NCBI GenBank assembly: GCA_944323285.1
Contig: CALURV010000006.1
Location: 1-60,877 of the forward strand
Length of the DNA stretch: 60,877 nt
From: Candidatus Gastranaerophilales bacterium
GTDB lineage: Bacteria > Cyanobacteriota > Vampirovibrionia > Gastranaerophilales > Gastranaerophilaceae
Direction of reading: 5' to 3'
Position numbers and translations under genes: made by a program. How positions within the stretch are numbered: the first letter of the stretch is position 1; every line of letters begins with the position of its first letter. A model generated the notes under the pieces. It worked only from the letters and a program-made list of their open reading frames with translations. It was not told the origin of the DNA and did not search any database. Of the stretch, positions 1 through 60,877 are shown in pieces.

Positions 1-177
1 GTTCTCTATTCTAGATTTTATACCATCTCCTTTTATTTCATTTTTCTCTACTCCACCATACAAAACGGTTTTTTCTTTATTTACATTTGAATTATCTTTT
101 GCAGAACTACCACCGCCTTTTTCTGTAAATTTACCTTCTTCATCTCTTGGGTGATCTGCTTCATTCCAAACTGCCAT
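1..177 (-). CDS. Partial protein with HPRDxxGKFT N-terminus (3' end outside window)
   Basis: The reading frame is open from an ATG at 177 to the left edge (59 codons), preceded by a good ribosome binding site (AAAGGAGAA). The N-terminus reads MAVWNEADHPRDEEGKFTEK, then a Gly/Ser-rich linker and a Lys/Asn-rich stretch. The W..xxHPRxxxGKFT opening is one I associate with phage or conjugative-element proteins and with polymorphic-toxin-like proteins, where it precedes a variable domain. The functional part lies outside the window, so no activity can be assigned. A terminator-like hairpin just upstream separates it from the fic region. Confidence 0.6.
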   Translation of the reverse strand, partial: MAVWNEADHPRDEEGKFTEKGGGSSAKDNSNVNKEKTVLYGGVEKNEIKGDGIKSRIEN

Positions 178-213
178 ATTTTTCTCCTTTCTTGTTTATG
201 ACTTTTTATGGAC

Positions 214-248
214 ACAAAAAATAGACAAGTTATAAAACCTGTCTATTT
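214..248 (-). terminator. Intrinsic terminator-like hairpin
   Basis: An 8-bp stem (AATAGACA / TGTCTATT) closes a loop of about 12 nt. Read on the minus strand it is followed by a run of six T. It lies between the fic region and the partial gene at the left edge, so it would stop leftward transcription coming from fic. The other strand is also T-rich after the stem, so it may act both ways. Confidence 0.55.
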
Positions 249-506
249 GTATTTATTTTAATTATTTATTATTCTTTGCTATAAAGTAATATTCGATTAC
301 AAAGTGTTTACTTTTCTCTGAAAAACTTACTCAAACTTTCAATATATTATGAATTTTTTCAATTTTATTTATATTTAAACACTATTATCCCTGAAGTTTT
401 GTGATAATGGTCACCTTTTCCTCTTTTAGTACTCAAGTCTCTTATCAAACTCCACTTACATTATAATGTAAATATTATATTTTTTCAACACTAAACTCTT
501 TAATAA
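249..506. other. Non-coding stretch with a possible gene remnant
   Basis: No complete gene is visible between the terminator at 214-248 and the repeat at 507. On the minus strand a frame of about 31 codons (roughly 380-475) stays open and reads like protein (it contains KRGKGDHYHKTSG), but it has no convincing start or ribosome binding site. It could be the tail of a decayed gene. A short inverted repeat (ATTATC / GATAAT) lies inside the same stretch. Confidence 0.25.
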
Positions 507-587
507 AAAAGGACTCTTTTATCAGCCAAAAGAGAATTTTAAGTTATATCGCAAAAAATCTTAAAAAATCATAAAAAGAAATTCTCT
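507..587. repeat. Left copy of an 81/82-bp direct repeat flanking fic
   Basis: It differs from the copy at 1880-1961 by one inserted T and two substitutions. Each copy holds a 7-bp hairpin (CTCTTTT / AAAAGAG) followed, on the minus strand, by a T-run, so it can act as a leftward terminator. It also holds a longer-range 9-bp inverted repeat (AGAGAATTT / AAATTCTCT) that competes for the same CTCT bases. This copy lies immediately downstream of the fic stop codon. Confidence 0.85.
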
Positions 588-627
588 ATTTCTTGGAAAA
601 ATAATTTTCTCATTTATACTCATTATA

Positions 628-1683
628 CTATGCTTTAGTATACCAAGCTCCACGAGTGTTTCCATGCTTTATTAAATAATCTTTTTTAACTAAATTTGCA
701 AGGTGTTTTTTTATAGTATTAATATTTGTATTCGTTAGTTCTGCTAATTCAGAAATTGTTGCTCTCTCTTTTGTTTCAAAAACTGTCATTATTTTCGCAG
801 ATATTTCCGGCAACTCAAGATTGGAAATCTTTCTTAGTTCTGTATGCTCCAATTTATATTCAAGTCTTATTTTTTGTTTCTGCAAGGTCTTTAAGAAAAA
901 CATTAGCCAAGGAGTGTAATCCGGATTATTATTCAATGTCATTTGAGTTTGACGTAATGCTCTGTAATATGCTTCTTTATTATCCTCAATAATTGACTCC
1001 ATAGAACTATATGGAATATATTTATAACCTGCTATTAGTAGTAACAAATTGGTTATAGCTCTGGATAATCTTCCGTTACCATCTTGAAAGGGATGAATAG
1101 CAAGAAAATTTACAACAAAAATACCTATAACTATCAATGGATGATAAAATCTATCTTTAAGATTTTTATTCGTCCATTCTACCAGTTCTTGCATTTTTAA
1201 AGGTGTTTCAAATGGAGTTGCTGTTTCGAATACAATCCCTAATTCTTTTCCATCATTATCATAAGCAGCTACTGCATTTGATATTTTTTTATATTCACCT
1301 TTATGCTTTTCATCCTTTAATGAATATTCAAGTAATATTTTATGTAATTGCTTGATATAGTTTTCTGATAAAGGAATAACTTCCCAATCTTCAAAAATTG
1401 TATCTGCAAGTTTTGCATAACCTGCAACTTCTTCTTCATCACGGTTTGCAAAAGATTGCTTATTTATTCTAGATAGTAATTCTTCAACTTGCTTATCAGA
1501 TAACTTATTCCCTTCAATACGATTTGAAGAACCTACACTTTCTATTGTTGCAACTTTTTTCAATGCTTGTAATTTTTCAGGTGACATTTGTTGCCAAAGT
1601 TTCCAGCTACCTTTGAACTCATCTATTTCACTTATTATAGAAAGCATCTGACTATTAAATTTTATATCTAGATTTTCAAACAT
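628..1683 (-). CDS. Fic family protein with C-terminal winged helix
   Basis: Fic enzymes usually transfer AMP from ATP to a hydroxyl group of a target protein. The full active-site motif HPFQDGNGRLSR is present at residues 197-208. An inhibitory helix motif of the (S/T)xxxE(G/N) type, SNRIEGN, lies at residues 53-59, upstream of the Fic core, making this a class II, self-inhibited Fic. The last 70 or so residues look like a winged helix-turn-helix (TISELAELTNTNINTIKKHL), so the protein may also bind DNA. The length of 351 residues is normal for this architecture. Its own promoter is packed with phased repeats that would suit autorepression. The gene stands alone, between two copies of a direct repeat, next to tRNA-Ile, which suggests a mobile cassette. 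The target is unknown. Confidence 0.93.
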   Translation of the reverse strand: MFENLDIKFNSQMLSIISEIDEFKGSWKLWQQMSPEKLQALKKVATIESVGSSNRIEGNKLSDKQVEELLSRINKQSFANRDEEEVAGYAKLADTIFEDWEVIPLSENYIKQLHKILLEYSLKDEKHKGEYKKISNAVAAYDNDGKELGIVFETATPFETPLKMQELVEWTNKNLKDRFYHPLIVIGIFVVNFLAIHPFQDGNGRLSRAITNLLLLIAGYKYIPYSSMESIIEDNKEAYYRALRQTQMTLNNNPDYTPWLMFFLKTLQKQKIRLEYKLEHTELRKISNLELPEISAKIMTVFETKERATISELAELTNTNINTIKKHLANLVKKDYLIKHGNTRGAWYTKA

Positions 1684-1688
1684 AAAAT

Positions 1689-1735
1689 ACCTAATTAGAC
1701 CTAATATAACCTAATAATATATTTTTTTACCTAAT
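1689..1735 (-). promoter_or_regulatory. Phased ACCTAAT operator array in the fic promoter
   Basis: The heptamer ACCTAAT (ATTAGGT on the coding strand) occurs at 1689, 1699, 1709 and 1729, spaced exactly 10, 10 and 20 bp apart. All copies therefore face the same side of the helix. They cover the spacer and -10 of the likely fic promoter, and the copy nearest the gene supplies the AGG of its ribosome binding site. A protein bound here would block both transcription and translation start. The winged helix of the Fic protein itself is the obvious candidate ligand (inference). Confidence 0.65.
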
Positions 1736-1741
1736 TGTCAA
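1714..1741 (-). promoter_or_regulatory. fic promoter
   Basis: On the minus strand a perfect -35 TTGACA (1736-1741) is followed after 16 bp by TATTAT (1714-1719), a five-of-six match to the -10 consensus. The ATG at 1683 lies about 30 bp downstream, giving a short leader. The operator repeats overlap the spacer and the -10. Confidence 0.7.
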
Positions 1742-1879
1742 GATGTGATATCTTGCAAAATATATTTTATTCTTACTTTTTCTATTTTTAGACATAAGAT
1801 TGTAACATCTATTTCCAGAGAAAACGAAAGTCTAATAAATATTCCATTATGTCAAAACATGCACTGCAAAAACTTTTAC

Positions 1880-1961
1880 AAAAGGACTCTTTTTATCAGC
1901 CAAAAGAGAATTTTAAGTTATATTGCGAAAAATCTTAAAAAATCATAAAAAGAAATTCTCT
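1880..1961. repeat. Right copy of the direct repeat flanking fic
   Basis: Near-identical partner of 507-587, in the same orientation, with the same internal hairpin and competing inverted repeat. It lies between the fic promoter and tRNA-Ile. It could be an attachment-site duplication left by integration beside the tRNA, or a dispersed repeat found after many genes. The window alone cannot decide between these. Confidence 0.85.
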
Positions 1962-2000
1962 GATTTTGGGTAAAACGCGCAGACCGTGGGATTCTGGCAT

Positions 2001-2026
2001 AAAAAGAGAGACCATAGTCGATCTCT
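2001..2026 (-). terminator. Terminator after tRNA-Ile
   Basis: On the minus strand AGAGATC pairs with GGTCTCT (7 bp including one T-G pair) around a 6-nt loop, followed by CTTTTT. It sits 13 bp beyond the 3' end of the tRNA. Confidence 0.6.
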
Positions 2027-2038
2027 TACTTATAAATT

Positions 2039-2112
2039 TGGGCCATCCTGGACTCGAACCAGGGACCTTACGCTTATCAGGCGTACGCTCTAACCACCTG
2101 AGCTAATAGCCC
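2039..2112 (-). tRNA. tRNA-Ile (GAT)
   Basis: The minus strand folds into a full cloverleaf: a 7-bp acceptor stem (GGGCTAT / ATGGCCC with one T-G pair), anticodon loop CTGATAA giving GAT, and T-loop GGTTCGAGTCC. The discriminator is A and CCA is not encoded. It reads leftward, out of the region of the pilus operon and towards the fic cassette. Confidence 0.96.
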
Positions 2113-2158
2113 TTCTCTTTGTTTATATACTCACATAAACAAATTTAAAAATCAAGTA

Positions 2159-2455
2159 TTATTCTTCTGTTAATGGTCTTAGTAATATTATTGAATTTAA
2201 ATTTAACTGTAAAAAATCATGAACTTCGGCTTTTCTATTTGGGAATTCTCTATGAATCAACTCACAATTTTTTATAGCAACAAATCTCTTTGCGCCATTT
2301 AAAATATCAGAAAGAACTCTATTTTTACGTCCTGTTTTTGGCATAAAAACATTCCCTTTTATTTGATAGTCTTTTGTAATTACCAATACCCTTTCAGACC
2401 ATATGCCGGTTATAAAACTATTATTATCATCTATATTATTATTTTCATCGTACAT
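2159..2455 (-). CDS. Small conserved-looking protein at the end of the pilus operon
   Basis: This 98-residue protein has no signal peptide or membrane segment. It starts with an Asp/Asn-rich tail (residues 1-13) followed by a compact alpha/beta region containing GNVFMPKTGRKNRVLSDILN. I do not recognise the family with confidence; it resembles small cytoplasmic proteins that sit beside type II secretion or pilus genes. It begins 15 bp after pilC on the same strand, so it is probably co-transcribed as the last gene of that operon. A role in pilus assembly is inferred from position only. Confidence 0.7.
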   Translation of the reverse strand: MYDENNNIDDNNSFITGIWSERVLVITKDYQIKGNVFMPKTGRKNRVLSDILNGAKRFVAIKNCELIHREFPNRKAEVHDFLQLNLNSIILLRPLTEE

Positions 2456-2470
2456 ACTTAATGTCCTTTC

Positions 2471-3676
2471 CTATACAGAATATGATTGGAATAGTGGCAA
2501 ATATAAAGATAATGCCAAGAAACAAACAATTACACCAATAAATATTAACAAAATAGGCTCGATTAACTTACCTAAAGTATCAATAATTAAATCTAACTGT
2601 TGATCAATATGTTGAACACATTGTGTCATCAACTCTCCTAAACGTCCGGATTGTTCACCTGTAGACACCATGAACAAAATCATTTTAGGGAATAAATTAG
2701 CTGCTTTTAAAGATTCTGATAAATGTGCACCGGCCTGCATTTTTTTTATTGAAATTTTTATAGCATCTTTCATCACTGAATTTGACAATGTCGTTCTGGA
2801 CAAATATAAACATTCAATTATAGGAATACCAGCATCATATGCAATTTGTAAAACAGTCAAAAAGTTTGAAAAAGCAGCAGCTTTTACCAAATCAGAAATT
2901 AAAGGAATCTTTAATACAAATTCATCAATTTTTCTTTTGGAAGGTTCCCATCTTAACAGGTAAATGAATGACCCTATAATTGCTGCTATACCTAAAGGAA
3001 TAACCATCCATTTGTCTTTTAAAAATTCACCTGAATTAATACAAAATTGTGTAATAGCAGGAAGTTGTTTCCCCTGTTGATCAAACATATCCTTAAAGGC
3101 AGGGAATACAAACATTAACATAACTAATACTACTGCAATTGCAAGTAAAACAACAAATATAGGATATGTAAGAGCTGATATTACTTTTCCTTTTATATCA
3201 CCTTGTTTTTTTAACAATTCAATAAGTCTTTCGAATGTTTTATCAATTTCACCTGAATCTTCACCTGCTTTTGCAAGTCCAATATAAACATGTCCAAATA
3301 GATTAGGATATTTTGAAATTGTATCAGAAAGAGTATAACCTGCAATAATTTGTTTTTTTATTTCTTGAGCTATAAGCCTTACTTGTCTTGAAGCAGCATC
3401 TTTCTCAATAAAAATTAAACTTTCAATAATCGGGAGCCCAGCTTTGTTCAAAGTTAGAAAAGTTTGAGTAAAATCAATCTTTTCCTTTAAAGATAATGAC
3501 TGTAAAGACGATGACTTACTTAGATTATCTTTTGAACCACTCAATTCTGTTACAGAAAGACACTTATAACCTAAATTTTTAACTTTGACGCGGACTTCTA
3601 CTTGAGATTTAGCATCCATCCTGCCTTTTACTCTTTCACCATTCCATTTTTCTGCTTCGTATTCATATCTGGTCAT
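2471..3676 (-). CDS. pilC: Type IV pilus / type II secretion inner membrane platform protein (PilC/GspF)
   Basis: PilC/GspF is the polytopic inner-membrane protein on which pseudopilin subunits are assembled, driven by the PilB ATPase. The 401 residues match the family length. Two T2SSF repeats are visible (about 68-192 and 270-395), each with the typical pattern of Gly-rich cytoplasmic helices (LNKAGLPIIESL, AYDAGIPIIECL; AGEDSGEID, STGEQSGRLGEL). Membrane segments lie near residues 168-192, 223-242 and 375-397. The N-terminal 50 residues form the small domain that usually precedes the first repeat. It lies 12 bp after pilB in the same operon, with a clear ribosome binding site (AAGG). Confidence 0.94.
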   Translation of the reverse strand: MTRYEYEAEKWNGERVKGRMDAKSQVEVRVKVKNLGYKCLSVTELSGSKDNLSKSSSLQSLSLKEKIDFTQTFLTLNKAGLPIIESLIFIEKDAASRQVRLIAQEIKKQIIAGYTLSDTISKYPNLFGHVYIGLAKAGEDSGEIDKTFERLIELLKKQGDIKGKVISALTYPIFVVLLAIAVVLVMLMFVFPAFKDMFDQQGKQLPAITQFCINSGEFLKDKWMVIPLGIAAIIGSFIYLLRWEPSKRKIDEFVLKIPLISDLVKAAAFSNFLTVLQIAYDAGIPIIECLYLSRTTLSNSVMKDAIKISIKKMQAGAHLSESLKAANLFPKMILFMVSTGEQSGRLGELMTQCVQHIDQQLDLIIDTLGKLIEPILLIFIGVIVCFLALSLYLPLFQSYSV

Positions 3677-3688
3677 ACTACCTTAACC

Positions 3689-5857
3689 TCACTCTTTAAC
3701 CGGTCCTAATACACGCAGAAATTCAGAAATTGTAGTTTTACCTTCTATAATATGTTTTAAACAGGCTTGATGCAATGTTTTCATACCTGATCCAACTGCA
3801 ACTTCCTCAATTTGAACATCGTGTGCTCCTTGAGCTATTAATCTTTTTATTTCTTTCGTAATAGGCATTATTTCATATACACCCATACGTCCTGAATAAC
3901 CTTCAAAATTGCATTTTTCACAACCATTAGGTTTATATACAGGCGTTTTCATAAATTCTTGAATTTCTTTTTCCCCACCTGCAATAACTAACTCCGCTTC
4001 TTCTTTCGATGGGAAATATTGAGTTCTACAATGAGGACATAATTGCCTTACTAAACGTTGAGCTATTATACCAACCAACGTAGATGATACTAAATAATCT
4101 TTAGCACCCATATCTATCAATCTTGTAATTGTAGACGCAGCAGAGTTTGTATGCAATGTAGACAACACTAAGTGACCTGTTAACGCAGCTGATATTGCTG
4201 TTTCTAATGTTTCAATGTCACGAATTTCTCCTACCAATATAACATCAGGGTCTTGTCTTAAAATTGCACGCATACAAGAAGCAAATGTTATTCCTGCTTT
4301 CGTATTTATTTGAGATTGATTGATACCATCGATTCTAATTTCTATAGGATCCTCAATTGTAGTTATATTTATTTTTTCATCATTTATTGCTTTTAATAAA
4401 GTATATAATGTTGTAGTTTTACCAGAACCTGTAGGCCCTGTTGTTAGTATAATTCCATTTGGTACACTTTCCATCTTCTTTATAAGTTCAACTTCTTCTT
4501 CAGAAGCTCCAGCAAGTGTCATTTCATCTTTACTGGATGCCATAGAAACAGCTGGTGCTAATATTCTTATTACCATCTTTTCTTGGTCACCTACTGGTAA
4601 AGTATTTATTCTGAAATCATAATCTCTTTCTTTATAAGTTATAGAAAAAGATCCATCTTGAGGTCTTCTATGTTCAGCTATATTCATTTTTGATATTACT
4701 TTTAAACGAGTTAATATAGCAGATTCTGTTTTTGCAGGTAATCTTAAAGCTTCTCTTAATATACCATCTTTTCTGTATCTTACAGCATAACCATCTAATC
4801 TTGGTTCTATATGAATATCACTTGCCTTCATATCTATACCATCTGATATGATTTTATTTACAAATTTTACTACTATATTTGAATCATCTTTTAATTCTTT
4901 CTGTGCCTGTTCGAATAGAGTTTCTTCTCTATCAAAAGCTAAAGCTTGTTTTTCTATTTTTTTAATTATTTTACTTGTTGACTTTTTCTGTTCATTAAAC
5001 AAACTTTGCATACACATTGCAAATTCATAATGTGTAATAATTAATATGCTTGGTTTTAATCCAGTTAAAAAGATAATATCATTTATTACTTTTTTATCAT
5101 TAGGATTAACCATACCAACTACTAAAACTTTATCATCATAACTTATCGGAATAACCTTATTTAGTTTAATAAAGTCTTCGGGAAGCATTGACAATACAGC
5201 ATCTGAAACTTTTAATTGTTCTGCCGTAACTGCTTCATAGCCTTGTTGTGCAGTAAGTGCTTTTTTTAAATCTTGAAGAGTAATTACCCCTTGTTGCACA
5301 AGTACTGTTCCTAAAGGAACCTGGGTTTTTTTTGATTCAACTAACGCATTAAAAATTTGTTCTTTTGTAACAAATCCCATTTGAACCAGAACTTCACCAA
5401 TTTTCTTAGATGAAAATCTTTCATCTCCAGGAGTTACAGTATATTCTGAAGAATCATGATATTCTGAATATTGATTATCTTCAGAAATATCTTCTTGAGA
5501 TGAATCATCATCATATTTTAATTTTATTAAATCATCACTATCAGAACTGTCAAAATTCTGTACGGCTGAAATATTTTCATTAAATTCAATATGCAAATTT
5601 GATTTTACATATTGTATCAACTTATCAAAATCAGTTTCATCTATCACTTTAAAAGAAATTTTTTCGCTATTTAAAATTTTCTTTATTACAGAAGTGATTT
5701 TACTTTGACTAGAATTAACTGTTACTATTACATATACTGTTTCTCTTGAAATACAAACCGGAATATAAGAATTTTTAACTAAATCTACAATATCAAACAT
5801 TGATATTATCGAAAAATCCATAATTGGTTTAAGTTTATCAACAACCAGACTTGTCAT
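3689..5857 (-). CDS. pilB: Pilus assembly / secretion ATPase (PilB/GspE)
   Basis: This hexameric cytoplasmic ATPase powers pilin or pseudopilin polymerisation. Residues 1-145 are an acidic, poorly conserved extension. Residues 150-260 form an MshEN-type domain (IGEVLVQMGFVTKEQIF, LGTVLVQQGVITLQDL), which binds cyclic di-GMP in some homologues. The catalytic part follows: Walker A GPTGSGKTTT near residue 472, Walker B with VILVGEIRDIET, and His box ALTGHLVLSTLHTN. A zinc site of two CxxC pairs (CPHC near 603, CEKC near 646) marks it as an assembly rather than a retraction ATPase. The length of 722 is long for PilB because of the N-terminal extension. It lies between the secretin and pilC in one operon. 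Confidence 0.95.
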   Translation of the reverse strand: MTSLVVDKLKPIMDFSIISMFDIVDLVKNSYIPVCISRETVYVIVTVNSSQSKITSVIKKILNSEKISFKVIDETDFDKLIQYVKSNLHIEFNENISAVQNFDSSDSDDLIKLKYDDDSSQEDISEDNQYSEYHDSSEYTVTPGDERFSSKKIGEVLVQMGFVTKEQIFNALVESKKTQVPLGTVLVQQGVITLQDLKKALTAQQGYEAVTAEQLKVSDAVLSMLPEDFIKLNKVIPISYDDKVLVVGMVNPNDKKVINDIIFLTGLKPSILIITHYEFAMCMQSLFNEQKKSTSKIIKKIEKQALAFDREETLFEQAQKELKDDSNIVVKFVNKIISDGIDMKASDIHIEPRLDGYAVRYRKDGILREALRLPAKTESAILTRLKVISKMNIAEHRRPQDGSFSITYKERDYDFRINTLPVGDQEKMVIRILAPAVSMASSKDEMTLAGASEEEVELIKKMESVPNGIILTTGPTGSGKTTTLYTLLKAINDEKINITTIEDPIEIRIDGINQSQINTKAGITFASCMRAILRQDPDVILVGEIRDIETLETAISAALTGHLVLSTLHTNSAASTITRLIDMGAKDYLVSSTLVGIIAQRLVRQLCPHCRTQYFPSKEEAELVIAGGEKEIQEFMKTPVYKPNGCEKCNFEGYSGRMGVYEIMPITKEIKRLIAQGAHDVQIEEVAVGSGMKTLHQACLKHIIEGKTTISEFLRVLGPVKE

Positions 5858-5869
5858 TTGATATTTTTC

Positions 5870-7657
5870 CTAAAGTTCTGCCACATCTTCTGTATCTTTT
5901 ATAATTCTAGGAGTCATCATTATAAGTAATTCTTCCTTTGAAATTGTTTTATTTTGACTTCTGAAGAAGAATCCAATAATTGGAATATCCCCTAAAATAG
6001 GTATTTTACCGGTAGAATTTTGTTCTTCTTGTTGAATCATACCACCTAGAAGTAATGTTTCTTCATCCTTTATTCTGACATTTGATAAGTCTAAATTATG
6101 TCTTTGAAGCAATGTTGCAGCTATATAATTTTCTCTTGTATATGGATCAACATCAGTTATTGTTTGGTAAATAGAAGAATAATCAGGTTTCATTGTTAAT
6201 GAAACATATCCGTCTGGACTAATAAAAGGAAGTATCTCTATTTTTATACCATTATCTTCTCCTATGTTATAAGTTTTCTGAGAAGCAGGCATCATCATTG
6301 ACCCAGTCGAATATGTCGCTAACAACTGAACTGTTGTTGATTCAATATAATCTTGTGTCAAGTCAATAACTGATTTTTTACCATTAGTTATAACTATTTT
6401 AGGATTAGCTAACATTCTACCTTTTTTATTATCTATTAAATATGTAATCGTTTGAGACAATGTACGAGCACCTTGCCCATTACTTGGCCCATGCCACATA
6501 TATGCTGATGATTGCGTAGTTGTTCCGTTAAATGTAAGATTTATATGTTTACCGTTAAATGCCCACTCATTATTAAAGGTTCTTGATCCTTCTTCTGATA
6601 ATGCTATTATTGAAACCTCCAGATATGCTTGTGGTTGTTTTCTGTCATTTTCTACAATAAAATCATTAACCATTTGAATTTGTTGTTCACTACCACCAAC
6701 CATTGTTAAAGTACCAAGTTCAGGTTGAACATATATCGAAATTGAAGGTTTTGCCTGAAAAGAATCAAGATTTGATGTTTTAATACCACTTGTCATAACA
6801 CAAGCAACAGTACCCCCACCCAGAGTACCTTCTTCTGCTTTCTTTAAGCCTGTTTCCATTTTGAAATTAGCATTTACTTGAGCTTTATATGAACCTACTG
6901 CTGATCCATCTTTTTGCAAAGATCCATTAAACGGCAATTGAAATAATGTTTCACATACCATTTTTGCCATTTCAAATGGAGTTGTATGATTTACTCTATA
7001 TGTTGTCATCGCAGGTTTCTTATCAAATCTATCAACTATCTTCTTCGCCAGAATATAATCATTTTCCGTACCAAATATTAATAATTCATTTTTGTCAGCA
7101 TTTGTTGTTACAATAGGACCAAAAGATAACCCTGGAGTATTTAAATTAAAAACACTTGTATTAAGAAAATGTGCAATATATGCGGCATCTACATATTTAA
7201 CTGGTAATATTGTTATGTTGTCTTTTGTTAGATTCAAATTTTCTGCACTATTCGTAGATACAACTAACATTGTTTTATCCTTTATAACATATGTCAGTCC
7301 ACACATTTTCATAACCATTTTGAAAGCATCTTCTAACGTAACATCAACCAAATCTAAAGTAACACTTCCTGTTGCAGAGTTATGGAATACTATATTCAAA
7401 CCAGCTTTATCTGCAAACATTCTTAAAACTTGTTGAACATCTGTATTTCTTAAACTCAAATTAATTAATTGACCGTTATCATTAAAATTGACATCTCCTT
7501 CCAATCTGATTTTATTAGGAATGTCATATTCCGTACGAACATCCAGATTATCAATATCATATTCTTGAGGAGCAGCAATTGCTATATTACTCGCAAGCAC
7601 TGACATACACCCTGCCACCAACAATAGTTTTGATATGTTTTTTAAACTTTTCTTCAT
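5870..7657 (-). CDS. Secretin, outer-membrane pore (PilQ/GspD family)
   Basis: Secretins form the outer-membrane ring through which pili or substrates pass, so this gene implies a two-membrane envelope. The protein starts with a Sec signal peptide (KKSLKNISKLLLVAGCMSVLASNIAIA). An N0/STN-type domain follows (about 55-135), then an N1-type domain (about 140-215), and the C-terminal secretin domain ends with DEETLLLGGMIQ and PILGDIPIIGFFF. The length is 595 residues. No AMIN domain of the kind seen in proteobacterial PilQ is visible. A possible Cys at the end of the signal peptide region (residue 17) sits inside the hydrophobic core, so a lipoprotein is not convincing. The gene lies between the PilP/GspC-like gene and pilB. 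Confidence 0.92.
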   Translation of the reverse strand: MKKSLKNISKLLLVAGCMSVLASNIAIAAPQEYDIDNLDVRTEYDIPNKIRLEGDVNFNDNGQLINLSLRNTDVQQVLRMFADKAGLNIVFHNSATGSVTLDLVDVTLEDAFKMVMKMCGLTYVIKDKTMLVVSTNSAENLNLTKDNITILPVKYVDAAYIAHFLNTSVFNLNTPGLSFGPIVTTNADKNELLIFGTENDYILAKKIVDRFDKKPAMTTYRVNHTTPFEMAKMVCETLFQLPFNGSLQKDGSAVGSYKAQVNANFKMETGLKKAEEGTLGGGTVACVMTSGIKTSNLDSFQAKPSISIYVQPELGTLTMVGGSEQQIQMVNDFIVENDRKQPQAYLEVSIIALSEEGSRTFNNEWAFNGKHINLTFNGTTTQSSAYMWHGPSNGQGARTLSQTITYLIDNKKGRMLANPKIVITNGKKSVIDLTQDYIESTTVQLLATYSTGSMMMPASQKTYNIGEDNGIKIEILPFISPDGYVSLTMKPDYSSIYQTITDVDPYTRENYIAATLLQRHNLDLSNVRIKDEETLLLGGMIQQEEQNSTGKIPILGDIPIIGFFFRSQNKTISKEELLIMMTPRIIKDTEDVAEL

Positions 7658-7675
7658 AATATATATCTAGCTCCT

Positions 7676-8677
7676 CTAATTATTTTCCTTATATCTTCCT
7701 GCAAATTTTTTCTCTAAATTTGCAACAGCACTCTGTTTTTCCAGTATTCCTCTTGTAAATAATTCTCCAACTGAAGCAACATAGCTATTATTCTTATAAT
7801 TTATTTGAACTTTATCTCTTGTTATTTCTTTTATTGTATAACCTGAAATTGTATCGCCAATCTTTACAAAAGTATCTACACCATTTAGATTTACAATTGC
7901 AGAAGGACTTACTTCATCATATAAAATACCTGAAATTTGTGTTTGTAATAATTTTGTTAAATTTTCATCAGGAACTGAAGTAACCGGAGGTTCTATTATT
8001 TCAAACTGAGTATTATCTATAGTTACATTATTTAAATCACTTGTTTTATTATATATTGGAGGCTTAAATGGATTTGTTCTTGCAACTTTATCATAGGAAA
8101 TAATAATATCATTATTTTCTTTAGATGGATCAAGCCCCAAATCCACCCCTGATGATTCAAATAAATCGTTTTCACCAGTACTTACAGTAGCCACTATATT
8201 TCCATTTTCTCCATTTGTTGTAACTTGAGCATCTCCATTATCACTAAAATCTACACTCATCATATCTGAATCATTTCCACCTGCTTGTTCAAAAAAATCA
8301 TCTCCTAAATTTTCACTAGATGTTGCAGAATTTTCATTATTTGCAACCTGTTCCATTGAAGATTCATTACTAGTAGATAAGTCAGTTGCAGCTATATCTT
8401 TATTTGCTGACATTTTATTTACTATTAAAAACCCAGCTAAACCTAAAAGCAACAATGCTATTATTAACAATGGAAGTTGACTGGATTTTTTCTTTGTTGT
8501 GTCTTTGTCATCTCCATATTCTTCATCATATTCTTGATTGTAATCTTCATCATAAGATTGATAATCCTCTTCAGAATATTCTGAATCTTCCATATAATCG
8601 GAATCATTAATTTTCTGATTATCTATGTTTTCATCCGTATAATCTATATTATCCCACTGATTTTCTTTATCTACCAT
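7676..8677 (-). CDS. PilP/GspC-like inner membrane linker protein
   Basis: A very acidic cytoplasmic N-terminus (Glu/Asp/Tyr-rich, about 60 residues) is followed by one membrane segment (LPLLIIALLLLGLAGFLIV) and a disordered Asn/Ser-rich periplasmic linker. The C-terminal domain contains an NPFKPP motif and a small beta domain (ISGILYDEVSPSAIVNLNG ... VKIGDTISGYTIKEI). That is the pattern of PilP and GspC homology-region domains, which dock onto the secretin. It is the first gene of the operon, 18 bp before the secretin. I take the ATG at 8677 as the start because it has a ribosome binding site (GTGAG) at good distance; a GTG nine bases upstream is also open. Family-level assignment rests on topology and motif, not overall similarity. 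Confidence 0.75.
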   Translation of the reverse strand: MVDKENQWDNIDYTDENIDNQKINDSDYMEDSEYSEEDYQSYDEDYNQEYDEEYGDDKDTTKKKSSQLPLLIIALLLLGLAGFLIVNKMSANKDIAATDLSTSNESSMEQVANNENSATSSENLGDDFFEQAGGNDSDMMSVDFSDNGDAQVTTNGENGNIVATVSTGENDLFESSGVDLGLDPSKENNDIIISYDKVARTNPFKPPIYNKTSDLNNVTIDNTQFEIIEPPVTSVPDENLTKLLQTQISGILYDEVSPSAIVNLNGVDTFVKIGDTISGYTIKEITRDKVQINYKNNSYVASVGELFTRGILEKQSAVANLEKKFAGRYKENN

Positions 8678-8714
8678 ATTTCTCACTCTTTGTTACAAAT
8701 AAGATTCTATTCAC

Positions 8715-8743
8715 ATTTTACACGTATTAGGTAAAATGGGCAA
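8715..8743 (-). promoter_or_regulatory. Promoter of the pilus/secretion operon
   Basis: On the minus strand TTGCCC (8738-8743) is separated by 17 bp from TAAAAT (8715-8720), about 40 bp upstream of the first operon gene. Spacing is ideal and both hexamers are near consensus for a housekeeping sigma factor. Confidence 0.55.
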
Positions 8744-8871
8744 ATATATTTTTAGCCAAACCTCATACTTCTATAATAATAAACAGTTTACTTTGTTTTA
8801 AATATATTTACGTCAATCAAATGCATTAAATTTTGAAAAAAAACAGTTAACATTTCTAAACTTTTATAAAA

Positions 8872-8943
8872 AGGCGGCACCCAGATTCGAACTGGGGGAT
8901 AAAAGCTTTGCAGGCTTCTGCCTTACCACTTGGCCATGCCGCC
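8872..8943 (-). tRNA. tRNA-Cys (GCA)
   Basis: Full cloverleaf on the minus strand: acceptor stem GGCGGCA / TGCCGCC, anticodon loop CTGCAAA giving GCA, T-loop AGTTCGAATCT and the discriminator U expected for cysteine tRNA. CCA is not encoded. It follows tRNA-Gly by 10 bp in the same orientation. Confidence 0.96.
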
Positions 8944-8953
8944 AAATAAAAAT

Positions 8954-9026
8954 AGCGGAAGACGGGACTCGGACCCGCGACATTCTGCTTGGAAGGCAGA
9001 TGCTCTACCAACTGAGCTACTTCCGC
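8954..9026 (-). tRNA. tRNA-Gly (TCC)
   Basis: Full cloverleaf on the minus strand: acceptor stem GCGGAAG / CTTCCGC, anticodon loop CTTCCAA giving TCC, discriminator U. In many bacteria this tRNA lies between tRNA-Tyr and tRNA-Thr upstream of tuf; here it is paired with tRNA-Cys, and the tuf cluster at 51 kb lacks it. Confidence 0.96.
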
Positions 9027-9110
9027 ATTTAAGAAGTTTCGCTTCAAATATATACTAACTGAAAAAATTTTATTTAGCAATATGATTTTTATTTTTTTAG
9101 AAAAATTTTA

Positions 9111-9175
9111 TTTAATCTAATATCGCACTTTGTTACCGTCTCATCCTCGCTAACAAAGTACTCACCTTTTAAAAA
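9111..9175. repeat. Dispersed 65-bp intergenic repeat, copy 1
   Basis: It matches 28529-28593 at 60 of 65 positions, in the same orientation. Its core is a perfect 9-bp inverted repeat (ACTTTGTTA / TAACAAAGT) around a 15-nt loop. Both copies lie a short distance downstream of a leftward gene (mntP here, terL at the other site). On the minus strand both copies keep an open 10-codon frame starting GTG after AAAAGG, and also an unbroken alternative frame across the whole element. Confidence 0.85.
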
Positions 9176-9240
9176 CTCTGCTCACCTTAGTTTAACTACG
9201 GATACAAGCTCACTCAAAAACAATGTTTTTGGTTTGTTTT

Positions 9241-9290
9241 GTAAAAAATTCACTCTCACTTTCAGCTTATCGTAAATTTTTTCTCAGACA
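9241..9290. repeat. Inverted palindromic repeat left of mntP
   Basis: The reverse complement of this stretch aligns at roughly three of four positions with 9892-9938 on the other side of the mntP-like gene. Each copy is itself palindromic (here AAAAAATT..AC / GT..AATTTTTT). They may be terminators or REP-like elements. Confidence 0.55.
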
Positions 9291-9293
9291 GTC

Positions 9294-9836
9294 TTATTTT
9301 ATTATTGCCATTATTGCTAGATAAAATAATAATAAAGCACCTGTTATCTCAATATATTTAGATGAAATTTGTTTAAATATATTTGCCACCAAAAAACCAA
9401 CTAATGAATCTATAAATGTTATAAGTCCAATTATAATAGAAGGTTTTAATATTTCTATTTTAACAAATTTTAATGATACTCCAGCTCCAAGAGCATCAAT
9501 ACTTGTAGCTATAGCTAAAAATAATAAACATTTTAATGTTAAGCATGTTATTTTAAATTCTTCTTTCGATACTGCACCTTTTACAAATTTGATTGCCAAA
9601 ACTATAAAAATTGTAAATACAATCCATTTTGAAAATATTTCTAATATTGAATAAACAAAAGATGATAAATACCAACCTATTATAGGCATAACAAATTGAA
9701 AAAAACCAAATGAAAGAGCTAAAATTATTGAATTCTTATATCTATCTTTATTTATCGTCAAACCATAAGAAAAACTTACAATTAAAGCATCTAAAGATAA
9801 AGCAAATGCCAATATCAAAATTTCATAATTTGTCAT
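9294..9836 (-). CDS. mntP: MntP-like manganese efflux pump family protein
   Basis: A 180-residue inner-membrane protein with six predicted membrane segments in two repeats. Each half carries the family signature with a conserved Asp: ALSLDALIVSFSYG near residue 15 and ATSIDALGAGVSL near residue 112, plus FIDSLVG near residue 145. MntP exports Mn2+; the YtaF group of related proteins has unknown substrates, so the metal is inferred. The gene has a strong ribosome binding site (GGAGGAAAT). It is a single-gene unit with palindromic repeats on both sides. I looked for a yybP-ykoY manganese riboswitch in the leader and did not see one. Confidence 0.85.
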   Translation of the reverse strand: MTNYEILILAFALSLDALIVSFSYGLTINKDRYKNSIILALSFGFFQFVMPIIGWYLSSFVYSILEIFSKWIVFTIFIVLAIKFVKGAVSKEEFKITCLTLKCLLFLAIATSIDALGAGVSLKFVKIEILKPSIIIGLITFIDSLVGFLVANIFKQISSKYIEITGALLLFYLAIMAIIK

Positions 9837-9891
9837 ATTTCCTCCGAAAATAATTTTGATTTATTAGTTAACATAAGTCAATATAATATTC

Positions 9892-9938
9892 GAGAAAAAT
9901 TCACGATAAACTGAAAATATAAATGAATTTTTCTCGGA
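9892..9938. repeat. Inverted palindromic repeat right of mntP
   Basis: A perfect 13-bp inverted repeat (CGAGAAAAATTCA / TGAATTTTTCTCG) around a 21-nt loop containing CGATAAACTG. The element at 9241-9290 is an inverted relative. Position is upstream of mntP and downstream of rpsP on the minus strand. Confidence 0.7.
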
Positions 9939-9990
9939 CATTTTAAAGTTAGAATAACCCAACAACAAAGTATGATTTTAGATTAAATAC

Positions 9991-10016
9991 AAAAAAAACC
10001 GCTTATATAAAGCGGT
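9991..10016 (-). terminator. rpsP terminator
   Basis: Minus strand: ACCGCTT / AAGCGGT stem (7 bp) with a 5-nt loop, followed by eight T. It lies about 40 bp after the rpsP stop codon. Confidence 0.85.
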
Positions 10017-10057
10017 AAATAAGTGTTCTCTTTCCCTGTAAATTTTTTTTAGTCTAT

Positions 10058-10384
10058 TTATTCAGCCTGAACAGCTTCTTTTTCAGCCTGAAGCTTTGCT
10101 TGTGCTTTTTTTGACAACTTTTGTGTTTCCTTCTTTTGATAGTTTAATGAACCATCTTCATTGCAGTTATTTATTAAAAATTGAACTGTTTGAGTAGGTT
10201 GAGCACCTTTCTTTATCCAATCTAATGCAGATTTTTTATCTAATTGCATTTCTTTTGTTTTAGGATTATAAAAACCCAACTGTTGTATTGGAGCTGTTTC
10301 TCTTTTTGTTGTTGAATTTAAAACAACAATTCTATATACTGGGTTCTTTTTATATCCTAATCTTCTTAATCTAATTTTTACCAT
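10058..10384 (-). CDS. rpsP: 30S ribosomal protein S16
   Basis: S16 is a small-subunit assembly protein. The N-terminus MVKIRLRRLGYKKNPVYRIVV and the following YNP and DWIKKGAQPT patches are diagnostic. The length of 108 residues is slightly above the usual 80-90 because of a Lys/Ala/Glu-rich C-terminal tail, which is common in bacteria. The usual partners rimM and trmD are not adjacent. A clear terminator follows, and the leader upstream (10385-10500) holds only weak inverted repeats. Confidence 0.97.
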   Translation of the reverse strand: MVKIRLRRLGYKKNPVYRIVVLNSTTKRETAPIQQLGFYNPKTKEMQLDKKSALDWIKKGAQPTQTVQFLINNCNEDGSLNYQKKETQKLSKKAQAKLQAEKEAVQAE

Positions 10385-10565
10385 TTGGTTTTATCTCCAT
10401 ATTATTTGCATTTTGCTATTTTATAGCTTGCAGCCGTTGAACTCTTCGTTTAAAAGAGGATAACTTCAAGTTCTACTTTATCAAATCATAAGCAAAATAA
10501 ATAATCAAGTCGTTTTTTTATATTTCTGTAACTTTACTTAAAATAACAATATTTTTAAATTAATA

Positions 10566-10574
10566 TGTTATAAT
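10566..10574 (+). promoter_or_regulatory. Extended -10 promoter of kdsC-TPR-lysC
   Basis: TGTTATAAT is a perfect extended -10 element (TGn plus TATAAT), 23 bp before the ATG at 10597. No good -35 is visible, which is normal for this promoter class. Confidence 0.6.
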
Positions 10575-10596
10575 TTTTAAAAATTTGAGTAATTTT

Positions 10597-11067
10597 ATGA
10601 AGAAATTTTCAAATATAAGATTAATTGTATGTGATTTTGACGGTATATTTACTAATGGTAAACTTACGGTATATTCAGATGGTAAAACATCAAAAAATAT
10701 TGACTATTCTGATATTATGGCAATCTCTATAATATTAAAAAAAGGTATTAATTTTGCTATAATTTCAGGGGAAAAATCATTCGCCATAGACATATTAAAA
10801 GAAAAATTTCCTCAAATAGAAACTTTTCAAAATGAAAGAAATAAAATAAATATATTAAAACAACTTGTTCATAAATATAATATTTCGCCGGAGAATACTA
10901 TATACATAGGAGATGATATAAATGATATAGAATGTCTTAATTATGTTAAATATTCAATAACAGTACCAAATGCTCACAAAAATGTAAAAAGAATTAAGAA
11001 TATTATAAAAACAAAAAATTATGGCGGAAATGGAGCAATAAGAGAAATTGCGGATTCTTTATTATGA
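10597..11067 (+). CDS. kdsC: 3-deoxy-manno-octulosonate-8-phosphatase (KdsC family, HAD)
   Basis: KdsC removes the phosphate from KDO-8-phosphate in the synthesis of the lipopolysaccharide core sugar. HAD motif I is VCDFDGIFTNG, motif II lies in FAIISGEKS, and motif IV is YIGDDINDIECL. The C-terminal GGNGAIREIADSLL is the loop that tetrameric KdsC enzymes insert into the neighbour's active site. The length of 156 residues fits the family. I chose the ATG at 10597; a TTG four codons earlier is also in frame. It overlaps the next gene by 4 bp (ATGA), so the two are translationally coupled. Related HAD phosphatases for other sialic-type sugars cannot be fully excluded. Confidence 0.88.
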   Translation: MKKFSNIRLIVCDFDGIFTNGKLTVYSDGKTSKNIDYSDIMAISIILKKGINFAIISGEKSFAIDILKEKFPQIETFQNERNKINILKQLVHKYNISPENTIYIGDDINDIECLNYVKYSITVPNAHKNVKRIKNIIKTKNYGGNGAIREIADSLL

Positions 11068-12770
11068 AAAATTTTTTTAAACAAATATTTAATAAGATAG
11101 ATAAACTGGATAAATATACATCTTTATATGTTAAAAATTCTCATAATATTGAAATTCCAGCTATTGCATATACAAATTGGGGAGTTTATCTAGCAGAATT
11201 AAAAGACTTCGACACAGCAATAGCAAAATTAGAAACTGCTGTCTTAATGTCTAACCAAAATCCTAAACCTTGTATAAGTTTAGGAATAATATATGCAAAA
11301 CTTAAAGAATATGATAAAGCGGAAGATATTTTACAAAAAGCACTGGAAAGAGATTCTCAAAATGCACATACATATTCTGTATTGAGTAGTGTTTTAGTTG
11401 CAAAAGATAAATTTGATGAAGCGGAAAATTACATAAAAAAAGGTCTAAAACTAGCACCTTGTGACTCTGAAATATATTTAAATTATGGAATTTTGTATGC
11501 AAAACAACAAAAAAAACACAAAGCAATAGAAATGTTTAAAAAGTCAAAATTTTTCAATCCAACAAATTTTCATGCATACTTTCTACTTGGTGTTATGCTT
11601 TTTGAAACGGATAAAACTTCTGAAGCATTCTGTGAATTTAAGCAACTTGAAAGTTTAAAACCAGATTATAAAAATCTAAATTATTACCTAGCCCTTTGTT
11701 ATAAGAAAGAAATGAATTATATTGCTGTAAATGAATATGCACAAAGAGCTTTAGAGGAGGATCCATATAATTCTTCTGTACATATTCTATTAGCACAAAA
11801 TTTTATAACAATGAAAAAAGAAGATGAAGGATTGAGAATATATAATAATGCCTTAGAAAAAGGAATTGACGACTTTGAATTCTACTTATCTTGGGGAATT
11901 TCCCTTTTAAAAATAAATAATATAAGTGGTGCTAAAGAAAAATTATTTAAAGCTCTTGAAAAAAAAGAAAACAACTCAAATGCATTATATAGACTTGGAT
12001 ATTGTTTTCATAAAGAAAATGATTTTGATAATGCGGAAAAATATTATAATTTATCTATAATAGCTGACCCAAAAAATTCTATGGCACATGCCGATTTAGG
12101 TATAATCCATTACGAGAAAAAAAATTATGAAGATGCCATAAATTCTTTTTTAAAAGCTATAAATATATCGTCAAAAATGTCTTACTTATATTTCTATATA
12201 GCAAATTGTTATTATAAAAAAGGCAGACTCAAAAAAAGCCTTGATTATTATGAAAAAACTATCGAGTATTATCCTGCACATATAGAAGCATTAATCAATT
12301 GTACTGTGAATCTTTTGGACTTGAATAATGTAAAAGAAGCTTTAAGGAAAATTAGAACAGCATATCAAATAAATAGAGAATCTGAAAAAGTTCTTCTTGT
12401 ATATGCTTTAACAGAGTTTAAATCTGGATTATATAATGATTCAATTGAAAAAATTGATGTTTTACTTTCTATGTATCCTGAAAATAAAGAAGCAAAATAT
12501 ATAAAAGCCCACTCATTAATTAATCTTAACAAAGCTCAAGAAGCTTTAAATATATTATATTCTATGCCAGATGAAGAAAAGAGCTCCGGACTATTTGCTT
12601 TTTTAAACTATCTTGCTTATAAAATACTTGTCCAAGAATCACCATCGAATTATAATGAAAATATGCTTGACCTATATATAAAAAGGTTAGAAGATCTTAA
12701 TTTTGATAATTATTCAAATATTGAAATTATGAATTATTTAAATAAAATGCTAAACATTAATAAAGGATAA
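11064..12770 (+). CDS. TPR repeat protein
   Basis: The 568 residues consist almost wholly of tetratricopeptide repeats, about a dozen, beginning near residue 33 (AIAYTNWGVYLAELKDFDTAIAKLETAV) and recognisable by the W/L-G-Y-A-A-P spacing. No signal peptide, membrane segment or catalytic domain is visible, so it is a cytoplasmic scaffold or adaptor of unknown partner. It is coupled to kdsC by a 4-bp overlap and lies 3 bp before lysC, so all three are one operon. Function beyond protein binding cannot be stated. Confidence 0.85.
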   Translation: MKNFFKQIFNKIDKLDKYTSLYVKNSHNIEIPAIAYTNWGVYLAELKDFDTAIAKLETAVLMSNQNPKPCISLGIIYAKLKEYDKAEDILQKALERDSQNAHTYSVLSSVLVAKDKFDEAENYIKKGLKLAPCDSEIYLNYGILYAKQQKKHKAIEMFKKSKFFNPTNFHAYFLLGVMLFETDKTSEAFCEFKQLESLKPDYKNLNYYLALCYKKEMNYIAVNEYAQRALEEDPYNSSVHILLAQNFITMKKEDEGLRIYNNALEKGIDDFEFYLSWGISLLKINNISGAKEKLFKALEKKENNSNALYRLGYCFHKENDFDNAEKYYNLSIIADPKNSMAHADLGIIHYEKKNYEDAINSFLKAINISSKMSYLYFYIANCYYKKGRLKKSLDYYEKTIEYYPAHIEALINCTVNLLDLNNVKEALRKIRTAYQINRESEKVLLVYALTEFKSGLYNDSIEKIDVLLSMYPENKEAKYIKAHSLINLNKAQEALNILYSMPDEEKSSGLFAFLNYLAYKILVQESPSNYNENMLDLYIKRLEDLNFDNYSNIEIMNYLNKMLNINKG

Positions 12771-12773
12771 AAA

Positions 12774-14030
12774 ATGGGTATAATTGTACAAAAATTTGGT
12801 GGTACATCAGTTGCAGATCCTCAAAAAATACACAATGTAGCAAATGCCGTTATAAAAGAAAAAGAAAATGGAAATGATGTCGTTGTTGTTGTTTCTGCAA
12901 TGGGACATACTACCGATTACTTAATTAAATTAGCAAAAGAAGTAACTTTGAATCCCGATTCAAGAGAAATGGATATGCTTTTATCTACAGGAGAGCAAGT
13001 TTCAATTGCCCTTCTGGCTATGGCCATTCAAGCTCACGGATATAAAGCTATAAGTATGAATGGGCAACAAGTTGGTATTATTACAGAATGTATACATTCA
13101 AAAGCAAGAATCGTTGATATTAAAACAGATAAACTCAAGAAAAATCTTGAAGCTGGTAACATAATTGTAGTAGCAGGATTTCAAGGAGTAACTCCTGATG
13201 GAGAAATAACTACATTAGGAAGAGGCGGTTCTGACACTTCTGCAGTAGCAATTGCTGCAGCTCTTAATGCTGACAGATGCGATATTTATACTGATGTAGA
13301 AGGCGTTTATGCGACTGATCCAAGAATAGTTCCTAACATACAAAGAGCAGATGTTATTTCTTATGAAGAAATGTTAGAACTTGCAAGAGTAGGAGCAAAT
13401 GTTCTACATCCTCGTTCTGTTGAAACAGCGAAGCAATTTAATGTTCCTTTAAGAGTTCGCAGCTCATTTAAATTAGACAACCTTGGTACTTTAATAATAG
13501 GAGTTGAAAATATGGAAATATATAAACCAGTTGCAGGTGTTGCAGCAGATTCTTCTCAAGTAAGAATTTTATTATCAAATCTACCTGATATTCCAGGTAC
13601 TGCAGCCAGAGTTTTTGGTGCTCTAGCTAAAAATAATATTAGTGTTGACATGATTATTCAATCATTAGCAAATAATGGTACTAATTCAATCGCATTTACT
13701 GTTGATGAAGAAGATTTAAACGGTGCTATTGATATACTTGAAACTGTCAAAGATGAAGTTAAAGCTGGTGAAATTCTTATAGATAAAGATATATCTAAAG
13801 TTTCAATAGTTGGTGCAGGCATGGTAGATAGACCGGGCATTGCTGCAGATATGTTCAGATCTTTAGCAGAAAACAATATAAATATAAAAATGATTTCTAC
13901 CAGCGAAATTAAAATTAGCTGTCTTGTTGAAAAAGATAATGCAAAGCCTGCAATAAGAGCTTTATGCAAAGAATTTGGTCTTGAAACTTCTGAAATGGCT
14001 GTTGTAAAAGGAGACTTGCCAAATCTTTAA
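12774..14030 (+). CDS. lysC: Aspartate kinase
   Basis: Catalyses ATP-dependent phosphorylation of aspartate, the first step towards lysine, threonine, methionine and diaminopimelate. The kinase domain spans about residues 1-245 with KFGGTS at the start, STGEQVS, and TTLGRGGSDTSAVA. Two ACT regulatory domains follow (about 265-340 and 345-415), which usually give feedback inhibition by lysine or threonine. The 418 residues match the monofunctional class. It is the last gene of its operon and ends before a strong terminator. Confidence 0.96.
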   Translation: MGIIVQKFGGTSVADPQKIHNVANAVIKEKENGNDVVVVVSAMGHTTDYLIKLAKEVTLNPDSREMDMLLSTGEQVSIALLAMAIQAHGYKAISMNGQQVGIITECIHSKARIVDIKTDKLKKNLEAGNIIVVAGFQGVTPDGEITTLGRGGSDTSAVAIAAALNADRCDIYTDVEGVYATDPRIVPNIQRADVISYEEMLELARVGANVLHPRSVETAKQFNVPLRVRSSFKLDNLGTLIIGVENMEIYKPVAGVAADSSQVRILLSNLPDIPGTAARVFGALAKNNISVDMIIQSLANNGTNSIAFTVDEEDLNGAIDILETVKDEVKAGEILIDKDISKVSIVGAGMVDRPGIAADMFRSLAENNINIKMISTSEIKISCLVEKDNAKPAIRALCKEFGLETSEMAVVKGDLPNL

Positions 14031-14046
14031 TATAAAAATAAAAATA

Positions 14047-14086
14047 AACAAAAAAAGAGAACTAATTTTAGTTCTCTTTTTTGTTT
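14047..14086. terminator. Bidirectional terminator between lysC and the phage block
   Basis: A long near-perfect palindrome (AAACAAAAAAAGAGAAC / GTTCTCTTTTTTGTTT around TAATTTTA) has T-runs on both strands. It ends rightward transcription of lysC and leftward transcription of the phage lysis genes. Confidence 0.9.
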
Positions 14087-14104
14087 ATATGTCAGACATT
14101 TTAT

Positions 14105-14563
14105 TTAAATTGTTTCAATAAATTTTTCAAGCTTTTTAATTCTATTCATCCATCCTTTAAAAAAAACTTTTTGTGACGGATTATTTTCAATTATTTTTAA
14201 ATAAAAATTTTTTCTTGCTTCTAAAAATTTTGCGGGGTATTTATATTCAGCTAATTTTAGAAATTCTTGAACTCTTTTGACTCCATGATTAACAGCTGAG
14301 TCAAAACATAATACAGCAAATTTATTTGTCATATTATGACAGTTTGCTTCAAGCCAATAATATTGATAATAAATAGCTTCTACTTCTTCATTTGTTATAT
14401 TTTTAACATCTTTATAAGGCAGACAATAAATATTAAGCCACTTATTATATGTCTTTTGAGTTATGCCTTTATTTGTTGCACCGCCTTTATCCAAGGGATG
14501 CTATACATACCCGCCTTCCATACTCAATACAAATTTTAGTGCTTTTTTAAATAATTCTTCCAT
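14105..14563 (-). pseudogene. Phage lysozyme, glycosyl hydrolase family 108, interrupted by an amber codon
   Basis: The full frame runs from the ATG at 14563, with ribosome binding site AAGGA, to 14105 (152 sense codons). Codons 1-20 end in SMEGGYV, which contains the catalytic Glu of the GH108 family (E16). The codon at 14501-14503 is TAG, and the frame then continues directly with HPLDKGGATNKGIT and the rest of the fold, including the C-terminal peptidoglycan-binding-like part. Family members usually have Asn, Asp or Lys where the stop lies. An internal TTG at 14494 could start a 129-residue product, but that would lack the catalytic Glu. Either the lysozyme is dead, or it needs amber suppression. 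It is the last gene of the block, after the holin-like gene. Confidence 0.85.
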
Positions 14564-14568
14564 TATAT

Positions 14569-14838
14569 TTAATTCCTTGAATTATGCTGATTATTTACAA
14601 TGCTAATTAGTAATGTTTTAACTTCTGATACATCCTGATGTATTTGAGTAACTTGCTCTTGTAATGATTTATGATTTTCCCTATATGTTTTATCTGCAAC
14701 ATAGTGTTCAGCTATATATTGTACAAATAAAGCTTTTTCTTTTTGAAAATCTGCAGGAGTCATAAAAATTTTGTATTGAATACAAAAAACGATAAACATT
14801 ATTATATATGGGGCAAGATTAAAAAATATATTATCCAT
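14569..14838 (-). CDS. Holin-like or lysis-accessory membrane protein
   Basis: An 89-residue protein with one hydrophobic segment near the N-terminus (FNLAPYIIMFIVFCIQYKIFM) followed by a helical, charged, coiled-coil tail. The size, topology and position directly before the lysozyme suggest a holin or spanin-like lysis protein; the sequence itself is not diagnostic. I chose the ATG at 14838 because AGG lies at good distance; an ATG at 14853 overlaps the end of the preceding gene. Confidence 0.6.
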   Translation of the reverse strand: MDNIFFNLAPYIIMFIVFCIQYKIFMTPADFQKEKALFVQYIAEHYVADKTYRENHKSLQEQVTQIHQDVSEVKTLLISIVNNQHNSRN

Positions 14839-14840
14839 TT

Positions 14841-15326
14841 TTAAACCTGCCATTGCTTAAAGTTAATAGTAGCTTGAAACACTTGCACCGCCCAAGACAT
14901 TATATTAGCTTTAATAGTATTTGTACCTTGTTTCTTCAAAATATGCCTAAATATCAAAGATGTTAATCTTCTGTATTCTTTTACTGATATTGAGTTTTCA
15001 AGTACTTCATCCAACATATATTTTTTAAATTCAAGTAAATAATCATGTATCATTGAAGCTATTAGATATTCGTTATCTGTCCTTGAACCGATAGAACGCC
15101 AAAAAAAACGTGGAATATCAGCCCCATTCCACGTATATCCGTTAAATATATTAAATTTGAATTTTCTTTTATCAGTTAAAATATTTACATTTAAAGAATT
15201 ATGGAGTTCAAATGGAAAGGTCTTTTTTGCTTCTTTAATTGCTTTTGGGTCATCATCTCTTATAACTCGGACCCTTACATCTGGAGTTTCTAAAAATTCT
15301 ATATCTACAATTTGCTCTCTACTCAT
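14841..15326 (-). CDS. DUF1353 family phage protein
   Basis: The 161 residues carry the DUF1353 signature: a conserved NGYTWNGADIPRFFW segment followed by a helix with ASMIHDYLLE. Members occur near lysis and tail genes of many phages; their function is not established. The remaining C-terminal part (about 110-161) is helical and may touch the membrane or the virion. It lies 34 bp after the signal-peptide protein and overlaps the alternative start of the holin-like gene. Confidence 0.8.
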   Translation of the reverse strand: MSREQIVDIEFLETPDVRVRVIRDDDPKAIKEAKKTFPFELHNSLNVNILTDKRKFKFNIFNGYTWNGADIPRFFWRSIGSRTDNEYLIASMIHDYLLEFKKYMLDEVLENSISVKEYRRLTSLIFRHILKKQGTNTIKANIMSWAVQVFQATINFKQWQV

Positions 15327-15359
15327 ATCTCCAACCTCAATAAAATTAATATTTCTCTG

Positions 15360-15608
15360 CTATTCTTTGTCTGATAAGGAAGTATCACAATAAAACTTAT
15401 AAGTATTTCTATTTATATTGATGTTAAAAGCACTATGGTCATTTGTGATTTTTTGTTTTTTGATTTTGCCCTCTGGTGTAACTTGCGAGTCAAGATTAAT
15501 TGTTGCAAAACCTTTTGAACTTTTAATTTCTTGAGTAACTTCTTGTTCTTCTGCTAATACTGGCAGAGCAAATAAACTTAAAATGATAATCGCTATTAAT
15601 TTTTTCAT
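15360..15608 (-). CDS. Small exported protein in the phage block
   Basis: From the ATG at 15608 (ribosome binding site GAGGAG, 8 bp upstream) the product has 82 residues and begins with a clear Sec signal peptide (KKLIAIIILSLFALPVLA, cleavage after AEE likely). The mature part of about 63 residues has no motif I recognise. A longer frame from 15683 would hide the signal sequence and lacks a ribosome binding site, so I reject it. Exported proteins in phage late regions often alter the host envelope or block superinfection; that is inference. Confidence 0.7.
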   Translation of the reverse strand: MKKLIAIIILSLFALPVLAEEQEVTQEIKSSKGFATINLDSQVTPEGKIKKQKITNDHSAFNININRNTYKFYCDTSLSDKE

Positions 15609-15612
15609 ATTT

Positions 15613-16218
15613 TTACTCCTCTGTTTGTAATTGTGATACAGGCATAAAATCATTAGAAAGTTGCAAAAAGCATTCCTGAACAAATTGAGCTGTTACGTTT
15701 TTTACTGTCTGTAAACTTTCAAGATATTCTGTTGTTAGTTCTTGCGTAAAATCAGGTAAACTGTATGTAATTATAGGAACTGTTTGACCTGTTTGTATTC
15801 CCATAGAAATAACAGGCAATAAGTCTGATAAAAAGTCTTTTGTTTCGCCTGTTGACATACTAACTTTACGGCGGATATAACCCAATGACGTTAAGAAAAA
15901 CTCTTTGTCAAATTGAGTTTCTTTTAATTTTATTTGTTCTTGGTTATATTCTTCCGTATTGTCTATAACCTCACCATCTACAAGCTTCTCATATGGTTGT
16001 AGAGCATAATATGTCGGGATATTTTCTTCTTTTTGTTCAATTATTTCTTCCTGAATTATCTCTTGAGTTTCTTCATCAATGATTGCAGGTTGCAAAACTG
16101 TTTCTATTGTAACTAAATTATCAACTGTTTCTATTTTTAAACCTTGTCTATGGTTATATTCAACAATAAAATCGTTTTTTTCAATCTCTGTGTATGGATA
16201 CTCTAATTTATATGACAT
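15613..16218 (-). CDS. Tail-fibre-linked protein of unknown function
   Basis: A 201-residue acidic protein placed 11 bp after the tail fibre. The N-terminal half is rich in Glu, Ile and Thr (a run of IIxEE motifs near residues 60-75). The C-terminal half contains a helical segment (FFLTSLGYIRRKVSMSTGETKDFLSDLLP). The position suggests a fibre chaperone or a minor fibre component. It does not resemble the well-known Tfa family. Confidence 0.6.
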   Translation of the reverse strand: MSYKLEYPYTEIEKNDFIVEYNHRQGLKIETVDNLVTIETVLQPAIIDEETQEIIQEEIIEQKEENIPTYYALQPYEKLVDGEVIDNTEEYNQEQIKLKETQFDKEFFLTSLGYIRRKVSMSTGETKDFLSDLLPVISMGIQTGQTVPIITYSLPDFTQELTTEYLESLQTVKNVTAQFVQECFLQLSNDFMPVSQLQTEE

Positions 16219-16229
16219 TATTAATTCTC

Positions 16230-19200
16230 CTAACTTATGTAACCTTCAGTTTTCCACATAACACCTGTAACTATTCCTGTATAAGCGCTATCAGCCCAAC
16301 GTTGACCTGCAAGTTGAAAAGAACTCATTGCTTTACTATATATCCAAGCCGTTGCTGTATAAGAACCTTCATAAACAGCACAAGCAGAAACATTATAATT
16401 ATTATCTTTATATGATTTAAGTAATGAAATTCCATAAGACATATTTTGATTTACCGGACTCAAATATCCCCATTGCTCGCAATAACCATCAGACCATACT
16501 CTATAACCGCTTGTTCCGTTTAAATAATTTTCAATAACAACAGCAGGATTTTGTGAAGAAGCTGTACTTGTTGAAGCAGGGATATTCCCTTGCCAAATTT
16601 GAGAATTATCAACTAAAATATTACACCCTGTTAAACCTACTGTTCCGAGCCAAGGTTGAGAATTATTATTGTAATCCTTACCTATATATATAATAGAATC
16701 GCTATTAATAACAGTAGCAAGCGAGATAGTGACATCTTGCGTATATGAACTTCCGTTAAGAGAATAGCTAAGTATATATTGAGTTCCAGTATATTGAACC
16801 TTTATATAATAAGTTGTGTTAGTTAATATAGTATAAGTTCCGCTATAAGTACTACCTGTATTAATTCTTAACGTGAATTTACTGTTAACAACACCCATTT
16901 CGATTGACTCACTTGAAGTTGCACATATAGTCTGATTACTTGTTACATTGTCAACTGTCGTAACCTTAAAATTCATTTCCCAAGTATTACTTTCGGGTGC
17001 AAAATTTGTATTTATTTGTGCATAATTAGAAGTAGAAAAACCTCTTAAAACATTATTGTTATTTGTAAGACTTCCGATTATACTAACTCCGTAGTCTTTT
17101 TCTACATCTATTGGAGCAGTCGTACATATAACATTAGATAAACCGTTTGTAAGGTTTGTTAAATCAACATTTGCTTTTTGAGTAATCATCCCGTATACTT
17201 CACCCATAGGCAGGGTAAAGTTTTGATTCTGTTCATCAATAGTATAGTAAAGAGCTTCACCGTTTTGTGAGTATAAATCTTGAACTCTATCTCTATAAGC
17301 TACATCTACTATCTTTGAACCCGTTTTAGATAATGTATAAGGGATTTTTAAACAAGGTTGATATACTAGGTTGCCGTCTACATATATTTTAAACGAGTTG
17401 AGGTCGATTGAACCTTTAAACGGAAAAAGTGCATTTGAAACATATTTCCCTATAGATATAAAGGAATATGGTAATAAATTATCTGTATAATTAGCTATTA
17501 TATAATTTTCCCAAACATTATTATCAACTGATAAACTTAATATATATCCAGTGCTAGATGAATATACAATTTTAAAATAATAATTAGTATTTATATTTAT
17601 ACTTTTTTCACTTACAACAAAAGCTCCCCAATTTCCAGTATCATTTATACCAAAAGTTATTTTTCCCGTAGTGCTTTCAATTCTAAACAACAATACGCCT
17701 TTATTAACGCTATATATTGATAGTGGAACTTGTTGCACATCAAGACTATTAATATTAAAAGTACCGCATATTTCCCAGTTGTCATAATTACTTAAGGCAG
17801 ACATTGGTATTTGCACATAATTACTTGTACTAAACCCACTAGCAACACCATCCTGTGTAATTGTAGGGTTTCCAACAACTTTGTAGTTATCTTTTTTTAT
17901 TACGTCTAAGCCTGTTATATTCCCATTAAATACTGGTATGCCGTCGACCCACATTGCAAAAGATTTGAGGTCGATTGAACCGTAAAATGGGTTACTTTTA
18001 GATGAAGCTAATATTCCAATGTATACAGGTTGTGTATTAATATTTTTAATATAATTATTACTTTCAACACTTTTAGTTGATATAAGAGTATTATCTGAAT
18101 TAAATAAGCTTAACGTATATTTTGTTCCATCAAAAGAATATTCAAATTTATACAAAATATTTTGTTGTATGGTTGTAAGAACAATATTTAAAGCATTTCC
18201 ATTTATATCTTGCGACCAAGATGTAAATACTCCTTGATTAACAAAAACATTGGGATACCAACCATTAGAAATAGATATAATAGTAGATTGTTTCGTAACA
18301 TCAGAACAAATAAAACTGCCCTTGATTATAAAATTATTTTCTCCAATTACAATTCCGGTATTTATATAATTAGTCGTAGTAAAGTTGCTCACAAATCCAT
18401 CATCAGTAATCGTAGGTGAGCCAACAACCGTAAACTTACTCAAATCAAAAGTAGAATGTGCATAGTTTAATATGTCAGAATATACAATAGAATTTGTACT
18501 AACATCCCCTGTTGCAAGTGCTTTTGATTGATTAAGATTGTCATAAGCTGTTGAGGTTATGTTGGACAAATCAGTGTCTGCTCTATTATTCGCAATTTCC
18601 AAAACATCTCTCACTTCATCTAGTGAACTTAATGTTTCTTCTGAATATTCTTTTGCTTTTTCTACTTCTTGTTCACAAGCACTAACCGCATCTACTTTTG
18701 CATTATTTATATCTGCTAATGCATCTGTTAAATCACTTTGTATATCATCTATAGAAGAAGAATGTAGGTTTTCTATCTCTGCAGTAGCTTCAGCATATAT
18801 ATTCTCTATTTCAGTAAGTTTCTGTCCTGCTATATTTGCATTGTCTTGTGCATTATCCGAAAAAATCTCAGCATCATTTCTTGCTTGTATAAGGTTTTCT
18901 ATTAATTCATCAGGTGAAACAGCCGAACCCTCATATGTTTTTACAGCTCTATCTACCTTTCTATTTATCATTTGAATTAATCTTACAATATAATCAAACG
19001 TCCATTCTAATACTTTTAAATTTAAGTATGAAGAATTTTCAAACTCACTTTCTTGTTTTATCTCAAGGTTTAAAGCTAAAGAAATAACTTCATTTTGTTT
19101 TAAAATATTATAAGAAGATTGTTCCAATGGAAAAGTAATATAGCTACCAAATTCATTTCCTATCTCATTAATAGAATAATCAACACCTTCTTTTAATTTT

Positions 19201-19334
19201 TTTATTTCTCCTTTTTCATTAATATAAGTAACGAGTAATTCTTCAGAAGATTCAATTAAAAAATCAAAATCAAAAATAGTAGTACTACCATTGCCTGCAT
19301 AATTATTTACAGGTATTATTGATGATACTGTCAT
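16230..19334 (-). CDS. Tail fibre with T7-type N-terminus and three LamG-like repeats
   Basis: At 1034 residues this is the largest gene in the block. The N-terminus (NNYAGNGSTTIFDFDFLIES, then a beta-rich region to about 150) matches the virion-attachment domain of T7-type fibres. A coiled coil follows (about 150-290). Three repeated beta-sandwich units of about 175 residues then occur, each opening with a G.PTIT..G...FST.NY-like line and closing with PF.GSIDL..F...VDG; they resemble LamG/concanavalin-type carbohydrate-binding domains. The C-terminal 110 residues (YRVWSDGYCEQWGYLS onward) look like a gp53-type tip domain. The gene stops with TAG, followed two codons later by TAA. Confidence 0.88.
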   Translation of the reverse strand: MTVSSIIPVNNYAGNGSTTIFDFDFLIESSEELLVTYINEKGEIKKLKEGVDYSINEIGNEFGSYITFPLEQSSYNILKQNEVISLALNLEIKQESEFENSSYLNLKVLEWTFDYIVRLIQMINRKVDRAVKTYEGSAVSPDELIENLIQARNDAEIFSDNAQDNANIAGQKLTEIENIYAEATAEIENLHSSSIDDIQSDLTDALADINNAKVDAVSACEQEVEKAKEYSEETLSSLDEVRDVLEIANNRADTDLSNITSTAYDNLNQSKALATGDVSTNSIVYSDILNYAHSTFDLSKFTVVGSPTITDDGFVSNFTTTNYINTGIVIGENNFIIKGSFICSDVTKQSTIISISNGWYPNVFVNQGVFTSWSQDINGNALNIVLTTIQQNILYKFEYSFDGTKYTLSLFNSDNTLISTKSVESNNYIKNINTQPVYIGILASSKSNPFYGSIDLKSFAMWVDGIPVFNGNITGLDVIKKDNYKVVGNPTITQDGVASGFSTSNYVQIPMSALSNYDNWEICGTFNINSLDVQQVPLSIYSVNKGVLLFRIESTTGKITFGINDTGNWGAFVVSEKSININTNYYFKIVYSSSTGYILSLSVDNNVWENYIIANYTDNLLPYSFISIGKYVSNALFPFKGSIDLNSFKIYVDGNLVYQPCLKIPYTLSKTGSKIVDVAYRDRVQDLYSQNGEALYYTIDEQNQNFTLPMGEVYGMITQKANVDLTNLTNGLSNVICTTAPIDVEKDYGVSIIGSLTNNNNVLRGFSTSNYAQINTNFAPESNTWEMNFKVTTVDNVTSNQTICATSSESIEMGVVNSKFTLRINTGSTYSGTYTILTNTTYYIKVQYTGTQYILSYSLNGSSYTQDVTISLATVINSDSIIYIGKDYNNNSQPWLGTVGLTGCNILVDNSQIWQGNIPASTSTASSQNPAVVIENYLNGTSGYRVWSDGYCEQWGYLSPVNQNMSYGISLLKSYKDNNYNVSACAVYEGSYTATAWIYSKAMSSFQLAGQRWADSAYTGIVTGVMWKTEGYIS

Positions 19335-19336
19335 CC

Positions 19337-20740
19337 TTATTTATCCCCTTCTTTTTTTAAATTTCTAAATCTTTGCGTTATTGTTTCAATTATTTTATTT
19401 TTTTTCTCTATATCTGCATCTTTCGAGTTTAATATTTTATATTCATTCAAAGATTCCTGAAATAACAAAATAAATTCATATATCTGATCTGCTTTTTTTA
19501 TATTGTTAAGTTCTAATTCACTAAGTAAAAACTTATAATCAGATATTATTTTTATTTGTTTTTCATAAGACGTTTCTTTTTGAAGTTTATGAAAAAAATC
19601 ATAATCTTTTTCAGAAAGCAAGTATCTATATTCAGCCAACTGCATTGATATAAATGATTCAAAATCATTTATCATTTTTTTTAAAATTTGGGTATATTTT
19701 TCTTTATCCGTTTTAATAAAACCATTTTTAACAAATTGGTTAATATACTTCTTCTGAGCCTCTATTACATTTCTATCTTGAGTTAAATCTATATATAACA
19801 ATGCCTTATCCGGTTCTTTATTTGCCAAAGAAATAATATTTTCCCAATTTTTTTCTACTAATTCTTTTTTCGATTTATCATTCTCTTCTTCTTCTGTCTT
19901 TTTCAAAACTTCTATATAACTTTTCACTAATTTTTCAAGATTTTCATCTTTTAATTCATTAATTTCTTGATTAATTTTTTCATCATTCCAGTTATAAGAA
20001 AAAATTTCCTTAGCCCAATTATAAGCAATGATATTATCTTTAGTCTCAATAATAGATTTTTCTAATTCTTGTTTTTTTTCATCATCAAGAATATTTTTAT
20101 ATTTTTCATAATATTGAAAAAATCTAATATCTTTATCATCAAGAAAAGATTTTATTATAGAATAATAAAATTCAGATAAATATTTCTCTTTTTTACTCTT
20201 TAATATTTTATTATTCCATTTTTCCCTATCTGACATTAACTTTATAATAGATAGACCTTGTTTCAAAAATTTTTCAATTAGTTGTGTATCTTCTTTATAA
20301 AGCAAAGCTTTTTGCATAGATAAATTTATTGCATTATTATATACAGAAATTTCCCAGTCATATAATTCTTGCGATTCATACTTAATCATCTTATTTTGAA
20401 TATTTTCAATTTTAATCTGTTTTATTTTTTGAACAGCTTCTTTTGATTCATCAAAATAAAAGGACATAACAGAAATTTTTGAATTTATAAATTTTTCCAG
20501 TTCTTTTATAAATTCATCAGATTTATCTTTAACTTCTTTTCCTTTTAAAGAAAAAAAACCACCATCAGAAAATAGAAGTTCTTTTTCCCATTCATCTATT
20601 AAATTACATAATTCTAAAATTTTAACTTTGTCCAGATATTTTGAATTTTCTACATCTAAAACATTTTCATTTTGAGAAATAGGAATTTTTCTCAAAGAAA
20701 AAGACGAAGTTAAAACATTATTATTTGCAGTTTCAACCAT
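19337..20740 (-). CDS. Large coiled-coil virion-type protein
   Basis: A 467-residue Lys/Glu-rich, helical protein with no enzyme motif. It lies where podoviruses encode their larger internal (ejection) proteins, between the gp14-like gene and the fibre, so I infer an internal or ejected virion protein. It has no lytic transglycosylase domain such as T7 gp16 carries. The ATG at 20740 is preferred over an upstream one at 20770 because GAGAGG precedes it at the right distance. Its start is 2 bp from the preceding stop. Confidence 0.65.
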   Translation of the reverse strand: MVETANNNVLTSSFSLRKIPISQNENVLDVENSKYLDKVKILELCNLIDEWEKELLFSDGGFFSLKGKEVKDKSDEFIKELEKFINSKISVMSFYFDESKEAVQKIKQIKIENIQNKMIKYESQELYDWEISVYNNAINLSMQKALLYKEDTQLIEKFLKQGLSIIKLMSDREKWNNKILKSKKEKYLSEFYYSIIKSFLDDKDIRFFQYYEKYKNILDDEKKQELEKSIIETKDNIIAYNWAKEIFSYNWNDEKINQEINELKDENLEKLVKSYIEVLKKTEEEENDKSKKELVEKNWENIISLANKEPDKALLYIDLTQDRNVIEAQKKYINQFVKNGFIKTDKEKYTQILKKMINDFESFISMQLAEYRYLLSEKDYDFFHKLQKETSYEKQIKIISDYKFLLSELELNNIKKADQIYEFILLFQESLNEYKILNSKDADIEKKNKIIETITQRFRNLKKEGDK

Positions 20741-20741
20741 A

Positions 20742-21248
20742 CTAACCTCTCTTGTTATTGTAATATTCAAAAACAGAATTACCTGTCATACCCAATATTC
20801 CAAAACTTTTTATTATACTATTTTGTTTTGCTTTATAAGATTGCAATGCCGCATTAGAATAATATCTTTGAGAAGCATCTAAATAAGATTGTGCTCTTCT
20901 TTCAGAAGAATCAATGATTTTTAAAGCATCTATTTCTCCTAAAGTTTTTTCATCTTCTAAAAGATCTAAAGCGGTTAATGAAGATATTGATATATTTCCG
21001 GACGCCAAATTAGTTTTTTGATTTCCCATATTTTTTATCGCTTGTAATCTTTTCTCTCTTGCATCTTCAATACCTTCTTGACGTTCATAAACAGCATTTC
21101 TTTCAGCAATTTTTGCTTGGTTTATACTCTGTTGCGCATTGTAATTTGCGACTTTATTTTCAACTGTTGTTACATGAACAGTTTGAATAAGTCTAACTGT
21201 ATCAACAGCAATCTTGGCGATTTCTGTAACCGGATCAACAACACACAT
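20742..21248 (-). CDS. Internal virion protein, gp14-like
   Basis: The 168 residues show the layout of podovirus gp14-type ejection proteins: a short hydrophobic start, a long Ala/Gln/Asn/Glu-rich helix (about 30-70), and a conserved small-residue patch near LASGNISISS before another helix. In T7 such proteins form part of the channel through the cell envelope at DNA entry. Position between the gp13-like and coiled-coil genes agrees. It terminates with TAG. Confidence 0.7.
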   Translation of the reverse strand: MCVVDPVTEIAKIAVDTVRLIQTVHVTTVENKVANYNAQQSINQAKIAERNAVYERQEGIEDAREKRLQAIKNMGNQKTNLASGNISISSLTALDLLEDEKTLGEIDALKIIDSSERRAQSYLDASQRYYSNAALQSYKAKQNSIIKSFGILGMTGNSVFEYYNNKRG

Positions 21249-21261
21249 TAACTTATCCTTT

Positions 21262-21732
21262 CTAGTTATTCATAAAAAAAAATTCAAAATTTTCAGGAAT
21301 ATTCATTCCTTCTGGTTTTGGATTATCAAAATTAAATCCAAATCTTTTAAGCCATTTTTTTGACTCAAAATTTGATTTATAAATAATGTTATATAAAATT
21401 TGATACTTACTTTTTGCTTGTGTTATTTGTTCTTTTATATTTATTAATAAAGATTTTTTGTTAAAGATTATAAATTTTGAACATAATAACCAAGCACAAG
21501 CAATTTGAGAATTATCTTTTAATATTTGAGCGAATCCACCAAAAGCAATAGGAACAGAATTTCCTTTATCATTTTTTCCAAATAAAGTAATAAAATCAAA
21601 ATTTAAGACACTTTTTAAAACTCTATCTTTCCAATTATTTCCCCATAGTGCAAATAATTCTTCTAAATCTTCTTGTCGCAAATTATCAAGTATAAAATTT
21701 ACATCTTGTATATTTCTATCTGTCTTAATCAT
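21262..21732 (-). CDS. GNAT-like phage protein (gp13 / DUF2833 type)
   Basis: A 156-residue protein with an acetyltransferase-like layout: an N-terminal helix (VNFILDNLRQEDLEELFALWG), a central beta strand with VPIAFGGFA, and a C-terminal KWLKRFGFNF segment typical of GNAT folds. In T7-like phages the equivalent gene lies exactly here, after tail tubular protein B, and is needed for virion maturation. It overlaps the end of the preceding gene by 8 bp. Whether it acetylates anything is unknown. Confidence 0.7.
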   Translation of the reverse strand: MIKTDRNIQDVNFILDNLRQEDLEELFALWGNNWKDRVLKSVLNFDFITLFGKNDKGNSVPIAFGGFAQILKDNSQIACAWLLCSKFIIFNKKSLLINIKEQITQAKSKYQILYNIIYKSNFESKKWLKRFGFNFDNPKPEGMNIPENFEFFFMNN

Positions 21733-23788
21733 TTATATCCGCCAAAGTTACATCTAAAGAAATTGAACTTATAGTTATTGGGAAAGGATAAATTTGTTTA
21801 ATATGCAGAGTTGCATTTTCTGTATAATCAGCAAAAGAAAAAATATTAACATTACCTGAATGAAGATAATCCGAATCATTTATACTGGTAATACTTCTTT
21901 GATTTTGCAAAATTTCACCATTTGAACTTACAACAAAAAAATCTTCTCTGGTTTTTTCCACTTGAACATTTATTGAATTTATAATTTTTAATAAACCGTG
22001 AGTATTTTCACCTTCAAGATTAAGTGTTTCAAGCTCAAACTCATAAGGGAAGCCTGCAACTATTTTTGATGCCGGATAATCTAAACTAACACTTCCGTTT
22101 TCTACCACCTTATCTGTTATAACATTATTATCAGCAAGAAGTGTTATATTTTCACCTTCTAAATGAGAAAGCCCTGAAATTTTTTGTATAGGTTCCCCAA
22201 CATATTTAAGAGCCGAATCAAGAAAAATACCATCCTGAGTTTTTTCAACAATCCTTGTAGCCATACGTTCAATAAATCTTTTAGTTTTTCCGTTTATTTC
22301 ACGTCTTACAACAAAATAAACAACATCTTCATAATTTTCTCTTACAACAGCAACAGATTCAAATTTACCTTTAGTTTCATGCCTGTGCCAGCCGGCAACT
22401 TCTTGTTTTTTATTATAAGTAAGGGCATTAACTGTACCATCAGACATAACGCACCATAATATACGATATGGTTCTTTAGAATAAGCCATATCAATAACCT
22501 GCTTGCCCTCAAATAAGTGATTAGCGAAAATAGTTAGTTCTTCACCGTCATAGCTGTCAGAAATATATGTATATCCTAAATCTCTAATAACAGAGCCGCC
22601 CGATTGAACAAATAATATCATATTTCCGGATACAACAGGCGGAACGTGAGAGCAACCATAGAAACTTTGAGGAGAAGCAACAAGAGAAGAAGAAGCCGCG
22701 AATGCTCCATCTGACCCATTTAATTTCCATTCCGCTCCTGATGTTAAAAGAATTAAATCATTTAAAGCGATAATATGTCTTATTTCATTAACTTCTCTTT
22801 CAGATAATGTAAGATTTATTGAATCGGAATTAGAAAGCGGTCTTGATATGTTAAAATTATTATTTGTAGCGGTTTGCGAAGCAACAAGCTGCTGCGGATT
22901 ATCTTTCAGACAGGCATATACCTTTCTTTGCTGAAAATAATTAATACAAGCAGGATTATTATCGTTTTCGAACGGATTTTTATAAACAGGCGCTGTTGAA
23001 GTTAAATCAGGTTCAATTTTATTATCTGTAAAAGAATTAGTAGAAGTAGTTCCAACATAAGCGAAAATACCATTAACGCTTCTATAGATATTGTACTCTG
23101 CTGCACCTTCAACGGCATCAAAATTAATAGTAATATATTCCGTAGTCCCCCAAGAAGCTTCAAGTTCGCCAACAACACTAACTTCTTCCGAACGAATACT
23201 CTCTTCATAAGTTTCTTCTTTTACAGCAGTAATAACATATTTATAAGTAGTTGGGTTTTGATTTCCGCCAGTCCAAACAGCAGTTATGTTTTCAGGAGGA
23301 AGAATCTGCGGTTTAAAATCAATGGAATTCAAAGACCAATCATAGTGAGAATTTCTTGAAAGTTCTTTAGGAACATAATCATTATGGCACAATGTTAAGA
23401 CATCAGCATTTTGTGCAAATTTTAAATTAAATAAATCTCCTTCGTCATAAGGAGTATCTATTTCAACAGGATTATATTGATTATCATAGCCTTCAGGATA
23501 TATAATTTGTCCTGCATCTTTTATAAATCTTGCATATTTATTACCAAGTTCTATTATATAAGTTTGTTCTGTATTAAAAGCAAAAGGAATAATTCTGACT
23601 TTAGAATTTGAATTTTTAACTTCACAAACAAGTTCAAGTCCGGCTCTGTTAGAGACACAGCCTTCTGCTTTTACAAAACCATTCTTTAAAGTTTTCAGAC
23701 CGACTGAATATTTTGTCAAATCATTTCTGGCATATAAAGAAGGACTTAATTCACCGCCGGTAAAAGATTTTTGTGTATAACGAACCAT
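21725..23788 (-). CDS. Tail tubular protein B (gp12-like nozzle protein)
   Basis: The 687 residues start with TQKSFTGGELSPSLYARNDL and continue with NRAGLELV, the hallmark opening of podovirus tail nozzle proteins. A fibronectin-like segment lies near residues 165-270 (PPENITAVWTGGNQNPTTYKY). The protein forms the tube end that opens for DNA ejection. The length is in the expected range. It follows tail tubular protein A by 11 bp. Confidence 0.9.
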   Translation of the reverse strand: MVRYTQKSFTGGELSPSLYARNDLTKYSVGLKTLKNGFVKAEGCVSNRAGLELVCEVKNSNSKVRIIPFAFNTEQTYIIELGNKYARFIKDAGQIIYPEGYDNQYNPVEIDTPYDEGDLFNLKFAQNADVLTLCHNDYVPKELSRNSHYDWSLNSIDFKPQILPPENITAVWTGGNQNPTTYKYVITAVKEETYEESIRSEEVSVVGELEASWGTTEYITINFDAVEGAAEYNIYRSVNGIFAYVGTTSTNSFTDNKIEPDLTSTAPVYKNPFENDNNPACINYFQQRKVYACLKDNPQQLVASQTATNNNFNISRPLSNSDSINLTLSEREVNEIRHIIALNDLILLTSGAEWKLNGSDGAFAASSSLVASPQSFYGCSHVPPVVSGNMILFVQSGGSVIRDLGYTYISDSYDGEELTIFANHLFEGKQVIDMAYSKEPYRILWCVMSDGTVNALTYNKKQEVAGWHRHETKGKFESVAVVRENYEDVVYFVVRREINGKTKRFIERMATRIVEKTQDGIFLDSALKYVGEPIQKISGLSHLEGENITLLADNNVITDKVVENGSVSLDYPASKIVAGFPYEFELETLNLEGENTHGLLKIINSINVQVEKTREDFFVVSSNGEILQNQRSITSINDSDYLHSGNVNIFSFADYTENATLHIKQIYPFPITISSISLDVTLADIND

Positions 23789-23799
23789 TATTCACCTCT

Positions 23800-24390
23800 T
23801 TATCTCATATCTGTCCAGGAACAATAATTATTAGTTTCCATATATCCTTCTGAAGCATTTACATTTTTTGCTTTTGCAAGCATATTTGTATAAACAGACA
23901 AACAATCACTTTGAATACTTCTGTTGCCTGTAATGGCAGGTGCCGCTAAAAAAGCCAAATACCAACACAATGCTATAGCAAATTCCGTAGAAAAAAATGT
24001 TTCATTAGATACTAATTTCGTATATCTTAATATTGCAGGTGTCATATTAGTATTAATTACTTTCTGTCCTGTTGAATTGGCTGAAATTTCAAATTCTACT
24101 ATTTCCTTATCTGTATATGGAATTATTTCTCTTGCAAATACACAATCATTAGGATAGTCGTATTCGTACAAAAATTTAGGATTCAATGGAATATTACCAG
24201 TTAAAGATAATTCCCTGTATGAATTAGCAAAATTCCAATCAAAATCTTTTAAAACTTGTTCTTTTGCACTTTCGTAATATTCATTAAGAATAATAGTATT
24301 TTTGTCTGTTTGATTAACATTTTGTATATTTATACTTACTCTTAAGTTTTTAAGAGCAATATTAAAAAGTTTAGCTTTAGTATAATTCAT
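23800..24390 (-). CDS. Tail tubular protein A (gp11-like adaptor)
   Basis: The 196-residue product forms the ring between portal and tail nozzle. Typical features are an N-terminal helix with KAKLFNIALKNL, the segment EYYESAKEQVLKDFDWNFA, and the later LYEYDYPNDCVFAREI. I take the ATG at 24390, preceded by GGGAG at good spacing; a longer frame up to 24456 would run into the intergenic gap. A 93-bp gap with a hairpin separates it from the cement gene upstream. Confidence 0.88.
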   Translation of the reverse strand: MNYTKAKLFNIALKNLRVSINIQNVNQTDKNTIILNEYYESAKEQVLKDFDWNFANSYRELSLTGNIPLNPKFLYEYDYPNDCVFAREIIPYTDKEIVEFEISANSTGQKVINTNMTPAILRYTKLVSNETFFSTEFAIALCWYLAFLAAPAITGNRSIQSDCLSVYTNMLAKAKNVNASEGYMETNNYCSWTDMR

Positions 24391-24483
24391 CTCAACTCCC
24401 ATAAAAATTAAGAAAAAGATATCCGGCAGAAAACGAAAGGAGATGCCGGATATCAAAATAATACATGAGGACTATTTTTTTAA

Positions 24484-24882
24484 CTAAGCATTATGAAAAC
24501 TTTCTTGTGCAGAATCAACTATACCTGCGAATACAGCTCCAGATGTAGGTGCAGTACCTGTAACAGTATAATATAACCTCATATAACCCAAATTCCCTTT
24601 TGGTAAAAATTTAATATTTGAAATATTACCCAGCTTCAATTCAGACAATAACATTGTTTGTTCTATTAAATTTTCTGAATCAGAAAAATCTTCATCTTCA
24701 GATGTTTGAACAGCAATATTCAAACTTGTTAAATTATTAAAATCTTCTGTAATTTGAATAAATAATTCAACAGGAGTTCCAAAAGAAATTTCTCTTTTTC
24801 CAAAATTAATTACGTTTGTTGATGCACAACTTTTAGTTATAGTTTGATTATCTGAAAATAAATTTTGTTCATCTAATATCAT
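24484..24882 (-). CDS. Capsid cement protein, Bbp16-like
   Basis: The 132-residue protein begins MILDEQNLFSDNQTITKS followed by NVINFG, a pattern I know from the capsid cement proteins of Bordetella phage BPP-1-type podoviruses. A beta-rich body with LNIAVQTSEDEDFSD and LYYTVTGTAPTSGAVFAGIV fits. It lies directly downstream of the major capsid gene, as in that family. The start is the ATG at 24882, with GGAG upstream. Confidence 0.8.
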   Translation of the reverse strand: MILDEQNLFSDNQTITKSCASTNVINFGKREISFGTPVELFIQITEDFNNLTSLNIAVQTSEDEDFSDSENLIEQTMLLSELKLGNISNIKFLPKGNLGYMRLYYTVTGTAPTSGAVFAGIVDSAQESFHNA

Positions 24883-24902
24883 TTTATACTCCAATCTAAT
24901 AT

Positions 24903-25898
24903 TTAAGATACTTTTTCTTCTTCACAAGTAATTTGTTCACATTCACGAATAGGAATGTTTTTGTAGTGAAGAATATTATCATTTAAGTATTCTTTAATAG
25001 TGAAATTAACATTTGTTTTAGCTTTTAATTGGGCTTCAAAATACATCAAAACAGTAGAATTACAATAAATAAATGTCTTACCTGTTTTAGCAAATCTTCT
25101 TATTTTGTAATAAGCTTTATTTAATAATTCTTCTAAATCAGGTGCACTGCTACCAGCAAGTTTAGAGATGGAAATATTTGCAATACGACAGGTTGAACGC
25201 CAATCTCTCAAAGATAAACCAACATCCATTTTAAAATGATCCTGATATACCTTTCTTTTACCACCTGTAGCACTTGTCTCCGTCATAATACCGTCATCTT
25301 TATGCTGAATACCGGCTTGAGAACCTTGCGGATATAATAAAGAAGCATGTAAATCTCCCCAAGTAACAAACCAAACAGAAGTATTATCAGTACCTGATCC
25401 GCCTGCATCTATTATATTAGAACCTATTTTTTTCAAATCAGTTGATTTTTTTGAATATCTTGCAGCAAGTCCATCAAAAGCTGCTGCATTTTCTTTTATG
25501 CTTCCATAGAAAATTGTTTCTTGAAGTTTCTGATTCATTGCTTCTATAAAAGCAGATGACTCTGATAATCTAAATAACTTTGGATTTTCAGCTTTGTCTA
25601 CTAAATCTACATCAACAATAGAATAAGTTTCCAACATACCTGTTACATCTTTTACTTGTTCTGTTGTAGATTTTGAAGAAGGAACATATCCATATAATTT
25701 TCTAAAAACAGCAGAAGGCAATCCTGTTCTTATAGTTGTAATATGATTAGAACCGTCATTACATTGAAGAGCATTAGCATCTTGTAATACTTCATTTGTT
25801 TCTGACATCATTTCTATGATTTCAGCAGCAATTTTACCATTTTCTGTTCTTTTAAACCTGTCTGCTAAAGTTAAATAACTTGAACCTAATGTCGCCAT
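24903..25898 (-). CDS. Major capsid protein (HK97 fold, BPP-1/Bbp17-type)
   Basis: A 331-residue protein whose N-terminus (LGSSYLTLADRFKRTENGK), central RTGLPSAVFRKLYGYVP and later SVWFVTWGDLHASLLYPQGSQAGIQ with DHFKMDVGLSLRDWR are typical of major capsid proteins of this podovirus group. It forms the icosahedral shell. Gene order (scaffold before, cement after) supports the call. No N-terminal delta domain is obvious, consistent with the separate scaffold gene. Confidence 0.9.
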   Translation of the reverse strand: MATLGSSYLTLADRFKRTENGKIAAEIIEMMSETNEVLQDANALQCNDGSNHITTIRTGLPSAVFRKLYGYVPSSKSTTEQVKDVTGMLETYSIVDVDLVDKAENPKLFRLSESSAFIEAMNQKLQETIFYGSIKENAAAFDGLAARYSKKSTDLKKIGSNIIDAGGSGTDNTSVWFVTWGDLHASLLYPQGSQAGIQHKDDGIMTETSATGGKRKVYQDHFKMDVGLSLRDWRSTCRIANISISKLAGSSAPDLEELLNKAYYKIRRFAKTGKTFIYCNSTVLMYFEAQLKAKTNVNFTIKEYLNDNILHYKNIPIRECEQITCEEEKVS

Positions 25899-25921
25899 TT
25901 AATCAATCCTTTCATTTTTTA

Positions 25922-26515
25922 CTACATTGTAGGGAATAAAATATCTTCCCTGTTTTCTTTAATTACTGCAGGAGAATCAATCCCATAAACCGAATCATTT
26001 TTCATTCTTTTTCCAATGTTATAAAACATCTTTACAACTTGAGGATGACAGTTTAAACCTGATTCTGAAAACAATCTTTGAACCTCATCATCAGCAAATT
26101 CAGAATATGCAATATTTGCAGTACTAATAGCATTAATAAGTTTAGAACCGCCAATTTCATTATCTATATTAAGTAAGTGCTTATAGTTTTCTATTTTTTG
26201 TCTGTTTTGATCAGCTATAGTTTTAGAGTAATTATCACCCGTTAACTTTGTCAGCTTCACAGCTAAAGACATTAATTCATTGGCACTTTTTTGAGACAAA
26301 TTATATTTCGAAGCAAGTTCATTAAACTCATTTAATAATTCTTCGTTATAACAATAATTTTCAGGTAGTTCAACAAGAGAATAATCATATTTTTCCGGTT
26401 TACCAAAATACCCTTCATCATCTTGAGGAGTAATATTTTCTTTTACCTCATAAATATTTTCTCCTAATCCCATTGAATTAACCTCATTTTCATTAAAATT
26501 TTCTTCTAAATCCAT
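25922..26515 (-). CDS. Capsid scaffolding protein
   Basis: The 197 residues are acidic and helical, with the family pattern YDYSLVELPENYCYNEELLN, then FNELASKYNLSQKSANELM. Such proteins guide shell assembly and are removed later. The position immediately before the capsid gene is diagnostic. The ribosome binding site (GGAGGAAA) is the strongest in the block, suiting a protein made in high amounts. The stop is TAG immediately followed by TAA. Confidence 0.82.
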   Translation of the reverse strand: MDLEENFNENEVNSMGLGENIYEVKENITPQDDEGYFGKPEKYDYSLVELPENYCYNEELLNEFNELASKYNLSQKSANELMSLAVKLTKLTGDNYSKTIADQNRQKIENYKHLLNIDNEIGGSKLINAISTANIAYSEFADDEVQRLFSESGLNCHPQVVKMFYNIGKRMKNDSVYGIDSPAVIKENREDILFPTM

Positions 26516-26528
26516 TTTTCCTCCGTTT

Positions 26529-28181
26529 CTAAATTAACCCTAATTTTGCCAATAACTCACTACCAAAAGAATCAGTTCCTGCAATATTTTTAATTATTTC
26601 AGAACCTGTTTTCATTTGATTAACAGCTTTTTCCTGACTTTCTTGTTCTTCAAGTTTCTGTTTTATTTTTTCAACCTCATAATCAGGTACAATTTGTTCA
26701 GGTGAAATATTTACATAATCCGCATAATCATCAACAATTTTTGAAGCATTTAATTTCATTTTTAAAGATGGATCCAGTGTTTGAGCAAGATTAACAGTAA
26801 AAGTAGTAAATCTTTCCATTGCAGATATTTTCACCGCTTTTTGTGCCTGAGCAAGAGTAGAAACAAACTCTATTTCCATATTGGAACCCATAATTTCAAC
26901 AGGAGGTTCCGGTAAAATATTAAGCCTGACACATTCAGTAAAAACCCAATCCATAACTTGATTTAATCCATTATGAATTTGTTGAAGCAATGGTGATAAT
27001 AAAACCATCTTTTCTTCTTTTAATTCGTTAACTTCCGTTGCGGTACGAGAACGCTCTGCAGTATTTAAAATCATTGCGAATAAGTCGTTATAAAAAATTT
27101 CCTTTATTGATTCTTTCAATTTTTCGATAATAGAATCCACTTCTAATACTCTTGGATTAACTTCATAGATAGGAGATAAACCTCTTCCATTTTCATCTTC
27201 TTCAATAAAAGCAGCAGGCGCATCTATCATTTTTTTATTTTTAAGACTAGCAGGTCCTTTATAAGTAGGGCTAATCATTTTCTTAACAGCTTTACCTTCA
27301 TCAATAACCATACTCATCAATTGCTTTACATCAGGAAGCGCATTCACGCCAGGGCATTCTGAAGGATATATATCTTCTCCGTTAACTTCTGCTTCAAAAA
27401 CAGCATAAGGGAATTTATCAAATCCGCCCTTTGAAAGAAACTTTTCTTCATTGGAATCATTCTCATAATATACAGAAATAAATTCTTTATTTTTTGCCCA
27501 AACAGAATCTGGCTTATATTCTTTATTCGGTTCAACAAAATGTACAACTTCAAACAATTCCTCATACCTGTTTGAATGTATAGCATTGAGTACTTCCTTA
27601 GAAACATTTTCCTCGCCGAATTGATTATACAAATTACCTGCTGTTTCCATATAAACACGGCAAATTGTATCCACTTCACCTTTTTGATTTTTAGCAATTC
27701 TATATGACCCTATAGGTAAAAGTCTGCATCTAAGCACGGTTTCCTCATCACTAAGCATTGCAAAAACAGAAATACCAAAAACTCCTATTTGTTTATATAC
27801 AGAAGGTAATATTCTATATAAATTAGAAGAATTAAATATATCTCTAAATATATTTTCAACTTGATTGCACCAAGTTTTTACTTCATAACTTTGCTCTTTA
27901 CCGTAATTTCTAATTTTTACTTTAAACCAATTTGTAGCAGGACTTGTTGCACCTGACATCATACCTGATGAAAAATTACGAACAGCAATTAAAGGTGTAG
28001 AATCTTTAATCTTTTTGTTTTTTGCCGGCTGTTTATTAACATTTCTTGTAAGAAATCTTACCGAACGAGGAAGAAAATAATCAGCAAGATCCTGCCAGTC
28101 TGGTTTAAATACATTATAAGCTATATCAAGTTCTGCTCTTCTTGAAGTAAAATATTTTTTAGAATATTTATTTTCTTTCAT
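26529..28181 (-). CDS. Portal (head-tail connector) protein
   Basis: The 550-residue portal ring is the channel for DNA packaging and ejection. Podovirus portal features are visible: RAELDIAYNVFKPDWQDLAD near the start, FSSGMMSGATSPATNWF around residue 75, and a C-terminal helical crown with ERSRTATEVNELKEEKMVLL. It belongs to the head-tail connecting protein family of T7 and BPP-1. It is intact and 13 bp upstream of the scaffold gene. Confidence 0.92.
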   Translation of the reverse strand: MKENKYSKKYFTSRRAELDIAYNVFKPDWQDLADYFLPRSVRFLTRNVNKQPAKNKKIKDSTPLIAVRNFSSGMMSGATSPATNWFKVKIRNYGKEQSYEVKTWCNQVENIFRDIFNSSNLYRILPSVYKQIGVFGISVFAMLSDEETVLRCRLLPIGSYRIAKNQKGEVDTICRVYMETAGNLYNQFGEENVSKEVLNAIHSNRYEELFEVVHFVEPNKEYKPDSVWAKNKEFISVYYENDSNEEKFLSKGGFDKFPYAVFEAEVNGEDIYPSECPGVNALPDVKQLMSMVIDEGKAVKKMISPTYKGPASLKNKKMIDAPAAFIEEDENGRGLSPIYEVNPRVLEVDSIIEKLKESIKEIFYNDLFAMILNTAERSRTATEVNELKEEKMVLLSPLLQQIHNGLNQVMDWVFTECVRLNILPEPPVEIMGSNMEIEFVSTLAQAQKAVKISAMERFTTFTVNLAQTLDPSLKMKLNASKIVDDYADYVNISPEQIVPDYEVEKIKQKLEEQESQEKAVNQMKTGSEIIKNIAGTDSFGSELLAKLGLI

Positions 28182-28182
28182 T

Positions 28183-28386
28183 TTATTCCCCTAAAAGTTT
28201 TTTCTTAGATGAAAGAACTTCATCATCTATCCCATTATTCGTTGTTCTGATATTTTCAGAGATAATACCTCTTACTCCATTTCTATTTGAAGCAGAAGCT
28301 TTTTGAACCGATGCATCTGCCTGAGTAGCAGCTTTTATAACCTCTGTATCTGCCTGAACAGTAGTAATTTTAGGTGTAGAACACAT
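28183..28386 (-). CDS. Small podovirus protein preceding the portal
   Basis: A 67-residue protein beginning MCSTPKITTVQ and ending with GVRGIISENIRTT and a Leu-Gly tail. This matches the layout of the short CxTPK...RG..ST.LTG proteins that accompany portal genes in podoviruses of this type; their function is unknown. The ATG at 28386 follows AAAGGAAG. It lies 1 bp before the portal gene. Confidence 0.65.
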   Translation of the reverse strand: MCSTPKITTVQADTEVIKAATQADASVQKASASNRNGVRGIISENIRTTNNGIDDEVLSSKKKLLGE

Positions 28387-28410
28387 AAATTCTTCCTTTC
28401 TATTTTTCAA

Positions 28411-28608
28411 AAAATTTACAACAACTCGATTTTCACTACTGATTAGTGAAAAAATATGTTTAAACCAAAAAATTAAACCTAATTATTTCAGATAAACCAA
28501 TAATCTCCGCAAAAAAAATGAAAATAAATTTAATCTAGTATCGTACTTTGTTACCGAGTCATCCTCGCTGACAAAGTACTCACCTTTTAAAAAAGCCACT
28601 CGAAAAAA
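28411..28608. other. Gap inside the phage block holding a dispersed repeat
   Basis: The only gap near 200 bp inside the block. It separates the packaging genes (terL and upstream) from the structural genes. It contains the 65-bp repeat (28529-28593) and AT-rich sequence; I see no gene. Confidence 0.6.
28529..28593. repeat. Dispersed 65-bp intergenic repeat, copy 2
   Basis: Partner of 9111-9175 with five substitutions. Four of the five lie in the loop or outside the stem; one changes the stem, shortening the inverted repeat to ACTTTGT / ACAAAGT. It lies 16 bp after the terL stop codon on the same strand. Its presence inside the phage block shows the repeat is not confined to ancestral host DNA. 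Confidence 0.85.
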
Positions 28609-29919
28609 TTAAGAATAAGGATCAAAATTTGACTCTAATATAACAATTTCTTCTTTTTCATCAATAAGATATGAAAAATAATTAATAGCAAAAATACCCA
28701 TCATAAGACTATCCGCAAAATCAGGACTTTCACCTTGCTCAGCTTTCATTTCTTTTTTTGATTGAATAAAAATCTGGCCATTAGGTTTATAAGATTTTTT
28801 TATATATTCAAGCTGAGAAATAGTTAAATCAGAAGAAATTTTAAGCCATTCATTATCAATATAATCTTTAAGCGTTAAATAGCCATCAGCACGCCTGTTA
28901 AGAGCATTGGGCCGGTTACTTGTCGCAGCACCGTTAAATTTTATTGTATTACTTATAACATTTCTAATACTTACATATATAGAATAGCCTAACCCATCAG
29001 CATCAAGAATTAATAAATCAGGTTTCCACATTGAATAATAATTTATAATTCTGCCTTTAGTTATATCTGTATCAGGCTCAGACCAATATTCCTGTTTTTC
29101 CAAAGCCCAATGAACGCTGCTTTTTGATTCAATAAGACTGGCAACACACAAATCCCCACCATTACCTGCCAAATCGACAGACATACATCGAATTTTTCGA
29201 TAAGGTTCATCTTTTATTTTTATATTTTTTGCTTTATCTAATTTTATAGAAGAAAATAAAAAATCATTACTGCAATCAAGAGGATTTCCCTCCCATATAT
29301 ATTCATAATCCAGAATATTGCGTTCTTTGCATCTGTTCGCTTCTAATATAAGTTTTTCAGGACAATATTTATTATCATAATAATTTATCTTAATATGCAG
29401 ACAATCATCTCTGGATACAAACTCAGAATAAACAGGGTCGTTACGGACAAATCTATTCATAGTAAAAATGACTATGGAATTTTTCTTTCTTATAGTAGGG
29501 ATAATAACATCAAGAGTAGATTTTGTTATTGCCTGGGCTTCATCAATCCAAAGGATATCAATGCCCTCCAGCCCTTTAATATTAATCCTTCCCTGTTCTC
29601 TAAATCCCTTAAATATAATACTTGACTCAGAAAAATTATGAATTATTTTATTAGCTTTAACCGTAAAATTTAAATTATAATCGTCAATTAAGTCATTAAA
29701 TATTTTATGAACACTATCAGCAATAGTAGCTTGCGTCTCACGTCCGCAGCAGACCCTGACTTTTCTTTGTTCTGCAATCCAGAGAATTAACCTAGCAATA
29801 CTTTGAGATTTGCCACCACCCCTTCCGCCTTCTATTAAAAAATAATTATAATTATTAATATTAACTATTACAGGTATAAGTTTTTCAGGTATATCAAGTA
29901 TCTGAGGTAATTCAATCAT
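28609..29919 (-). CDS. Terminase large subunit
   Basis: This ATPase-nuclease packages DNA into the prohead. The ATPase half has Walker A GGRGGGKSQS (about residues 31-40) and Walker B with DILWIDEAQ (about 124-130). The nuclease half has acidic clusters in CMSVDLAGNGGDLCVASL and DLLILDADGLGYSIY, the expected RNase H-like metal site. The length of 436 residues is normal. All key residues appear present, so packaging capacity may be retained. It overlaps the preceding small gene by 8 bp. Confidence 0.93.
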   Translation of the reverse strand: MIELPQILDIPEKLIPVIVNINNYNYFLIEGGRGGGKSQSIARLILWIAEQRKVRVCCGRETQATIADSVHKIFNDLIDDYNLNFTVKANKIIHNFSESSIIFKGFREQGRINIKGLEGIDILWIDEAQAITKSTLDVIIPTIRKKNSIVIFTMNRFVRNDPVYSEFVSRDDCLHIKINYYDNKYCPEKLILEANRCKERNILDYEYIWEGNPLDCSNDFLFSSIKLDKAKNIKIKDEPYRKIRCMSVDLAGNGGDLCVASLIESKSSVHWALEKQEYWSEPDTDITKGRIINYYSMWKPDLLILDADGLGYSIYVSIRNVISNTIKFNGAATSNRPNALNRRADGYLTLKDYIDNEWLKISSDLTISQLEYIKKSYKPNGQIFIQSKKEMKAEQGESPDFADSLMMGIFAINYFSYLIDEKEEIVILESNFDPYS

Positions 29920-30214
29920 TTTGCCTTTCCGTAATTATTTCATCTCCTGCAAGTATTTCTAATTCTTTCCCGTTAATTTTTACACTTCCCATAATGTTTA
30001 TATTTAAATTTGGCTTATCTTTATCACTATATAAACCGCATAATTTCCCTTTAAGTTCTTCTGCTTTTAGAAAAAGTGAAATATCAGGGTTAACTTCATC
30101 ATCTTTTCCTTTTCTGTTTAAAGCCATTTGTTGAACAACCTCAAGATTTTCAAAAGATTTTGTTTTAGAATATTCAAATTTAGAATCATCACTATTCTTT
30201 TTTTTTCTTCCCAT
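29912..30214 (-). CDS. Candidate terminase small subunit
   Basis: A 100-residue basic-then-acidic protein directly upstream of and overlapping terL by 8 bp, the usual place of the small terminase. It starts MGRKKKNSDDSKF and ends with a beta-like segment (NINIMGSVKINGKELEILAG). No helix-turn-helix is obvious, so the call rests on position and size. The ATG at 30214 is preferred; a TTG at 30232 overlaps the previous stop. Confidence 0.5.
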   Translation of the reverse strand: MGRKKKNSDDSKFEYSKTKSFENLEVVQQMALNRKGKDDEVNPDISLFLKAEELKGKLCGLYSDKDKPNLNINIMGSVKINGKELEILAGDEIITERQND

Positions 30215-30228
30215 TAAACTCAACCCAA

Positions 30229-30633
30229 TCAATCAATAACTTTAACTAACCTCTTTTCGCCATTAAAATTTACAGCATATTGATATATAGTTCCATCTTT
30301 ATGTAACCGATTTTCCCCATATACAAATCCTGAATTTGCTTTTGTACCATAATGTACTTTTAACTCAAACCAGCTGCCATCCTTAATTTTATTTAAGAAA
30401 TCAACAGTTTTTTTTCTTTTTGGTCTGTAAGTTTCATATTTTTCAGTCTTAATATTGAACTGTGTAAGCACAGCTACTAATTTACCACATTTCGGACATA
30501 ATAAAATTTCAAGCTTTCTGTCTTTATATTGAAAATCAGAAGCTAACATTATTGTCCGAAAAGGGTCATAATACCCTCCGCAACAATATATCATATAGCT
30601 ACAACACTCCCCCGACTTAACGAATCCAGTCAC
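30229..30633 (-). CDS. Zinc-ribbon-like protein, first gene of the phage block
   Basis: A 134-residue product (GTG start at 30633) or 121 residues from the ATG at 30594, which has GGGGGAG about 12 bp upstream. It contains a CPKCGK knuckle and an N-terminal CC pair that may complete a metal site. A basic patch (RPKRKKTVDFLNKIKDG) follows. The first position in a late operon and the possible zinc ribbon suggest a regulator or DNA-binding protein, but I do not recognise the family. Confidence 0.6.
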   Translation of the reverse strand: MTGFVKSGECCSYMIYCCGGYYDPFRTIMLASDFQYKDRKLEILLCPKCGKLVAVLTQFNIKTEKYETYRPKRKKTVDFLNKIKDGSWFELKVHYGTKANSGFVYGENRLHKDGTIYQYAVNFNGEKRLVKVID

Positions 30634-30676
30634 CTTTTCGACAAATGTCTACTCTAGTCTTAATTCAAATCTTATT

Positions 30677-30682
30677 ATTATA
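30677..30682 (-). promoter_or_regulatory. Possible -10 of the phage block
   Basis: A perfect TATAAT on the minus strand, about 44 bp before the first block gene. The sequence 17-18 bp upstream is a poor -35 (CTTTCG), so activation by another factor is plausible. A short palindrome, GACA/TGTC with a 2-bp centre, lies between it and the first gene. Confidence 0.4.
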
Positions 30683-30713
30683 ATAACACTTTTTTAATCC
30701 GAAAGATATAACT

Positions 30714-30746
30714 TTAAATAACTTTGTTACAAATCTTCATTATCAT
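30714..30746 (-). CDS. Ten-codon leader-like reading frame with a perfect ribosome binding site
   Basis: AAGGAGGT (30757-30764), a full 8-nt match to the anti-Shine-Dalgarno sequence, stands 10 bp before an ATG that opens MIMKICNKVI followed by TAA. It lies between rlmH and the phage block. It could be a leader peptide, a decayed gene start or chance; the strength of the ribosome binding site is the only positive evidence. Confidence 0.3.
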   Translation of the reverse strand: MIMKICNKVI

Positions 30747-30783
30747 GTAAGTTTATACCTCCTTATTACATCTTTATGTAACT

Positions 30784-31254
30784 TTATCTATGATAAGGTT
30801 CATTATTCATTATTTTAAATGCACGATATATTTGTTCAATTAATAATAAACGAATCATTTGGTGGGTAAAAGTCATCTTTGAAAAACTCAATTTTAAATT
30901 TGAAATTTTACAAATTTCATCATCAAGACCATTTGCTCCGCCAATTATAAAAATTATGTCATTTATTCCATCATTTGAAATTTGTTTTAGTTTATAAGCA
31001 AAATCTTCAGATGAAAACATTTTTCCATTTATTTCGAGTGTAATAACAAATGAATTATGTTTTATGAGAGGTAAAATTCTTTCAGCTTCAATATTTTTAT
31101 ATTTTATAATCAAAGATTCATCAATAATTTGTTCAGGCTGCACTTCAACAATAGATAAAGAACAAAAAGGAGAAAGCCTTTTTTCATATTCCTTAATTGC
31201 ATCTTTTAAATATTGTTCTTTTATTTTACCAACAGCAATGATTTTTATATTCAT
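30784..31254 (-). CDS. rlmH: 23S rRNA pseudouridine-1915 N3-methyltransferase (RlmH)
   Basis: RlmH is a SPOUT methyltransferase that modifies helix 69 of 23S rRNA using S-adenosylmethionine. The 156 residues show the N-terminal INIKIIAVGKIKEQYLKDAI line, the cofactor-binding knot IIFIIGGANGLDDEI and the C-terminal LLIEQIYRAFKIMNNEPYHR, which is diagnostic. Length is exact for the family. It reads leftward toward the phage block without an obvious terminator in between, so some readthrough into the block is possible. Confidence 0.97.
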   Translation of the reverse strand: MNIKIIAVGKIKEQYLKDAIKEYEKRLSPFCSLSIVEVQPEQIIDESLIIKYKNIEAERILPLIKHNSFVITLEINGKMFSSEDFAYKLKQISNDGINDIIFIIGGANGLDDEICKISNLKLSFSKMTFTHQMIRLLLIEQIYRAFKIMNNEPYHR

Positions 31255-31372
31255 AAAAGATATTATAAAAAATAAAGTATATTTTGGTAAATAGTTTTTT
31301 ACGATTTATTCAAAAGAAGAAAGTTTTAAGTTACAATCAACATGTCAAAAAATTATTCGAGTGGAGATAGAG

Positions 31373-32746
31373 ATGTATAACGTAGCAATTGTAGGAGGCG
31401 GGCCGGCTGGTATATTTGCAGCATTAGAGATAATGAAATTAAAACCCAATTGGAAAGTAGTACTTTTAGAGAAGGGTGATCAAATAGAAAAAAGGAAATG
31501 TCTTTTAAGAGAAGGTTATGCTAAATGCCCAACGTGTAAGAAATGCGGATTATTATGCGGATGGGGCGGAGCCGGTGCATTTTCTGACGGGAAATTAACA
31601 CTTACTCCTGATGTCGGAGGACATTTGCTCGATTATATGGAAAGAAAACAAGTTGAAGAATTAATAAAATATACAGATGATACATATTTAAGATTTGGGG
31701 CTACGGATGAAGTATTTGGGGTAGATAAAGAAGCCTTTGCAGATATTGAAAGAGCAGCTACTTTAGCAGAATTAAAGCTTGTACATTCTCCTGTAAGGCA
31801 TTTGGGTACGGAAAGAAGTCTTAATGTACTTAAAAATATGCAAGATTATTTAGATAAAAGAATAACTATTTTATACGATACAATTGCAGACCAACTCATA
31901 GTAGAAAATGGTCAGGTAAAAGGATTTATAACAAAATCAAATGAAAAGATAGAGGCAGAACATATAATAATTGCCCCGGGAAGAGAAGGGGCTGATTGGC
32001 TTACTCACGAATTTGCAAAAAATAAAATAGGAATGGTTAATAATGCAGTAGATGTAGGTGTACGTGTTGAATTACCTGCTCCTGTATTTGAACCGATAAC
32101 AGAAAAATTATATGAATCAAAATTAATATATCATTCACCAACTTTTGGAGATGAAGTAAGAACATTCTGTATGAATCCATATGGAGAAGTAGTAACAGAA
32201 AACTATTCAGGTATATCGACAGTAAACGGTCATAGTTATGCAAATTACAGAACATCAAATACCAATTTTGCACTTTTAGTATCAGAGAAATTTACAGAAC
32301 CATTTAAAGAACCTATAGCATATGGACAGCACGTTGCAAGATTAGCAAATATGTTAGCAGGCGGGGTTTTAGTTCAAAGATTTGGTGATTTATTGGATGG
32401 AAGAAGGTCAACTCCTGACAGAATAAGAAGCAGCATAATAACACCAACTCTGGCTTGTGCAACTCCTGGTGATTTAAGCTTAGTTCTTCCATACAGACAA
32501 ATGACAGCCATAATAGAGATGTTATATGCACTTGATAAAATAGCGCCTGGAACAGCATCAAGATATACATTATTATATGGTATAGAAGTTAAATTTTATT
32601 CAGGAAGAGTTAAATTAACAAATGACTTAGAAACAGAAGGAGTTAAAAACTTATATGCGATAGGTGATGGTGCAGGAGTTACAAGAGGATTAATACAAGC
32701 ATCAGCATCAGGAGTCCACGTTGCAAGAGTAATTTGTTCTAAATAA
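31373..32746 (+). CDS. NAD(P)/FAD-dependent dehydrogenase of the COG2509 type
   Basis: The 457-residue flavoprotein starts with a dinucleotide-binding motif (VAIVGGGPAGIFAALE). CPTCKKCGLLCGWGGAGAFS follows near residue 55, a Cys-rich signature of this uncharacterised group. A second FAD motif, NLYAIGDGAGVTRGL, lies near the C-terminus. The substrate is unknown. The ATG at 31373 has GGAG upstream; a GTG four codons earlier is also in frame. The gene lies 12 bp before gcvT, so it is probably co-transcribed with the glycine cleavage genes. Confidence 0.85.
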   Translation: MYNVAIVGGGPAGIFAALEIMKLKPNWKVVLLEKGDQIEKRKCLLREGYAKCPTCKKCGLLCGWGGAGAFSDGKLTLTPDVGGHLLDYMERKQVEELIKYTDDTYLRFGATDEVFGVDKEAFADIERAATLAELKLVHSPVRHLGTERSLNVLKNMQDYLDKRITILYDTIADQLIVENGQVKGFITKSNEKIEAEHIIIAPGREGADWLTHEFAKNKIGMVNNAVDVGVRVELPAPVFEPITEKLYESKLIYHSPTFGDEVRTFCMNPYGEVVTENYSGISTVNGHSYANYRTSNTNFALLVSEKFTEPFKEPIAYGQHVARLANMLAGGVLVQRFGDLLDGRRSTPDRIRSSIITPTLACATPGDLSLVLPYRQMTAIIEMLYALDKIAPGTASRYTLLYGIEVKFYSGRVKLTNDLETEGVKNLYAIGDGAGVTRGLIQASASGVHVARVICSK

Positions 32747-32758
32747 AAAGGAAAACAA

Positions 32759-33865
32759 ATGACAAAAAGAACCTGTTTATATGATGAACATATAAAATTA
32801 AAAGCAAAAATAGTTGATTTTGCAGGCTGGGAAATGCCCGTGCAATATACAAGTATCATTGAAGAACATAATAATGTAAGAAAAAATGCAGGATTATTTG
32901 ATGTATCACATATGGGAGAAATATTTATATCCGGAAAAGATGCATTAAATTTTTTACAAACATTAGTGCCTCAAGATGTATCAAAAATTATTGATAAAAA
33001 GGCTAAGTATTGTCAGTTTACAACAGAATCGGGCGGAATTATTGATGATTTATTTGTATATAAATTAAAAGAAAATTATTATCTTCTAGTAGTTAATGCT
33101 TCAAGGTTAGAGGTTGATTATAATTGGCTTATAAAAAACAAAAATGATTTTGATGTTTTAATTGATAATAAATCTGATATATATTCAATGATTGCACTTC
33201 AAGGTCCAAAAGCAGCTGATATTTTAGAAGAAGTCGGACTAAAAAAAGAAAACCAGCCTCATACAATGTATATTATGGAAACCGAATTACTTGGAGAAAA
33301 TATTTTTATATCAAGAACAGGTTACACTGGAGAAGACGGTTTTGAAATAATAATTAAGAATGAAAAAGCCCCTAAATTATGGGAAACTCTTTTAGAAGAA
33401 GGGAAATATTTTGGTATTCTTCCAATAGGACTTGGTGCCAGAGATACTTTAAGATTAGAAGCATCAATGAGTCTATACGGAAATGAACTAAATGAAAACA
33501 CAACTCCTATAGAAGCAAGTTTAACTTGGTCTATAGATAAAGAAAAAGTTTCTGATTATAAAGGAAAAAATATAATTCAAAACCAAATAAAAAATGGAGT
33601 AGAAAAAAAATTAATAGCATTTAAAATGATAGATAGAGCTATAGCAAGACACGAATATGAGATATTTTATAATAATGAAAAAATAGGATATGTTACAAGC
33701 GGAGGATTTGCTCCATTTTTAAATGTTAATATAGGTTTTGGATATATAAACACAAATAAAAATCTTAAAATTAATGATACAATTCAAATAATGATAAGAA
33801 ATAAATTATATAATGCACAAATTACAAGTAAAAACTTTATACAAAAACATAATAAAGGAAATTAA
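32759..33865 (+). CDS. gcvT: Glycine cleavage system T protein (aminomethyltransferase)
   Basis: GcvT transfers the methylene group from the lipoyl-bound intermediate to tetrahydrofolate, releasing ammonia. The 368 residues are normal length. Family features: FAGWEMPVQYTSIIEEH near residue 20, GLFDVSHMGE near 42, RTGYTGEDGFEI near 185 and GLGARDTLRLEASM near 225. Overlaps none; ribosome binding site AAGG. It leads into gcvH and gcvPA. Confidence 0.96.
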   Translation: MTKRTCLYDEHIKLKAKIVDFAGWEMPVQYTSIIEEHNNVRKNAGLFDVSHMGEIFISGKDALNFLQTLVPQDVSKIIDKKAKYCQFTTESGGIIDDLFVYKLKENYYLLVVNASRLEVDYNWLIKNKNDFDVLIDNKSDIYSMIALQGPKAADILEEVGLKKENQPHTMYIMETELLGENIFISRTGYTGEDGFEIIIKNEKAPKLWETLLEEGKYFGILPIGLGARDTLRLEASMSLYGNELNENTTPIEASLTWSIDKEKVSDYKGKNIIQNQIKNGVEKKLIAFKMIDRAIARHEYEIFYNNEKIGYVTSGGFAPFLNVNIGFGYINTNKNLKINDTIQIMIRNKLYNAQITSKNFIQKHNKGN

Positions 33866-33876
33866 GGAGTAATTAA

Positions 33877-34257
33877 ATGACAATTAATGAAAATATTTTA
33901 TGCAGTAAATCACACGAATATGTATATGAAAAAGACGGAAGTTATTATATAGGTCTTACAGATTTTGCTATAGAGCAGCTTGGCGATATTGTATTTGTAG
34001 AATTACCTGAAATTAATTCAGAATATACAAAAGGTGAAATATTTGGAACAGTAGAATCTGTAAAAGCAGCGTCAGAATTATATATGCCTGTATCAGGAAA
34101 AGTTATAGAAATTAATGAACAATTGATAGAAAAACCCGAATTATTAAATGAGGAACCATTTGAAGAAATGTGGCTTATAAAAATAGAATCAGAAAATTAT
34201 AAAGAAGATAGCTCAGATTTAATTGAATATAATAAGTATAAAGAAGAAGTAGAATAG
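33877..34257 (+). CDS. gcvH: Glycine cleavage system H protein
   Basis: The lipoyl carrier protein of the complex. The lipoylated lysine is K63 in TVESVKAASE, and the fold markers SHEYV, YIGLTDFAIEQLGDIVFVELP and EPFEEMWLIKI are present. The 126 residues match the family. It lies 11 bp after gcvT with a strong ribosome binding site. Confidence 0.97.
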   Translation: MTINENILCSKSHEYVYEKDGSYYIGLTDFAIEQLGDIVFVELPEINSEYTKGEIFGTVESVKAASELYMPVSGKVIEINEQLIEKPELLNEEPFEEMWLIKIESENYKEDSSDLIEYNKYKEEVE

Positions 34258-34259
34258 AA

Positions 34260-35558
34260 ATGAACAATTATAAAGCAAATCCTGATAATATTATAGAAGA
34301 AATGCTTAATTCAATCGGAGAAAAAAGTTTTGATGGCTTGTATTCAATGATTGATAAAAAAGTATTAATGGAGAAATTAGATTTACCTAAAGCACTTAGT
34401 GAATATCAAACACAAAGGGAAGTAAAAAATATAGCGAAATTAAATAAAATTGATTATTCATACTTTATAGGAGCAGGCGCATATAAAAGATTTATTCCTG
34501 CTGCGATTTCACAAATAGCATCAAGATTTGAATTCAATACAGCATATACTCCATATCAACCGGAAATATCGCAAGGAACATTGCAAGTTATCTATGAATT
34601 TCAATCTATGATATGTGATTTAACAGGAATGGATGTATGCAATGCATCAGTTTATGATGCAGGTAATGCTTGCAGTGAAGCAATATTAATGGCAGCAAGA
34701 ATTAGCGGCAAAAATAAAGTATTAGTTTCTAAATGTATAAATCCTGAATATTTAGAAGTTATAAAAACGTACACCCATGCCGGAAATATTGAAATAGAAG
34801 AAGTTGAGACTAAAGACTTTAAGACAAATATAAAAGCAATAGAAGATAAACTTAAATCAGGAGAATATGCAGGATTAATAATACAAAATCCCAATTTTTA
34901 CGGAACAATTGAGGATATTGACATCATTAAATCAATAGAAAAGCATCAAAAAACCATGCTAATAGTATGCGTTGATATAACAAGCTGCAGCGTATTAAAA
35001 AAGCCCATAGAATATAATGCTGATATAGTAATTGGTGATGTTCAGTCTTTTGGCAATAGTTTATCATATGGCGGACCATACGCAGGTTTTATAGCTACAT
35101 TAGATAAATATAAAAGACAAATGCCCGGAAGAATAGTAGGAAGAACAATTGATGCCGATGGCAAACAAGCTTTTACATTAACACTTCAAGCGAGAGAACA
35201 ACATATAAGAAGAGAAAAAGCAACAAGTAATATATGTTCTAATCAAGGTTTAGCAATATTAAATGCATTAGTATATATGTCTTTAATGGGGTATAAAGGA
35301 ATAAAGCAAGTTGCATATCTAAGTGCAAAAAATGCAAAAATATTAGCAGACGGATTAAAATTAAAAGGATTCAAAATATTAAATAAAGATTTCTTCAATG
35401 AATTTATCTTGGAAGTAGAGAATGCTGATATTTTTATACAAAAAATGAAAGAAAAAGGGATAATAGCCGGATTAAAATTAAACAATAATCAAATCTTAGT
35501 TTGTACAACTGAAATAAATACAAATGAAGAAATAAATAAATACATTGAATTTGCATAA
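34260..35558 (+). CDS. gcvPA: Glycine dehydrogenase (decarboxylating) subunit 1
   Basis: The 432-residue N-terminal half of the split P protein. Diagnostic lines are FIGAGAYKRFIPAAISQ, EFNTAYTPYQPEISQGTLQ, YDAGNACSEAILMAAR and YGGPYAGFIAT. This subunit lacks the pyridoxal-phosphate lysine, which is in subunit 2 (gcvPB). gcvPB normally follows; here the next gene is a glycosyltransferase. Either gcvPB is elsewhere or the complex is incomplete. The start is 2 bp after the gcvH stop. Confidence 0.95.
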   Translation: MNNYKANPDNIIEEMLNSIGEKSFDGLYSMIDKKVLMEKLDLPKALSEYQTQREVKNIAKLNKIDYSYFIGAGAYKRFIPAAISQIASRFEFNTAYTPYQPEISQGTLQVIYEFQSMICDLTGMDVCNASVYDAGNACSEAILMAARISGKNKVLVSKCINPEYLEVIKTYTHAGNIEIEEVETKDFKTNIKAIEDKLKSGEYAGLIIQNPNFYGTIEDIDIIKSIEKHQKTMLIVCVDITSCSVLKKPIEYNADIVIGDVQSFGNSLSYGGPYAGFIATLDKYKRQMPGRIVGRTIDADGKQAFTLTLQAREQHIRREKATSNICSNQGLAILNALVYMSLMGYKGIKQVAYLSAKNAKILADGLKLKGFKILNKDFFNEFILEVENADIFIQKMKEKGIIAGLKLNNNQILVCTTEINTNEEINKYIEFA

Positions 35559-35581
35559 TGATTTCAAGAAAAGGATACGGA

Positions 35582-37309
35582 ATGAATTATATAAAAAAGC
35601 ACATAGGAATATTTATATCAATGTTTTTAATATTAATGTGCATTATTCTGTATTTCATAAATTTAGGAGAATACCCATTAATAGATACTGATGAGACGAA
35701 ATTCGTATCAATAGCAAGGGATATGCTAAATCTAAATAATTGGATAACACCCAAATTAAATGGAAATAATTATTATGATAGTACACCTTTATTATTTTGG
35801 CTAATAAATATATCATTTATAGCATTTGGCAAAATAAGCACATTTGCGGCACGAATACCAATCTTTGTTATTTGTTTATTAGGATTTTTATCTTTATACA
35901 TAACTGTTTCTAAAATTCTTACAAAAACATATGCTATGATTATTTCATTAATAATAATGACAAGTTTTGGACTGATAGTATTCGGCAGACTCACTACAAA
36001 TGATATCTTATTCAGTTTTATTTCAATGATTTCAGTCTTATTATCTTTTATATTATTAATGACAAATGCAAAAATAAAAAAAGATATAATATGGATATTA
36101 ATATATATTTTCATTAGTCTATCCATACTAGCCGGCGGATTTTTCGGAATTTTACCAATAGTTATAATATTCCTGCTTCATTTATTTGCAGGTAAATTAA
36201 AAGAGATTTTTAACCCAGCAAGACTGTTTATAGGGTTATTAATAATATTATTAATCGCAAGTCCTTGGTTTTTAATTATGTTTAAACAACACCAAATAAT
36301 ATTTTTGAAAAGTTTTATTTTAAATTATGAAATAATTCAAACTATCAATATAAAAAATTGTTTAAATGCAATATGTTTATTTTTACTTGGTTTTATGCCT
36401 TGGACATTCTCTTTTTTATGGATTATAGGTTCAAAGTATAAAGATATTAAAAATTCCATAATTTCATATTTTAAAAATAATTCTCAAGATAAGTTAAATG
36501 AGAAATGGCATAAATTAAGTAAAGTAGATAAATTTTTATCATTAAATACGATTACATTTTTTACAGCATCAATTTTTGCACTTCTATATGGAAGTAAATA
36601 TATATATTTAATATTATTTCTAACATTTCCTGCATCTTGTATATCAGGTCATTATTGGTATGAATATATATTTAGAAAAAAACATGACAAGAGCATTTTC
36701 TTTGCAACAATGATACCAAATTTATTATTTATAATATGCTCTTTTGTAGGTTTATTTGGTCATAATTTTATAAATACACTAACTACAAGCGGATTTAATT
36801 TTTTAATAATTCCATTAATAATTATATTTTTTATAATACCATTAATATCAATATTTTCTATTATATTAAAAGGAAGAATAGCAGCATTCATTTCCAATAT
36901 AATATTAATGTTATGTTTATCTTTCGTATTAACACCAGGAATTTTTAACTTTATAACAATAAATGGAGGAGAACAAGACTTAATTGTATTTGCACGAAAA
37001 AGTAATATTGATAAAGTAAAATTAGCAACCTTTACAGCATCAAAAAAATACAGTCTTGTATATTACTATGATGGACAAGTAGATTATCATTCAAACAAAG
37101 ACTTTAAATGGTTAAAAGAATTCCTTTCAAAAAATGATAACGGATATGTTATTACCGAAATAAAAGATTTATGGTATATAGAAGCGGAAAACATAAAATA
37201 CATGCTACTTGACTCAGGTAAAAGATATTGTTTGATTAAATACTTACCTGAAATTAAAGAAGAAGAAAATGAAAAAGAAAATAATGAAATAGAGATTATA
37301 ATAAACTAG
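35582..37309 (+). CDS. Family 39 (ArnT-like) membrane glycosyltransferase
   Basis: An integral membrane protein of 575 residues with about a dozen hydrophobic segments. The first periplasmic loop contains YPLIDTDETKFVSIARDM, where the DxDE motif is the catalytic signature of GT39/ArnT-type enzymes that use polyprenyl-phosphate sugars. It probably modifies lipid A or another envelope glycan. I prefer the ATG at 35582, with AAGGA upstream, to the one at 35558 that overlaps the gcvPA stop. Its position after gcvPA seems unrelated to glycine metabolism. Confidence 0.82.
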   Translation: MNYIKKHIGIFISMFLILMCIILYFINLGEYPLIDTDETKFVSIARDMLNLNNWITPKLNGNNYYDSTPLLFWLINISFIAFGKISTFAARIPIFVICLLGFLSLYITVSKILTKTYAMIISLIIMTSFGLIVFGRLTTNDILFSFISMISVLLSFILLMTNAKIKKDIIWILIYIFISLSILAGGFFGILPIVIIFLLHLFAGKLKEIFNPARLFIGLLIILLIASPWFLIMFKQHQIIFLKSFILNYEIIQTINIKNCLNAICLFLLGFMPWTFSFLWIIGSKYKDIKNSIISYFKNNSQDKLNEKWHKLSKVDKFLSLNTITFFTASIFALLYGSKYIYLILFLTFPASCISGHYWYEYIFRKKHDKSIFFATMIPNLLFIICSFVGLFGHNFINTLTTSGFNFLIIPLIIIFFIIPLISIFSIILKGRIAAFISNIILMLCLSFVLTPGIFNFITINGGEQDLIVFARKSNIDKVKLATFTASKKYSLVYYYDGQVDYHSNKDFKWLKEFLSKNDNGYVITEIKDLWYIEAENIKYMLLDSGKRYCLIKYLPEIKEEENEKENNEIEIIIN

Positions 37310-37324
37310 AAAACAACAGCTAAT

Positions 37325-37534
37325 ATGTTAAAAAAAATATTAATAAAAATAATAAATATTTATCAATTCATATCAAAGTATACACCATCAGTATGCAGAT
37401 TTTATCCAACGTGTTCAGAGTATACTAAACAAGCAATAATAAAATACGGTATAGTAAAAGGTATTTTTTTAGGGATAAAAAGAATATTAAAATGTCATCC
37501 ATTTCATCCAGGAGGATACGATCCACTTCCATAG
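37325..37534 (+). CDS. yidD: Membrane protein insertion efficiency factor YidD
   Basis: The 69-residue product has the YidD core: [21 protein letters not shown] with its conserved Cys pair, then [20 protein letters not shown]. YidD assists YidC-dependent membrane insertion. Its usual neighbours rnpA and yidC are not here; instead it follows the glycosyltransferase by 15 bp. Length is as expected. Confidence 0.95.
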
Positions 37535-37620
37535 ATATTGTAACAAAAGATAACAAAGGCAATAAAAAAGACAATTTTTTTTATCTTAAATGTTTATAAA
37601 TAACAGTTAAGGTAAGTGGT

Positions 37621-37701
37621 ATGCCAAACATTAAAATATATGAAAAGACAGAAGCAAACAAAGCTCTAGTAGAATTTATGAACTTAGTCTGGGGGCTTTA
37701 A
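37621..37701 (+). CDS. 26-residue small protein coupled to the next gene
   Basis: An ATG at 37621 after AAGG opens a 26-codon frame beginning MPNIKIYEKTEA and ending VWGL. Its TAA shares one base with the ATG of the following gene (TAATG), the arrangement of translational coupling. The composition is protein-like. It may be a regulatory upstream frame or a genuine small protein. I do not recognise it. Confidence 0.45.
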   Translation: MPNIKIYEKTEANKALVEFMNLVWGL

Positions 37702-39041
37702 TGCAAATAGGTCCACAAATAATATCAAAATTAGGATCACCGAATTCAAAACTTCCTTTGGCAGCAAAGGATATATTTAACAGTGCCGGATATACCTATT
37801 TTTCGTATGATGCAGGAGGGAAAGTAGAAGGAAAAGACAGATTTGTTGACGAACTGGGAACAGGTCTTATATGGTTATTTGGGATTCCGACATATAAGAA
37901 GATTATAGATAAAACACTATTTAAAGCGGCAAAAATCAATCCGGATGTTGATGTAAGAATATTAAAAAATAAAGATTATTTAAAATCTGCAATAGAGAAT
38001 GCACCGACAGAAGAAATAATAAAAGATTTAACGAAAGCAAGTGAAAATATACCCAAAACAAAAGCACTAACATTTTTAAAATTTGCATTAGCTTTAGGAA
38101 TGACAATGTTATCATATTTTGCACTCACAAAATTTAAACAAAATATGACAAAAAAGGCTATTGAAAAAGAATTTATGGCTGAAAAAGCTAAAGAACAGAA
38201 GAATAATGTAAAGCAAAATAACATTGAAATAAGTCCAATATTTAAAGATTTTATAGCGACAACAACAAAAAATAATCCTTCATTTGGTTCTTCTGCAGCT
38301 ATAAATATAGCAGAAGAATTTATGCTAAATCCAATAAAAAATATGATAATTCTTGATGCAGGAATTAGCACATCAAGAATAAAAAATGCAAGAACAAAAG
38401 GAGAAGCTGCCGAATATGCGATAAAAGAAGGCTCATTTCTATTTTTTGTATATGGAGCAGGAAAAGTTATACAAAAAGGTATCGAAAAATTATCGGAGAA
38501 ACTATTTAAAATTCCAATATCATTAGATGCAAAACTATTATCATCTAAATCTGCAAAAGATATACTATCTAATCCGAATTTACAAAAAGATATAAATGAT
38601 TTTGCAAATTTATTAACAAAAAAAGACAAAATTAAAGACATATATGATTTCATATTCAAGAATCAGGATAACATAGTAGTAAAAGCCGCAAAAAAATCTA
38701 GAATAATATCTACAATAAAAGATGCGGCAGGAAAAGAACAAATTGATACAAGGAAATATATAGACTTAAAAGATATTGAAAAATTAATAAAAGATCTTAA
38801 AACATTTATAAAAAATGGAGAAGAAAAAAATATAAGTTCATACATAAATAAAGTTAAAATTAATAAAGTAGCTTCGACTATAATTAATGTCGGAATATGT
38901 TGTTTAGCGCTTGGTTATATAGTTCCCAAAATGATGTATAAATACAGAAAAGCGCATCAAAATGGTAAAAATGATTTTCACGTAAAAACAGAATATGAAA
39001 AAGAACTAGCAGCGAAACAAACAAAACCCACTTTAAAATAA
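37701..39041 (+). CDS. Membrane-associated protein of unknown family
   Basis: A 446-residue Lys-rich protein with at least two likely membrane segments (ALTFLKFALALGMTMLSYFAL near residue 125, and VASTIINVGICCLALGYIVP near residue 410). Weaker hydrophobic patches lie near 240. The middle contains KNNPSFGSSAAINIAEEF; the SFGS patch resembles those in two other unrecognised proteins here. There is no signal peptide or enzyme motif. It may be a lineage-specific envelope protein. Confidence 0.7.
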   Translation: MQIGPQIISKLGSPNSKLPLAAKDIFNSAGYTYFSYDAGGKVEGKDRFVDELGTGLIWLFGIPTYKKIIDKTLFKAAKINPDVDVRILKNKDYLKSAIENAPTEEIIKDLTKASENIPKTKALTFLKFALALGMTMLSYFALTKFKQNMTKKAIEKEFMAEKAKEQKNNVKQNNIEISPIFKDFIATTTKNNPSFGSSAAINIAEEFMLNPIKNMIILDAGISTSRIKNARTKGEAAEYAIKEGSFLFFVYGAGKVIQKGIEKLSEKLFKIPISLDAKLLSSKSAKDILSNPNLQKDINDFANLLTKKDKIKDIYDFIFKNQDNIVVKAAKKSRIISTIKDAAGKEQIDTRKYIDLKDIEKLIKDLKTFIKNGEEKNISSYINKVKINKVASTIINVGICCLALGYIVPKMMYKYRKAHQNGKNDFHVKTEYEKELAAKQTKPTLK

Positions 39042-39051
39042 TATTATAATA

Positions 39052-39060
39052 TGCTATACT
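39052..39060 (+). promoter_or_regulatory. Extended -10 promoter upstream of 39088
   Basis: TGCTATACT, an extended -10 element, lies 27 bp before the ATG of the 94-residue gene and follows the stop of the previous gene. A strong ribosome binding site (GGGAAAGGAAGCAAGG) follows. Confidence 0.5.
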
Positions 39061-39087
39061 AAAAAAGTAGAGGGAAAGGAAGCAAGG

Positions 39088-39372
39088 ATGTTATCATCAT
39101 ATTTAGCTATGACAAACGCAATAATGTCTCATAATGCAGCCACTGCAAATTTAATGCAGTCATCAAATAATATGCTTTCTGCAATAGCATTTGGAAATAG
39201 TCTTCCTTTAAAACCCTCATTTAGTGCTTCTGATAATCTTGAACTTCAAAACAAGGCAAATGAAACAAAAATTTCAATATTGCAGAAAATAATAGATGCT
39301 ATAAAAGCAAAACTTGGTAAAGATATAGAAAAATCAACACCAAAATATTCTGGAGTTAATTATAAAGCATAA
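39088..39372 (+). CDS. Small unknown protein
   Basis: A 94-residue protein. The N-terminal 35 residues are rich in Ala, Met, Asn and Ser (LAMTNAIMSHNAATANLMQS) and may form an amphipathic helix. SLPLKPSFSASD follows, then a Lys-rich helix. It has its own likely promoter and a strong ribosome binding site, so it may be highly expressed. I do not recognise the family. Confidence 0.65.
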   Translation: MLSSYLAMTNAIMSHNAATANLMQSSNNMLSAIAFGNSLPLKPSFSASDNLELQNKANETKISILQKIIDAIKAKLGKDIEKSTPKYSGVNYKA

Positions 39373-39388
39373 TCCGTATAAATAGATT

Positions 39389-39416
39389 TTGTTTATCCTG
39401 CTATATATGATATAAT
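39389..39416 (+). promoter_or_regulatory. Promoter of the metalloprotease gene
   Basis: TTGTTT (39389-39394) and TATAAT (39411-39416), 16 bp apart, with TGA directly before the -10 (extended type). The ATG follows 25 bp downstream after GGGAGG. Confidence 0.6.
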
Positions 39417-39440
39417 CATACTAATAGCGGGAGGATTTAG

Positions 39441-41126
39441 ATGGCGAAAAAAGAGACTCAACCTATATCTTTAAAATTTCTTATTTTTATAATTGCAATG
39501 TTTACAATTATATTATTTTACGCAACAAGTCCAAATGATGTAAAAAAAATCAAAGAAACAAAAACTTATGAGGAAATGCTTGAATATAATAATGCAAGTT
39601 CTATATATGAAAAAAATAAAAAAAATGAAAACCAAATACAAAAAAATAATATTAATGAATATACAAATAAAAAAAATGTACAATCATACAATATACAAAG
39701 AACAAAAACTTATAATAATATAAAAGATACTAATACCAATAAAAAAACTAATACAAATATATCATCAAATAAAATAAAAAATAAAGTTAATCAAGAACAA
39801 TATAATAAATTATTAGATTCACTAAAAGATATCCCAATCCAAAGTACTAACTCAATAGAAGTAATAGTAAATAAATTTTTAACCTACAAAGGATATCCTC
39901 AAGGAATAATAAAAGTAACAGAAGAAACAATGGGAGAATCAGCAGTAAAAACCCAAAGCAGTTATTTAATAGCACAATTTGAATTTCCTACTGGGGAAAT
40001 TAAAATATCAAGAGAACAATTATACAAACTTGATATGAAACTAATAATTTCAATAATAGCTCATGAATTAGATCATTTTGAGAAAATAGCTCAAGTATGT
40101 AAATCAATGGGTATGGAAGAATTTAGTAAATTATTAGCAGAAAACGGAATAAAAAATTTTAATGAAGCATTTTGGATAAGAGCAACTCAATATACAGATT
40201 TAACAAATTTTGACTCAAAATTATATACAACTGCATTAAAAAGATATTTAAATCAAAATAAAATAGAACTTACAAGTTCCTATTCTGACTTTTACAGGTT
40301 AGCAGAAACGATGAGAAACCCTTTAGAAATAAGTGCATATGGGGTTTCTGATTATATTCAAAATTACTATGGTATTCCTTTGACAGAAGGGCCAATGAAA
40401 AATATTACAAAAAAGTTCAATGAAGTTGATTGGGCTATATATAATTTAACAAATCAAAATGAGATTATAAAGAACGAAAGAATACCATTGTTCGATTATT
40501 TTTACATTAAAGCTATAATAAAAACATTTCCAAAATATAAACCAATATTAGATAATTGTATTTCACAATACGATGGTGATTTGACAATGTTTTGGTTAAA
40601 CTTCGAAAAAATATTAAGTAATTTTTATATAAATGGGAAAATAGATGAAAAAAGTTTAAAAATAATATTAACCCTATTAACTGAAATAAAAAAAGAAGCA
40701 GAAAAAGGGATTTCTGACGAAGAAATTGCAAATGCACTAAAATACAAAGTTAAAACAATTATATCCAATATAGTATACCCAAATGCAATAAAAAATATAA
40801 GAAAGACATCAATATCATATTTAAGATATATAAAAGCAAAAAATATATCGCAACCCAAAACTGAACTTGATTTAATATTAACATTATTATGCATAGAAAA
40901 TGAATTATATACAAATAATAATAATCAAGTAGCTCTATATTATATGAAAATACCAGAAGAATTAAAAACTTTATACAATATAAATATAAATAGTCAAAGA
41001 TACCATTTTATATATAATAATTCTGAATTTAAAAAACTGTTAAATGAGAAAGGAACAACTGACCAAAACTTATTAACACAGTTAATAGAAACCCATAGAT
41101 TAAACATAAAAATAAAAAATCATTAA
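39441..41126 (+). CDS. Membrane-anchored HExxH zinc metallopeptidase-like protein
   Basis: A 561-residue protein with one N-terminal membrane segment (LKFLIFIIAMFTIILFYA) and no cleavage site. A low-complexity Asn/Lys/Thr linker follows (about 45-115), then a folded domain. SIIAHELDHFEKIAQ at about 204-218 gives the zinc-binding HELDH (208-212). A distal acidic ligand could be in NPLEISAYGVSDYIQ near residue 295, where E followed by A-Y is reminiscent of gluzincins such as those with HExxH...E. The peptidase domain would face the periplasm. The substrate is unknown. The rest of the protein is helical. Confidence 0.7.
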   Translation: MAKKETQPISLKFLIFIIAMFTIILFYATSPNDVKKIKETKTYEEMLEYNNASSIYEKNKKNENQIQKNNINEYTNKKNVQSYNIQRTKTYNNIKDTNTNKKTNTNISSNKIKNKVNQEQYNKLLDSLKDIPIQSTNSIEVIVNKFLTYKGYPQGIIKVTEETMGESAVKTQSSYLIAQFEFPTGEIKISREQLYKLDMKLIISIIAHELDHFEKIAQVCKSMGMEEFSKLLAENGIKNFNEAFWIRATQYTDLTNFDSKLYTTALKRYLNQNKIELTSSYSDFYRLAETMRNPLEISAYGVSDYIQNYYGIPLTEGPMKNITKKFNEVDWAIYNLTNQNEIIKNERIPLFDYFYIKAIIKTFPKYKPILDNCISQYDGDLTMFWLNFEKILSNFYINGKIDEKSLKIILTLLTEIKKEAEKGISDEEIANALKYKVKTIISNIVYPNAIKNIRKTSISYLRYIKAKNISQPKTELDLILTLLCIENELYTNNNNQVALYYMKIPEELKTLYNININSQRYHFIYNNSEFKKLLNEKGTTDQNLLTQLIETHRLNIKIKNH

Positions 41127-41268
41127 TATAAATTTTTTGATAACAAAAATGGATAAGTTGAATAAGATTATAAAACCAGAATTAATATTTGATATTTAAA
41201 ATAAATACTTCCAATAGAGGTAGTTTTATGATTTAATTTAGTTGTAGAGAATAACTGAGAAAAGCAAA

Positions 41269-42219
41269 ATGATAAAGATATTAAAAACAGAAGATAATAA
41301 AGCACTTGCAAGACTCAGCATAAGCGAAGCTGTATCAGGTTCTTGGTTCAGCCTAATAGATCCTACGGAAGAAGAAATAAAACAAGTATCACTAGTTTTA
41401 GGGTTAGACGAAGATTTTCTAAGAAATTCATTAGACTTAGATGAAAGGTCTCGTATAGAAATAGAAGATGGGAATACCCTAATCATAACAAATTTACCAA
41501 TAATGACAGAAGATGGATGTTTTGATACTCTGCCATTAGGTATTATATATACCCCAACTTCAATAATGACAGTTTGTTCTAAAGATAATAATATACTTGC
41601 ATCATTTAATGAAGGAACTGCTTATTCTTTTGACACAAGAAATAAAACTGAATTTATGCTAAAAATATTATATCGTTCTGTAAAATTTTATTTAAAGTAT
41701 CTAGATATAATAAATAGGACATCAGAAAATATAGAGAATGAACTTCAAAAAGCAACAAATAATAAAGCCCTATTTCAACTAATGGAGATACAGAAAACAT
41801 TAGTATATTTTTCAACAGCATTAAAAGATAATGATATAGTTCTTCAAAAGATAATGAGAATGACTAGATCAACATCCTTAAATTATTTAAAAACGACCGA
41901 AGAAGATATCGATTTGCTTGAAGATGTAATTATAGATACACGTCAGGCAATTGAAATGGTAGATATGCATAGAATGATATTAGAAGCAATGATGGAAGGT
42001 TTTGCTTCTATTATTAATAATAATTTGAACCAAGTAATGAAGTTCTTAGCTGCAATAACAATTATAATGTCAATTCCAACAATGATAGGCGGTTTATGGG
42101 GAATGAATGTTAGAGTTCCATACGGACATAATCCTTATGGTTTTTTAATAGTAGTAGCTTTATCAATAATAACATCTATTGCAGTTGTAGTATATTTTAG
42201 AAAAAAAGGTATGTTTTAA
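41269..42219 (+). CDS. corA: CorA family magnesium transporter
   Basis: The 316 residues show the CorA layout: a long cytoplasmic alpha/beta and coiled-coil part, then two C-terminal membrane helices. The signature GMN follows the first helix (MIGGLWGMNVRVPYG near residue 285). It forms a pentameric Mg2+ or Co2+ channel in the inner membrane. The 142-bp leader was checked for a magnesium riboswitch and none was seen. It is followed 7 bp later by the next gene. Confidence 0.92.
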   Translation: MIKILKTEDNKALARLSISEAVSGSWFSLIDPTEEEIKQVSLVLGLDEDFLRNSLDLDERSRIEIEDGNTLIITNLPIMTEDGCFDTLPLGIIYTPTSIMTVCSKDNNILASFNEGTAYSFDTRNKTEFMLKILYRSVKFYLKYLDIINRTSENIENELQKATNNKALFQLMEIQKTLVYFSTALKDNDIVLQKIMRMTRSTSLNYLKTTEEDIDLLEDVIIDTRQAIEMVDMHRMILEAMMEGFASIINNNLNQVMKFLAAITIIMSIPTMIGGLWGMNVRVPYGHNPYGFLIVVALSIITSIAVVVYFRKKGMF

Positions 42220-42226
42220 GAAGCAG

Positions 42227-43519
42227 GTGGAGAACTTGAAAACAGTATCAGTTTTAATAATTACAAATAAATCAGACATAGGAAATCGAATTTCTGAAAA
42301 AATAAAGTTATTAAGGGAGTGTGATACAATAAAAATTGTATCATATATTGAATCAATATCAGTTCTAAATACTACCCAACCTTCACTAATACTTTTATAT
42401 TGTTCTGATACAGATTCCGTCGGTATAATAAAAGAAATTCGTTCAATAACAGCCCTAGATAAAGTTCCAATATTATTTATAACAGATAAACTAAATGAAG
42501 AAAAATTATTTTATGCATTTGATAATGGAATTGATGATTTCTTCTTTTTATCAGATCCTGATTCCATTATATTAATGAGGATATTTTTAACCTTACAAAA
42601 ATCCGTATTATATAAGCAAATTGATATAAATAAAGAAATACTAATATCTGCAAATATAATAGATAAGCAGAGCGGAATATATTTAAAAGAATATACCCCA
42701 ATTGTATTAAGAAATTTCTTCAGTAAAAGTATAGAAGAAAACCTTGAGAATACAATATTTATGTATGTAAAACCCATATCCAAAAACAAGAAACGCCTAA
42801 ATATGTATAAAATTGCAAATACTATAAAATCAATTCCAAGAGGTAATGATATAGTAGCATATGGTAAAGCCGCAGGTTTTTATTTAATATTATATAATGC
42901 TGGAAAATCTGGGGCAAAAACAGTTACATCGAGAATTAAAGCGGCATTAAATGAAGAATGTAAAATATATGCATGTGCAGCTGAAATAACAACTTCATTT
43001 GAAGAGATGGAGAGTGTTTTATATAAGTCCATAAAAGAGCAAATTGAAAATGGAGAAGAATTTAATTATTTATATGATACAAATTTAACTGAAGCAGTCA
43101 ATATTATGGACATAAAAGATGAAAACGGTAAAAGATTTAAAGTTTTTAAGAAAGAGTTTATTAAAAATTTTGAAAAAATAGTTGCACCTGTATTTTATCA
43201 GATACAAACCAAAACTTCTGATAAGTTTAAAGATATAGAAATTAAATATTATATTAATGAAGACGAAAGTAAATTTTCAATAAAAAAAGAAGATTTATAT
43301 TCAGAATTATTAATAACATACCCAACATATATAAAAGTTATAATAGATATAAAACATTTTGAAAAAGATAAAGAAAAAGAAGTTAAAAGACTAACATACG
43401 ATTTTGAAGATTTTTCAGATGAAAAAATAAGCTTATTATTAGAAGAAATGATAAATGATTTCGAAAATAAAATAAGTTTAAATATACTCTATAATACGGA
43501 CAAACGAAATGAGAAATAG
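42227..43519 (+). CDS. Receiver-like plus degenerate GGDEF protein
   Basis: Residues 1-125 resemble a response-regulator receiver fold (VSVLIITNKSDIGNRISEKIK, LILLYCSDTDS in place of the usual phospho-Asp strand). Residues 155-270 resemble a diguanylate cyclase fold, but where GGDEF is expected (after DIVAYG) the sequence is KAAGF, so it cannot make cyclic di-GMP. The C-terminal 150 residues are unknown. The GTG at 42227 gives 430 residues; a TTG at 42236 has a better-spaced AGGTGG and may be the true start. It lies 7 bp after corA and overlaps the next gene by 11 bp. Confidence 0.65.
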   Translation: MENLKTVSVLIITNKSDIGNRISEKIKLLRECDTIKIVSYIESISVLNTTQPSLILLYCSDTDSVGIIKEIRSITALDKVPILFITDKLNEEKLFYAFDNGIDDFFFLSDPDSIILMRIFLTLQKSVLYKQIDINKEILISANIIDKQSGIYLKEYTPIVLRNFFSKSIEENLENTIFMYVKPISKNKKRLNMYKIANTIKSIPRGNDIVAYGKAAGFYLILYNAGKSGAKTVTSRIKAALNEECKIYACAAEITTSFEEMESVLYKSIKEQIENGEEFNYLYDTNLTEAVNIMDIKDENGKRFKVFKKEFIKNFEKIVAPVFYQIQTKTSDKFKDIEIKYYINEDESKFSIKKEDLYSELLITYPTYIKVIIDIKHFEKDKEKEVKRLTYDFEDFSDEKISLLLEEMINDFENKISLNILYNTDKRNEK

Positions 43520-44306
43520 AATTAAAAAAGAAAATATATTAATTTCATCATCAGCAAAAGAAACAATAAAAGAATCAGCAAAATTAGCCGAAGACCTTGG
43601 AACCGGGATAGAAATAAGTAGAGTTCCTTTATACAAAGACAAAAATCTCAATGTAGAAAATACCATCAAAATTTTAAATAAAGCTTTAGAAGGTTTTCAA
43701 AATAGAATTACATTGCATGCAATGTTTTCTGATGTAAACGTTGCAAGTTCCGATTGTTTACTAAAAGAAATTGCCCAAAAAAGGTGTTTTCAATCATTAG
43801 AGATAGGAAAAGGAATAAAAGCTGATACTATATTATTTCATACAGGAAATAAAGGGACCAAGCATTATGGTTCAATAGATAGTTTTAAGAAAAATTTTGT
43901 ATCATTTTGGAAAGAATTCATAAAAGAATTTGAGAAAGAAGGCATTATTGCAGTAATAGAAAATGTTTTTGAAACTTCACCGCAATATTGTCTTGACTTA
44001 TTTGAAAAGATAAACTCCTCCAATATAAAATTAGCTCTTGATACAGGGCACGTAAACCTATATGCGCAAGAAACAAAAGTAACTGAATGGATTAAAGCAT
44101 ACGGACAAAATTTATATCACTTACATATACACAACAATTTTAGGAAAAACGATGATCATTCTAATTTAGAAAATGGAACATTAAATTTTAATGAAATTTT
44201 TAATGCAATAAAAAACCAAAATATAAATCCAAGTTATGTATTAGAGATGTTTACAGAAGAAGATATAAGAAAGAGCATTAATATTTTAAAAACAATATTA
44301 AATTAA
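43509..44306 (+). CDS. Xylose-isomerase-like TIM barrel protein
   Basis: A 265-residue protein of the AP endonuclease 2 / sugar phosphate isomerase superfamily. The metal-binding strands are recognisable: TLHAMFSD, ILFHTGN, IAVIENVFE, LALDTGHVNL, LYHLHIHNN and YVLEMF. The order of His, Glu, Asp and His ligands agrees with a divalent-metal active site. Whether it acts on sugars or DNA cannot be told. It overlaps the previous gene by 11 bp and converges on the next with a 4-bp overlap. Confidence 0.82.
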   Translation: MRNRIKKENILISSSAKETIKESAKLAEDLGTGIEISRVPLYKDKNLNVENTIKILNKALEGFQNRITLHAMFSDVNVASSDCLLKEIAQKRCFQSLEIGKGIKADTILFHTGNKGTKHYGSIDSFKKNFVSFWKEFIKEFEKEGIIAVIENVFETSPQYCLDLFEKINSSNIKLALDTGHVNLYAQETKVTEWIKAYGQNLYHLHIHNNFRKNDDHSNLENGTLNFNEIFNAIKNQNINPSYVLEMFTEEDIRKSINILKTILN

Positions 44307-45379
44307 TGCTCCAATTTAATTTCTTTTAGACCAAAACCATTTAAATCAATTTCAACAACGGTAGAATCTATTGAAATAAGTTGAGATTTTTCCTCATTAT
44401 AGTCTATACTCCAAGTACCAAGGAAAAGAGGTTTATCTTTAGTAAAAGCATAAGCATAAACAACTAACCTGTCAGGATTAGCTTTCTCCCATCCAACCGG
44501 AAAAATATCCCACATATAATCCTTTAATTCAATTTGCTTATTTTGTCGCCACCAATAAATAATAGCTTCTCTAACAGCAGTTAAACGTTTCCAATTTTTC
44601 ATTTTAAAGTCATAAATAATAACATTTGTCTGCCAAGTTTCCTGAAGATTAGAACCAACTTTTTCTTTAAAGGCAATTTTAGTACTATCTTTAGACCAAT
44701 CAATAGGGAATAATGTTCTAAATTGATACTTAATAAATTCATCCATTCCAACATTTACAATAGGCTTTATTTCCTCTTGCATAACATTAGTCATAAATAA
44801 AGCTTTATAAGCATCAGATGTTTCTTTAACAGGAATAAAGTAAGCACTTGAAGAAGTCTGATTAAACCTTGGATAAAAGAAACATTTTGTATAAACCATT
44901 TTTTTATTATCAGGAGATAAAATACCGGCAGAAGAAGCTGTTCGTTCTGCTACAATACGAGAAATATCAATATTTCGTTGACCGGGAGGTGTATTAAATC
45001 TAATAACTCTATAATGAGGATCAGGCATAATTATATCAGCAGAAGAAGTAAAAACCGGTTCAGGTATTTCAAATTCAGAACGTTTTATGTCTTTAGCTAA
45101 TGCATAATAATCATCCAAAGTAATTGGTTGATTAGATTTATCAATATTATGATAATATATTTTTTTTGTCGGCTTTAAATGTAATTTTTCTCTAATTTTT
45201 TCTTCTAAAGTTCTATTATCAATAACTTTTTCAGAAGAATCTAAATCTCCAGCATTAAATTCTAAAGCAGGAGAAGACAAATAAAGAGGATCTGGTTTTT
45301 CTTTTTCTTTAGCAAAACTAATAGAAGTAATTATAGGGATACAAGTAAAACAAAGCAAAAGAATAATAAATTTCTTCAT
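44303..45379 (-). CDS. Secreted protein of unknown function linked to a two-component system
   Basis: The 358-residue product has a Sec signal peptide (KKFIILLLCFTCIPIITSISFA). The mature part contains segments such as ILSPDNKKMVYTKCF and FPIDWSKDSTKIAFKEK, which resemble TolB/WD40-like propeller blades, but too few are present for a full propeller. Its ATG shares a base with the stop of the response regulator (TAATG), so the three genes HK, RR and this one form one unit. It may be a periplasmic sensor or an output of that system. Confidence 0.7.
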   Translation of the reverse strand: MKKFIILLLCFTCIPIITSISFAKEKEKPDPLYLSSPALEFNAGDLDSSEKVIDNRTLEEKIREKLHLKPTKKIYYHNIDKSNQPITLDDYYALAKDIKRSEFEIPEPVFTSSADIIMPDPHYRVIRFNTPPGQRNIDISRIVAERTASSAGILSPDNKKMVYTKCFFYPRFNQTSSSAYFIPVKETSDAYKALFMTNVMQEEIKPIVNVGMDEFIKYQFRTLFPIDWSKDSTKIAFKEKVGSNLQETWQTNVIIYDFKMKNWKRLTAVREAIIYWWRQNKQIELKDYMWDIFPVGWEKANPDRLVVYAYAFTKDKPLFLGTWSIDYNEEKSQLISIDSTVVEIDLNGFGLKEIKLEH

Positions 45380-46056
45380 TACACTAAACCTTCTTTAACA
45401 GCCTGAATAGTAGCTTGTGTTCTATTAGAAACATATAATTTTTGCAAAATACTATGAACATGCGCCTTAGCAGTAGATAAAGTAATGAATAATTTTTTAG
45501 CAATCTGAGTATTATTCATGCCTTCAACAATAAGAGCCAAAACTTCAAGTTCTCTATCAGTAAGTCCATATAAATCTTTAGAAGAATTTTTATTAACATT
45601 GGCAGAAGAACTTGAAGAAGAAGGAGAAGAATATCTTCTTACATTAGACAATACGAGTCTAGCTATAGCAGGATCAAGCCAAGCAGTACCTTCAGCAACA
45701 GCTTTAATGGCATTAATCATCTGCTCTTCATTAGCGCCTTTCATAATATAACCATCAGCACCTGCGGATAAAGAATCAAAAACATCATCATCAGATTCTC
45801 TTGAAGTAAAAATTAAAACTTTAATATCAGGATTAGTTTTCTTTATTAATGTAGTAGCCTGAATACCATCCATTTCAGGCAACCCAATATCCATTAGAAC
45901 TACGTCAGGTTTTAATTTAAGAGCAAGTTCAACACCTTTTTTACCATCTTCAGCTTCACCAATAAGTTTAATATCGCCTGAATTTTCAAAAACAAGAGAT
46001 AAGCCAAGACGAACCATTTTATGATCTTCAACTAATAATACTTTTAAACAGTCCAT
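45379..46056 (-). CDS. LuxR/NarL-type response regulator
   Basis: The 225 residues comprise a receiver domain (LKVLLVEDHKMVRLGLSLVFE, phospho-acceptor Asp in DVVLMDIGLPEMDG near residue 56, conserved Lys near IMKGANEEQ) and a C-terminal LuxR helix-turn-helix (LTDRELEVLALIVEGMNNTQ through STAKAHVHSIL). A Ser-rich linker (SSPSSSSSSANVNKNSSK) joins them. It overlaps the kinase by 13 bp. It probably controls genes in response to the signal sensed by that kinase. Confidence 0.95.
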   Translation of the reverse strand: MDCLKVLLVEDHKMVRLGLSLVFENSGDIKLIGEAEDGKKGVELALKLKPDVVLMDIGLPEMDGIQATTLIKKTNPDIKVLIFTSRESDDDVFDSLSAGADGYIMKGANEEQMINAIKAVAEGTAWLDPAIARLVLSNVRRYSSPSSSSSSANVNKNSSKDLYGLTDRELEVLALIVEGMNNTQIAKKLFITLSTAKAHVHSILQKLYVSNRTQATIQAVKEGLV

Positions 46057-47591
46057 AAAGCATCCTCCTTTTTTTGCAAAACAGCATCTAATAAAATAAA
46101 GAAGAACTCGCTTCCTTTTCCCTTATCACTTTCAAGCCAAATTTTACCGCCATGAGCATCAATAATTTGTTTAGATAAATATAATCCAAGCCCTGTACTA
46201 ATAGAACGCTTTTCGAGTGTTCCTTGAGAAAATCTTTTAAATAGTTTAGGAATATCTTGTTTAAAAATACCTTCACCATTATCTTTTAGAGAAAATCTTA
46301 AATCATTACCGTCGATTTCAGCTTTTACCTGAATCAAACCACCATTTTGGGTATATTTAACAGCATTACCCAAAAGATTAATAATAACTCTTCTTATTTC
46401 ATTTCTATCTGCAAAAATTTGTACATTATTAGGATTAATAAATAATTTTTCGATTTTTTGATTTTTAGCAATAGCAATAGGTTCAATTTGTTCAATACAC
46501 TCATCTAGAAGATTATCAAAATCAAATAAAGTTTTAACAAGATGCAACCTTCCGGCTTCATACTTATAAACTTCAAGCAATGTATTTATCAGACCAAGCA
46601 TATCTTCATTACTTTTTTTCATAGTAGAAAGAAGCATTTTTTGTTTATCATTAAGTTCACCTAAAGTACCATTTAAAAAATACTCTAAAGTTTGAATGGA
46701 AGCCAAAGCAGGCGTTCTTAAATCATGAGTTAAAGTTGCAATAAAATCTTCACGTAAACGCTCCATATCTTTTTGCAAATTAACATCTCTAATAACAAAA
46801 ACATAACTTCCCAATTCATTTTCTGCTTTAGGCGGGATAAAAGCACAACTTATTTCAACAGGTATTTTATTACCATTAACTGCATTAAGTACTTCAATTT
46901 CACGCAAAAGTTTTTCATCTTTTTGAGAAAAAATATCATCCCAAGAAATATTTTTTGATAAAAATAAATCATAAACATATTTAGAGTTAAACATATCTTC
47001 AGAAAGACCAAACAATGACTCACAAGCAGGATTAACATCTAAAACTTGTTTCTTTGAAGAAAAAATTATAATACCGTCAGCACAATTATTTATAACCGCA
47101 GAGAGTTTTTCATTTATCTCAATTATTCCAGCAGTTTTTTGTTTAACTAAATCTTCGAGATGTTTAGAGTATTTTTCGAGTTCTTTATTTTTAATTTCTA
47201 AAATATCAATTAAATGAGCTCTTTCATAAGCATTCTTTACATTAATAATAAGTTCATCATTATCCCAAGGTTTTTCAATATATTTATATAAACCAACTTC
47301 ATTTATAGCTTTAATTGCATTTTCTTTATCAGCATAACCAGTAAGTAAAATGGTACTTGAATTAGGACATATTTTTTTTGCTTTTGAAAGGAATTGAATA
47401 CCATCCATAGCAGGCATCATAAAATCAGAGATAATAACATCCCTAGGATTTTCTTCCAAATATTTTACGGCATCAAATGGATTATTAAAAAAAACTACAT
47501 CATCAAATCCTTCTAATGAGAAAAGAGATTTTAAAGAAGAAGTAACTAATTTATCATCATCCAAAATTAATATTTTATATGAAAAATGCAT
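46044..47591 (-). CDS. Receiver-PAS-histidine kinase hybrid
   Basis: The 515-residue protein begins with a receiver domain (KILILDDDKLVTSSLKSLF, phospho-Asp in DVIISDFMMPAMDG). A PAS domain follows (about 165-265; NCADGIIIFSSKKQVLDVNPA), then a HisKA dimerisation domain with H-box FIATLTHDLRTP and a HATPase domain with N, G1 and G2 boxes (LLGNAVKYT, KDNGEGI, STGLGLYLSK). No membrane segment is present, so it is a cytoplasmic kinase that can itself be phosphorylated by an upstream partner. It is the first gene of its operon. Confidence 0.94.
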   Translation of the reverse strand: MHFSYKILILDDDKLVTSSLKSLFSLEGFDDVVFFNNPFDAVKYLEENPRDVIISDFMMPAMDGIQFLSKAKKICPNSSTILLTGYADKENAIKAINEVGLYKYIEKPWDNDELIINVKNAYERAHLIDILEIKNKELEKYSKHLEDLVKQKTAGIIEINEKLSAVINNCADGIIIFSSKKQVLDVNPACESLFGLSEDMFNSKYVYDLFLSKNISWDDIFSQKDEKLLREIEVLNAVNGNKIPVEISCAFIPPKAENELGSYVFVIRDVNLQKDMERLREDFIATLTHDLRTPALASIQTLEYFLNGTLGELNDKQKMLLSTMKKSNEDMLGLINTLLEVYKYEAGRLHLVKTLFDFDNLLDECIEQIEPIAIAKNQKIEKLFINPNNVQIFADRNEIRRVIINLLGNAVKYTQNGGLIQVKAEIDGNDLRFSLKDNGEGIFKQDIPKLFKRFSQGTLEKRSISTGLGLYLSKQIIDAHGGKIWLESDKGKGSEFFFILLDAVLQKKEDALWTV

Positions 47592-47658
47592 TTTTTAATA
47601 ATCTCCCATAATAAAATAATAATTTACAAAAGAGAAATAAACAAATTTATTACAATTA

Positions 47659-49572
47659 TTAAGTTCCAGCCTCATACATTGACTCAATTTGCATTTTTTT
47701 ATTCTGCAAATCTTTTATAGTAGATTCCAAAAGAGTAATTTCTGCTTTAAGAGTATTAATTAACTGAGGTATTTTTAAATAATTAGACTTTTCTGTTAAA
47801 CTCCTAATTTTAGCAGATAATTCATTTATCTTTGTTTTAGCATCACATTGCGAAATTTTAGAACAATCAATAGATAAACTTTGTTTTTCTATATTAAGTG
47901 TATCAAGCTGCTTTTTGATATTTTCTTTTTGCTTTTTTGTATTTTCTATAGCAGAAGAAATATTTGAATATCCTTCTTTTGCTTTATGTTCAATAACCAA
48001 AGGATTATTACTTAAAGACTCAAGTTCTAAATTAATTTGAATTTTTGCAGAAGTATTAATAAGAATTTTAACAGCGCCACCATTTGGATGTTCTTCAATA
48101 TACTTAAGAGAATCAATTAAAGATAAAAATCTTGCATATTGTTTACGTTCTTCTTCAGAACAAGAATCATGAGAGATACCAACAATACGGATAGAAGCCA
48201 ATTCTGATTTTAATTGCGACTCAACACTATTTAATTTTTCTAAATCATCCGATAACAATGCAATTTCAGTTGTGACTGTTTTTAATCTATTATGTTTATC
48301 AATTAATCTACTATAACTATTTTTCTCTTTTTGCAACATTTCAATAGTTGGGAATTCAGAATCAAGTTCTTGAATTTTAGATGTTAATTCTGCTTCTTTT
48401 TGTGAATGTGAATCAATTTGAGAGGCTAGGTTATCTAATTGATCTTTTAATTCAGAAATTCTTGCTTTTTTCTGTTCAGGAGTTAATTCTTCCTTTTTTT
48501 TATTTTGCGTAGGTTTAGGATTTCTAATTTCATTTAATGAATTACTTACCTTCTGTCTTCTATCACGCAAAGATTGTATTATATCTTGAACAGAATCAAG
48601 TTGTGATTGATAATTAATTCTGGTAAGTAATGCAACATACTCTGGATCTTGCTTTAAATTGTTAAATTGGGATTCTAATTGAGCAATTTCGGATTTTTTT
48701 TGAGATATCTCAACTTTACAAGCATCAATAGAAGATAAAATATCATTTTTACTATTTTTTATTCTGAAATCAATTGAATCAAGATAGTTAGCAGCTTCTA
48801 ATCTTTGAATAAAAAGTCTTTCTAAAAGCTTAAGCATATTAGAAGCAGATAGTCTTTGCAATATATCAGCCTTTGAAGAATCAAGAAGTTTCGATACGGC
48901 AAACTGAAATTTTTCTTCCGGCATATTATTTTTTATAGAAGGAAACATTGTATAAAATTCTTCAAAAGAAGAACCTTTTTTAAGGTCATGATTGCAACAA
49001 TAGCAAGCTTCAACTAAATTTATATCAGTATTATTATTTTCTTGTCCTAAATTTTGAGGAGAAATATGGTCAATTGTTCTTTGTAAGGGATGAAGATTAT
49101 CAACTAAAAGGTCTAAAGCCTCATCACAATTTAAAGAATAAACCTGTTGAAAAATGGCATCACCCCTAAGAAAAGATTTTTTAGAAGCAATATCAAGAAA
49201 ATTTTTAAAGAAATTAATTTGTTTAGAATTTTCAAGGCGTTTAGCAACAGCAATTTCTTGAGAATATTTTGCACCTTCAAGTTTTTCTAAAACACTTTTA
49301 ATTTTACCTTGAAGCCTGTATGCCTTTGAAGAGAGCATTTCTTTAGCAATACTCATTAATTGATCTTCAGAATATACTTTACATCCACAATAAGCACAGT
49401 GATTAGTGGGATTCAAGATACTATCAGTATCATATTTTTTAGCAGAAAAACTTACCACATCTGTGCTTAAGGTATTTTTATAATAAAAAGGAATAATATT
49501 ATTATTTGTTTCAGATGGTGTATTATTAACTTTAGATATATTATAAAAGTTGCTAATTCCTTGTATTTTCAA
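47659..49572 (-). CDS. HNH nuclease-like domain fused to a long coiled coil
   Basis: From the TTG at 49572 (GAGTGAG upstream) the product has 637 residues and begins KIQGISNFYNISKVNN. A frame up to 49605 is open but has no good start. An N-terminal zinc knuckle (HCAYCGCK) and the HNH core (RTIDHISPQNL, then LVEACYCCNHDLKKGS) lie within about 50-205, giving D-H, N and the second CxxC. Residues 255-637 are a long Lys/Glu/Gln coiled coil reminiscent of SMC-type or effector proteins. SFSAKK precedes the knuckle. It may be a nuclease tethered to a structural partner; I do not recognise a described family. Confidence 0.72.
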   Translation of the reverse strand: MKIQGISNFYNISKVNNTPSETNNNIIPFYYKNTLSTDVVSFSAKKYDTDSILNPTNHCAYCGCKVYSEDQLMSIAKEMLSSKAYRLQGKIKSVLEKLEGAKYSQEIAVAKRLENSKQINFFKNFLDIASKKSFLRGDAIFQQVYSLNCDEALDLLVDNLHPLQRTIDHISPQNLGQENNNTDINLVEACYCCNHDLKKGSSFEEFYTMFPSIKNNMPEEKFQFAVSKLLDSSKADILQRLSASNMLKLLERLFIQRLEAANYLDSIDFRIKNSKNDILSSIDACKVEISQKKSEIAQLESQFNNLKQDPEYVALLTRINYQSQLDSVQDIIQSLRDRRQKVSNSLNEIRNPKPTQNKKKEELTPEQKKARISELKDQLDNLASQIDSHSQKEAELTSKIQELDSEFPTIEMLQKEKNSYSRLIDKHNRLKTVTTEIALLSDDLEKLNSVESQLKSELASIRIVGISHDSCSEEERKQYARFLSLIDSLKYIEEHPNGGAVKILINTSAKIQINLELESLSNNPLVIEHKAKEGYSNISSAIENTKKQKENIKKQLDTLNIEKQSLSIDCSKISQCDAKTKINELSAKIRSLTEKSNYLKIPQLINTLKAEITLLESTIKDLQNKKMQIESMYEAGT

Positions 49573-49684
49573 AATAATTATCTCACTCAACAACACATGT
49601 TTCAAAATTTGAGTATATTTTTTTTTGTTAAAATATTAAAAAATTTTTACATAGCAAACAAAAGTAAACTATATTTATTTTAAA

Positions 49685-49718
49685 GTAAAAAGAGACCGAA
49701 ATAAAATTCGGTCTCTTT
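49685..49718 (-). terminator. tuf terminator
   Basis: A perfect 12-bp stem (AAAGAGACCGAA / TTCGGTCTCTTT) with a 6-nt loop; on the minus strand it is followed by T-rich sequence. It lies about 20 bp after the tuf stop codon. Confidence 0.9.
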
Positions 49719-49738
49719 AAATTATTGTATTAAAATTA

Positions 49739-50947
49739 TTATTCAGTAATTTTATCTACAACGCCGGCACCAACAGTACGTCCGCCTTCTCTGATAGCGA
49801 ATCTCATACCTTGTTCGATAGCAACCGGAGAAATAAGTTCAACGTCCATAACAACGTTATCACCAGGCATAACCATTTCACCATCGAATTTGATAGAACC
49901 GGTAACGTCAGTTGTTCTGATATAGAATTGAGGTCTGTAACCAGGGAAGAAAGGAGTATGACGACCACCTTCATCTTTAGTTAAAACATAAACGTTAGCA
50001 GTAAATTTAGTATGAGGTTTAATAGAACCTGGAGCTGCTAAAACTTGACCTCTTTGGACATCAGTTTTATCAATACCTCTTAATAAAGCACCAATGTTAT
50101 CACCAGCGATACCTTCATCAAGAAGTTTTCTAAACATTTCAACACCAGTTACAGTTGTTTTTTTAGTTTCGCCAAAGCCAACAATTTCAACTTCTTGTCC
50201 AACTTTAACTTTACCTCTTTCAACTCTACCAGTAGCAACTGTACCACGACCTGTGATAGAGAAAACGTCTTCAACAGGCATTAAGAATGGTTGATCAACA
50301 TCACGTTCAGGAGTTGGGATCCAAGAGTCAACAGCATCCATAAGTTCCCAAATTTTGTCAACCCATTTATCCTGACCTCTGCCGATAGTAGGATTAGCTT
50401 GAACAGCTTCCAAAGCTTTTAAAGCTGAACCTTTAATGAATGGTGTATTATCGCCATCGAATTCATATTTAGATAATAATTCTCTAGCTTCCATTTCAAC
50501 TAATTCAAGTAATTCTTCATCTTCAACCATATCACATTTGTTCATGAAAACTACTAATTTAGGAACACCAACTTGTCTAGCAAGTAAGATATGTTCTCTA
50601 GTTTGAGGCATTGCACCATCAGTAGCTGCAATAACTAATATTGCACCATCCATTTGAGCAGCACCAGTAATCATGTTTTTAACATAGTCAGCGTGCCCAG
50701 GACAGTCAACGTGTGCGTAGTGTCTTGCATCTGTTTCATATTCTACGTGAGCAGTAGAGATAGTAATACCTCTAGCCTTTTCTTCAGGAGCTGCATCGAT
50801 TTCGTCAAACTTTTTAGCTTGAGCTTTACCAACAGCTGCCATACAAGATGTGATTGCTGCAGTTAATGTTGTTTTACCGTGGTCAACGTGACCAACAGTA
50901 CCAATATTAACGTGCGGTTTGTTTCTTTCAAACTTTTCGCGTGCCAT
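49739..50947 (-). CDS. tuf: Elongation factor Tu
   Basis: EF-Tu carries aminoacyl-tRNA to the ribosome. The 402 residues are complete, with [10 protein letters not shown] (G1), [12 protein letters not shown] (G3), NKCD (G4) and GSALKALE (G5), followed by domains II and III. Codon use is noticeably less AT-biased than in its neighbours (GC-rich synonymous codons), as expected for a very highly expressed gene. It is the last gene of the tRNA-Thr-Tyr-Thr-tuf unit. Confidence 0.99.
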
Positions 50948-51011
50948 GAGTTTAAACTCCTTTTTCTGTAATTATTCTACTTATCCTATATTTTTGATTT
51001 TAGGTATTTAA

Positions 51012-51085
51012 TAGCCCTTGACGGGACTTGAACCCGTGGCCTCTCCCTTACCAAGGGAGTGCGCTACCACTGCGCCACAAGGGCT
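51012..51085 (-). tRNA. tRNA-Thr (GGT)
   Basis: Cloverleaf on the minus strand with acceptor AGCCCTT / AAGGGCT, anticodon loop TTGGTAA giving GGT, T-loop GGTTCAAGTCC and discriminator A. It is the tRNA nearest tuf. Confidence 0.96.
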
Positions 51086-51098
51086 CAAAGTATAGAAA

Positions 51099-51181
51099 TG
51101 GGCAGAGGTGGATTCGAACCACCGTAGACTCGCGTCAACAGATTTACAGTCTGTCGCCTTTAGCCACTCGGCCATCTACCC
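51099..51181 (-). tRNA. tRNA-Tyr (GTA)
   Basis: Class II tRNA with a long variable arm on the minus strand; acceptor GGGTAGA-type stem, anticodon loop CTGTAAA giving GTA, discriminator A. It lies between the two threonine tRNAs. Confidence 0.96.
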
Positions 51182-51216
51182 ATTTTATTTAATTTTACAA
51201 TGTTCAATTTATAAAT

Positions 51217-51288
51217 AGCCGGTGATAGGAATCGAACCTACAACCTACGGTTTACAAAACCGTTGCTCTACCGTTGAGCTACACCGGC
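51217..51288 (-). tRNA. tRNA-Thr (TGT)
   Basis: Cloverleaf on the minus strand with acceptor GCCGGTG / CACCGGC, anticodon loop TTTGTAA giving TGT, discriminator U. It is the first transcribed gene of the tRNA-tuf unit. Confidence 0.96.
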
Positions 51289-51308
51289 ATATCCAATATG
51301 CTTCTTGT

Positions 51309-51337
51309 ATAATATAAAGGATATAATCCATTGTCAA
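51309..51337 (-). promoter_or_regulatory. Promoter of the tRNA-Thr-Tyr-Thr-tuf operon
   Basis: On the minus strand a perfect TTGACA (51332-51337), 17 bp spacer and TATTAT (51309-51314), about 20 bp before the first tRNA. This is the best promoter match in the window, fitting a stable-RNA operon. Confidence 0.8.
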
Positions 51338-51496
51338 GAAAAATTTATTTTATTTTTGAAAATTGATGAAATTAATTATATTTTTTTATTAATTTGTAGA
51401 CATTTAAAAAAGTCTCGGCTAACATGATTCAATAGTTTACCAATTTACATTATTTTTTATTTGCTTTTAAATAAAAGAAAAGATAGGAGATAAGTA

Positions 51497-51820
51497 ATGT
51501 CAAAAGTAATAGAAATAACAGACGAAAATTTTGAAAAAGAGGTAATTGAAGAAAAACTATTAACTCTTGTAGATTTTTGGGCCACCTGGTGTGGACCTTG
51601 CAGAAAACTTGCACCAGTTATTGATGAAATAGCAGAAGAATTTGATTCAAAAGTGAAGTTTGTAAAAATAAAAGCTGATGAAAATCTTCAAACAGCACAA
51701 AAGTATTCTATAAGCGGAGTTCCTTGTCTTTTAATTTTTAAAAACGGTGAACCTGTTGAAAGAATTGTAAATATTGTACCAAAATCTATTATTGTATCTA
51801 ATTTAAATAAACATTTATAG
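51497..51820 (+). CDS. trxA: Thioredoxin
   Basis: The 107-residue disulfide reductant has the active site WCGPC in DFWATWCGPCRKLAP, the cis-proline in SGVPCLLIF and the normal length. A Cys directly after the cis-proline is uncommon but seen in some bacterial thioredoxins. The start follows AGGAG. Cytoplasmic; no signal peptide. Confidence 0.96.
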   Translation: MSKVIEITDENFEKEVIEEKLLTLVDFWATWCGPCRKLAPVIDEIAEEFDSKVKFVKIKADENLQTAQKYSISGVPCLLIFKNGEPVERIVNIVPKSIIVSNLNKHL

Positions 51821-51829
51821 AAAGAAGAA

Positions 51830-52273
51830 ATGTCTTATAATGATAATACTAATTTCCTAAGTTTTGAAGGGAAAATTGGCAGAAAAAATTATATTATTAA
51901 TTTATTGATTCTTATATTATTATTTATAGGAATTTTTCTTATCAAATTTGATAATTATATAGAATTTTTCAGATATAAATTTTTATATACTATTCTTATT
52001 TTTATTGTTGATATATTAAAGTTTGCGATAATTATATCAATTTTGTCTGTTATATATAGAAGAATTGCAGATTTTTCAAAAATAAACGAAAAAATGAAAT
52101 ATTTATTCTTTGTATTTTATCTATTACCTTTAATTTATATATATTGGGGACATTACTTTCTTGATTTTATACCGCCATTAATATATTTTTTAGATATATT
52201 AATGTACTTAATTATTATTCCAATAGCCATAATTTTAACTATTATATTTTCTTTTTTAAAAAGCAAAACATAA
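51830..52273 (+). CDS. DUF805-like membrane protein 1
   Basis: A 147-residue protein with about four membrane segments. It opens with FLSFEGKIGRKNYIINLLIL, where the F.G.IGR..Y line is typical of DUF805. YRRIADFSK after the second or third segment corresponds to the usual RR.HD motif. The function of the family is unknown. It lies 9 bp after the thioredoxin gene, and a paralogue follows. Confidence 0.7.
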   Translation: MSYNDNTNFLSFEGKIGRKNYIINLLILILLFIGIFLIKFDNYIEFFRYKFLYTILIFIVDILKFAIIISILSVIYRRIADFSKINEKMKYLFFVFYLLPLIYIYWGHYFLDFIPPLIYFLDILMYLIIIPIAIILTIIFSFLKSKT

Positions 52274-52340
52274 AATTTGTTGATATTTAAAAATATATAG
52301 TCTATACTCATATAAGTATGTACTTTTAAGAGGTTATTAT

Positions 52341-52829
52341 ATGAGTGATGACAGACTTTTTGCTTCGAATAATGCAATTGGAAGAAAATGGTATTATATA
52401 AACTTAATAATACTTTCTTGTATAAGTTATTGTATCTATATAGGTTTTAGTGATTATGTTATACCTAATACTATAAGTGAAACATACACATTAATAGCAA
52501 CTTGGGCATCATATTTTATATATTTAATTTTATTAGTAACATTTTTTTCTTTAGTTGAAAGAAGACTATATGATATTACAGGTAAAAGAGATACAAGCGG
52601 ATACAAAAATTCGTCATCATTATTACAATTTATAATTCTATTTCAATTAGTAACATTAATTCTAAATTATTTCAAACTAGCAGATTTATCTTTAATACAA
52701 TTAATGCAACAAGTAGCGAACGTATTAGACCTTGTATTTGTGCTTTTTGTTATAATTGTCGGACTATTTAAAGGTAAAATTTCAAATATTTCATTAGAAG
52801 AATATAGAAAAAAAGACAGATACTTATAA
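52341..52829 (+). CDS. DUF805-like membrane protein 2
   Basis: A 162-residue paralogue of the preceding gene with the same order of features: FASNNAIGRKWYYINLIIL at the start, four hydrophobic segments and VERRLYDITGKRD in the RR.HD position. The tandem pair probably arose by duplication. Own ribosome binding site (GAGG); function unknown. Confidence 0.7.
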   Translation: MSDDRLFASNNAIGRKWYYINLIILSCISYCIYIGFSDYVIPNTISETYTLIATWASYFIYLILLVTFFSLVERRLYDITGKRDTSGYKNSSSLLQFIILFQLVTLILNYFKLADLSLIQLMQQVANVLDLVFVLFVIIVGLFKGKISNISLEEYRKKDRYL

Positions 52830-52845
52830 AAATATATTTTTTAAA

Positions 52846-53772
52846 ATGGATAAAATAAGAAAAGTTATTATATATGGACTTGGGAGTATTGGAAGTATAT
52901 TTGCTGTTCAAATATCCAAATATAAAGAAATTGAAACTAAAGTTCTTATTGATGAAGAAAGATATAATAGATATAAAAAAGAACCTACTATTTTTAATAA
53001 TGAACCATATATTTTTAATTATATTCTACCTTCTTATACAAACTTCAAAGCAGATTTAATAATAATAGCAACAAAAAATGCCGGATTAAAATCTGCAATA
53101 AGAGATATAGAAAATTTTATACAAGATAACACAATAATCATTTCATTATTAAACGGGATAACAAGTGAAGAAGAAATAGCGAAAATATATGGTTCCAACA
53201 AAGTTATTACATCTTTTTACATAGGTCATTCCAGTATTAGAGATGGAAGAAATATAAAACAAGATGGCATATATAAAATTGTAGTAGGAATTACAAAAGA
53301 ACAAGAAAATAATAAGTTAAAAAGACTAATAGATTTTTTTGAAAGAACAAAAATAAATTATGAAGTGTCAAAGCAAATAGAAAATGAATACTGGAAAAAA
53401 TTTATAATTAATGTAGGAATAAATCAATTAAGTGCGGTAACGGGATTAACATTAAAAGAAATAAAAAAGGACAAAAAGCTTACTATTTTATTAAAAGGAA
53501 TAATGAAAGAAGCAGAAAATATAGCAGCGGTTTGCAATATAAAAGAACATGCCAAAATATATAAAGAAGCTGAAAAATTTCTATTAGAAGAAATTGATGA
53601 TGCCTTCCCTTCCATGTTGCAAGATATAATTGCCAAAAGAGAAACTGAAGTTGATATATTTGCAGGTACAATAATTAAACTTGGTGAAAAATATAATATA
53701 GAAACACCATTAAATAAAGATATATATAAAATAATAAAAGATAAAGAATCAAAAGAAATTAATATTATATAA
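52846..53772 (+). CDS. 2-dehydropantoate 2-reductase family protein
   Basis: The 308 residues have an N-terminal NAD(P)-binding motif (VIIYGLGSIGSIFAVQ), the conserved ATKN after the fourth strand (LIIIATKNAGL), LLNGITSEEEI and the C-terminal helical domain with WKKFIINVGINQLSAVTG, in which Lys and Asn are catalytic in PanE. PanE reduces ketopantoate in coenzyme A synthesis. Related ApbA-family proteins with other substrates are possible. It lies 16 bp after the DUF805 pair. Confidence 0.82.
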   Translation: MDKIRKVIIYGLGSIGSIFAVQISKYKEIETKVLIDEERYNRYKKEPTIFNNEPYIFNYILPSYTNFKADLIIIATKNAGLKSAIRDIENFIQDNTIIISLLNGITSEEEIAKIYGSNKVITSFYIGHSSIRDGRNIKQDGIYKIVVGITKEQENNKLKRLIDFFERTKINYEVSKQIENEYWKKFIINVGINQLSAVTGLTLKEIKKDKKLTILLKGIMKEAENIAAVCNIKEHAKIYKEAEKFLLEEIDDAFPSMLQDIIAKRETEVDIFAGTIIKLGEKYNIETPLNKDIYKIIKDKESKEINII

Positions 53773-53786
53773 AGATAAAACAATTA

Positions 53787-53795
53787 TGGTATAAT
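53787..53795 (+). promoter_or_regulatory. Extended -10 promoter of the citrate/isocitrate operon
   Basis: TGGTATAAT, a perfect extended -10, lies 32 bp before the ATG of the first gene; GAAGGGAAAG provides the ribosome binding site. Confidence 0.6.
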
Positions 53796-53826
53796 AACAC
53801 TTAAAATTATTAAAGAAGGGAAAGAT

Positions 53827-55140
53827 ATGCCGAACAAAAAGTACATATATTTCGTTGATGTAACGAACAGAGACGGAGTACAAACCTCTAGATTAGGTCT
53901 TGCAAAATTACAAAAAACAATAATAAATTTAATGTTGGATGATTTAGGTGTAACACAATCTGAATTTGGATTTCCTACAACAAAGCACGAAATAAATTAT
54001 TTAAATGGAAATCTTGAACTTGTAGATAGAGGTGTTATAACGAAAACGAAACTATCTGGATGGATGAGAGGTATAGAAAAAGATGTAATATTATCATTTC
54101 AGAACGTACCAAGATTAAAATATATAAATTTATCTGTTTCAACATCAGATCAAATGATAAAGGGAAAATATGGCGGTAAAAAAACCCGTGATGATATAAT
54201 AAAGTCAACAAATAAAGCAATAGATACAGCAATTACATGCGGAGCACAATCAATAGGAGTAAATGCTGAAGATGCATCAAGAACCGATTTGGATTATTTG
54301 ATAACATTTGCCCTTGAAGCAAAAAAACATGGTGCAAAAAAATTCAGATACTGTGATACATTAGGATACGATGACCCTATTAGCGCATATGAGAGAATAA
54401 GTAAAATTGCTCAAGAAACAAAAATGGATATAGAGTTGCATTTTCATAATGACTTAGGAATGGCTGCAGGAAATTCTGTAATGGGAGCAAAAGCAGCAAT
54501 AGATGCAGGTGTAAATGCTTATATAAATACAGCAATAAATGGAATGGGAGAAAGAGCAGGTAATGCAGATTTAATTTCTTGTTTACTTGGAGTATTGAAA
54601 TCAAGCGGAATGCATGGCAGGTATGAAATTGATCCTAATATTGATTTATCAAAAACTTGGAAACTAGCAAAATATACATCATATGCGTTTAATGTTCCAA
54701 TACCAATAAACCAGCCTGCAACAGGAGATAACGCATTTGCTCATGAATCTGGGATACACGCTGACGGTGCATTAAAAGATAGATTAAATTACGAATTATA
54801 TGCATATGAAGAACTCGGAAGAGGTGAACCTGAAATTGTAGAAACGGGAAGAATGATTACTACAGGAGAATATGGCGGTATAAAAGGATTCAGAAACGTA
54901 TATGAAAAAATGGAAATAGAATTCCAAGATGAAGATGAAGCAAGAAATATATTAGAACTTGCGAGATATGCTAACGTTCACACCCAGAAACCATTAACAC
55001 AAAGCGAATTAAAGTTCATATATTATTACCCTGATATAGCTGCAAAAATAATGACGGTGACACCATATTATATGCCTACAGGCAATTTAAAGAAAAGGGT
55101 TGATAATAACTTTATTACAAAACCACATTTATTTGTATAG
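53827..55140 (+). CDS. Homocitrate-synthase-family enzyme, likely Re-citrate synthase
   Basis: A 437-residue HMGL-like enzyme that condenses acetyl-CoA with a 2-oxo acid. Metal and catalytic motifs are present: FVDVTNRDGVQ near residue 9 (usual DxTxRDG), RYCDTLGYDDP near 180, ELHFHNDLGMAAGNS near 208 and NGMGERAGNADLI near 247. Alternatives are homocitrate, isopropylmalate or citramalate synthase. The downstream dehydrogenase has isocitrate-type residues, and no lysine- or leucine-specific gene is nearby. The best reading is therefore citrate formation, as in the Re-citrate synthase of Clostridium kluyveri. Its own promoter starts the operon. Confidence 0.65.
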   Translation: MPNKKYIYFVDVTNRDGVQTSRLGLAKLQKTIINLMLDDLGVTQSEFGFPTTKHEINYLNGNLELVDRGVITKTKLSGWMRGIEKDVILSFQNVPRLKYINLSVSTSDQMIKGKYGGKKTRDDIIKSTNKAIDTAITCGAQSIGVNAEDASRTDLDYLITFALEAKKHGAKKFRYCDTLGYDDPISAYERISKIAQETKMDIELHFHNDLGMAAGNSVMGAKAAIDAGVNAYINTAINGMGERAGNADLISCLLGVLKSSGMHGRYEIDPNIDLSKTWKLAKYTSYAFNVPIPINQPATGDNAFAHESGIHADGALKDRLNYELYAYEELGRGEPEIVETGRMITTGEYGGIKGFRNVYEKMEIEFQDEDEARNILELARYANVHTQKPLTQSELKFIYYYPDIAAKIMTVTPYYMPTGNLKKRVDNNFITKPHLFV

Positions 55141-55149
55141 GAGAATATA

Positions 55150-56403
55150 ATGGGACAAACAATAGCAGAAAAAATATTATCAGAACATGCTGGTAAAGAA
55201 GTAAAGCCGGGAGAACTAGTTATATCAAATATAGATGTTGTAATGGTTCAGGATGGAACAGGTCCTTTAGCAGTAAGTGAATTCAAAAAACTTGGAAAAA
55301 CAAGACTAAATAATCCACAAAGAACAATTTTGTTTATAGATCATGCAGCACCAAGTCCAAGAAAAGAACTTTCAAATTCACATACTGTACTAAGAGAATT
55401 TGCAAAAGAGTATGGCGCTATATTATCAGAAGTAGGCGAAGGTGTTTGTCATCAAAGACTTATAGAAAGCTATGTCAACCCTGGAGAAACTTTATTGGGT
55501 GCAGATTCACATACTTGTACCTCCGGAGCATTAGGCGCATTTGCTACAGGAGCAGGATCCACTGATATAGCTGTAGTAATGGGTTTAGGAAGAACTTGGT
55601 TAAAAGTTCCTTCAACGTTTAAAATCGTAATAGAGGGAAGTTTTCCTAAAGGAGTATATGCAAAAGATTTAATTTTACACTTAATTGGTTTAATTGGAGC
55701 AGATGGAGCTACATACAAAGCATTGGAATTCACAGGTTCCGGTGTAAAAAATATGACAATGGCAGATAGATTCACAATATCAAATATGGCTGTTGAAGCA
55801 GGAGCAAAAGTAGGATTATTTGAAACTGATGAAAAAACTTATGAATATTTAAAAGAACAAGGCAGAGCAGATAAATATAAAGAAATAAAAGCAGATGAAG
55901 ATGCTGAATATGAAAAAATAATCAATATAAATTTAAATGATTTAAAACCAACTATATCCTGCCCTCATACAGTTGATAATACAAAAACCATAGATGAAAT
56001 GGATAATGTAAAAGTAAACCAAGTATATATAGGAACTTGTACAAATGGAAGAATAGAAGATCTTCGAATTGCAGCAAAAATATTAAAAGGTCAAAAAGTA
56101 AATAAAGATGTTAGACTATTGGTTGCACCGGCATCCAGAAAAGTCTTTATTCAAGCATTAGAAGAAGGATTGATTTCTACATTTGTAGAAGCAGGAGCTG
56201 CAATAGTAACATCAGGATGCGGAGCTTGCGTAGGAGTTCATGCTGGAATTTTAGGTGATGGTGAAGTTTGTTTAGCAACACAAAATAGGAATTTTAGAGG
56301 AAGAATGGGTAATACCGAAGGATTTATATATTTATCTTCACCTGCTACAGCTGCATACAGCGCAATAAAAGGATATATAGCCGATGTAAGGGAGGTTTTA
56401 TAA
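55150..56403 (+). CDS. Aconitase/homoaconitase large subunit (LeuC type)
   Basis: The 417-residue 4Fe-4S hydro-lyase has the cluster cysteines in DSHTCTSGALGA (near residue 118), YIGTCTNGRIEDL (near 296) and TSGCGACVG (near 358), and HAAPSPRKE near 73. It is of the LeuC/homoaconitase size class with a separate small subunit. In this operon it would convert citrate to isocitrate via cis-aconitate. Its stop overlaps the small-subunit start (TAATG). Confidence 0.85.
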   Translation: MGQTIAEKILSEHAGKEVKPGELVISNIDVVMVQDGTGPLAVSEFKKLGKTRLNNPQRTILFIDHAAPSPRKELSNSHTVLREFAKEYGAILSEVGEGVCHQRLIESYVNPGETLLGADSHTCTSGALGAFATGAGSTDIAVVMGLGRTWLKVPSTFKIVIEGSFPKGVYAKDLILHLIGLIGADGATYKALEFTGSGVKNMTMADRFTISNMAVEAGAKVGLFETDEKTYEYLKEQGRADKYKEIKADEDAEYEKIININLNDLKPTISCPHTVDNTKTIDEMDNVKVNQVYIGTCTNGRIEDLRIAAKILKGQKVNKDVRLLVAPASRKVFIQALEEGLISTFVEAGAAIVTSGCGACVGVHAGILGDGEVCLATQNRNFRGRMGNTEGFIYLSSPATAAYSAIKGYIADVREVL

Positions 56404-56903
56404 TGGAATTAAAAGGTAAAGCATTCAAATTTGGAGACGATATATCAACTGATCACATAGCACCTGGTAGATTATTCCATTTACGATCAAACCTTCCCGA
56501 GTTAGCAAAACATGTACTTGAAGATGCAGATCCTGAATTTGTATCCAAAATGACAAAAGGGGATTTTGTAGTAGCAGGAAATAACTTTGGGCTTGGTTCT
56601 TCAAGAGAGCATGCACCTCAAATTATAAAAATAGCTGGTGTTGGTGCTGTTTTAGCAAAAAGTTTTGCTAGAATATTTTATCGTAATGCAATTAATATAG
56701 GCCTATTATTAATTGAATGTGATACTGATAAAATTGAGGCAGGAGATGAGTTAGAAGTAGACGTAAAAAAAGGAGTTGTTTTAAATAAAACAAAAAATAT
56801 AACTCTTCCATTTGCACCATTACCGGATGTTATGATTAAACTGCTTAATGAAGGTGGATTAATTGAACATTTGAAGATACACGGTGATTTTGATTTGGTC
56901 TAG
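56403..56903 (+). CDS. Aconitase/homoaconitase small subunit (LeuD type)
   Basis: The 166-residue swivel domain contains FGDDISTDHIAPGRL, NFGLGSSREHAP (substrate-binding loop) and KSFARIFYRNAINIGL. The loop YLRG-type residues that define substrate preference are replaced by HLRS (FHLRSNL), a variant compatible with short polar substrates. It pairs with the preceding large subunit. Confidence 0.85.
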   Translation: MELKGKAFKFGDDISTDHIAPGRLFHLRSNLPELAKHVLEDADPEFVSKMTKGDFVVAGNNFGLGSSREHAPQIIKIAGVGAVLAKSFARIFYRNAINIGLLLIECDTDKIEAGDELEVDVKKGVVLNKTKNITLPFAPLPDVMIKLLNEGGLIEHLKIHGDFDLV

Positions 56904-56913
56904 GAGAAAACAC

Positions 56914-57909
56914 ATGCAAACAGTAACATTAATTCCTGGTGACGGAATTGGGCCTGAGATAACAGAAGCTGTGACAAGTATACTAAAAGAGGCAGGTGCT
57001 CAAGTTGAATGGGATATACAAACTGCAGGTGCAGATGTAGCAGAAATTGAAGGTTCACCACTTCCTGATAGAGTAATTGAATCAATTAAAAAAAATAAAA
57101 TAGCCCTAAAGGCCCCTGTTACAACTCCTATCGGAAAAGGATTTAGAAGTGTCAATGTAGCATTAAGAAAATCACTTGATTTATATGCAAATTTAAGACC
57201 TTGCAAAAATATTGAAGGAATAAAAACTCATTTTGATAATGTTGATGTAGTAATAGTAAGAGAAAATACTGAAGATTTATATGCCGGTATAGAAAGGCAA
57301 ATTGATGAAGATACAGCAGAATCAATAAAAATAATTACAAGGAAGGCCTCAACGAGAATTGTAGACTTTGCATTTGACTATGCAAAAAAGAATAATAGAA
57401 AGCTAGTAACAGCTGTATCAAAAGCAAATATATGTAAATTATCAGATGGATTATTTCTAGAATGTGCAAGAGAAGTTGCTAAAAAATATCCACAAATAGA
57501 GTATAAAGAAATACTTGTAGATAATCTTTGTATGCAATTGGTACAAAAACCTGAACAATTTGATATACTTGTTCTGCCTAATTTATATGGAGATATTGTA
57601 TCAGATTTATGTGCAGGATTAATTGGTGGTTTAGGTATAGCCCAAGGAGCAAATATAGGATTAGAAGCAGCTGTTTTCGAACCCGTACATGGCAGTGCAC
57701 CAGACATAAAAGGACAAAATAAAGCAAACCCGACAGCATTACTTCTTTCTGCTATTGAAATGCTTAAATATATAAATCAACAAGAAATTGCAATAAAAAT
57801 TGAAAATGCTCTTTACAAAACTATTAAAGATGGTTCTATATTAACACCTGATTTAGGAGGCAATTCAACAACAAACGAATATACAAAGGCAATAATAAGA
57901 AATCTTTAA
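56914..57909 (+). CDS. Isocitrate dehydrogenase (NAD-type, IDH/IPMDH family)
   Basis: The 331-residue enzyme starts with TLIPGDGIGPEIT. The substrate loop reads GFRSVNVALRKSLDLYANLRP, with the S-x-N-x-x-L-R pattern that marks isocitrate dehydrogenases; isopropylmalate enzymes have other residues in that loop. NENTEDLYAG-type (VRENTEDLYAGIE) and the metal-binding LPNLYGDIVSDL agree, as does FEPVHGSAPDI. It oxidises isocitrate to 2-oxoglutarate. The ATG at 56914 is preceded by AGGAG, so a longer frame overlapping leuD is rejected. Confidence 0.85.
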   Translation: MQTVTLIPGDGIGPEITEAVTSILKEAGAQVEWDIQTAGADVAEIEGSPLPDRVIESIKKNKIALKAPVTTPIGKGFRSVNVALRKSLDLYANLRPCKNIEGIKTHFDNVDVVIVRENTEDLYAGIERQIDEDTAESIKIITRKASTRIVDFAFDYAKKNNRKLVTAVSKANICKLSDGLFLECAREVAKKYPQIEYKEILVDNLCMQLVQKPEQFDILVLPNLYGDIVSDLCAGLIGGLGIAQGANIGLEAAVFEPVHGSAPDIKGQNKANPTALLLSAIEMLKYINQQEIAIKIENALYKTIKDGSILTPDLGGNSTTNEYTKAIIRNL

Positions 57910-57992
57910 TAAAAAATTTGTTACAAAAATACATAAAAATGTAAATTCTCAATTGTATATATTTTTTATATATATAACGAGGATTAATATTT

Positions 57993-59921
57993 ATGGGAAA
58001 TATTTCATCACTAATTAATGGATTTAAAGTTTATTTACAGGAAATTAGTGCTATATCTGAGGATGATTATGAAACCAGTAATTCAGATATTAGTATATTT
58101 TCATATGAAAATGAATTTAAAAATTATTTAAGTGATGAATTTGATATAGATCCTAATATTTTATCTATGGATATTAATGATATTTTAAACATGGATTTTT
58201 CAAATGGTGCATTTGATAATACAAATATAACAGAAGATAATACAACACCTCAAGACCAACAAAGTAAACTTTTTATAAGTGATTTTTTAAACACAATTAT
58301 AGAAGATGAATCAATAAAAAATCTTATTGATATTGATAAAAATAATGAATTAAGCGAAGATGAAATCAATTCATTTCTAAATATTATAAAAAATTATGAT
58401 GGAAATGAAGGGGATATATCATTAGATGATATTATTGGAGCATTACAAGATATTAATAATGGCAATTTTACAATTAAAGAAGATAACCAAAGTGATAATG
58501 AAACAAATATAAATGAACAAACAGAAACAATTCCTACTTCAAATACAAACCAACCTACATATTCTAATAATGTAGGTCCAAAAACTCTTGAGAATATGAA
58601 TGCAGCAGAACTCAATTCTGAATTAGAATCTGCAAAATCAGATTTAGCAAATAAAAAAGGGATTGTTTCACAAATACTAGACGGAACCTATCCTGAATTA
58701 CAAGCTCTTCAAGAGAATATCGATAGAGCATATGAACTATATCAATCTGAAATAAAAAAACTTGATGAAGATTTAGCAAAGCAGTTAGATGATATAGAAT
58801 CAGATATTGCAAAAAAAGAAGAAGAAATAAATAAAAAAGAACAAGAAATTTATAACCAAGAAGGTGTAGTAAAAGATGCAGAAAAATCATATAAAGATGC
58901 GGTTTCTACAAGAAAATCTTTAGAGCAATCATTATCATCACTTGAATCAACAGATACATCTAATATGACTTCCGAACAAAAAGCTCAATTAAATTCTAAA
59001 ATTTCTTCACTCAGAGCTCAGGTAGAAGAAGCAAAAAATAAAGAAAATAATGCAAAAACAACTTTAGAAGAAGAAAAGGATAAACTTAAAACTCTTGAAG
59101 AAGAGAAAGAAGAACTTATATCTGGTGATAATGGATTAAATGAATTAAAAGAACAAAAATCAGAAATTGAAGAAAATATAGCTGAAACTTATCCTCAAGT
59201 TGTTGAATACATGAATGCTTATAACGAAGCAAAAGAGACATATAATAATGTAAAAGAATCAGCTCTTAGCAGTGCTAAAACAGCTGTTATAGAAGCTGAA
59301 AATTATTTAGCAGAAGTACAAACCACTATTGATAACTATGATGGAAGTAATGAGATACAAAGAATAAATACAACAACTCCAAGCCAAAATGTTACATCAA
59401 ATAATTTATATAATCAGTCATCAAGAAATGTTTCAACTCCAAGAGATGTACAAATAATATTTAATGAAAAAATATTAGATTTAGCATACAGCTTTTTAAA
59501 TTATTCAGAACTTGATATGGAGAGTGAATGTGGTATATCTTTACCTGATGGTTTATGGTGTGCAGCATTCGTACAATATATTATGGAACAATCGGGGAAT
59601 GATATACCTGATTGGTATCAAAATATTGCTAATAAACATTGGTGTCCTAACATATATACAGCAGCAGCAGAAGCTGGAGCAATAGTAAGTGCTGATGAAG
59701 CAAAACCCGGTGATATAGTCTTATTCTATGTAAATGATGAAGATGGTAGTCGTTATGCTCATATTGGCTTTGTTACATCTTGTGAAAACGGAATTTTAAC
59801 AACTATTGAAGGTAACTCTTATGGAGATGCAAACAATAGTTCAAGACATGTAGCAGAAAGAACATATGATCTTAACAATAATAACAGCTGGGTTGATGCA
59901 TTTACTTTCGTAAGTGTATAG
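57993..59921 (+). CDS. EF-hand and coiled-coil protein with C-terminal CHAP/NlpC-type peptidase
   Basis: The 642-residue protein starts with a conserved acidic domain of about 65 residues shared with the next gene (SIFSYENEFKNYLSDEFDID). A canonical EF-hand loop, DIDKNNELSEDE, lies at 113-124, followed by a degenerate second loop. A coiled coil covers about 200-430. The C-terminal domain has Cys523 in GLWCAAFVQYIM, His590 in YAHIGFV and a later EGNSYG, matching CHAP/NlpC-P60 peptidoglycan hydrolases. No Sec signal is present, so export by another route or a phage-like release is implied. A tandem relative follows. Confidence 0.85.
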   Translation: MGNISSLINGFKVYLQEISAISEDDYETSNSDISIFSYENEFKNYLSDEFDIDPNILSMDINDILNMDFSNGAFDNTNITEDNTTPQDQQSKLFISDFLNTIIEDESIKNLIDIDKNNELSEDEINSFLNIIKNYDGNEGDISLDDIIGALQDINNGNFTIKEDNQSDNETNINEQTETIPTSNTNQPTYSNNVGPKTLENMNAAELNSELESAKSDLANKKGIVSQILDGTYPELQALQENIDRAYELYQSEIKKLDEDLAKQLDDIESDIAKKEEEINKKEQEIYNQEGVVKDAEKSYKDAVSTRKSLEQSLSSLESTDTSNMTSEQKAQLNSKISSLRAQVEEAKNKENNAKTTLEEEKDKLKTLEEEKEELISGDNGLNELKEQKSEIEENIAETYPQVVEYMNAYNEAKETYNNVKESALSSAKTAVIEAENYLAEVQTTIDNYDGSNEIQRINTTTPSQNVTSNNLYNQSSRNVSTPRDVQIIFNEKILDLAYSFLNYSELDMESECGISLPDGLWCAAFVQYIMEQSGNDIPDWYQNIANKHWCPNIYTAAAEAGAIVSADEAKPGDIVLFYVNDEDGSRYAHIGFVTSCENGILTTIEGNSYGDANNSSRHVAERTYDLNNNNSWVDAFTFVSV

Positions 59922-60069
59922 TAATTTTCAGTATATATAATTAAAACAGTTTTTAATTATATATTTTTTATATAGTTATGTAAAATTTTGTAAATTAATA
60001 TTATATACAAAGTAATTTCTCTGTAAATAAATACTTTATATATTTAAGGATATTAAAGAGAATCAAACT
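59922..60069. other. Gap between the two EF-hand genes
   Basis: AT-rich sequence with a hairpin-like palindrome (TATATAATTAAAA / TTTTAATTATATA around 59935-59965) that could terminate the first gene. The remainder resembles a promoter region (for example TATATT stretches) and ends with AAAGAG before the next ATG. Confidence 0.4.
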
Positions 60070-60877
60070 ATGAGTCAGAATATAAATGCTTTAAAATTAG
60101 GATTTATCAATTATCTTAAAGAAATAAGTGAAACTACTAATAAAGAATACATAACAACTAATTCAGATGTTAGTATTTTTATGTATGCAAATGAGTTTAA
60201 AAATTATATATCTGATGAACTTGATATTGATCCTAAAATTCTTTCCATGAGTATTAATGATATTCTTAATATGGATATCGAAAATGGGAAATTAGTTGAT
60301 CCTGATGAAGAAGAGAAAGAAACTGGAGTTGAAACTGAATCTTCTCAAGATCCAGACTCCATTAAAGATATACCATCACAAGATAATAATATCCAAGGCG
60401 ATCCAACTCAAACAGGTAATAATACAACAATTCAAGAAAATGGTGAAAATCAAACTACTATATTAAATGATGATTCTATTGGTCAATTATTAAATACTTT
60501 ATTTGAAGAAGATGCAGTCAAAAACATTATTGATTTAGATCAGAATGGTGAATTAAACGAAGAAGAAATTTTTTCATTCATAGATACAATAAAAGGTTTT
60601 GATGGAGATGATGAAAATATATCTCTTGAAGATATCATATCATCTCTTCAAGCTATTAATGAAGGTGAATTATCTCTAAATAAAGAAGTTAATGATAGTA
60701 ATGAAAAAGACACAGAAGAAGCAGAACAACCTATTATTTCACAAGGAACTGCTGGGGCAACAAATACTTCTGGAGTTTCTGGAACTAGAGGAAATTATGG
60801 TAATTCATCAGGAAATTTAGGTATATCAAATCCTTCAGGTAATCAAACCACTCAAGAAAAAACTCTTGATAATATGT
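60070..60877 (+). CDS. Partial paralogue of the EF-hand / CHAP protein (3' end outside window)
   Basis: The frame opens at ATG 60070 and stays open to the right edge (269 codons). The N-terminus repeats the preceding gene's domain (SDVSIFMYANEFKNYISDEL, then a DIDPKILSM-type line). A canonical EF-hand loop DLDQNGELNEEE lies at about residues 155-166, with a degenerate second loop. The Gly/Ser/Asn-rich linker and QEKTLDNM at the edge match the point where the coiled coil starts in the paralogue. Whether it also carries a peptidase domain cannot be seen. Confidence 0.85.
   Translation, partial: MSQNINALKLGFINYLKEISETTNKEYITTNSDVSIFMYANEFKNYISDELDIDPKILSMSINDILNMDIENGKLVDPDEEEKETGVETESSQDPDSIKDIPSQDNNIQGDPTQTGNNTTIQENGENQTTILNDDSIGQLLNTLFEEDAVKNIIDLDQNGELNEEEIFSFIDTIKGFDGDDENISLEDIISSLQAINEGELSLNKEVNDSNEKDTEEAEQPIISQGTAGATNTSGVSGTRGNYGNSSGNLGISNPSGNQTTQEKTLDNM

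What the first reader, a model, noticed from the sequence alone, without database searches (positions are those of the whole stretch)
14105..30633. Complete podovirus particle module without any early genes: GTA-like candidate
Packaging, head, short tail, fibre and lysis genes are present in canonical order and nearly all intact, yet no integrase, repressor or replication gene and no att repeats are visible. It is bounded by a bidirectional terminator after lysC and by rlmH. A decaying prophage would be expected to show frameshifts; this block shows one stop codon. Known gene transfer agents are mostly siphovirus-like, so a podovirus-type one in this lineage would be new.
Basis: partly seen in the sequence, partly recalled or inferred. 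Interest (0 to 1): 0.8.

Follow-up and report, generated by a model that had tools for sequence, protein, structure and literature searches.

The report
Domesticated podovirus particle, gene-transfer-agent type
Every sampled species of one genus of non-photosynthetic gut relatives of cyanobacteria carries, at one fixed place, an intact set of genes for a short-tailed phage particle but none of the genes a virus needs to copy itself, and its DNA-loading protein has lost the part that recognises viral DNA, so it looks like a virus tamed by its host into a DNA-packing (and in some species probably toxin-carrying) device.

Summary
In detail: 14105-30633 is a complete, nearly intact podovirus packaging/head/short-tail/lysis module (epsilon15/phiV10-like) with no early genes, between lysC and rlmH. 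It is not a chance prophage. All 41 genomes of the window's genus carry it, single copy, next to lysC and/or rlmH wherever contigs reach. Portal, capsid and TerL evolve under housekeeping-level constraint (dN/dS 0.02-0.04). A second genus (g51, 28/28 genomes) has its own early-gene-free block; the portal tree places the two among different true prophages, so domestication happened twice. In both genera the terminase small subunit has lost its N-terminal DNA-binding domain (0/25 and 0/34, versus 44/44 phage relatives): the feature shared by known gene transfer agents (GTAs). Both also lost the same two small genes. Best reading: a vertically inherited GTA-type viriform, the first reported in this phylum as far as the library shows; podovirus-type GTAs have one 2026 precedent, FpGTA. 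DNA transfer itself is untested. Unexpected: many relatives carry variable lysozyme, peptidase or toxin-like genes with immunity-like partners inside the block; these proteins bear copies of the scaffold's C-terminal tail, suggesting effectors are loaded into the capsid. The window's cargo slot is empty. A killer-particle role is the main rival.

The parts
14051..14082 (.). Bidirectional terminator between lysC and the block
   Evidence: 14-bp stem with T tail on both strands
14105..14563 (-). GH108 endolysin, interrupted by one in-frame stop at 14501-14503 (open frame 14105-14494)
   Evidence: PF05838 E 1.5e-20; stop read directly; intact ORF in sister species G035
14569..14853 (-). Small membrane protein, holin-like position
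   Evidence: weak phrog_473 match; position next to the endolysin
14841..15326 (-). DUF1353 protein
   Evidence: PF07087 E 4e-11; phrog_1158
15360..15683 (-). 107-aa protein of unknown function
   Evidence: ORF conserved in some same-genus loci
15613..16218 (-). 201-aa protein downstream of the fibre, likely fibre-associated
   Evidence: conserved in part of the genus; relatives c16 in both genera
16230..19334 (-). Tail fibre: conserved N-terminus, variable C-terminal part
   Evidence: phrog_1640 residues 1-121; about 15-25% of length conserved in most relatives
19337..20770 (-). 477-aa ejection-type internal protein; shorter than most prophage homologues, which are ~706 aa (one checked has a C-terminal M23 peptidase domain)
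20742..21248 (-). Internal virion protein
   Evidence: phrog_418 E 2.9e-11
21262..21732 (-). Internal virion protein
   Evidence: phrog_308 E 7e-21
21725..23788 (-). Tail nozzle
   Evidence: phrog_376 E 9e-189
23800..24456 (-). Tail adaptor protein
   Evidence: phrog_394 E 5e-33
24484..24894 (-). Bbp16-like head protein
   Evidence: PF21190 E 5e-13
24903..25898 (-). Major capsid protein (GP7 family)
   Evidence: PF20911 E 3.6e-114; dN/dS 0.026
25922..26515 (-). Scaffold/protease; ends in ..NREDILFPTM, the tail copied in relatives' cargo proteins
   Evidence: phrog_458 E 1e-30; tail present in 38/38 genus scaffolds
26529..28181 (-). Portal (head-tail connector)
   Evidence: PF12236 E 2e-118; no stops in 40 genus genomes; dN/dS 0.019
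28183..28410 (-). 75-aa conserved protein
   Evidence: phrog_831; conserved in both genera
28411..28608 (.). Empty cargo slot; in relatives holds up to ~9.5 kb of variable genes
28609..29919 (-). Terminase large subunit with intact Walker A GGRGGGKS
   Evidence: PF04466 E 1e-25; motif
29912..30214 (-). Terminase small subunit lacking the N-terminal HTH DNA-binding domain
30229..30633 (-). 134-aa protein, first gene of the block, conserved in both genera and in prophages
30646..30735 (-). Conserved promoter-like region upstream of the block, also kept in genus g13 at another locus
   Evidence: alignment of 18 genomes

Best explanation
The block is a domesticated, vertically inherited podovirus particle of gene-transfer-agent type. 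Shown from sequence: a full packaging, head, short-tail and lysis gene set; absence of replication, integration and repressor genes; presence in all 41 genomes of the genus at the lysC-rlmH site; housekeeping-level purifying selection; its own conserved promoter-like region; and a TerS that has lost its DNA-recognition domain while keeping its C-terminal half. Inferred mechanism: under a host-controlled signal the operon is expressed, scaffold and capsid form procapsids, the TerS/TerL motor starts on host DNA without a pac site and packs it by headful, short tails and species-specific fibres are added, and cells lyse to release particles that eject DNA into related cells (ComEC is present for uptake). 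In relatives whose block carries cargo genes, protein effectors are probably loaded as well.
For: The portal is stop-free in 40 of 41 genus genomes at 79-99% identity and single-copy in 38 of them, two genomes holding extra divergent copies. The remaining genome, G028, has the other half of the block beside lysC on a truncated contig. lysC-block-rlmH order holds wherever contigs reach, with one unresolved case. dN/dS: portal 0.019, capsid 0.026, scaffold 0.042, TerL 0.044, against lysC 0.024 and FAD gene 0.025. Block and rpoB trees share 10 of 28 splits versus 0.2 expected, maximum 3 in 1000 permutations. TerS HTH: 0/25 here, 0/34 in g51, 44/44 in phage relatives, with no displaced copy in six frames; Pfam Terminase_2 agrees; the missing domain matches the SF6 TerS DNA-binding domain. 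A second genus with 28/28 copies lost the same domain and the same two genes. True prophage relatives do have repressor, recombinase and other early genes, and an integrase ~14-15 kb away in two. ComEC is present. A promoter-like element is conserved.
Against: No particle, packaged DNA or transfer has been observed. The capsid protein keeps its length, so the particle could be large enough to hold the 16.5-kb block itself. The reduced carbon-cost signature reported for alphaproteobacterial GTAs is absent and in fact reversed, though AT-richness confounds it. The window's own endolysin is broken. Effector-like cargo in relatives points to killing as an alternative or additional function. Deep branches of the block tree conflict with rpoB.
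Confidence: 0.8

Rival explanations
1. A killer particle (PBSX-like): the domesticated podovirus head carries toxic effectors, and perhaps inert random DNA, to kill competing kin rather than to transfer genes; immunity genes protect producers.
For: About a third of the genus's blocks hold variable genes between TerL and portal or between g134 and TerS: lysozyme GH24, GH108 and M23 peptidases, plus unknown C-terminal domains followed by multi-membrane or small proteins, with tandem and orphan copies (c34 arrays) typical of immunity. Most of these larger cargo proteins carry the scaffold C-terminal tail motif internally.
Against: The window and several relatives have no cargo yet keep the full packaging machinery under strong selection. 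TerS and TerL would be hard to explain if DNA did not matter. Toxicity and immunity are inferred from gene layout only.
Confidence: 0.35
2. An ordinary defective (cryptic) prophage on the way to loss.
For: Endolysin carries a stop codon; early genes are gone.
Against: Genus-wide presence at a fixed place, intact core ORFs, dN/dS 0.02-0.05, congruence with rpoB, repeated in a second genus.
Confidence: 0.03
3. A split or helper-dependent phage or satellite whose early genes sit elsewhere in the same genome.
For: Some same-genus genomes also carry related prophages (G034 has two, G026 one), which could act in trans.
Against: The window genome holds one TerL and 38 of 40 genomes with a portal hit hold a single portal. 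TerS lost its DNA-recognition domain in every copy examined. Early gene families were not searched genome-wide in every genome.
Confidence: 0.08
4. An active temperate phage that happens to integrate between lysC and rlmH in this genus.
For: Four IMG/VR contigs fall in the clade at 84-85% portal identity.
Against: No integrase on the window contig or near the block in the searched genus genomes; no early genes; those contigs show only block genes; 41/41 presence.
Confidence: 0.02

Closest known systems
FpGTA of Faecalibacterium (PMC12946183, 2026)
   Same: Podovirus-like head and packaging operon, present in all examined genomes of a gut genus, TerS without an obvious DNA-binding domain, no phage early genes reported
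   Different: Other phylum (Bacillota); two loci there, one here; FpGTA particles and ~9 kb DNA were observed, here nothing has been tested; direct homology was not tested
RcGTA (Rhodogtaviriformidae) and BaGTA (PMC9662315)
   Same: Vertically inherited particle genes, TerS lacking the HTH domain
   Different: Siphovirus-like proteins in Alphaproteobacteria (general knowledge); here the proteins are epsilon15/phiV10-like short-tail proteins; the carbon-cost bias is not seen
Uetakevirus phages (epsilon15, phiV10)
   Same: Portal 37% identical to phiV10 over 90% of length; GP7-type capsid, Bbp16-type and nozzle proteins
   Different: Those phages are complete ~39-kb viruses with early genes and integrase (general knowledge of the group)
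Gastranaerophilales prophages (L112, L118, L140, L144)
   Same: Same head-tail module at 51-69% portal identity
   Different: They have repressors, YqaJ recombinase, long TerS with HTH and mostly the c13 and c14 genes
PBSX of Bacillus subtilis
   Same: Possible DNA-filled killer particle fixed in a host lineage
   Different: Long-tailed; no scaffold-tagged cargo known to me (from memory)
MuF polymorphic toxins (PMC5576092) and SaPI1 CpmB (PMC5644958)
   Same: Effectors attached to phage head proteins (MuF); a foreign protein that copies the scaffold C-terminal capsid-binding motif (CpmB)
   Different: Here a scaffold-tail-like motif lies inside effector-like proteins of a domesticated particle

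Membership tests
Gene transfer agent (definition in PMC9662315) | Caudoviricete-derived particle proteins | tested here: met
Gene transfer agent (definition in PMC9662315) | Fully endogenised in the host genome | tested here: met
   41/41 genomes, fixed site, no early genes or nearby integrase
Gene transfer agent (definition in PMC9662315) | Mostly vertical inheritance and co-diversification with host | tested here: met
   10 of 28 splits shared with rpoB versus 0.2 expected; deep branches conflict
Gene transfer agent (definition in PMC9662315) | Packages mostly random host DNA | not testable with these tools
   proxy only: TerS HTH domain lost
Gene transfer agent (definition in PMC9662315) | Genome cannot be fully packaged because the head is too small | not testable with these tools
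   capsid size unknown; block is 16.5 kb
Gene transfer agent (definition in PMC9662315) | Delivers DNA to other cells | not testable with these tools
   no experiment
Gene transfer agent (shared trait, PMC11841831) | TerS lacks a detectable DNA-binding domain | tested here: met
   0/25 versus 44/44 in phages
Alphaproteobacterial GTA signature (PMC7360931) | Lower carbon cost than viral homologues | tested here: not met
   higher, not lower, in all 10 genes; not a defining feature, confounded by AT content
Temperate prophage | Integrase, repressor, replication genes | tested here: not met
Decaying prophage | Relaxed selection and frameshifts | tested here: not met
   dN/dS 0.02-0.05 in core
FpGTA | Homology to the FpGTA I operon | not tested
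   FpGTA sequences were not on hand
PBSX-type killer particle | Kills non-producers, producers immune | not testable with these tools
   cargo and immunity layout in relatives only

The most novel reading that the evidence does not exclude
In this lineage, twice independently, a podovirus was tamed into a particle that packs non-specific DNA and also carries changeable protein effectors. The effectors are targeted into the capsid by internal copies of the scaffolding protein's C-terminal capsid-binding tail, matched to each genus's own scaffold (LYPTM-type in the window's genus, PAxILYG-type in the other), and are paired with immunity genes. It would be a natural plug-in cargo system that combines a gene transfer agent with a toxin-delivery particle.
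Probability: 0.4. Interest if true: 0.93.

Novelty: new variant of a known kind. Interest (0 to 1): 0.86.

Why it matters
If true, this is the first GTA-type element reported in the Cyanobacteriota/Melainabacteria group and, with its sister case in genus g51, a natural experiment: two separate tamings of related podoviruses that made the same changes (loss of the TerS DNA-binding domain, loss of two small head-region genes, shortened scaffold). That makes the open question 'what must change to turn a phage into a gene transfer agent' directly testable, with true prophages in the same family as controls. It also shows that such blocks are being filed as viruses in virome databases. The cargo tags, if they work, would be a natural way to load proteins into a phage capsid.

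Tried and rejected
Empty-site comparison: in other genera lysC and the FAD gene are on separate contigs or far apart, so no clean empty site exists. Carbon-cost signature: tested, reversed, kept as counter-evidence. Rfam on the window and two g51 loci found only tRNAs; no known riboswitch explains the conserved leaders. The sigma-70 scan was no better than shuffles, so the promoter claim rests on cross-species conservation only. The stem-loop within 28411-28608 was not pursued. AlphaFold of the window TerS was of low confidence (mean pLDDT 68) and is not used as proof; the prophage TerS model (75) was used only to identify the fold. The strict cargo-motif pattern was chosen after seeing the sequences, so its shuffle test overstates significance; the independent support is the exact match to scaffold tails and the genus-specific match. 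Homology to FpGTA could not be tested.
Full report
What is there. The window is a contig of a ~1.86-Mb genome (G000, 36 contigs, 97% complete). Its named relatives are Candidatus Gastranaerophilales, including Ca. Avigastranaerophilus faecigallinarum. Between lysC (12774-14030, +) and rlmH (30784-31254, -) lies a 16.5-kb block, all on the - strand. Profile searches give TerL, portal, scaffold/protease, GP7-type capsid, Bbp16, tail adaptor, nozzle, two internal virion proteins, a 477-aa internal protein, fibre, DUF1353 and a GH108 endolysin. The closest isolated phages are phiV10-like (portal 37% identity over 90% of the length).

Distribution. A portal search of 98 related genomes found it in 40 of 41 genomes of the window's genus at 79-99% identity without internal stops, but in only four other genera of the family. 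Two genomes, G026 and G034, carry extra divergent copies that look like prophages. The one apparent absence, G028, has the downstream half of the block (internal proteins, fibre, DUF1353) immediately next to lysC on a contig that ends there. So all 41 genomes carry it. Regions from 46 hits show the same gene order, with lysC on one side and rlmH on the other wherever the contig reaches. Nine loci, the window included, span both ends on one contig. One genome (G016) has an unresolved left flank.

Selection and descent. Pairwise dN/dS among close pairs is 0.019 for portal, 0.026 for capsid, 0.042 for scaffold, 0.044 for TerL and 0.053 for nozzle. The controls lysC and the FAD gene give 0.024 and 0.025. 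Internal virion proteins and the 477-aa protein evolve faster (0.15-0.23). A seven-gene block tree shares 10 of 28 splits with an rpoB tree; label permutation gives 0.2 on average and 3 at most. rpoB puts genus g13 (G052) as sister of the window's genus. G052 carries the block at a different place, interleaved with other genes, yet with the same promoter-like element. This fits acquisition before the two genera split, followed by relocation, although the portal tree alone nests G052 inside the genus.

A second, independent case. A capsid search of 288 family genomes, followed by a genus search, showed that genus g51 has exactly one copy in 28 of 28 genomes. Its order is rearranged (the g477 homologue and a reverse-strand gene, c17, follow the portal), with no early genes. 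The downstream neighbour cluster is conserved in most of the sampled species, and one subclade has the same cluster on the other side in at least one member. In the portal tree the window's genus and g51 form separate, strongly supported clades, each among different true prophages and virome contigs. Domestication therefore most likely happened twice.

Contrast with true prophages. Prophages of the same family (for example L112, L118, L119, L140, L144, L148) have, upstream of the packaging genes, XRE or S24-type repressors, a YqaJ recombinase and other early genes. Two have an integrase about 14-15 kb away. None of the searched window-genus or g51 genomes shows an integrase near the block.

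The TerS signature. The 106-aa protein at 29912-30232 (likely start at 30214) is the small terminase. Its prophage homologues (155-177 aa) match PF03592 and phrog_51, and a model of one matches SPP1-like and SF6 TerS in the PDB, the N-terminal part matching the SF6 DNA-binding domain (TM 0.89 on the target). In both domesticated genera that N-terminal domain is absent while the C-terminal half is kept. An HMM of the domain hits 44/44 phage-type proteins, 0/25 of the window's genus and 0/34 of g51, and finds no displaced copy in any frame of the loci. [quoted passage not shown] FpGTA, described as the first podovirus-like GTA-like element, is reported the same way (PMC12946183). Both genera also lack two small genes, c13 and c14, present in 14/15 and 11/15 prophage loci, and have shorter scaffolds and g477 proteins.

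Cargo. In many relatives the gaps TerL-portal and g134-TerS hold variable genes. The larger proteins encode GH24 lysozyme, GH108 or M23 peptidase domains, or C-terminal domains unknown to Pfam, and some are followed by multi-membrane or small proteins in an immunity-like layout, including tandem and orphan copies. Most share a short motif, RAxxLYPxM or xxADLFYPTM. The same motif is the extreme C-terminus of the scaffold: REDIL[FY]P[TSN]M in 38/38 scaffolds of the window's genus, and PA[QE]xLYG in 22/22 of g51. The few g51 cargo candidates (L134, L314) carry the LYG-like form. Some prophages have a small protein, c19, with the same C-terminal tail. The strict pattern occurs in 5 of 656 non-scaffold ORFs of the genus, all cargo, against 0.02 in shuffles; the pattern was chosen after inspection. 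In phage 80alpha the scaffold C-terminus binds the capsid and a satellite protein copies it (PMC5644958), so a capsid-targeting role is plausible. The window itself has an empty slot (28411-28608), and the only match to the motif is its own scaffold.

Assessment. Shown: a complete particle gene set, genus-wide, vertically maintained, under strong constraint, without virus genes, with a GTA-type TerS, twice in one family. Inferred: random host DNA packaging, release by lysis, delivery to kin. Undecided: whether the benefit is gene exchange, killing, or both. Against a simple GTA view: the carbon-cost signature is reversed, the window's endolysin is broken, and cargo exists in relatives. A literature search of the held library found no GTA report for this group.

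Noticed in passing
L080, L083, L088, L090, L091, L094, L100, L105, L106, L155 (TerL-portal or g134-TerS gaps): Variable cargo genes with scaffold-tail motifs, some followed by membrane or small immunity-like proteins; see the cargo section.
   Followed up: partly
L140, L144-L146, L172, L190 (c19 gene): Small prophage protein of 72-84 aa ending in the same tail as the scaffold (SAAEILYG), possibly a second capsid-bound assembly factor.
   Followed up: no
g51 loci L308-L320, upstream of g134: Highly conserved 5' leader (GATTTTCGGACAATTCAAATTTGTATCATCC..GGATAGAGAAACGAGGCTGACGAAAA) before the block; no Rfam match in the two g51 loci searched; may be a regulatory RNA or operator.
   Followed up: partly
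window 30646-30735: Conserved element with AAAGATATATCTTT-type dyad and TGTGTTATTATAAT upstream of the block across the genus and in G052; candidate site for an activator.
   Followed up: partly
L157-L160, L180, L216: IMG/VR lists fragments that match these chromosomal blocks as viral contigs.
   Followed up: partly
L090 6564-9630: RiPP-like short Cys-rich peptides (c67) next to TupA-like ATP-grasp genes, inserted in the cargo slot of G016.
   Followed up: no
L314 5952-14511 (G100): MuF-domain protein fused to a transporter remnant and a papain-fold glutamine deamidase toxin-like ORF near TerL in a g51 genome.
   Followed up: no
window 16230-19334: Fibre contains three tandem repeats of a domain of the type GxPTITxDGxxSxFSTSNY.. 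(read by eye from the translation).
   Followed up: no
window 28532-28580: Inverted repeat GTACTTTGT...ACAAAGTAC in the otherwise empty cargo slot.
   Followed up: no
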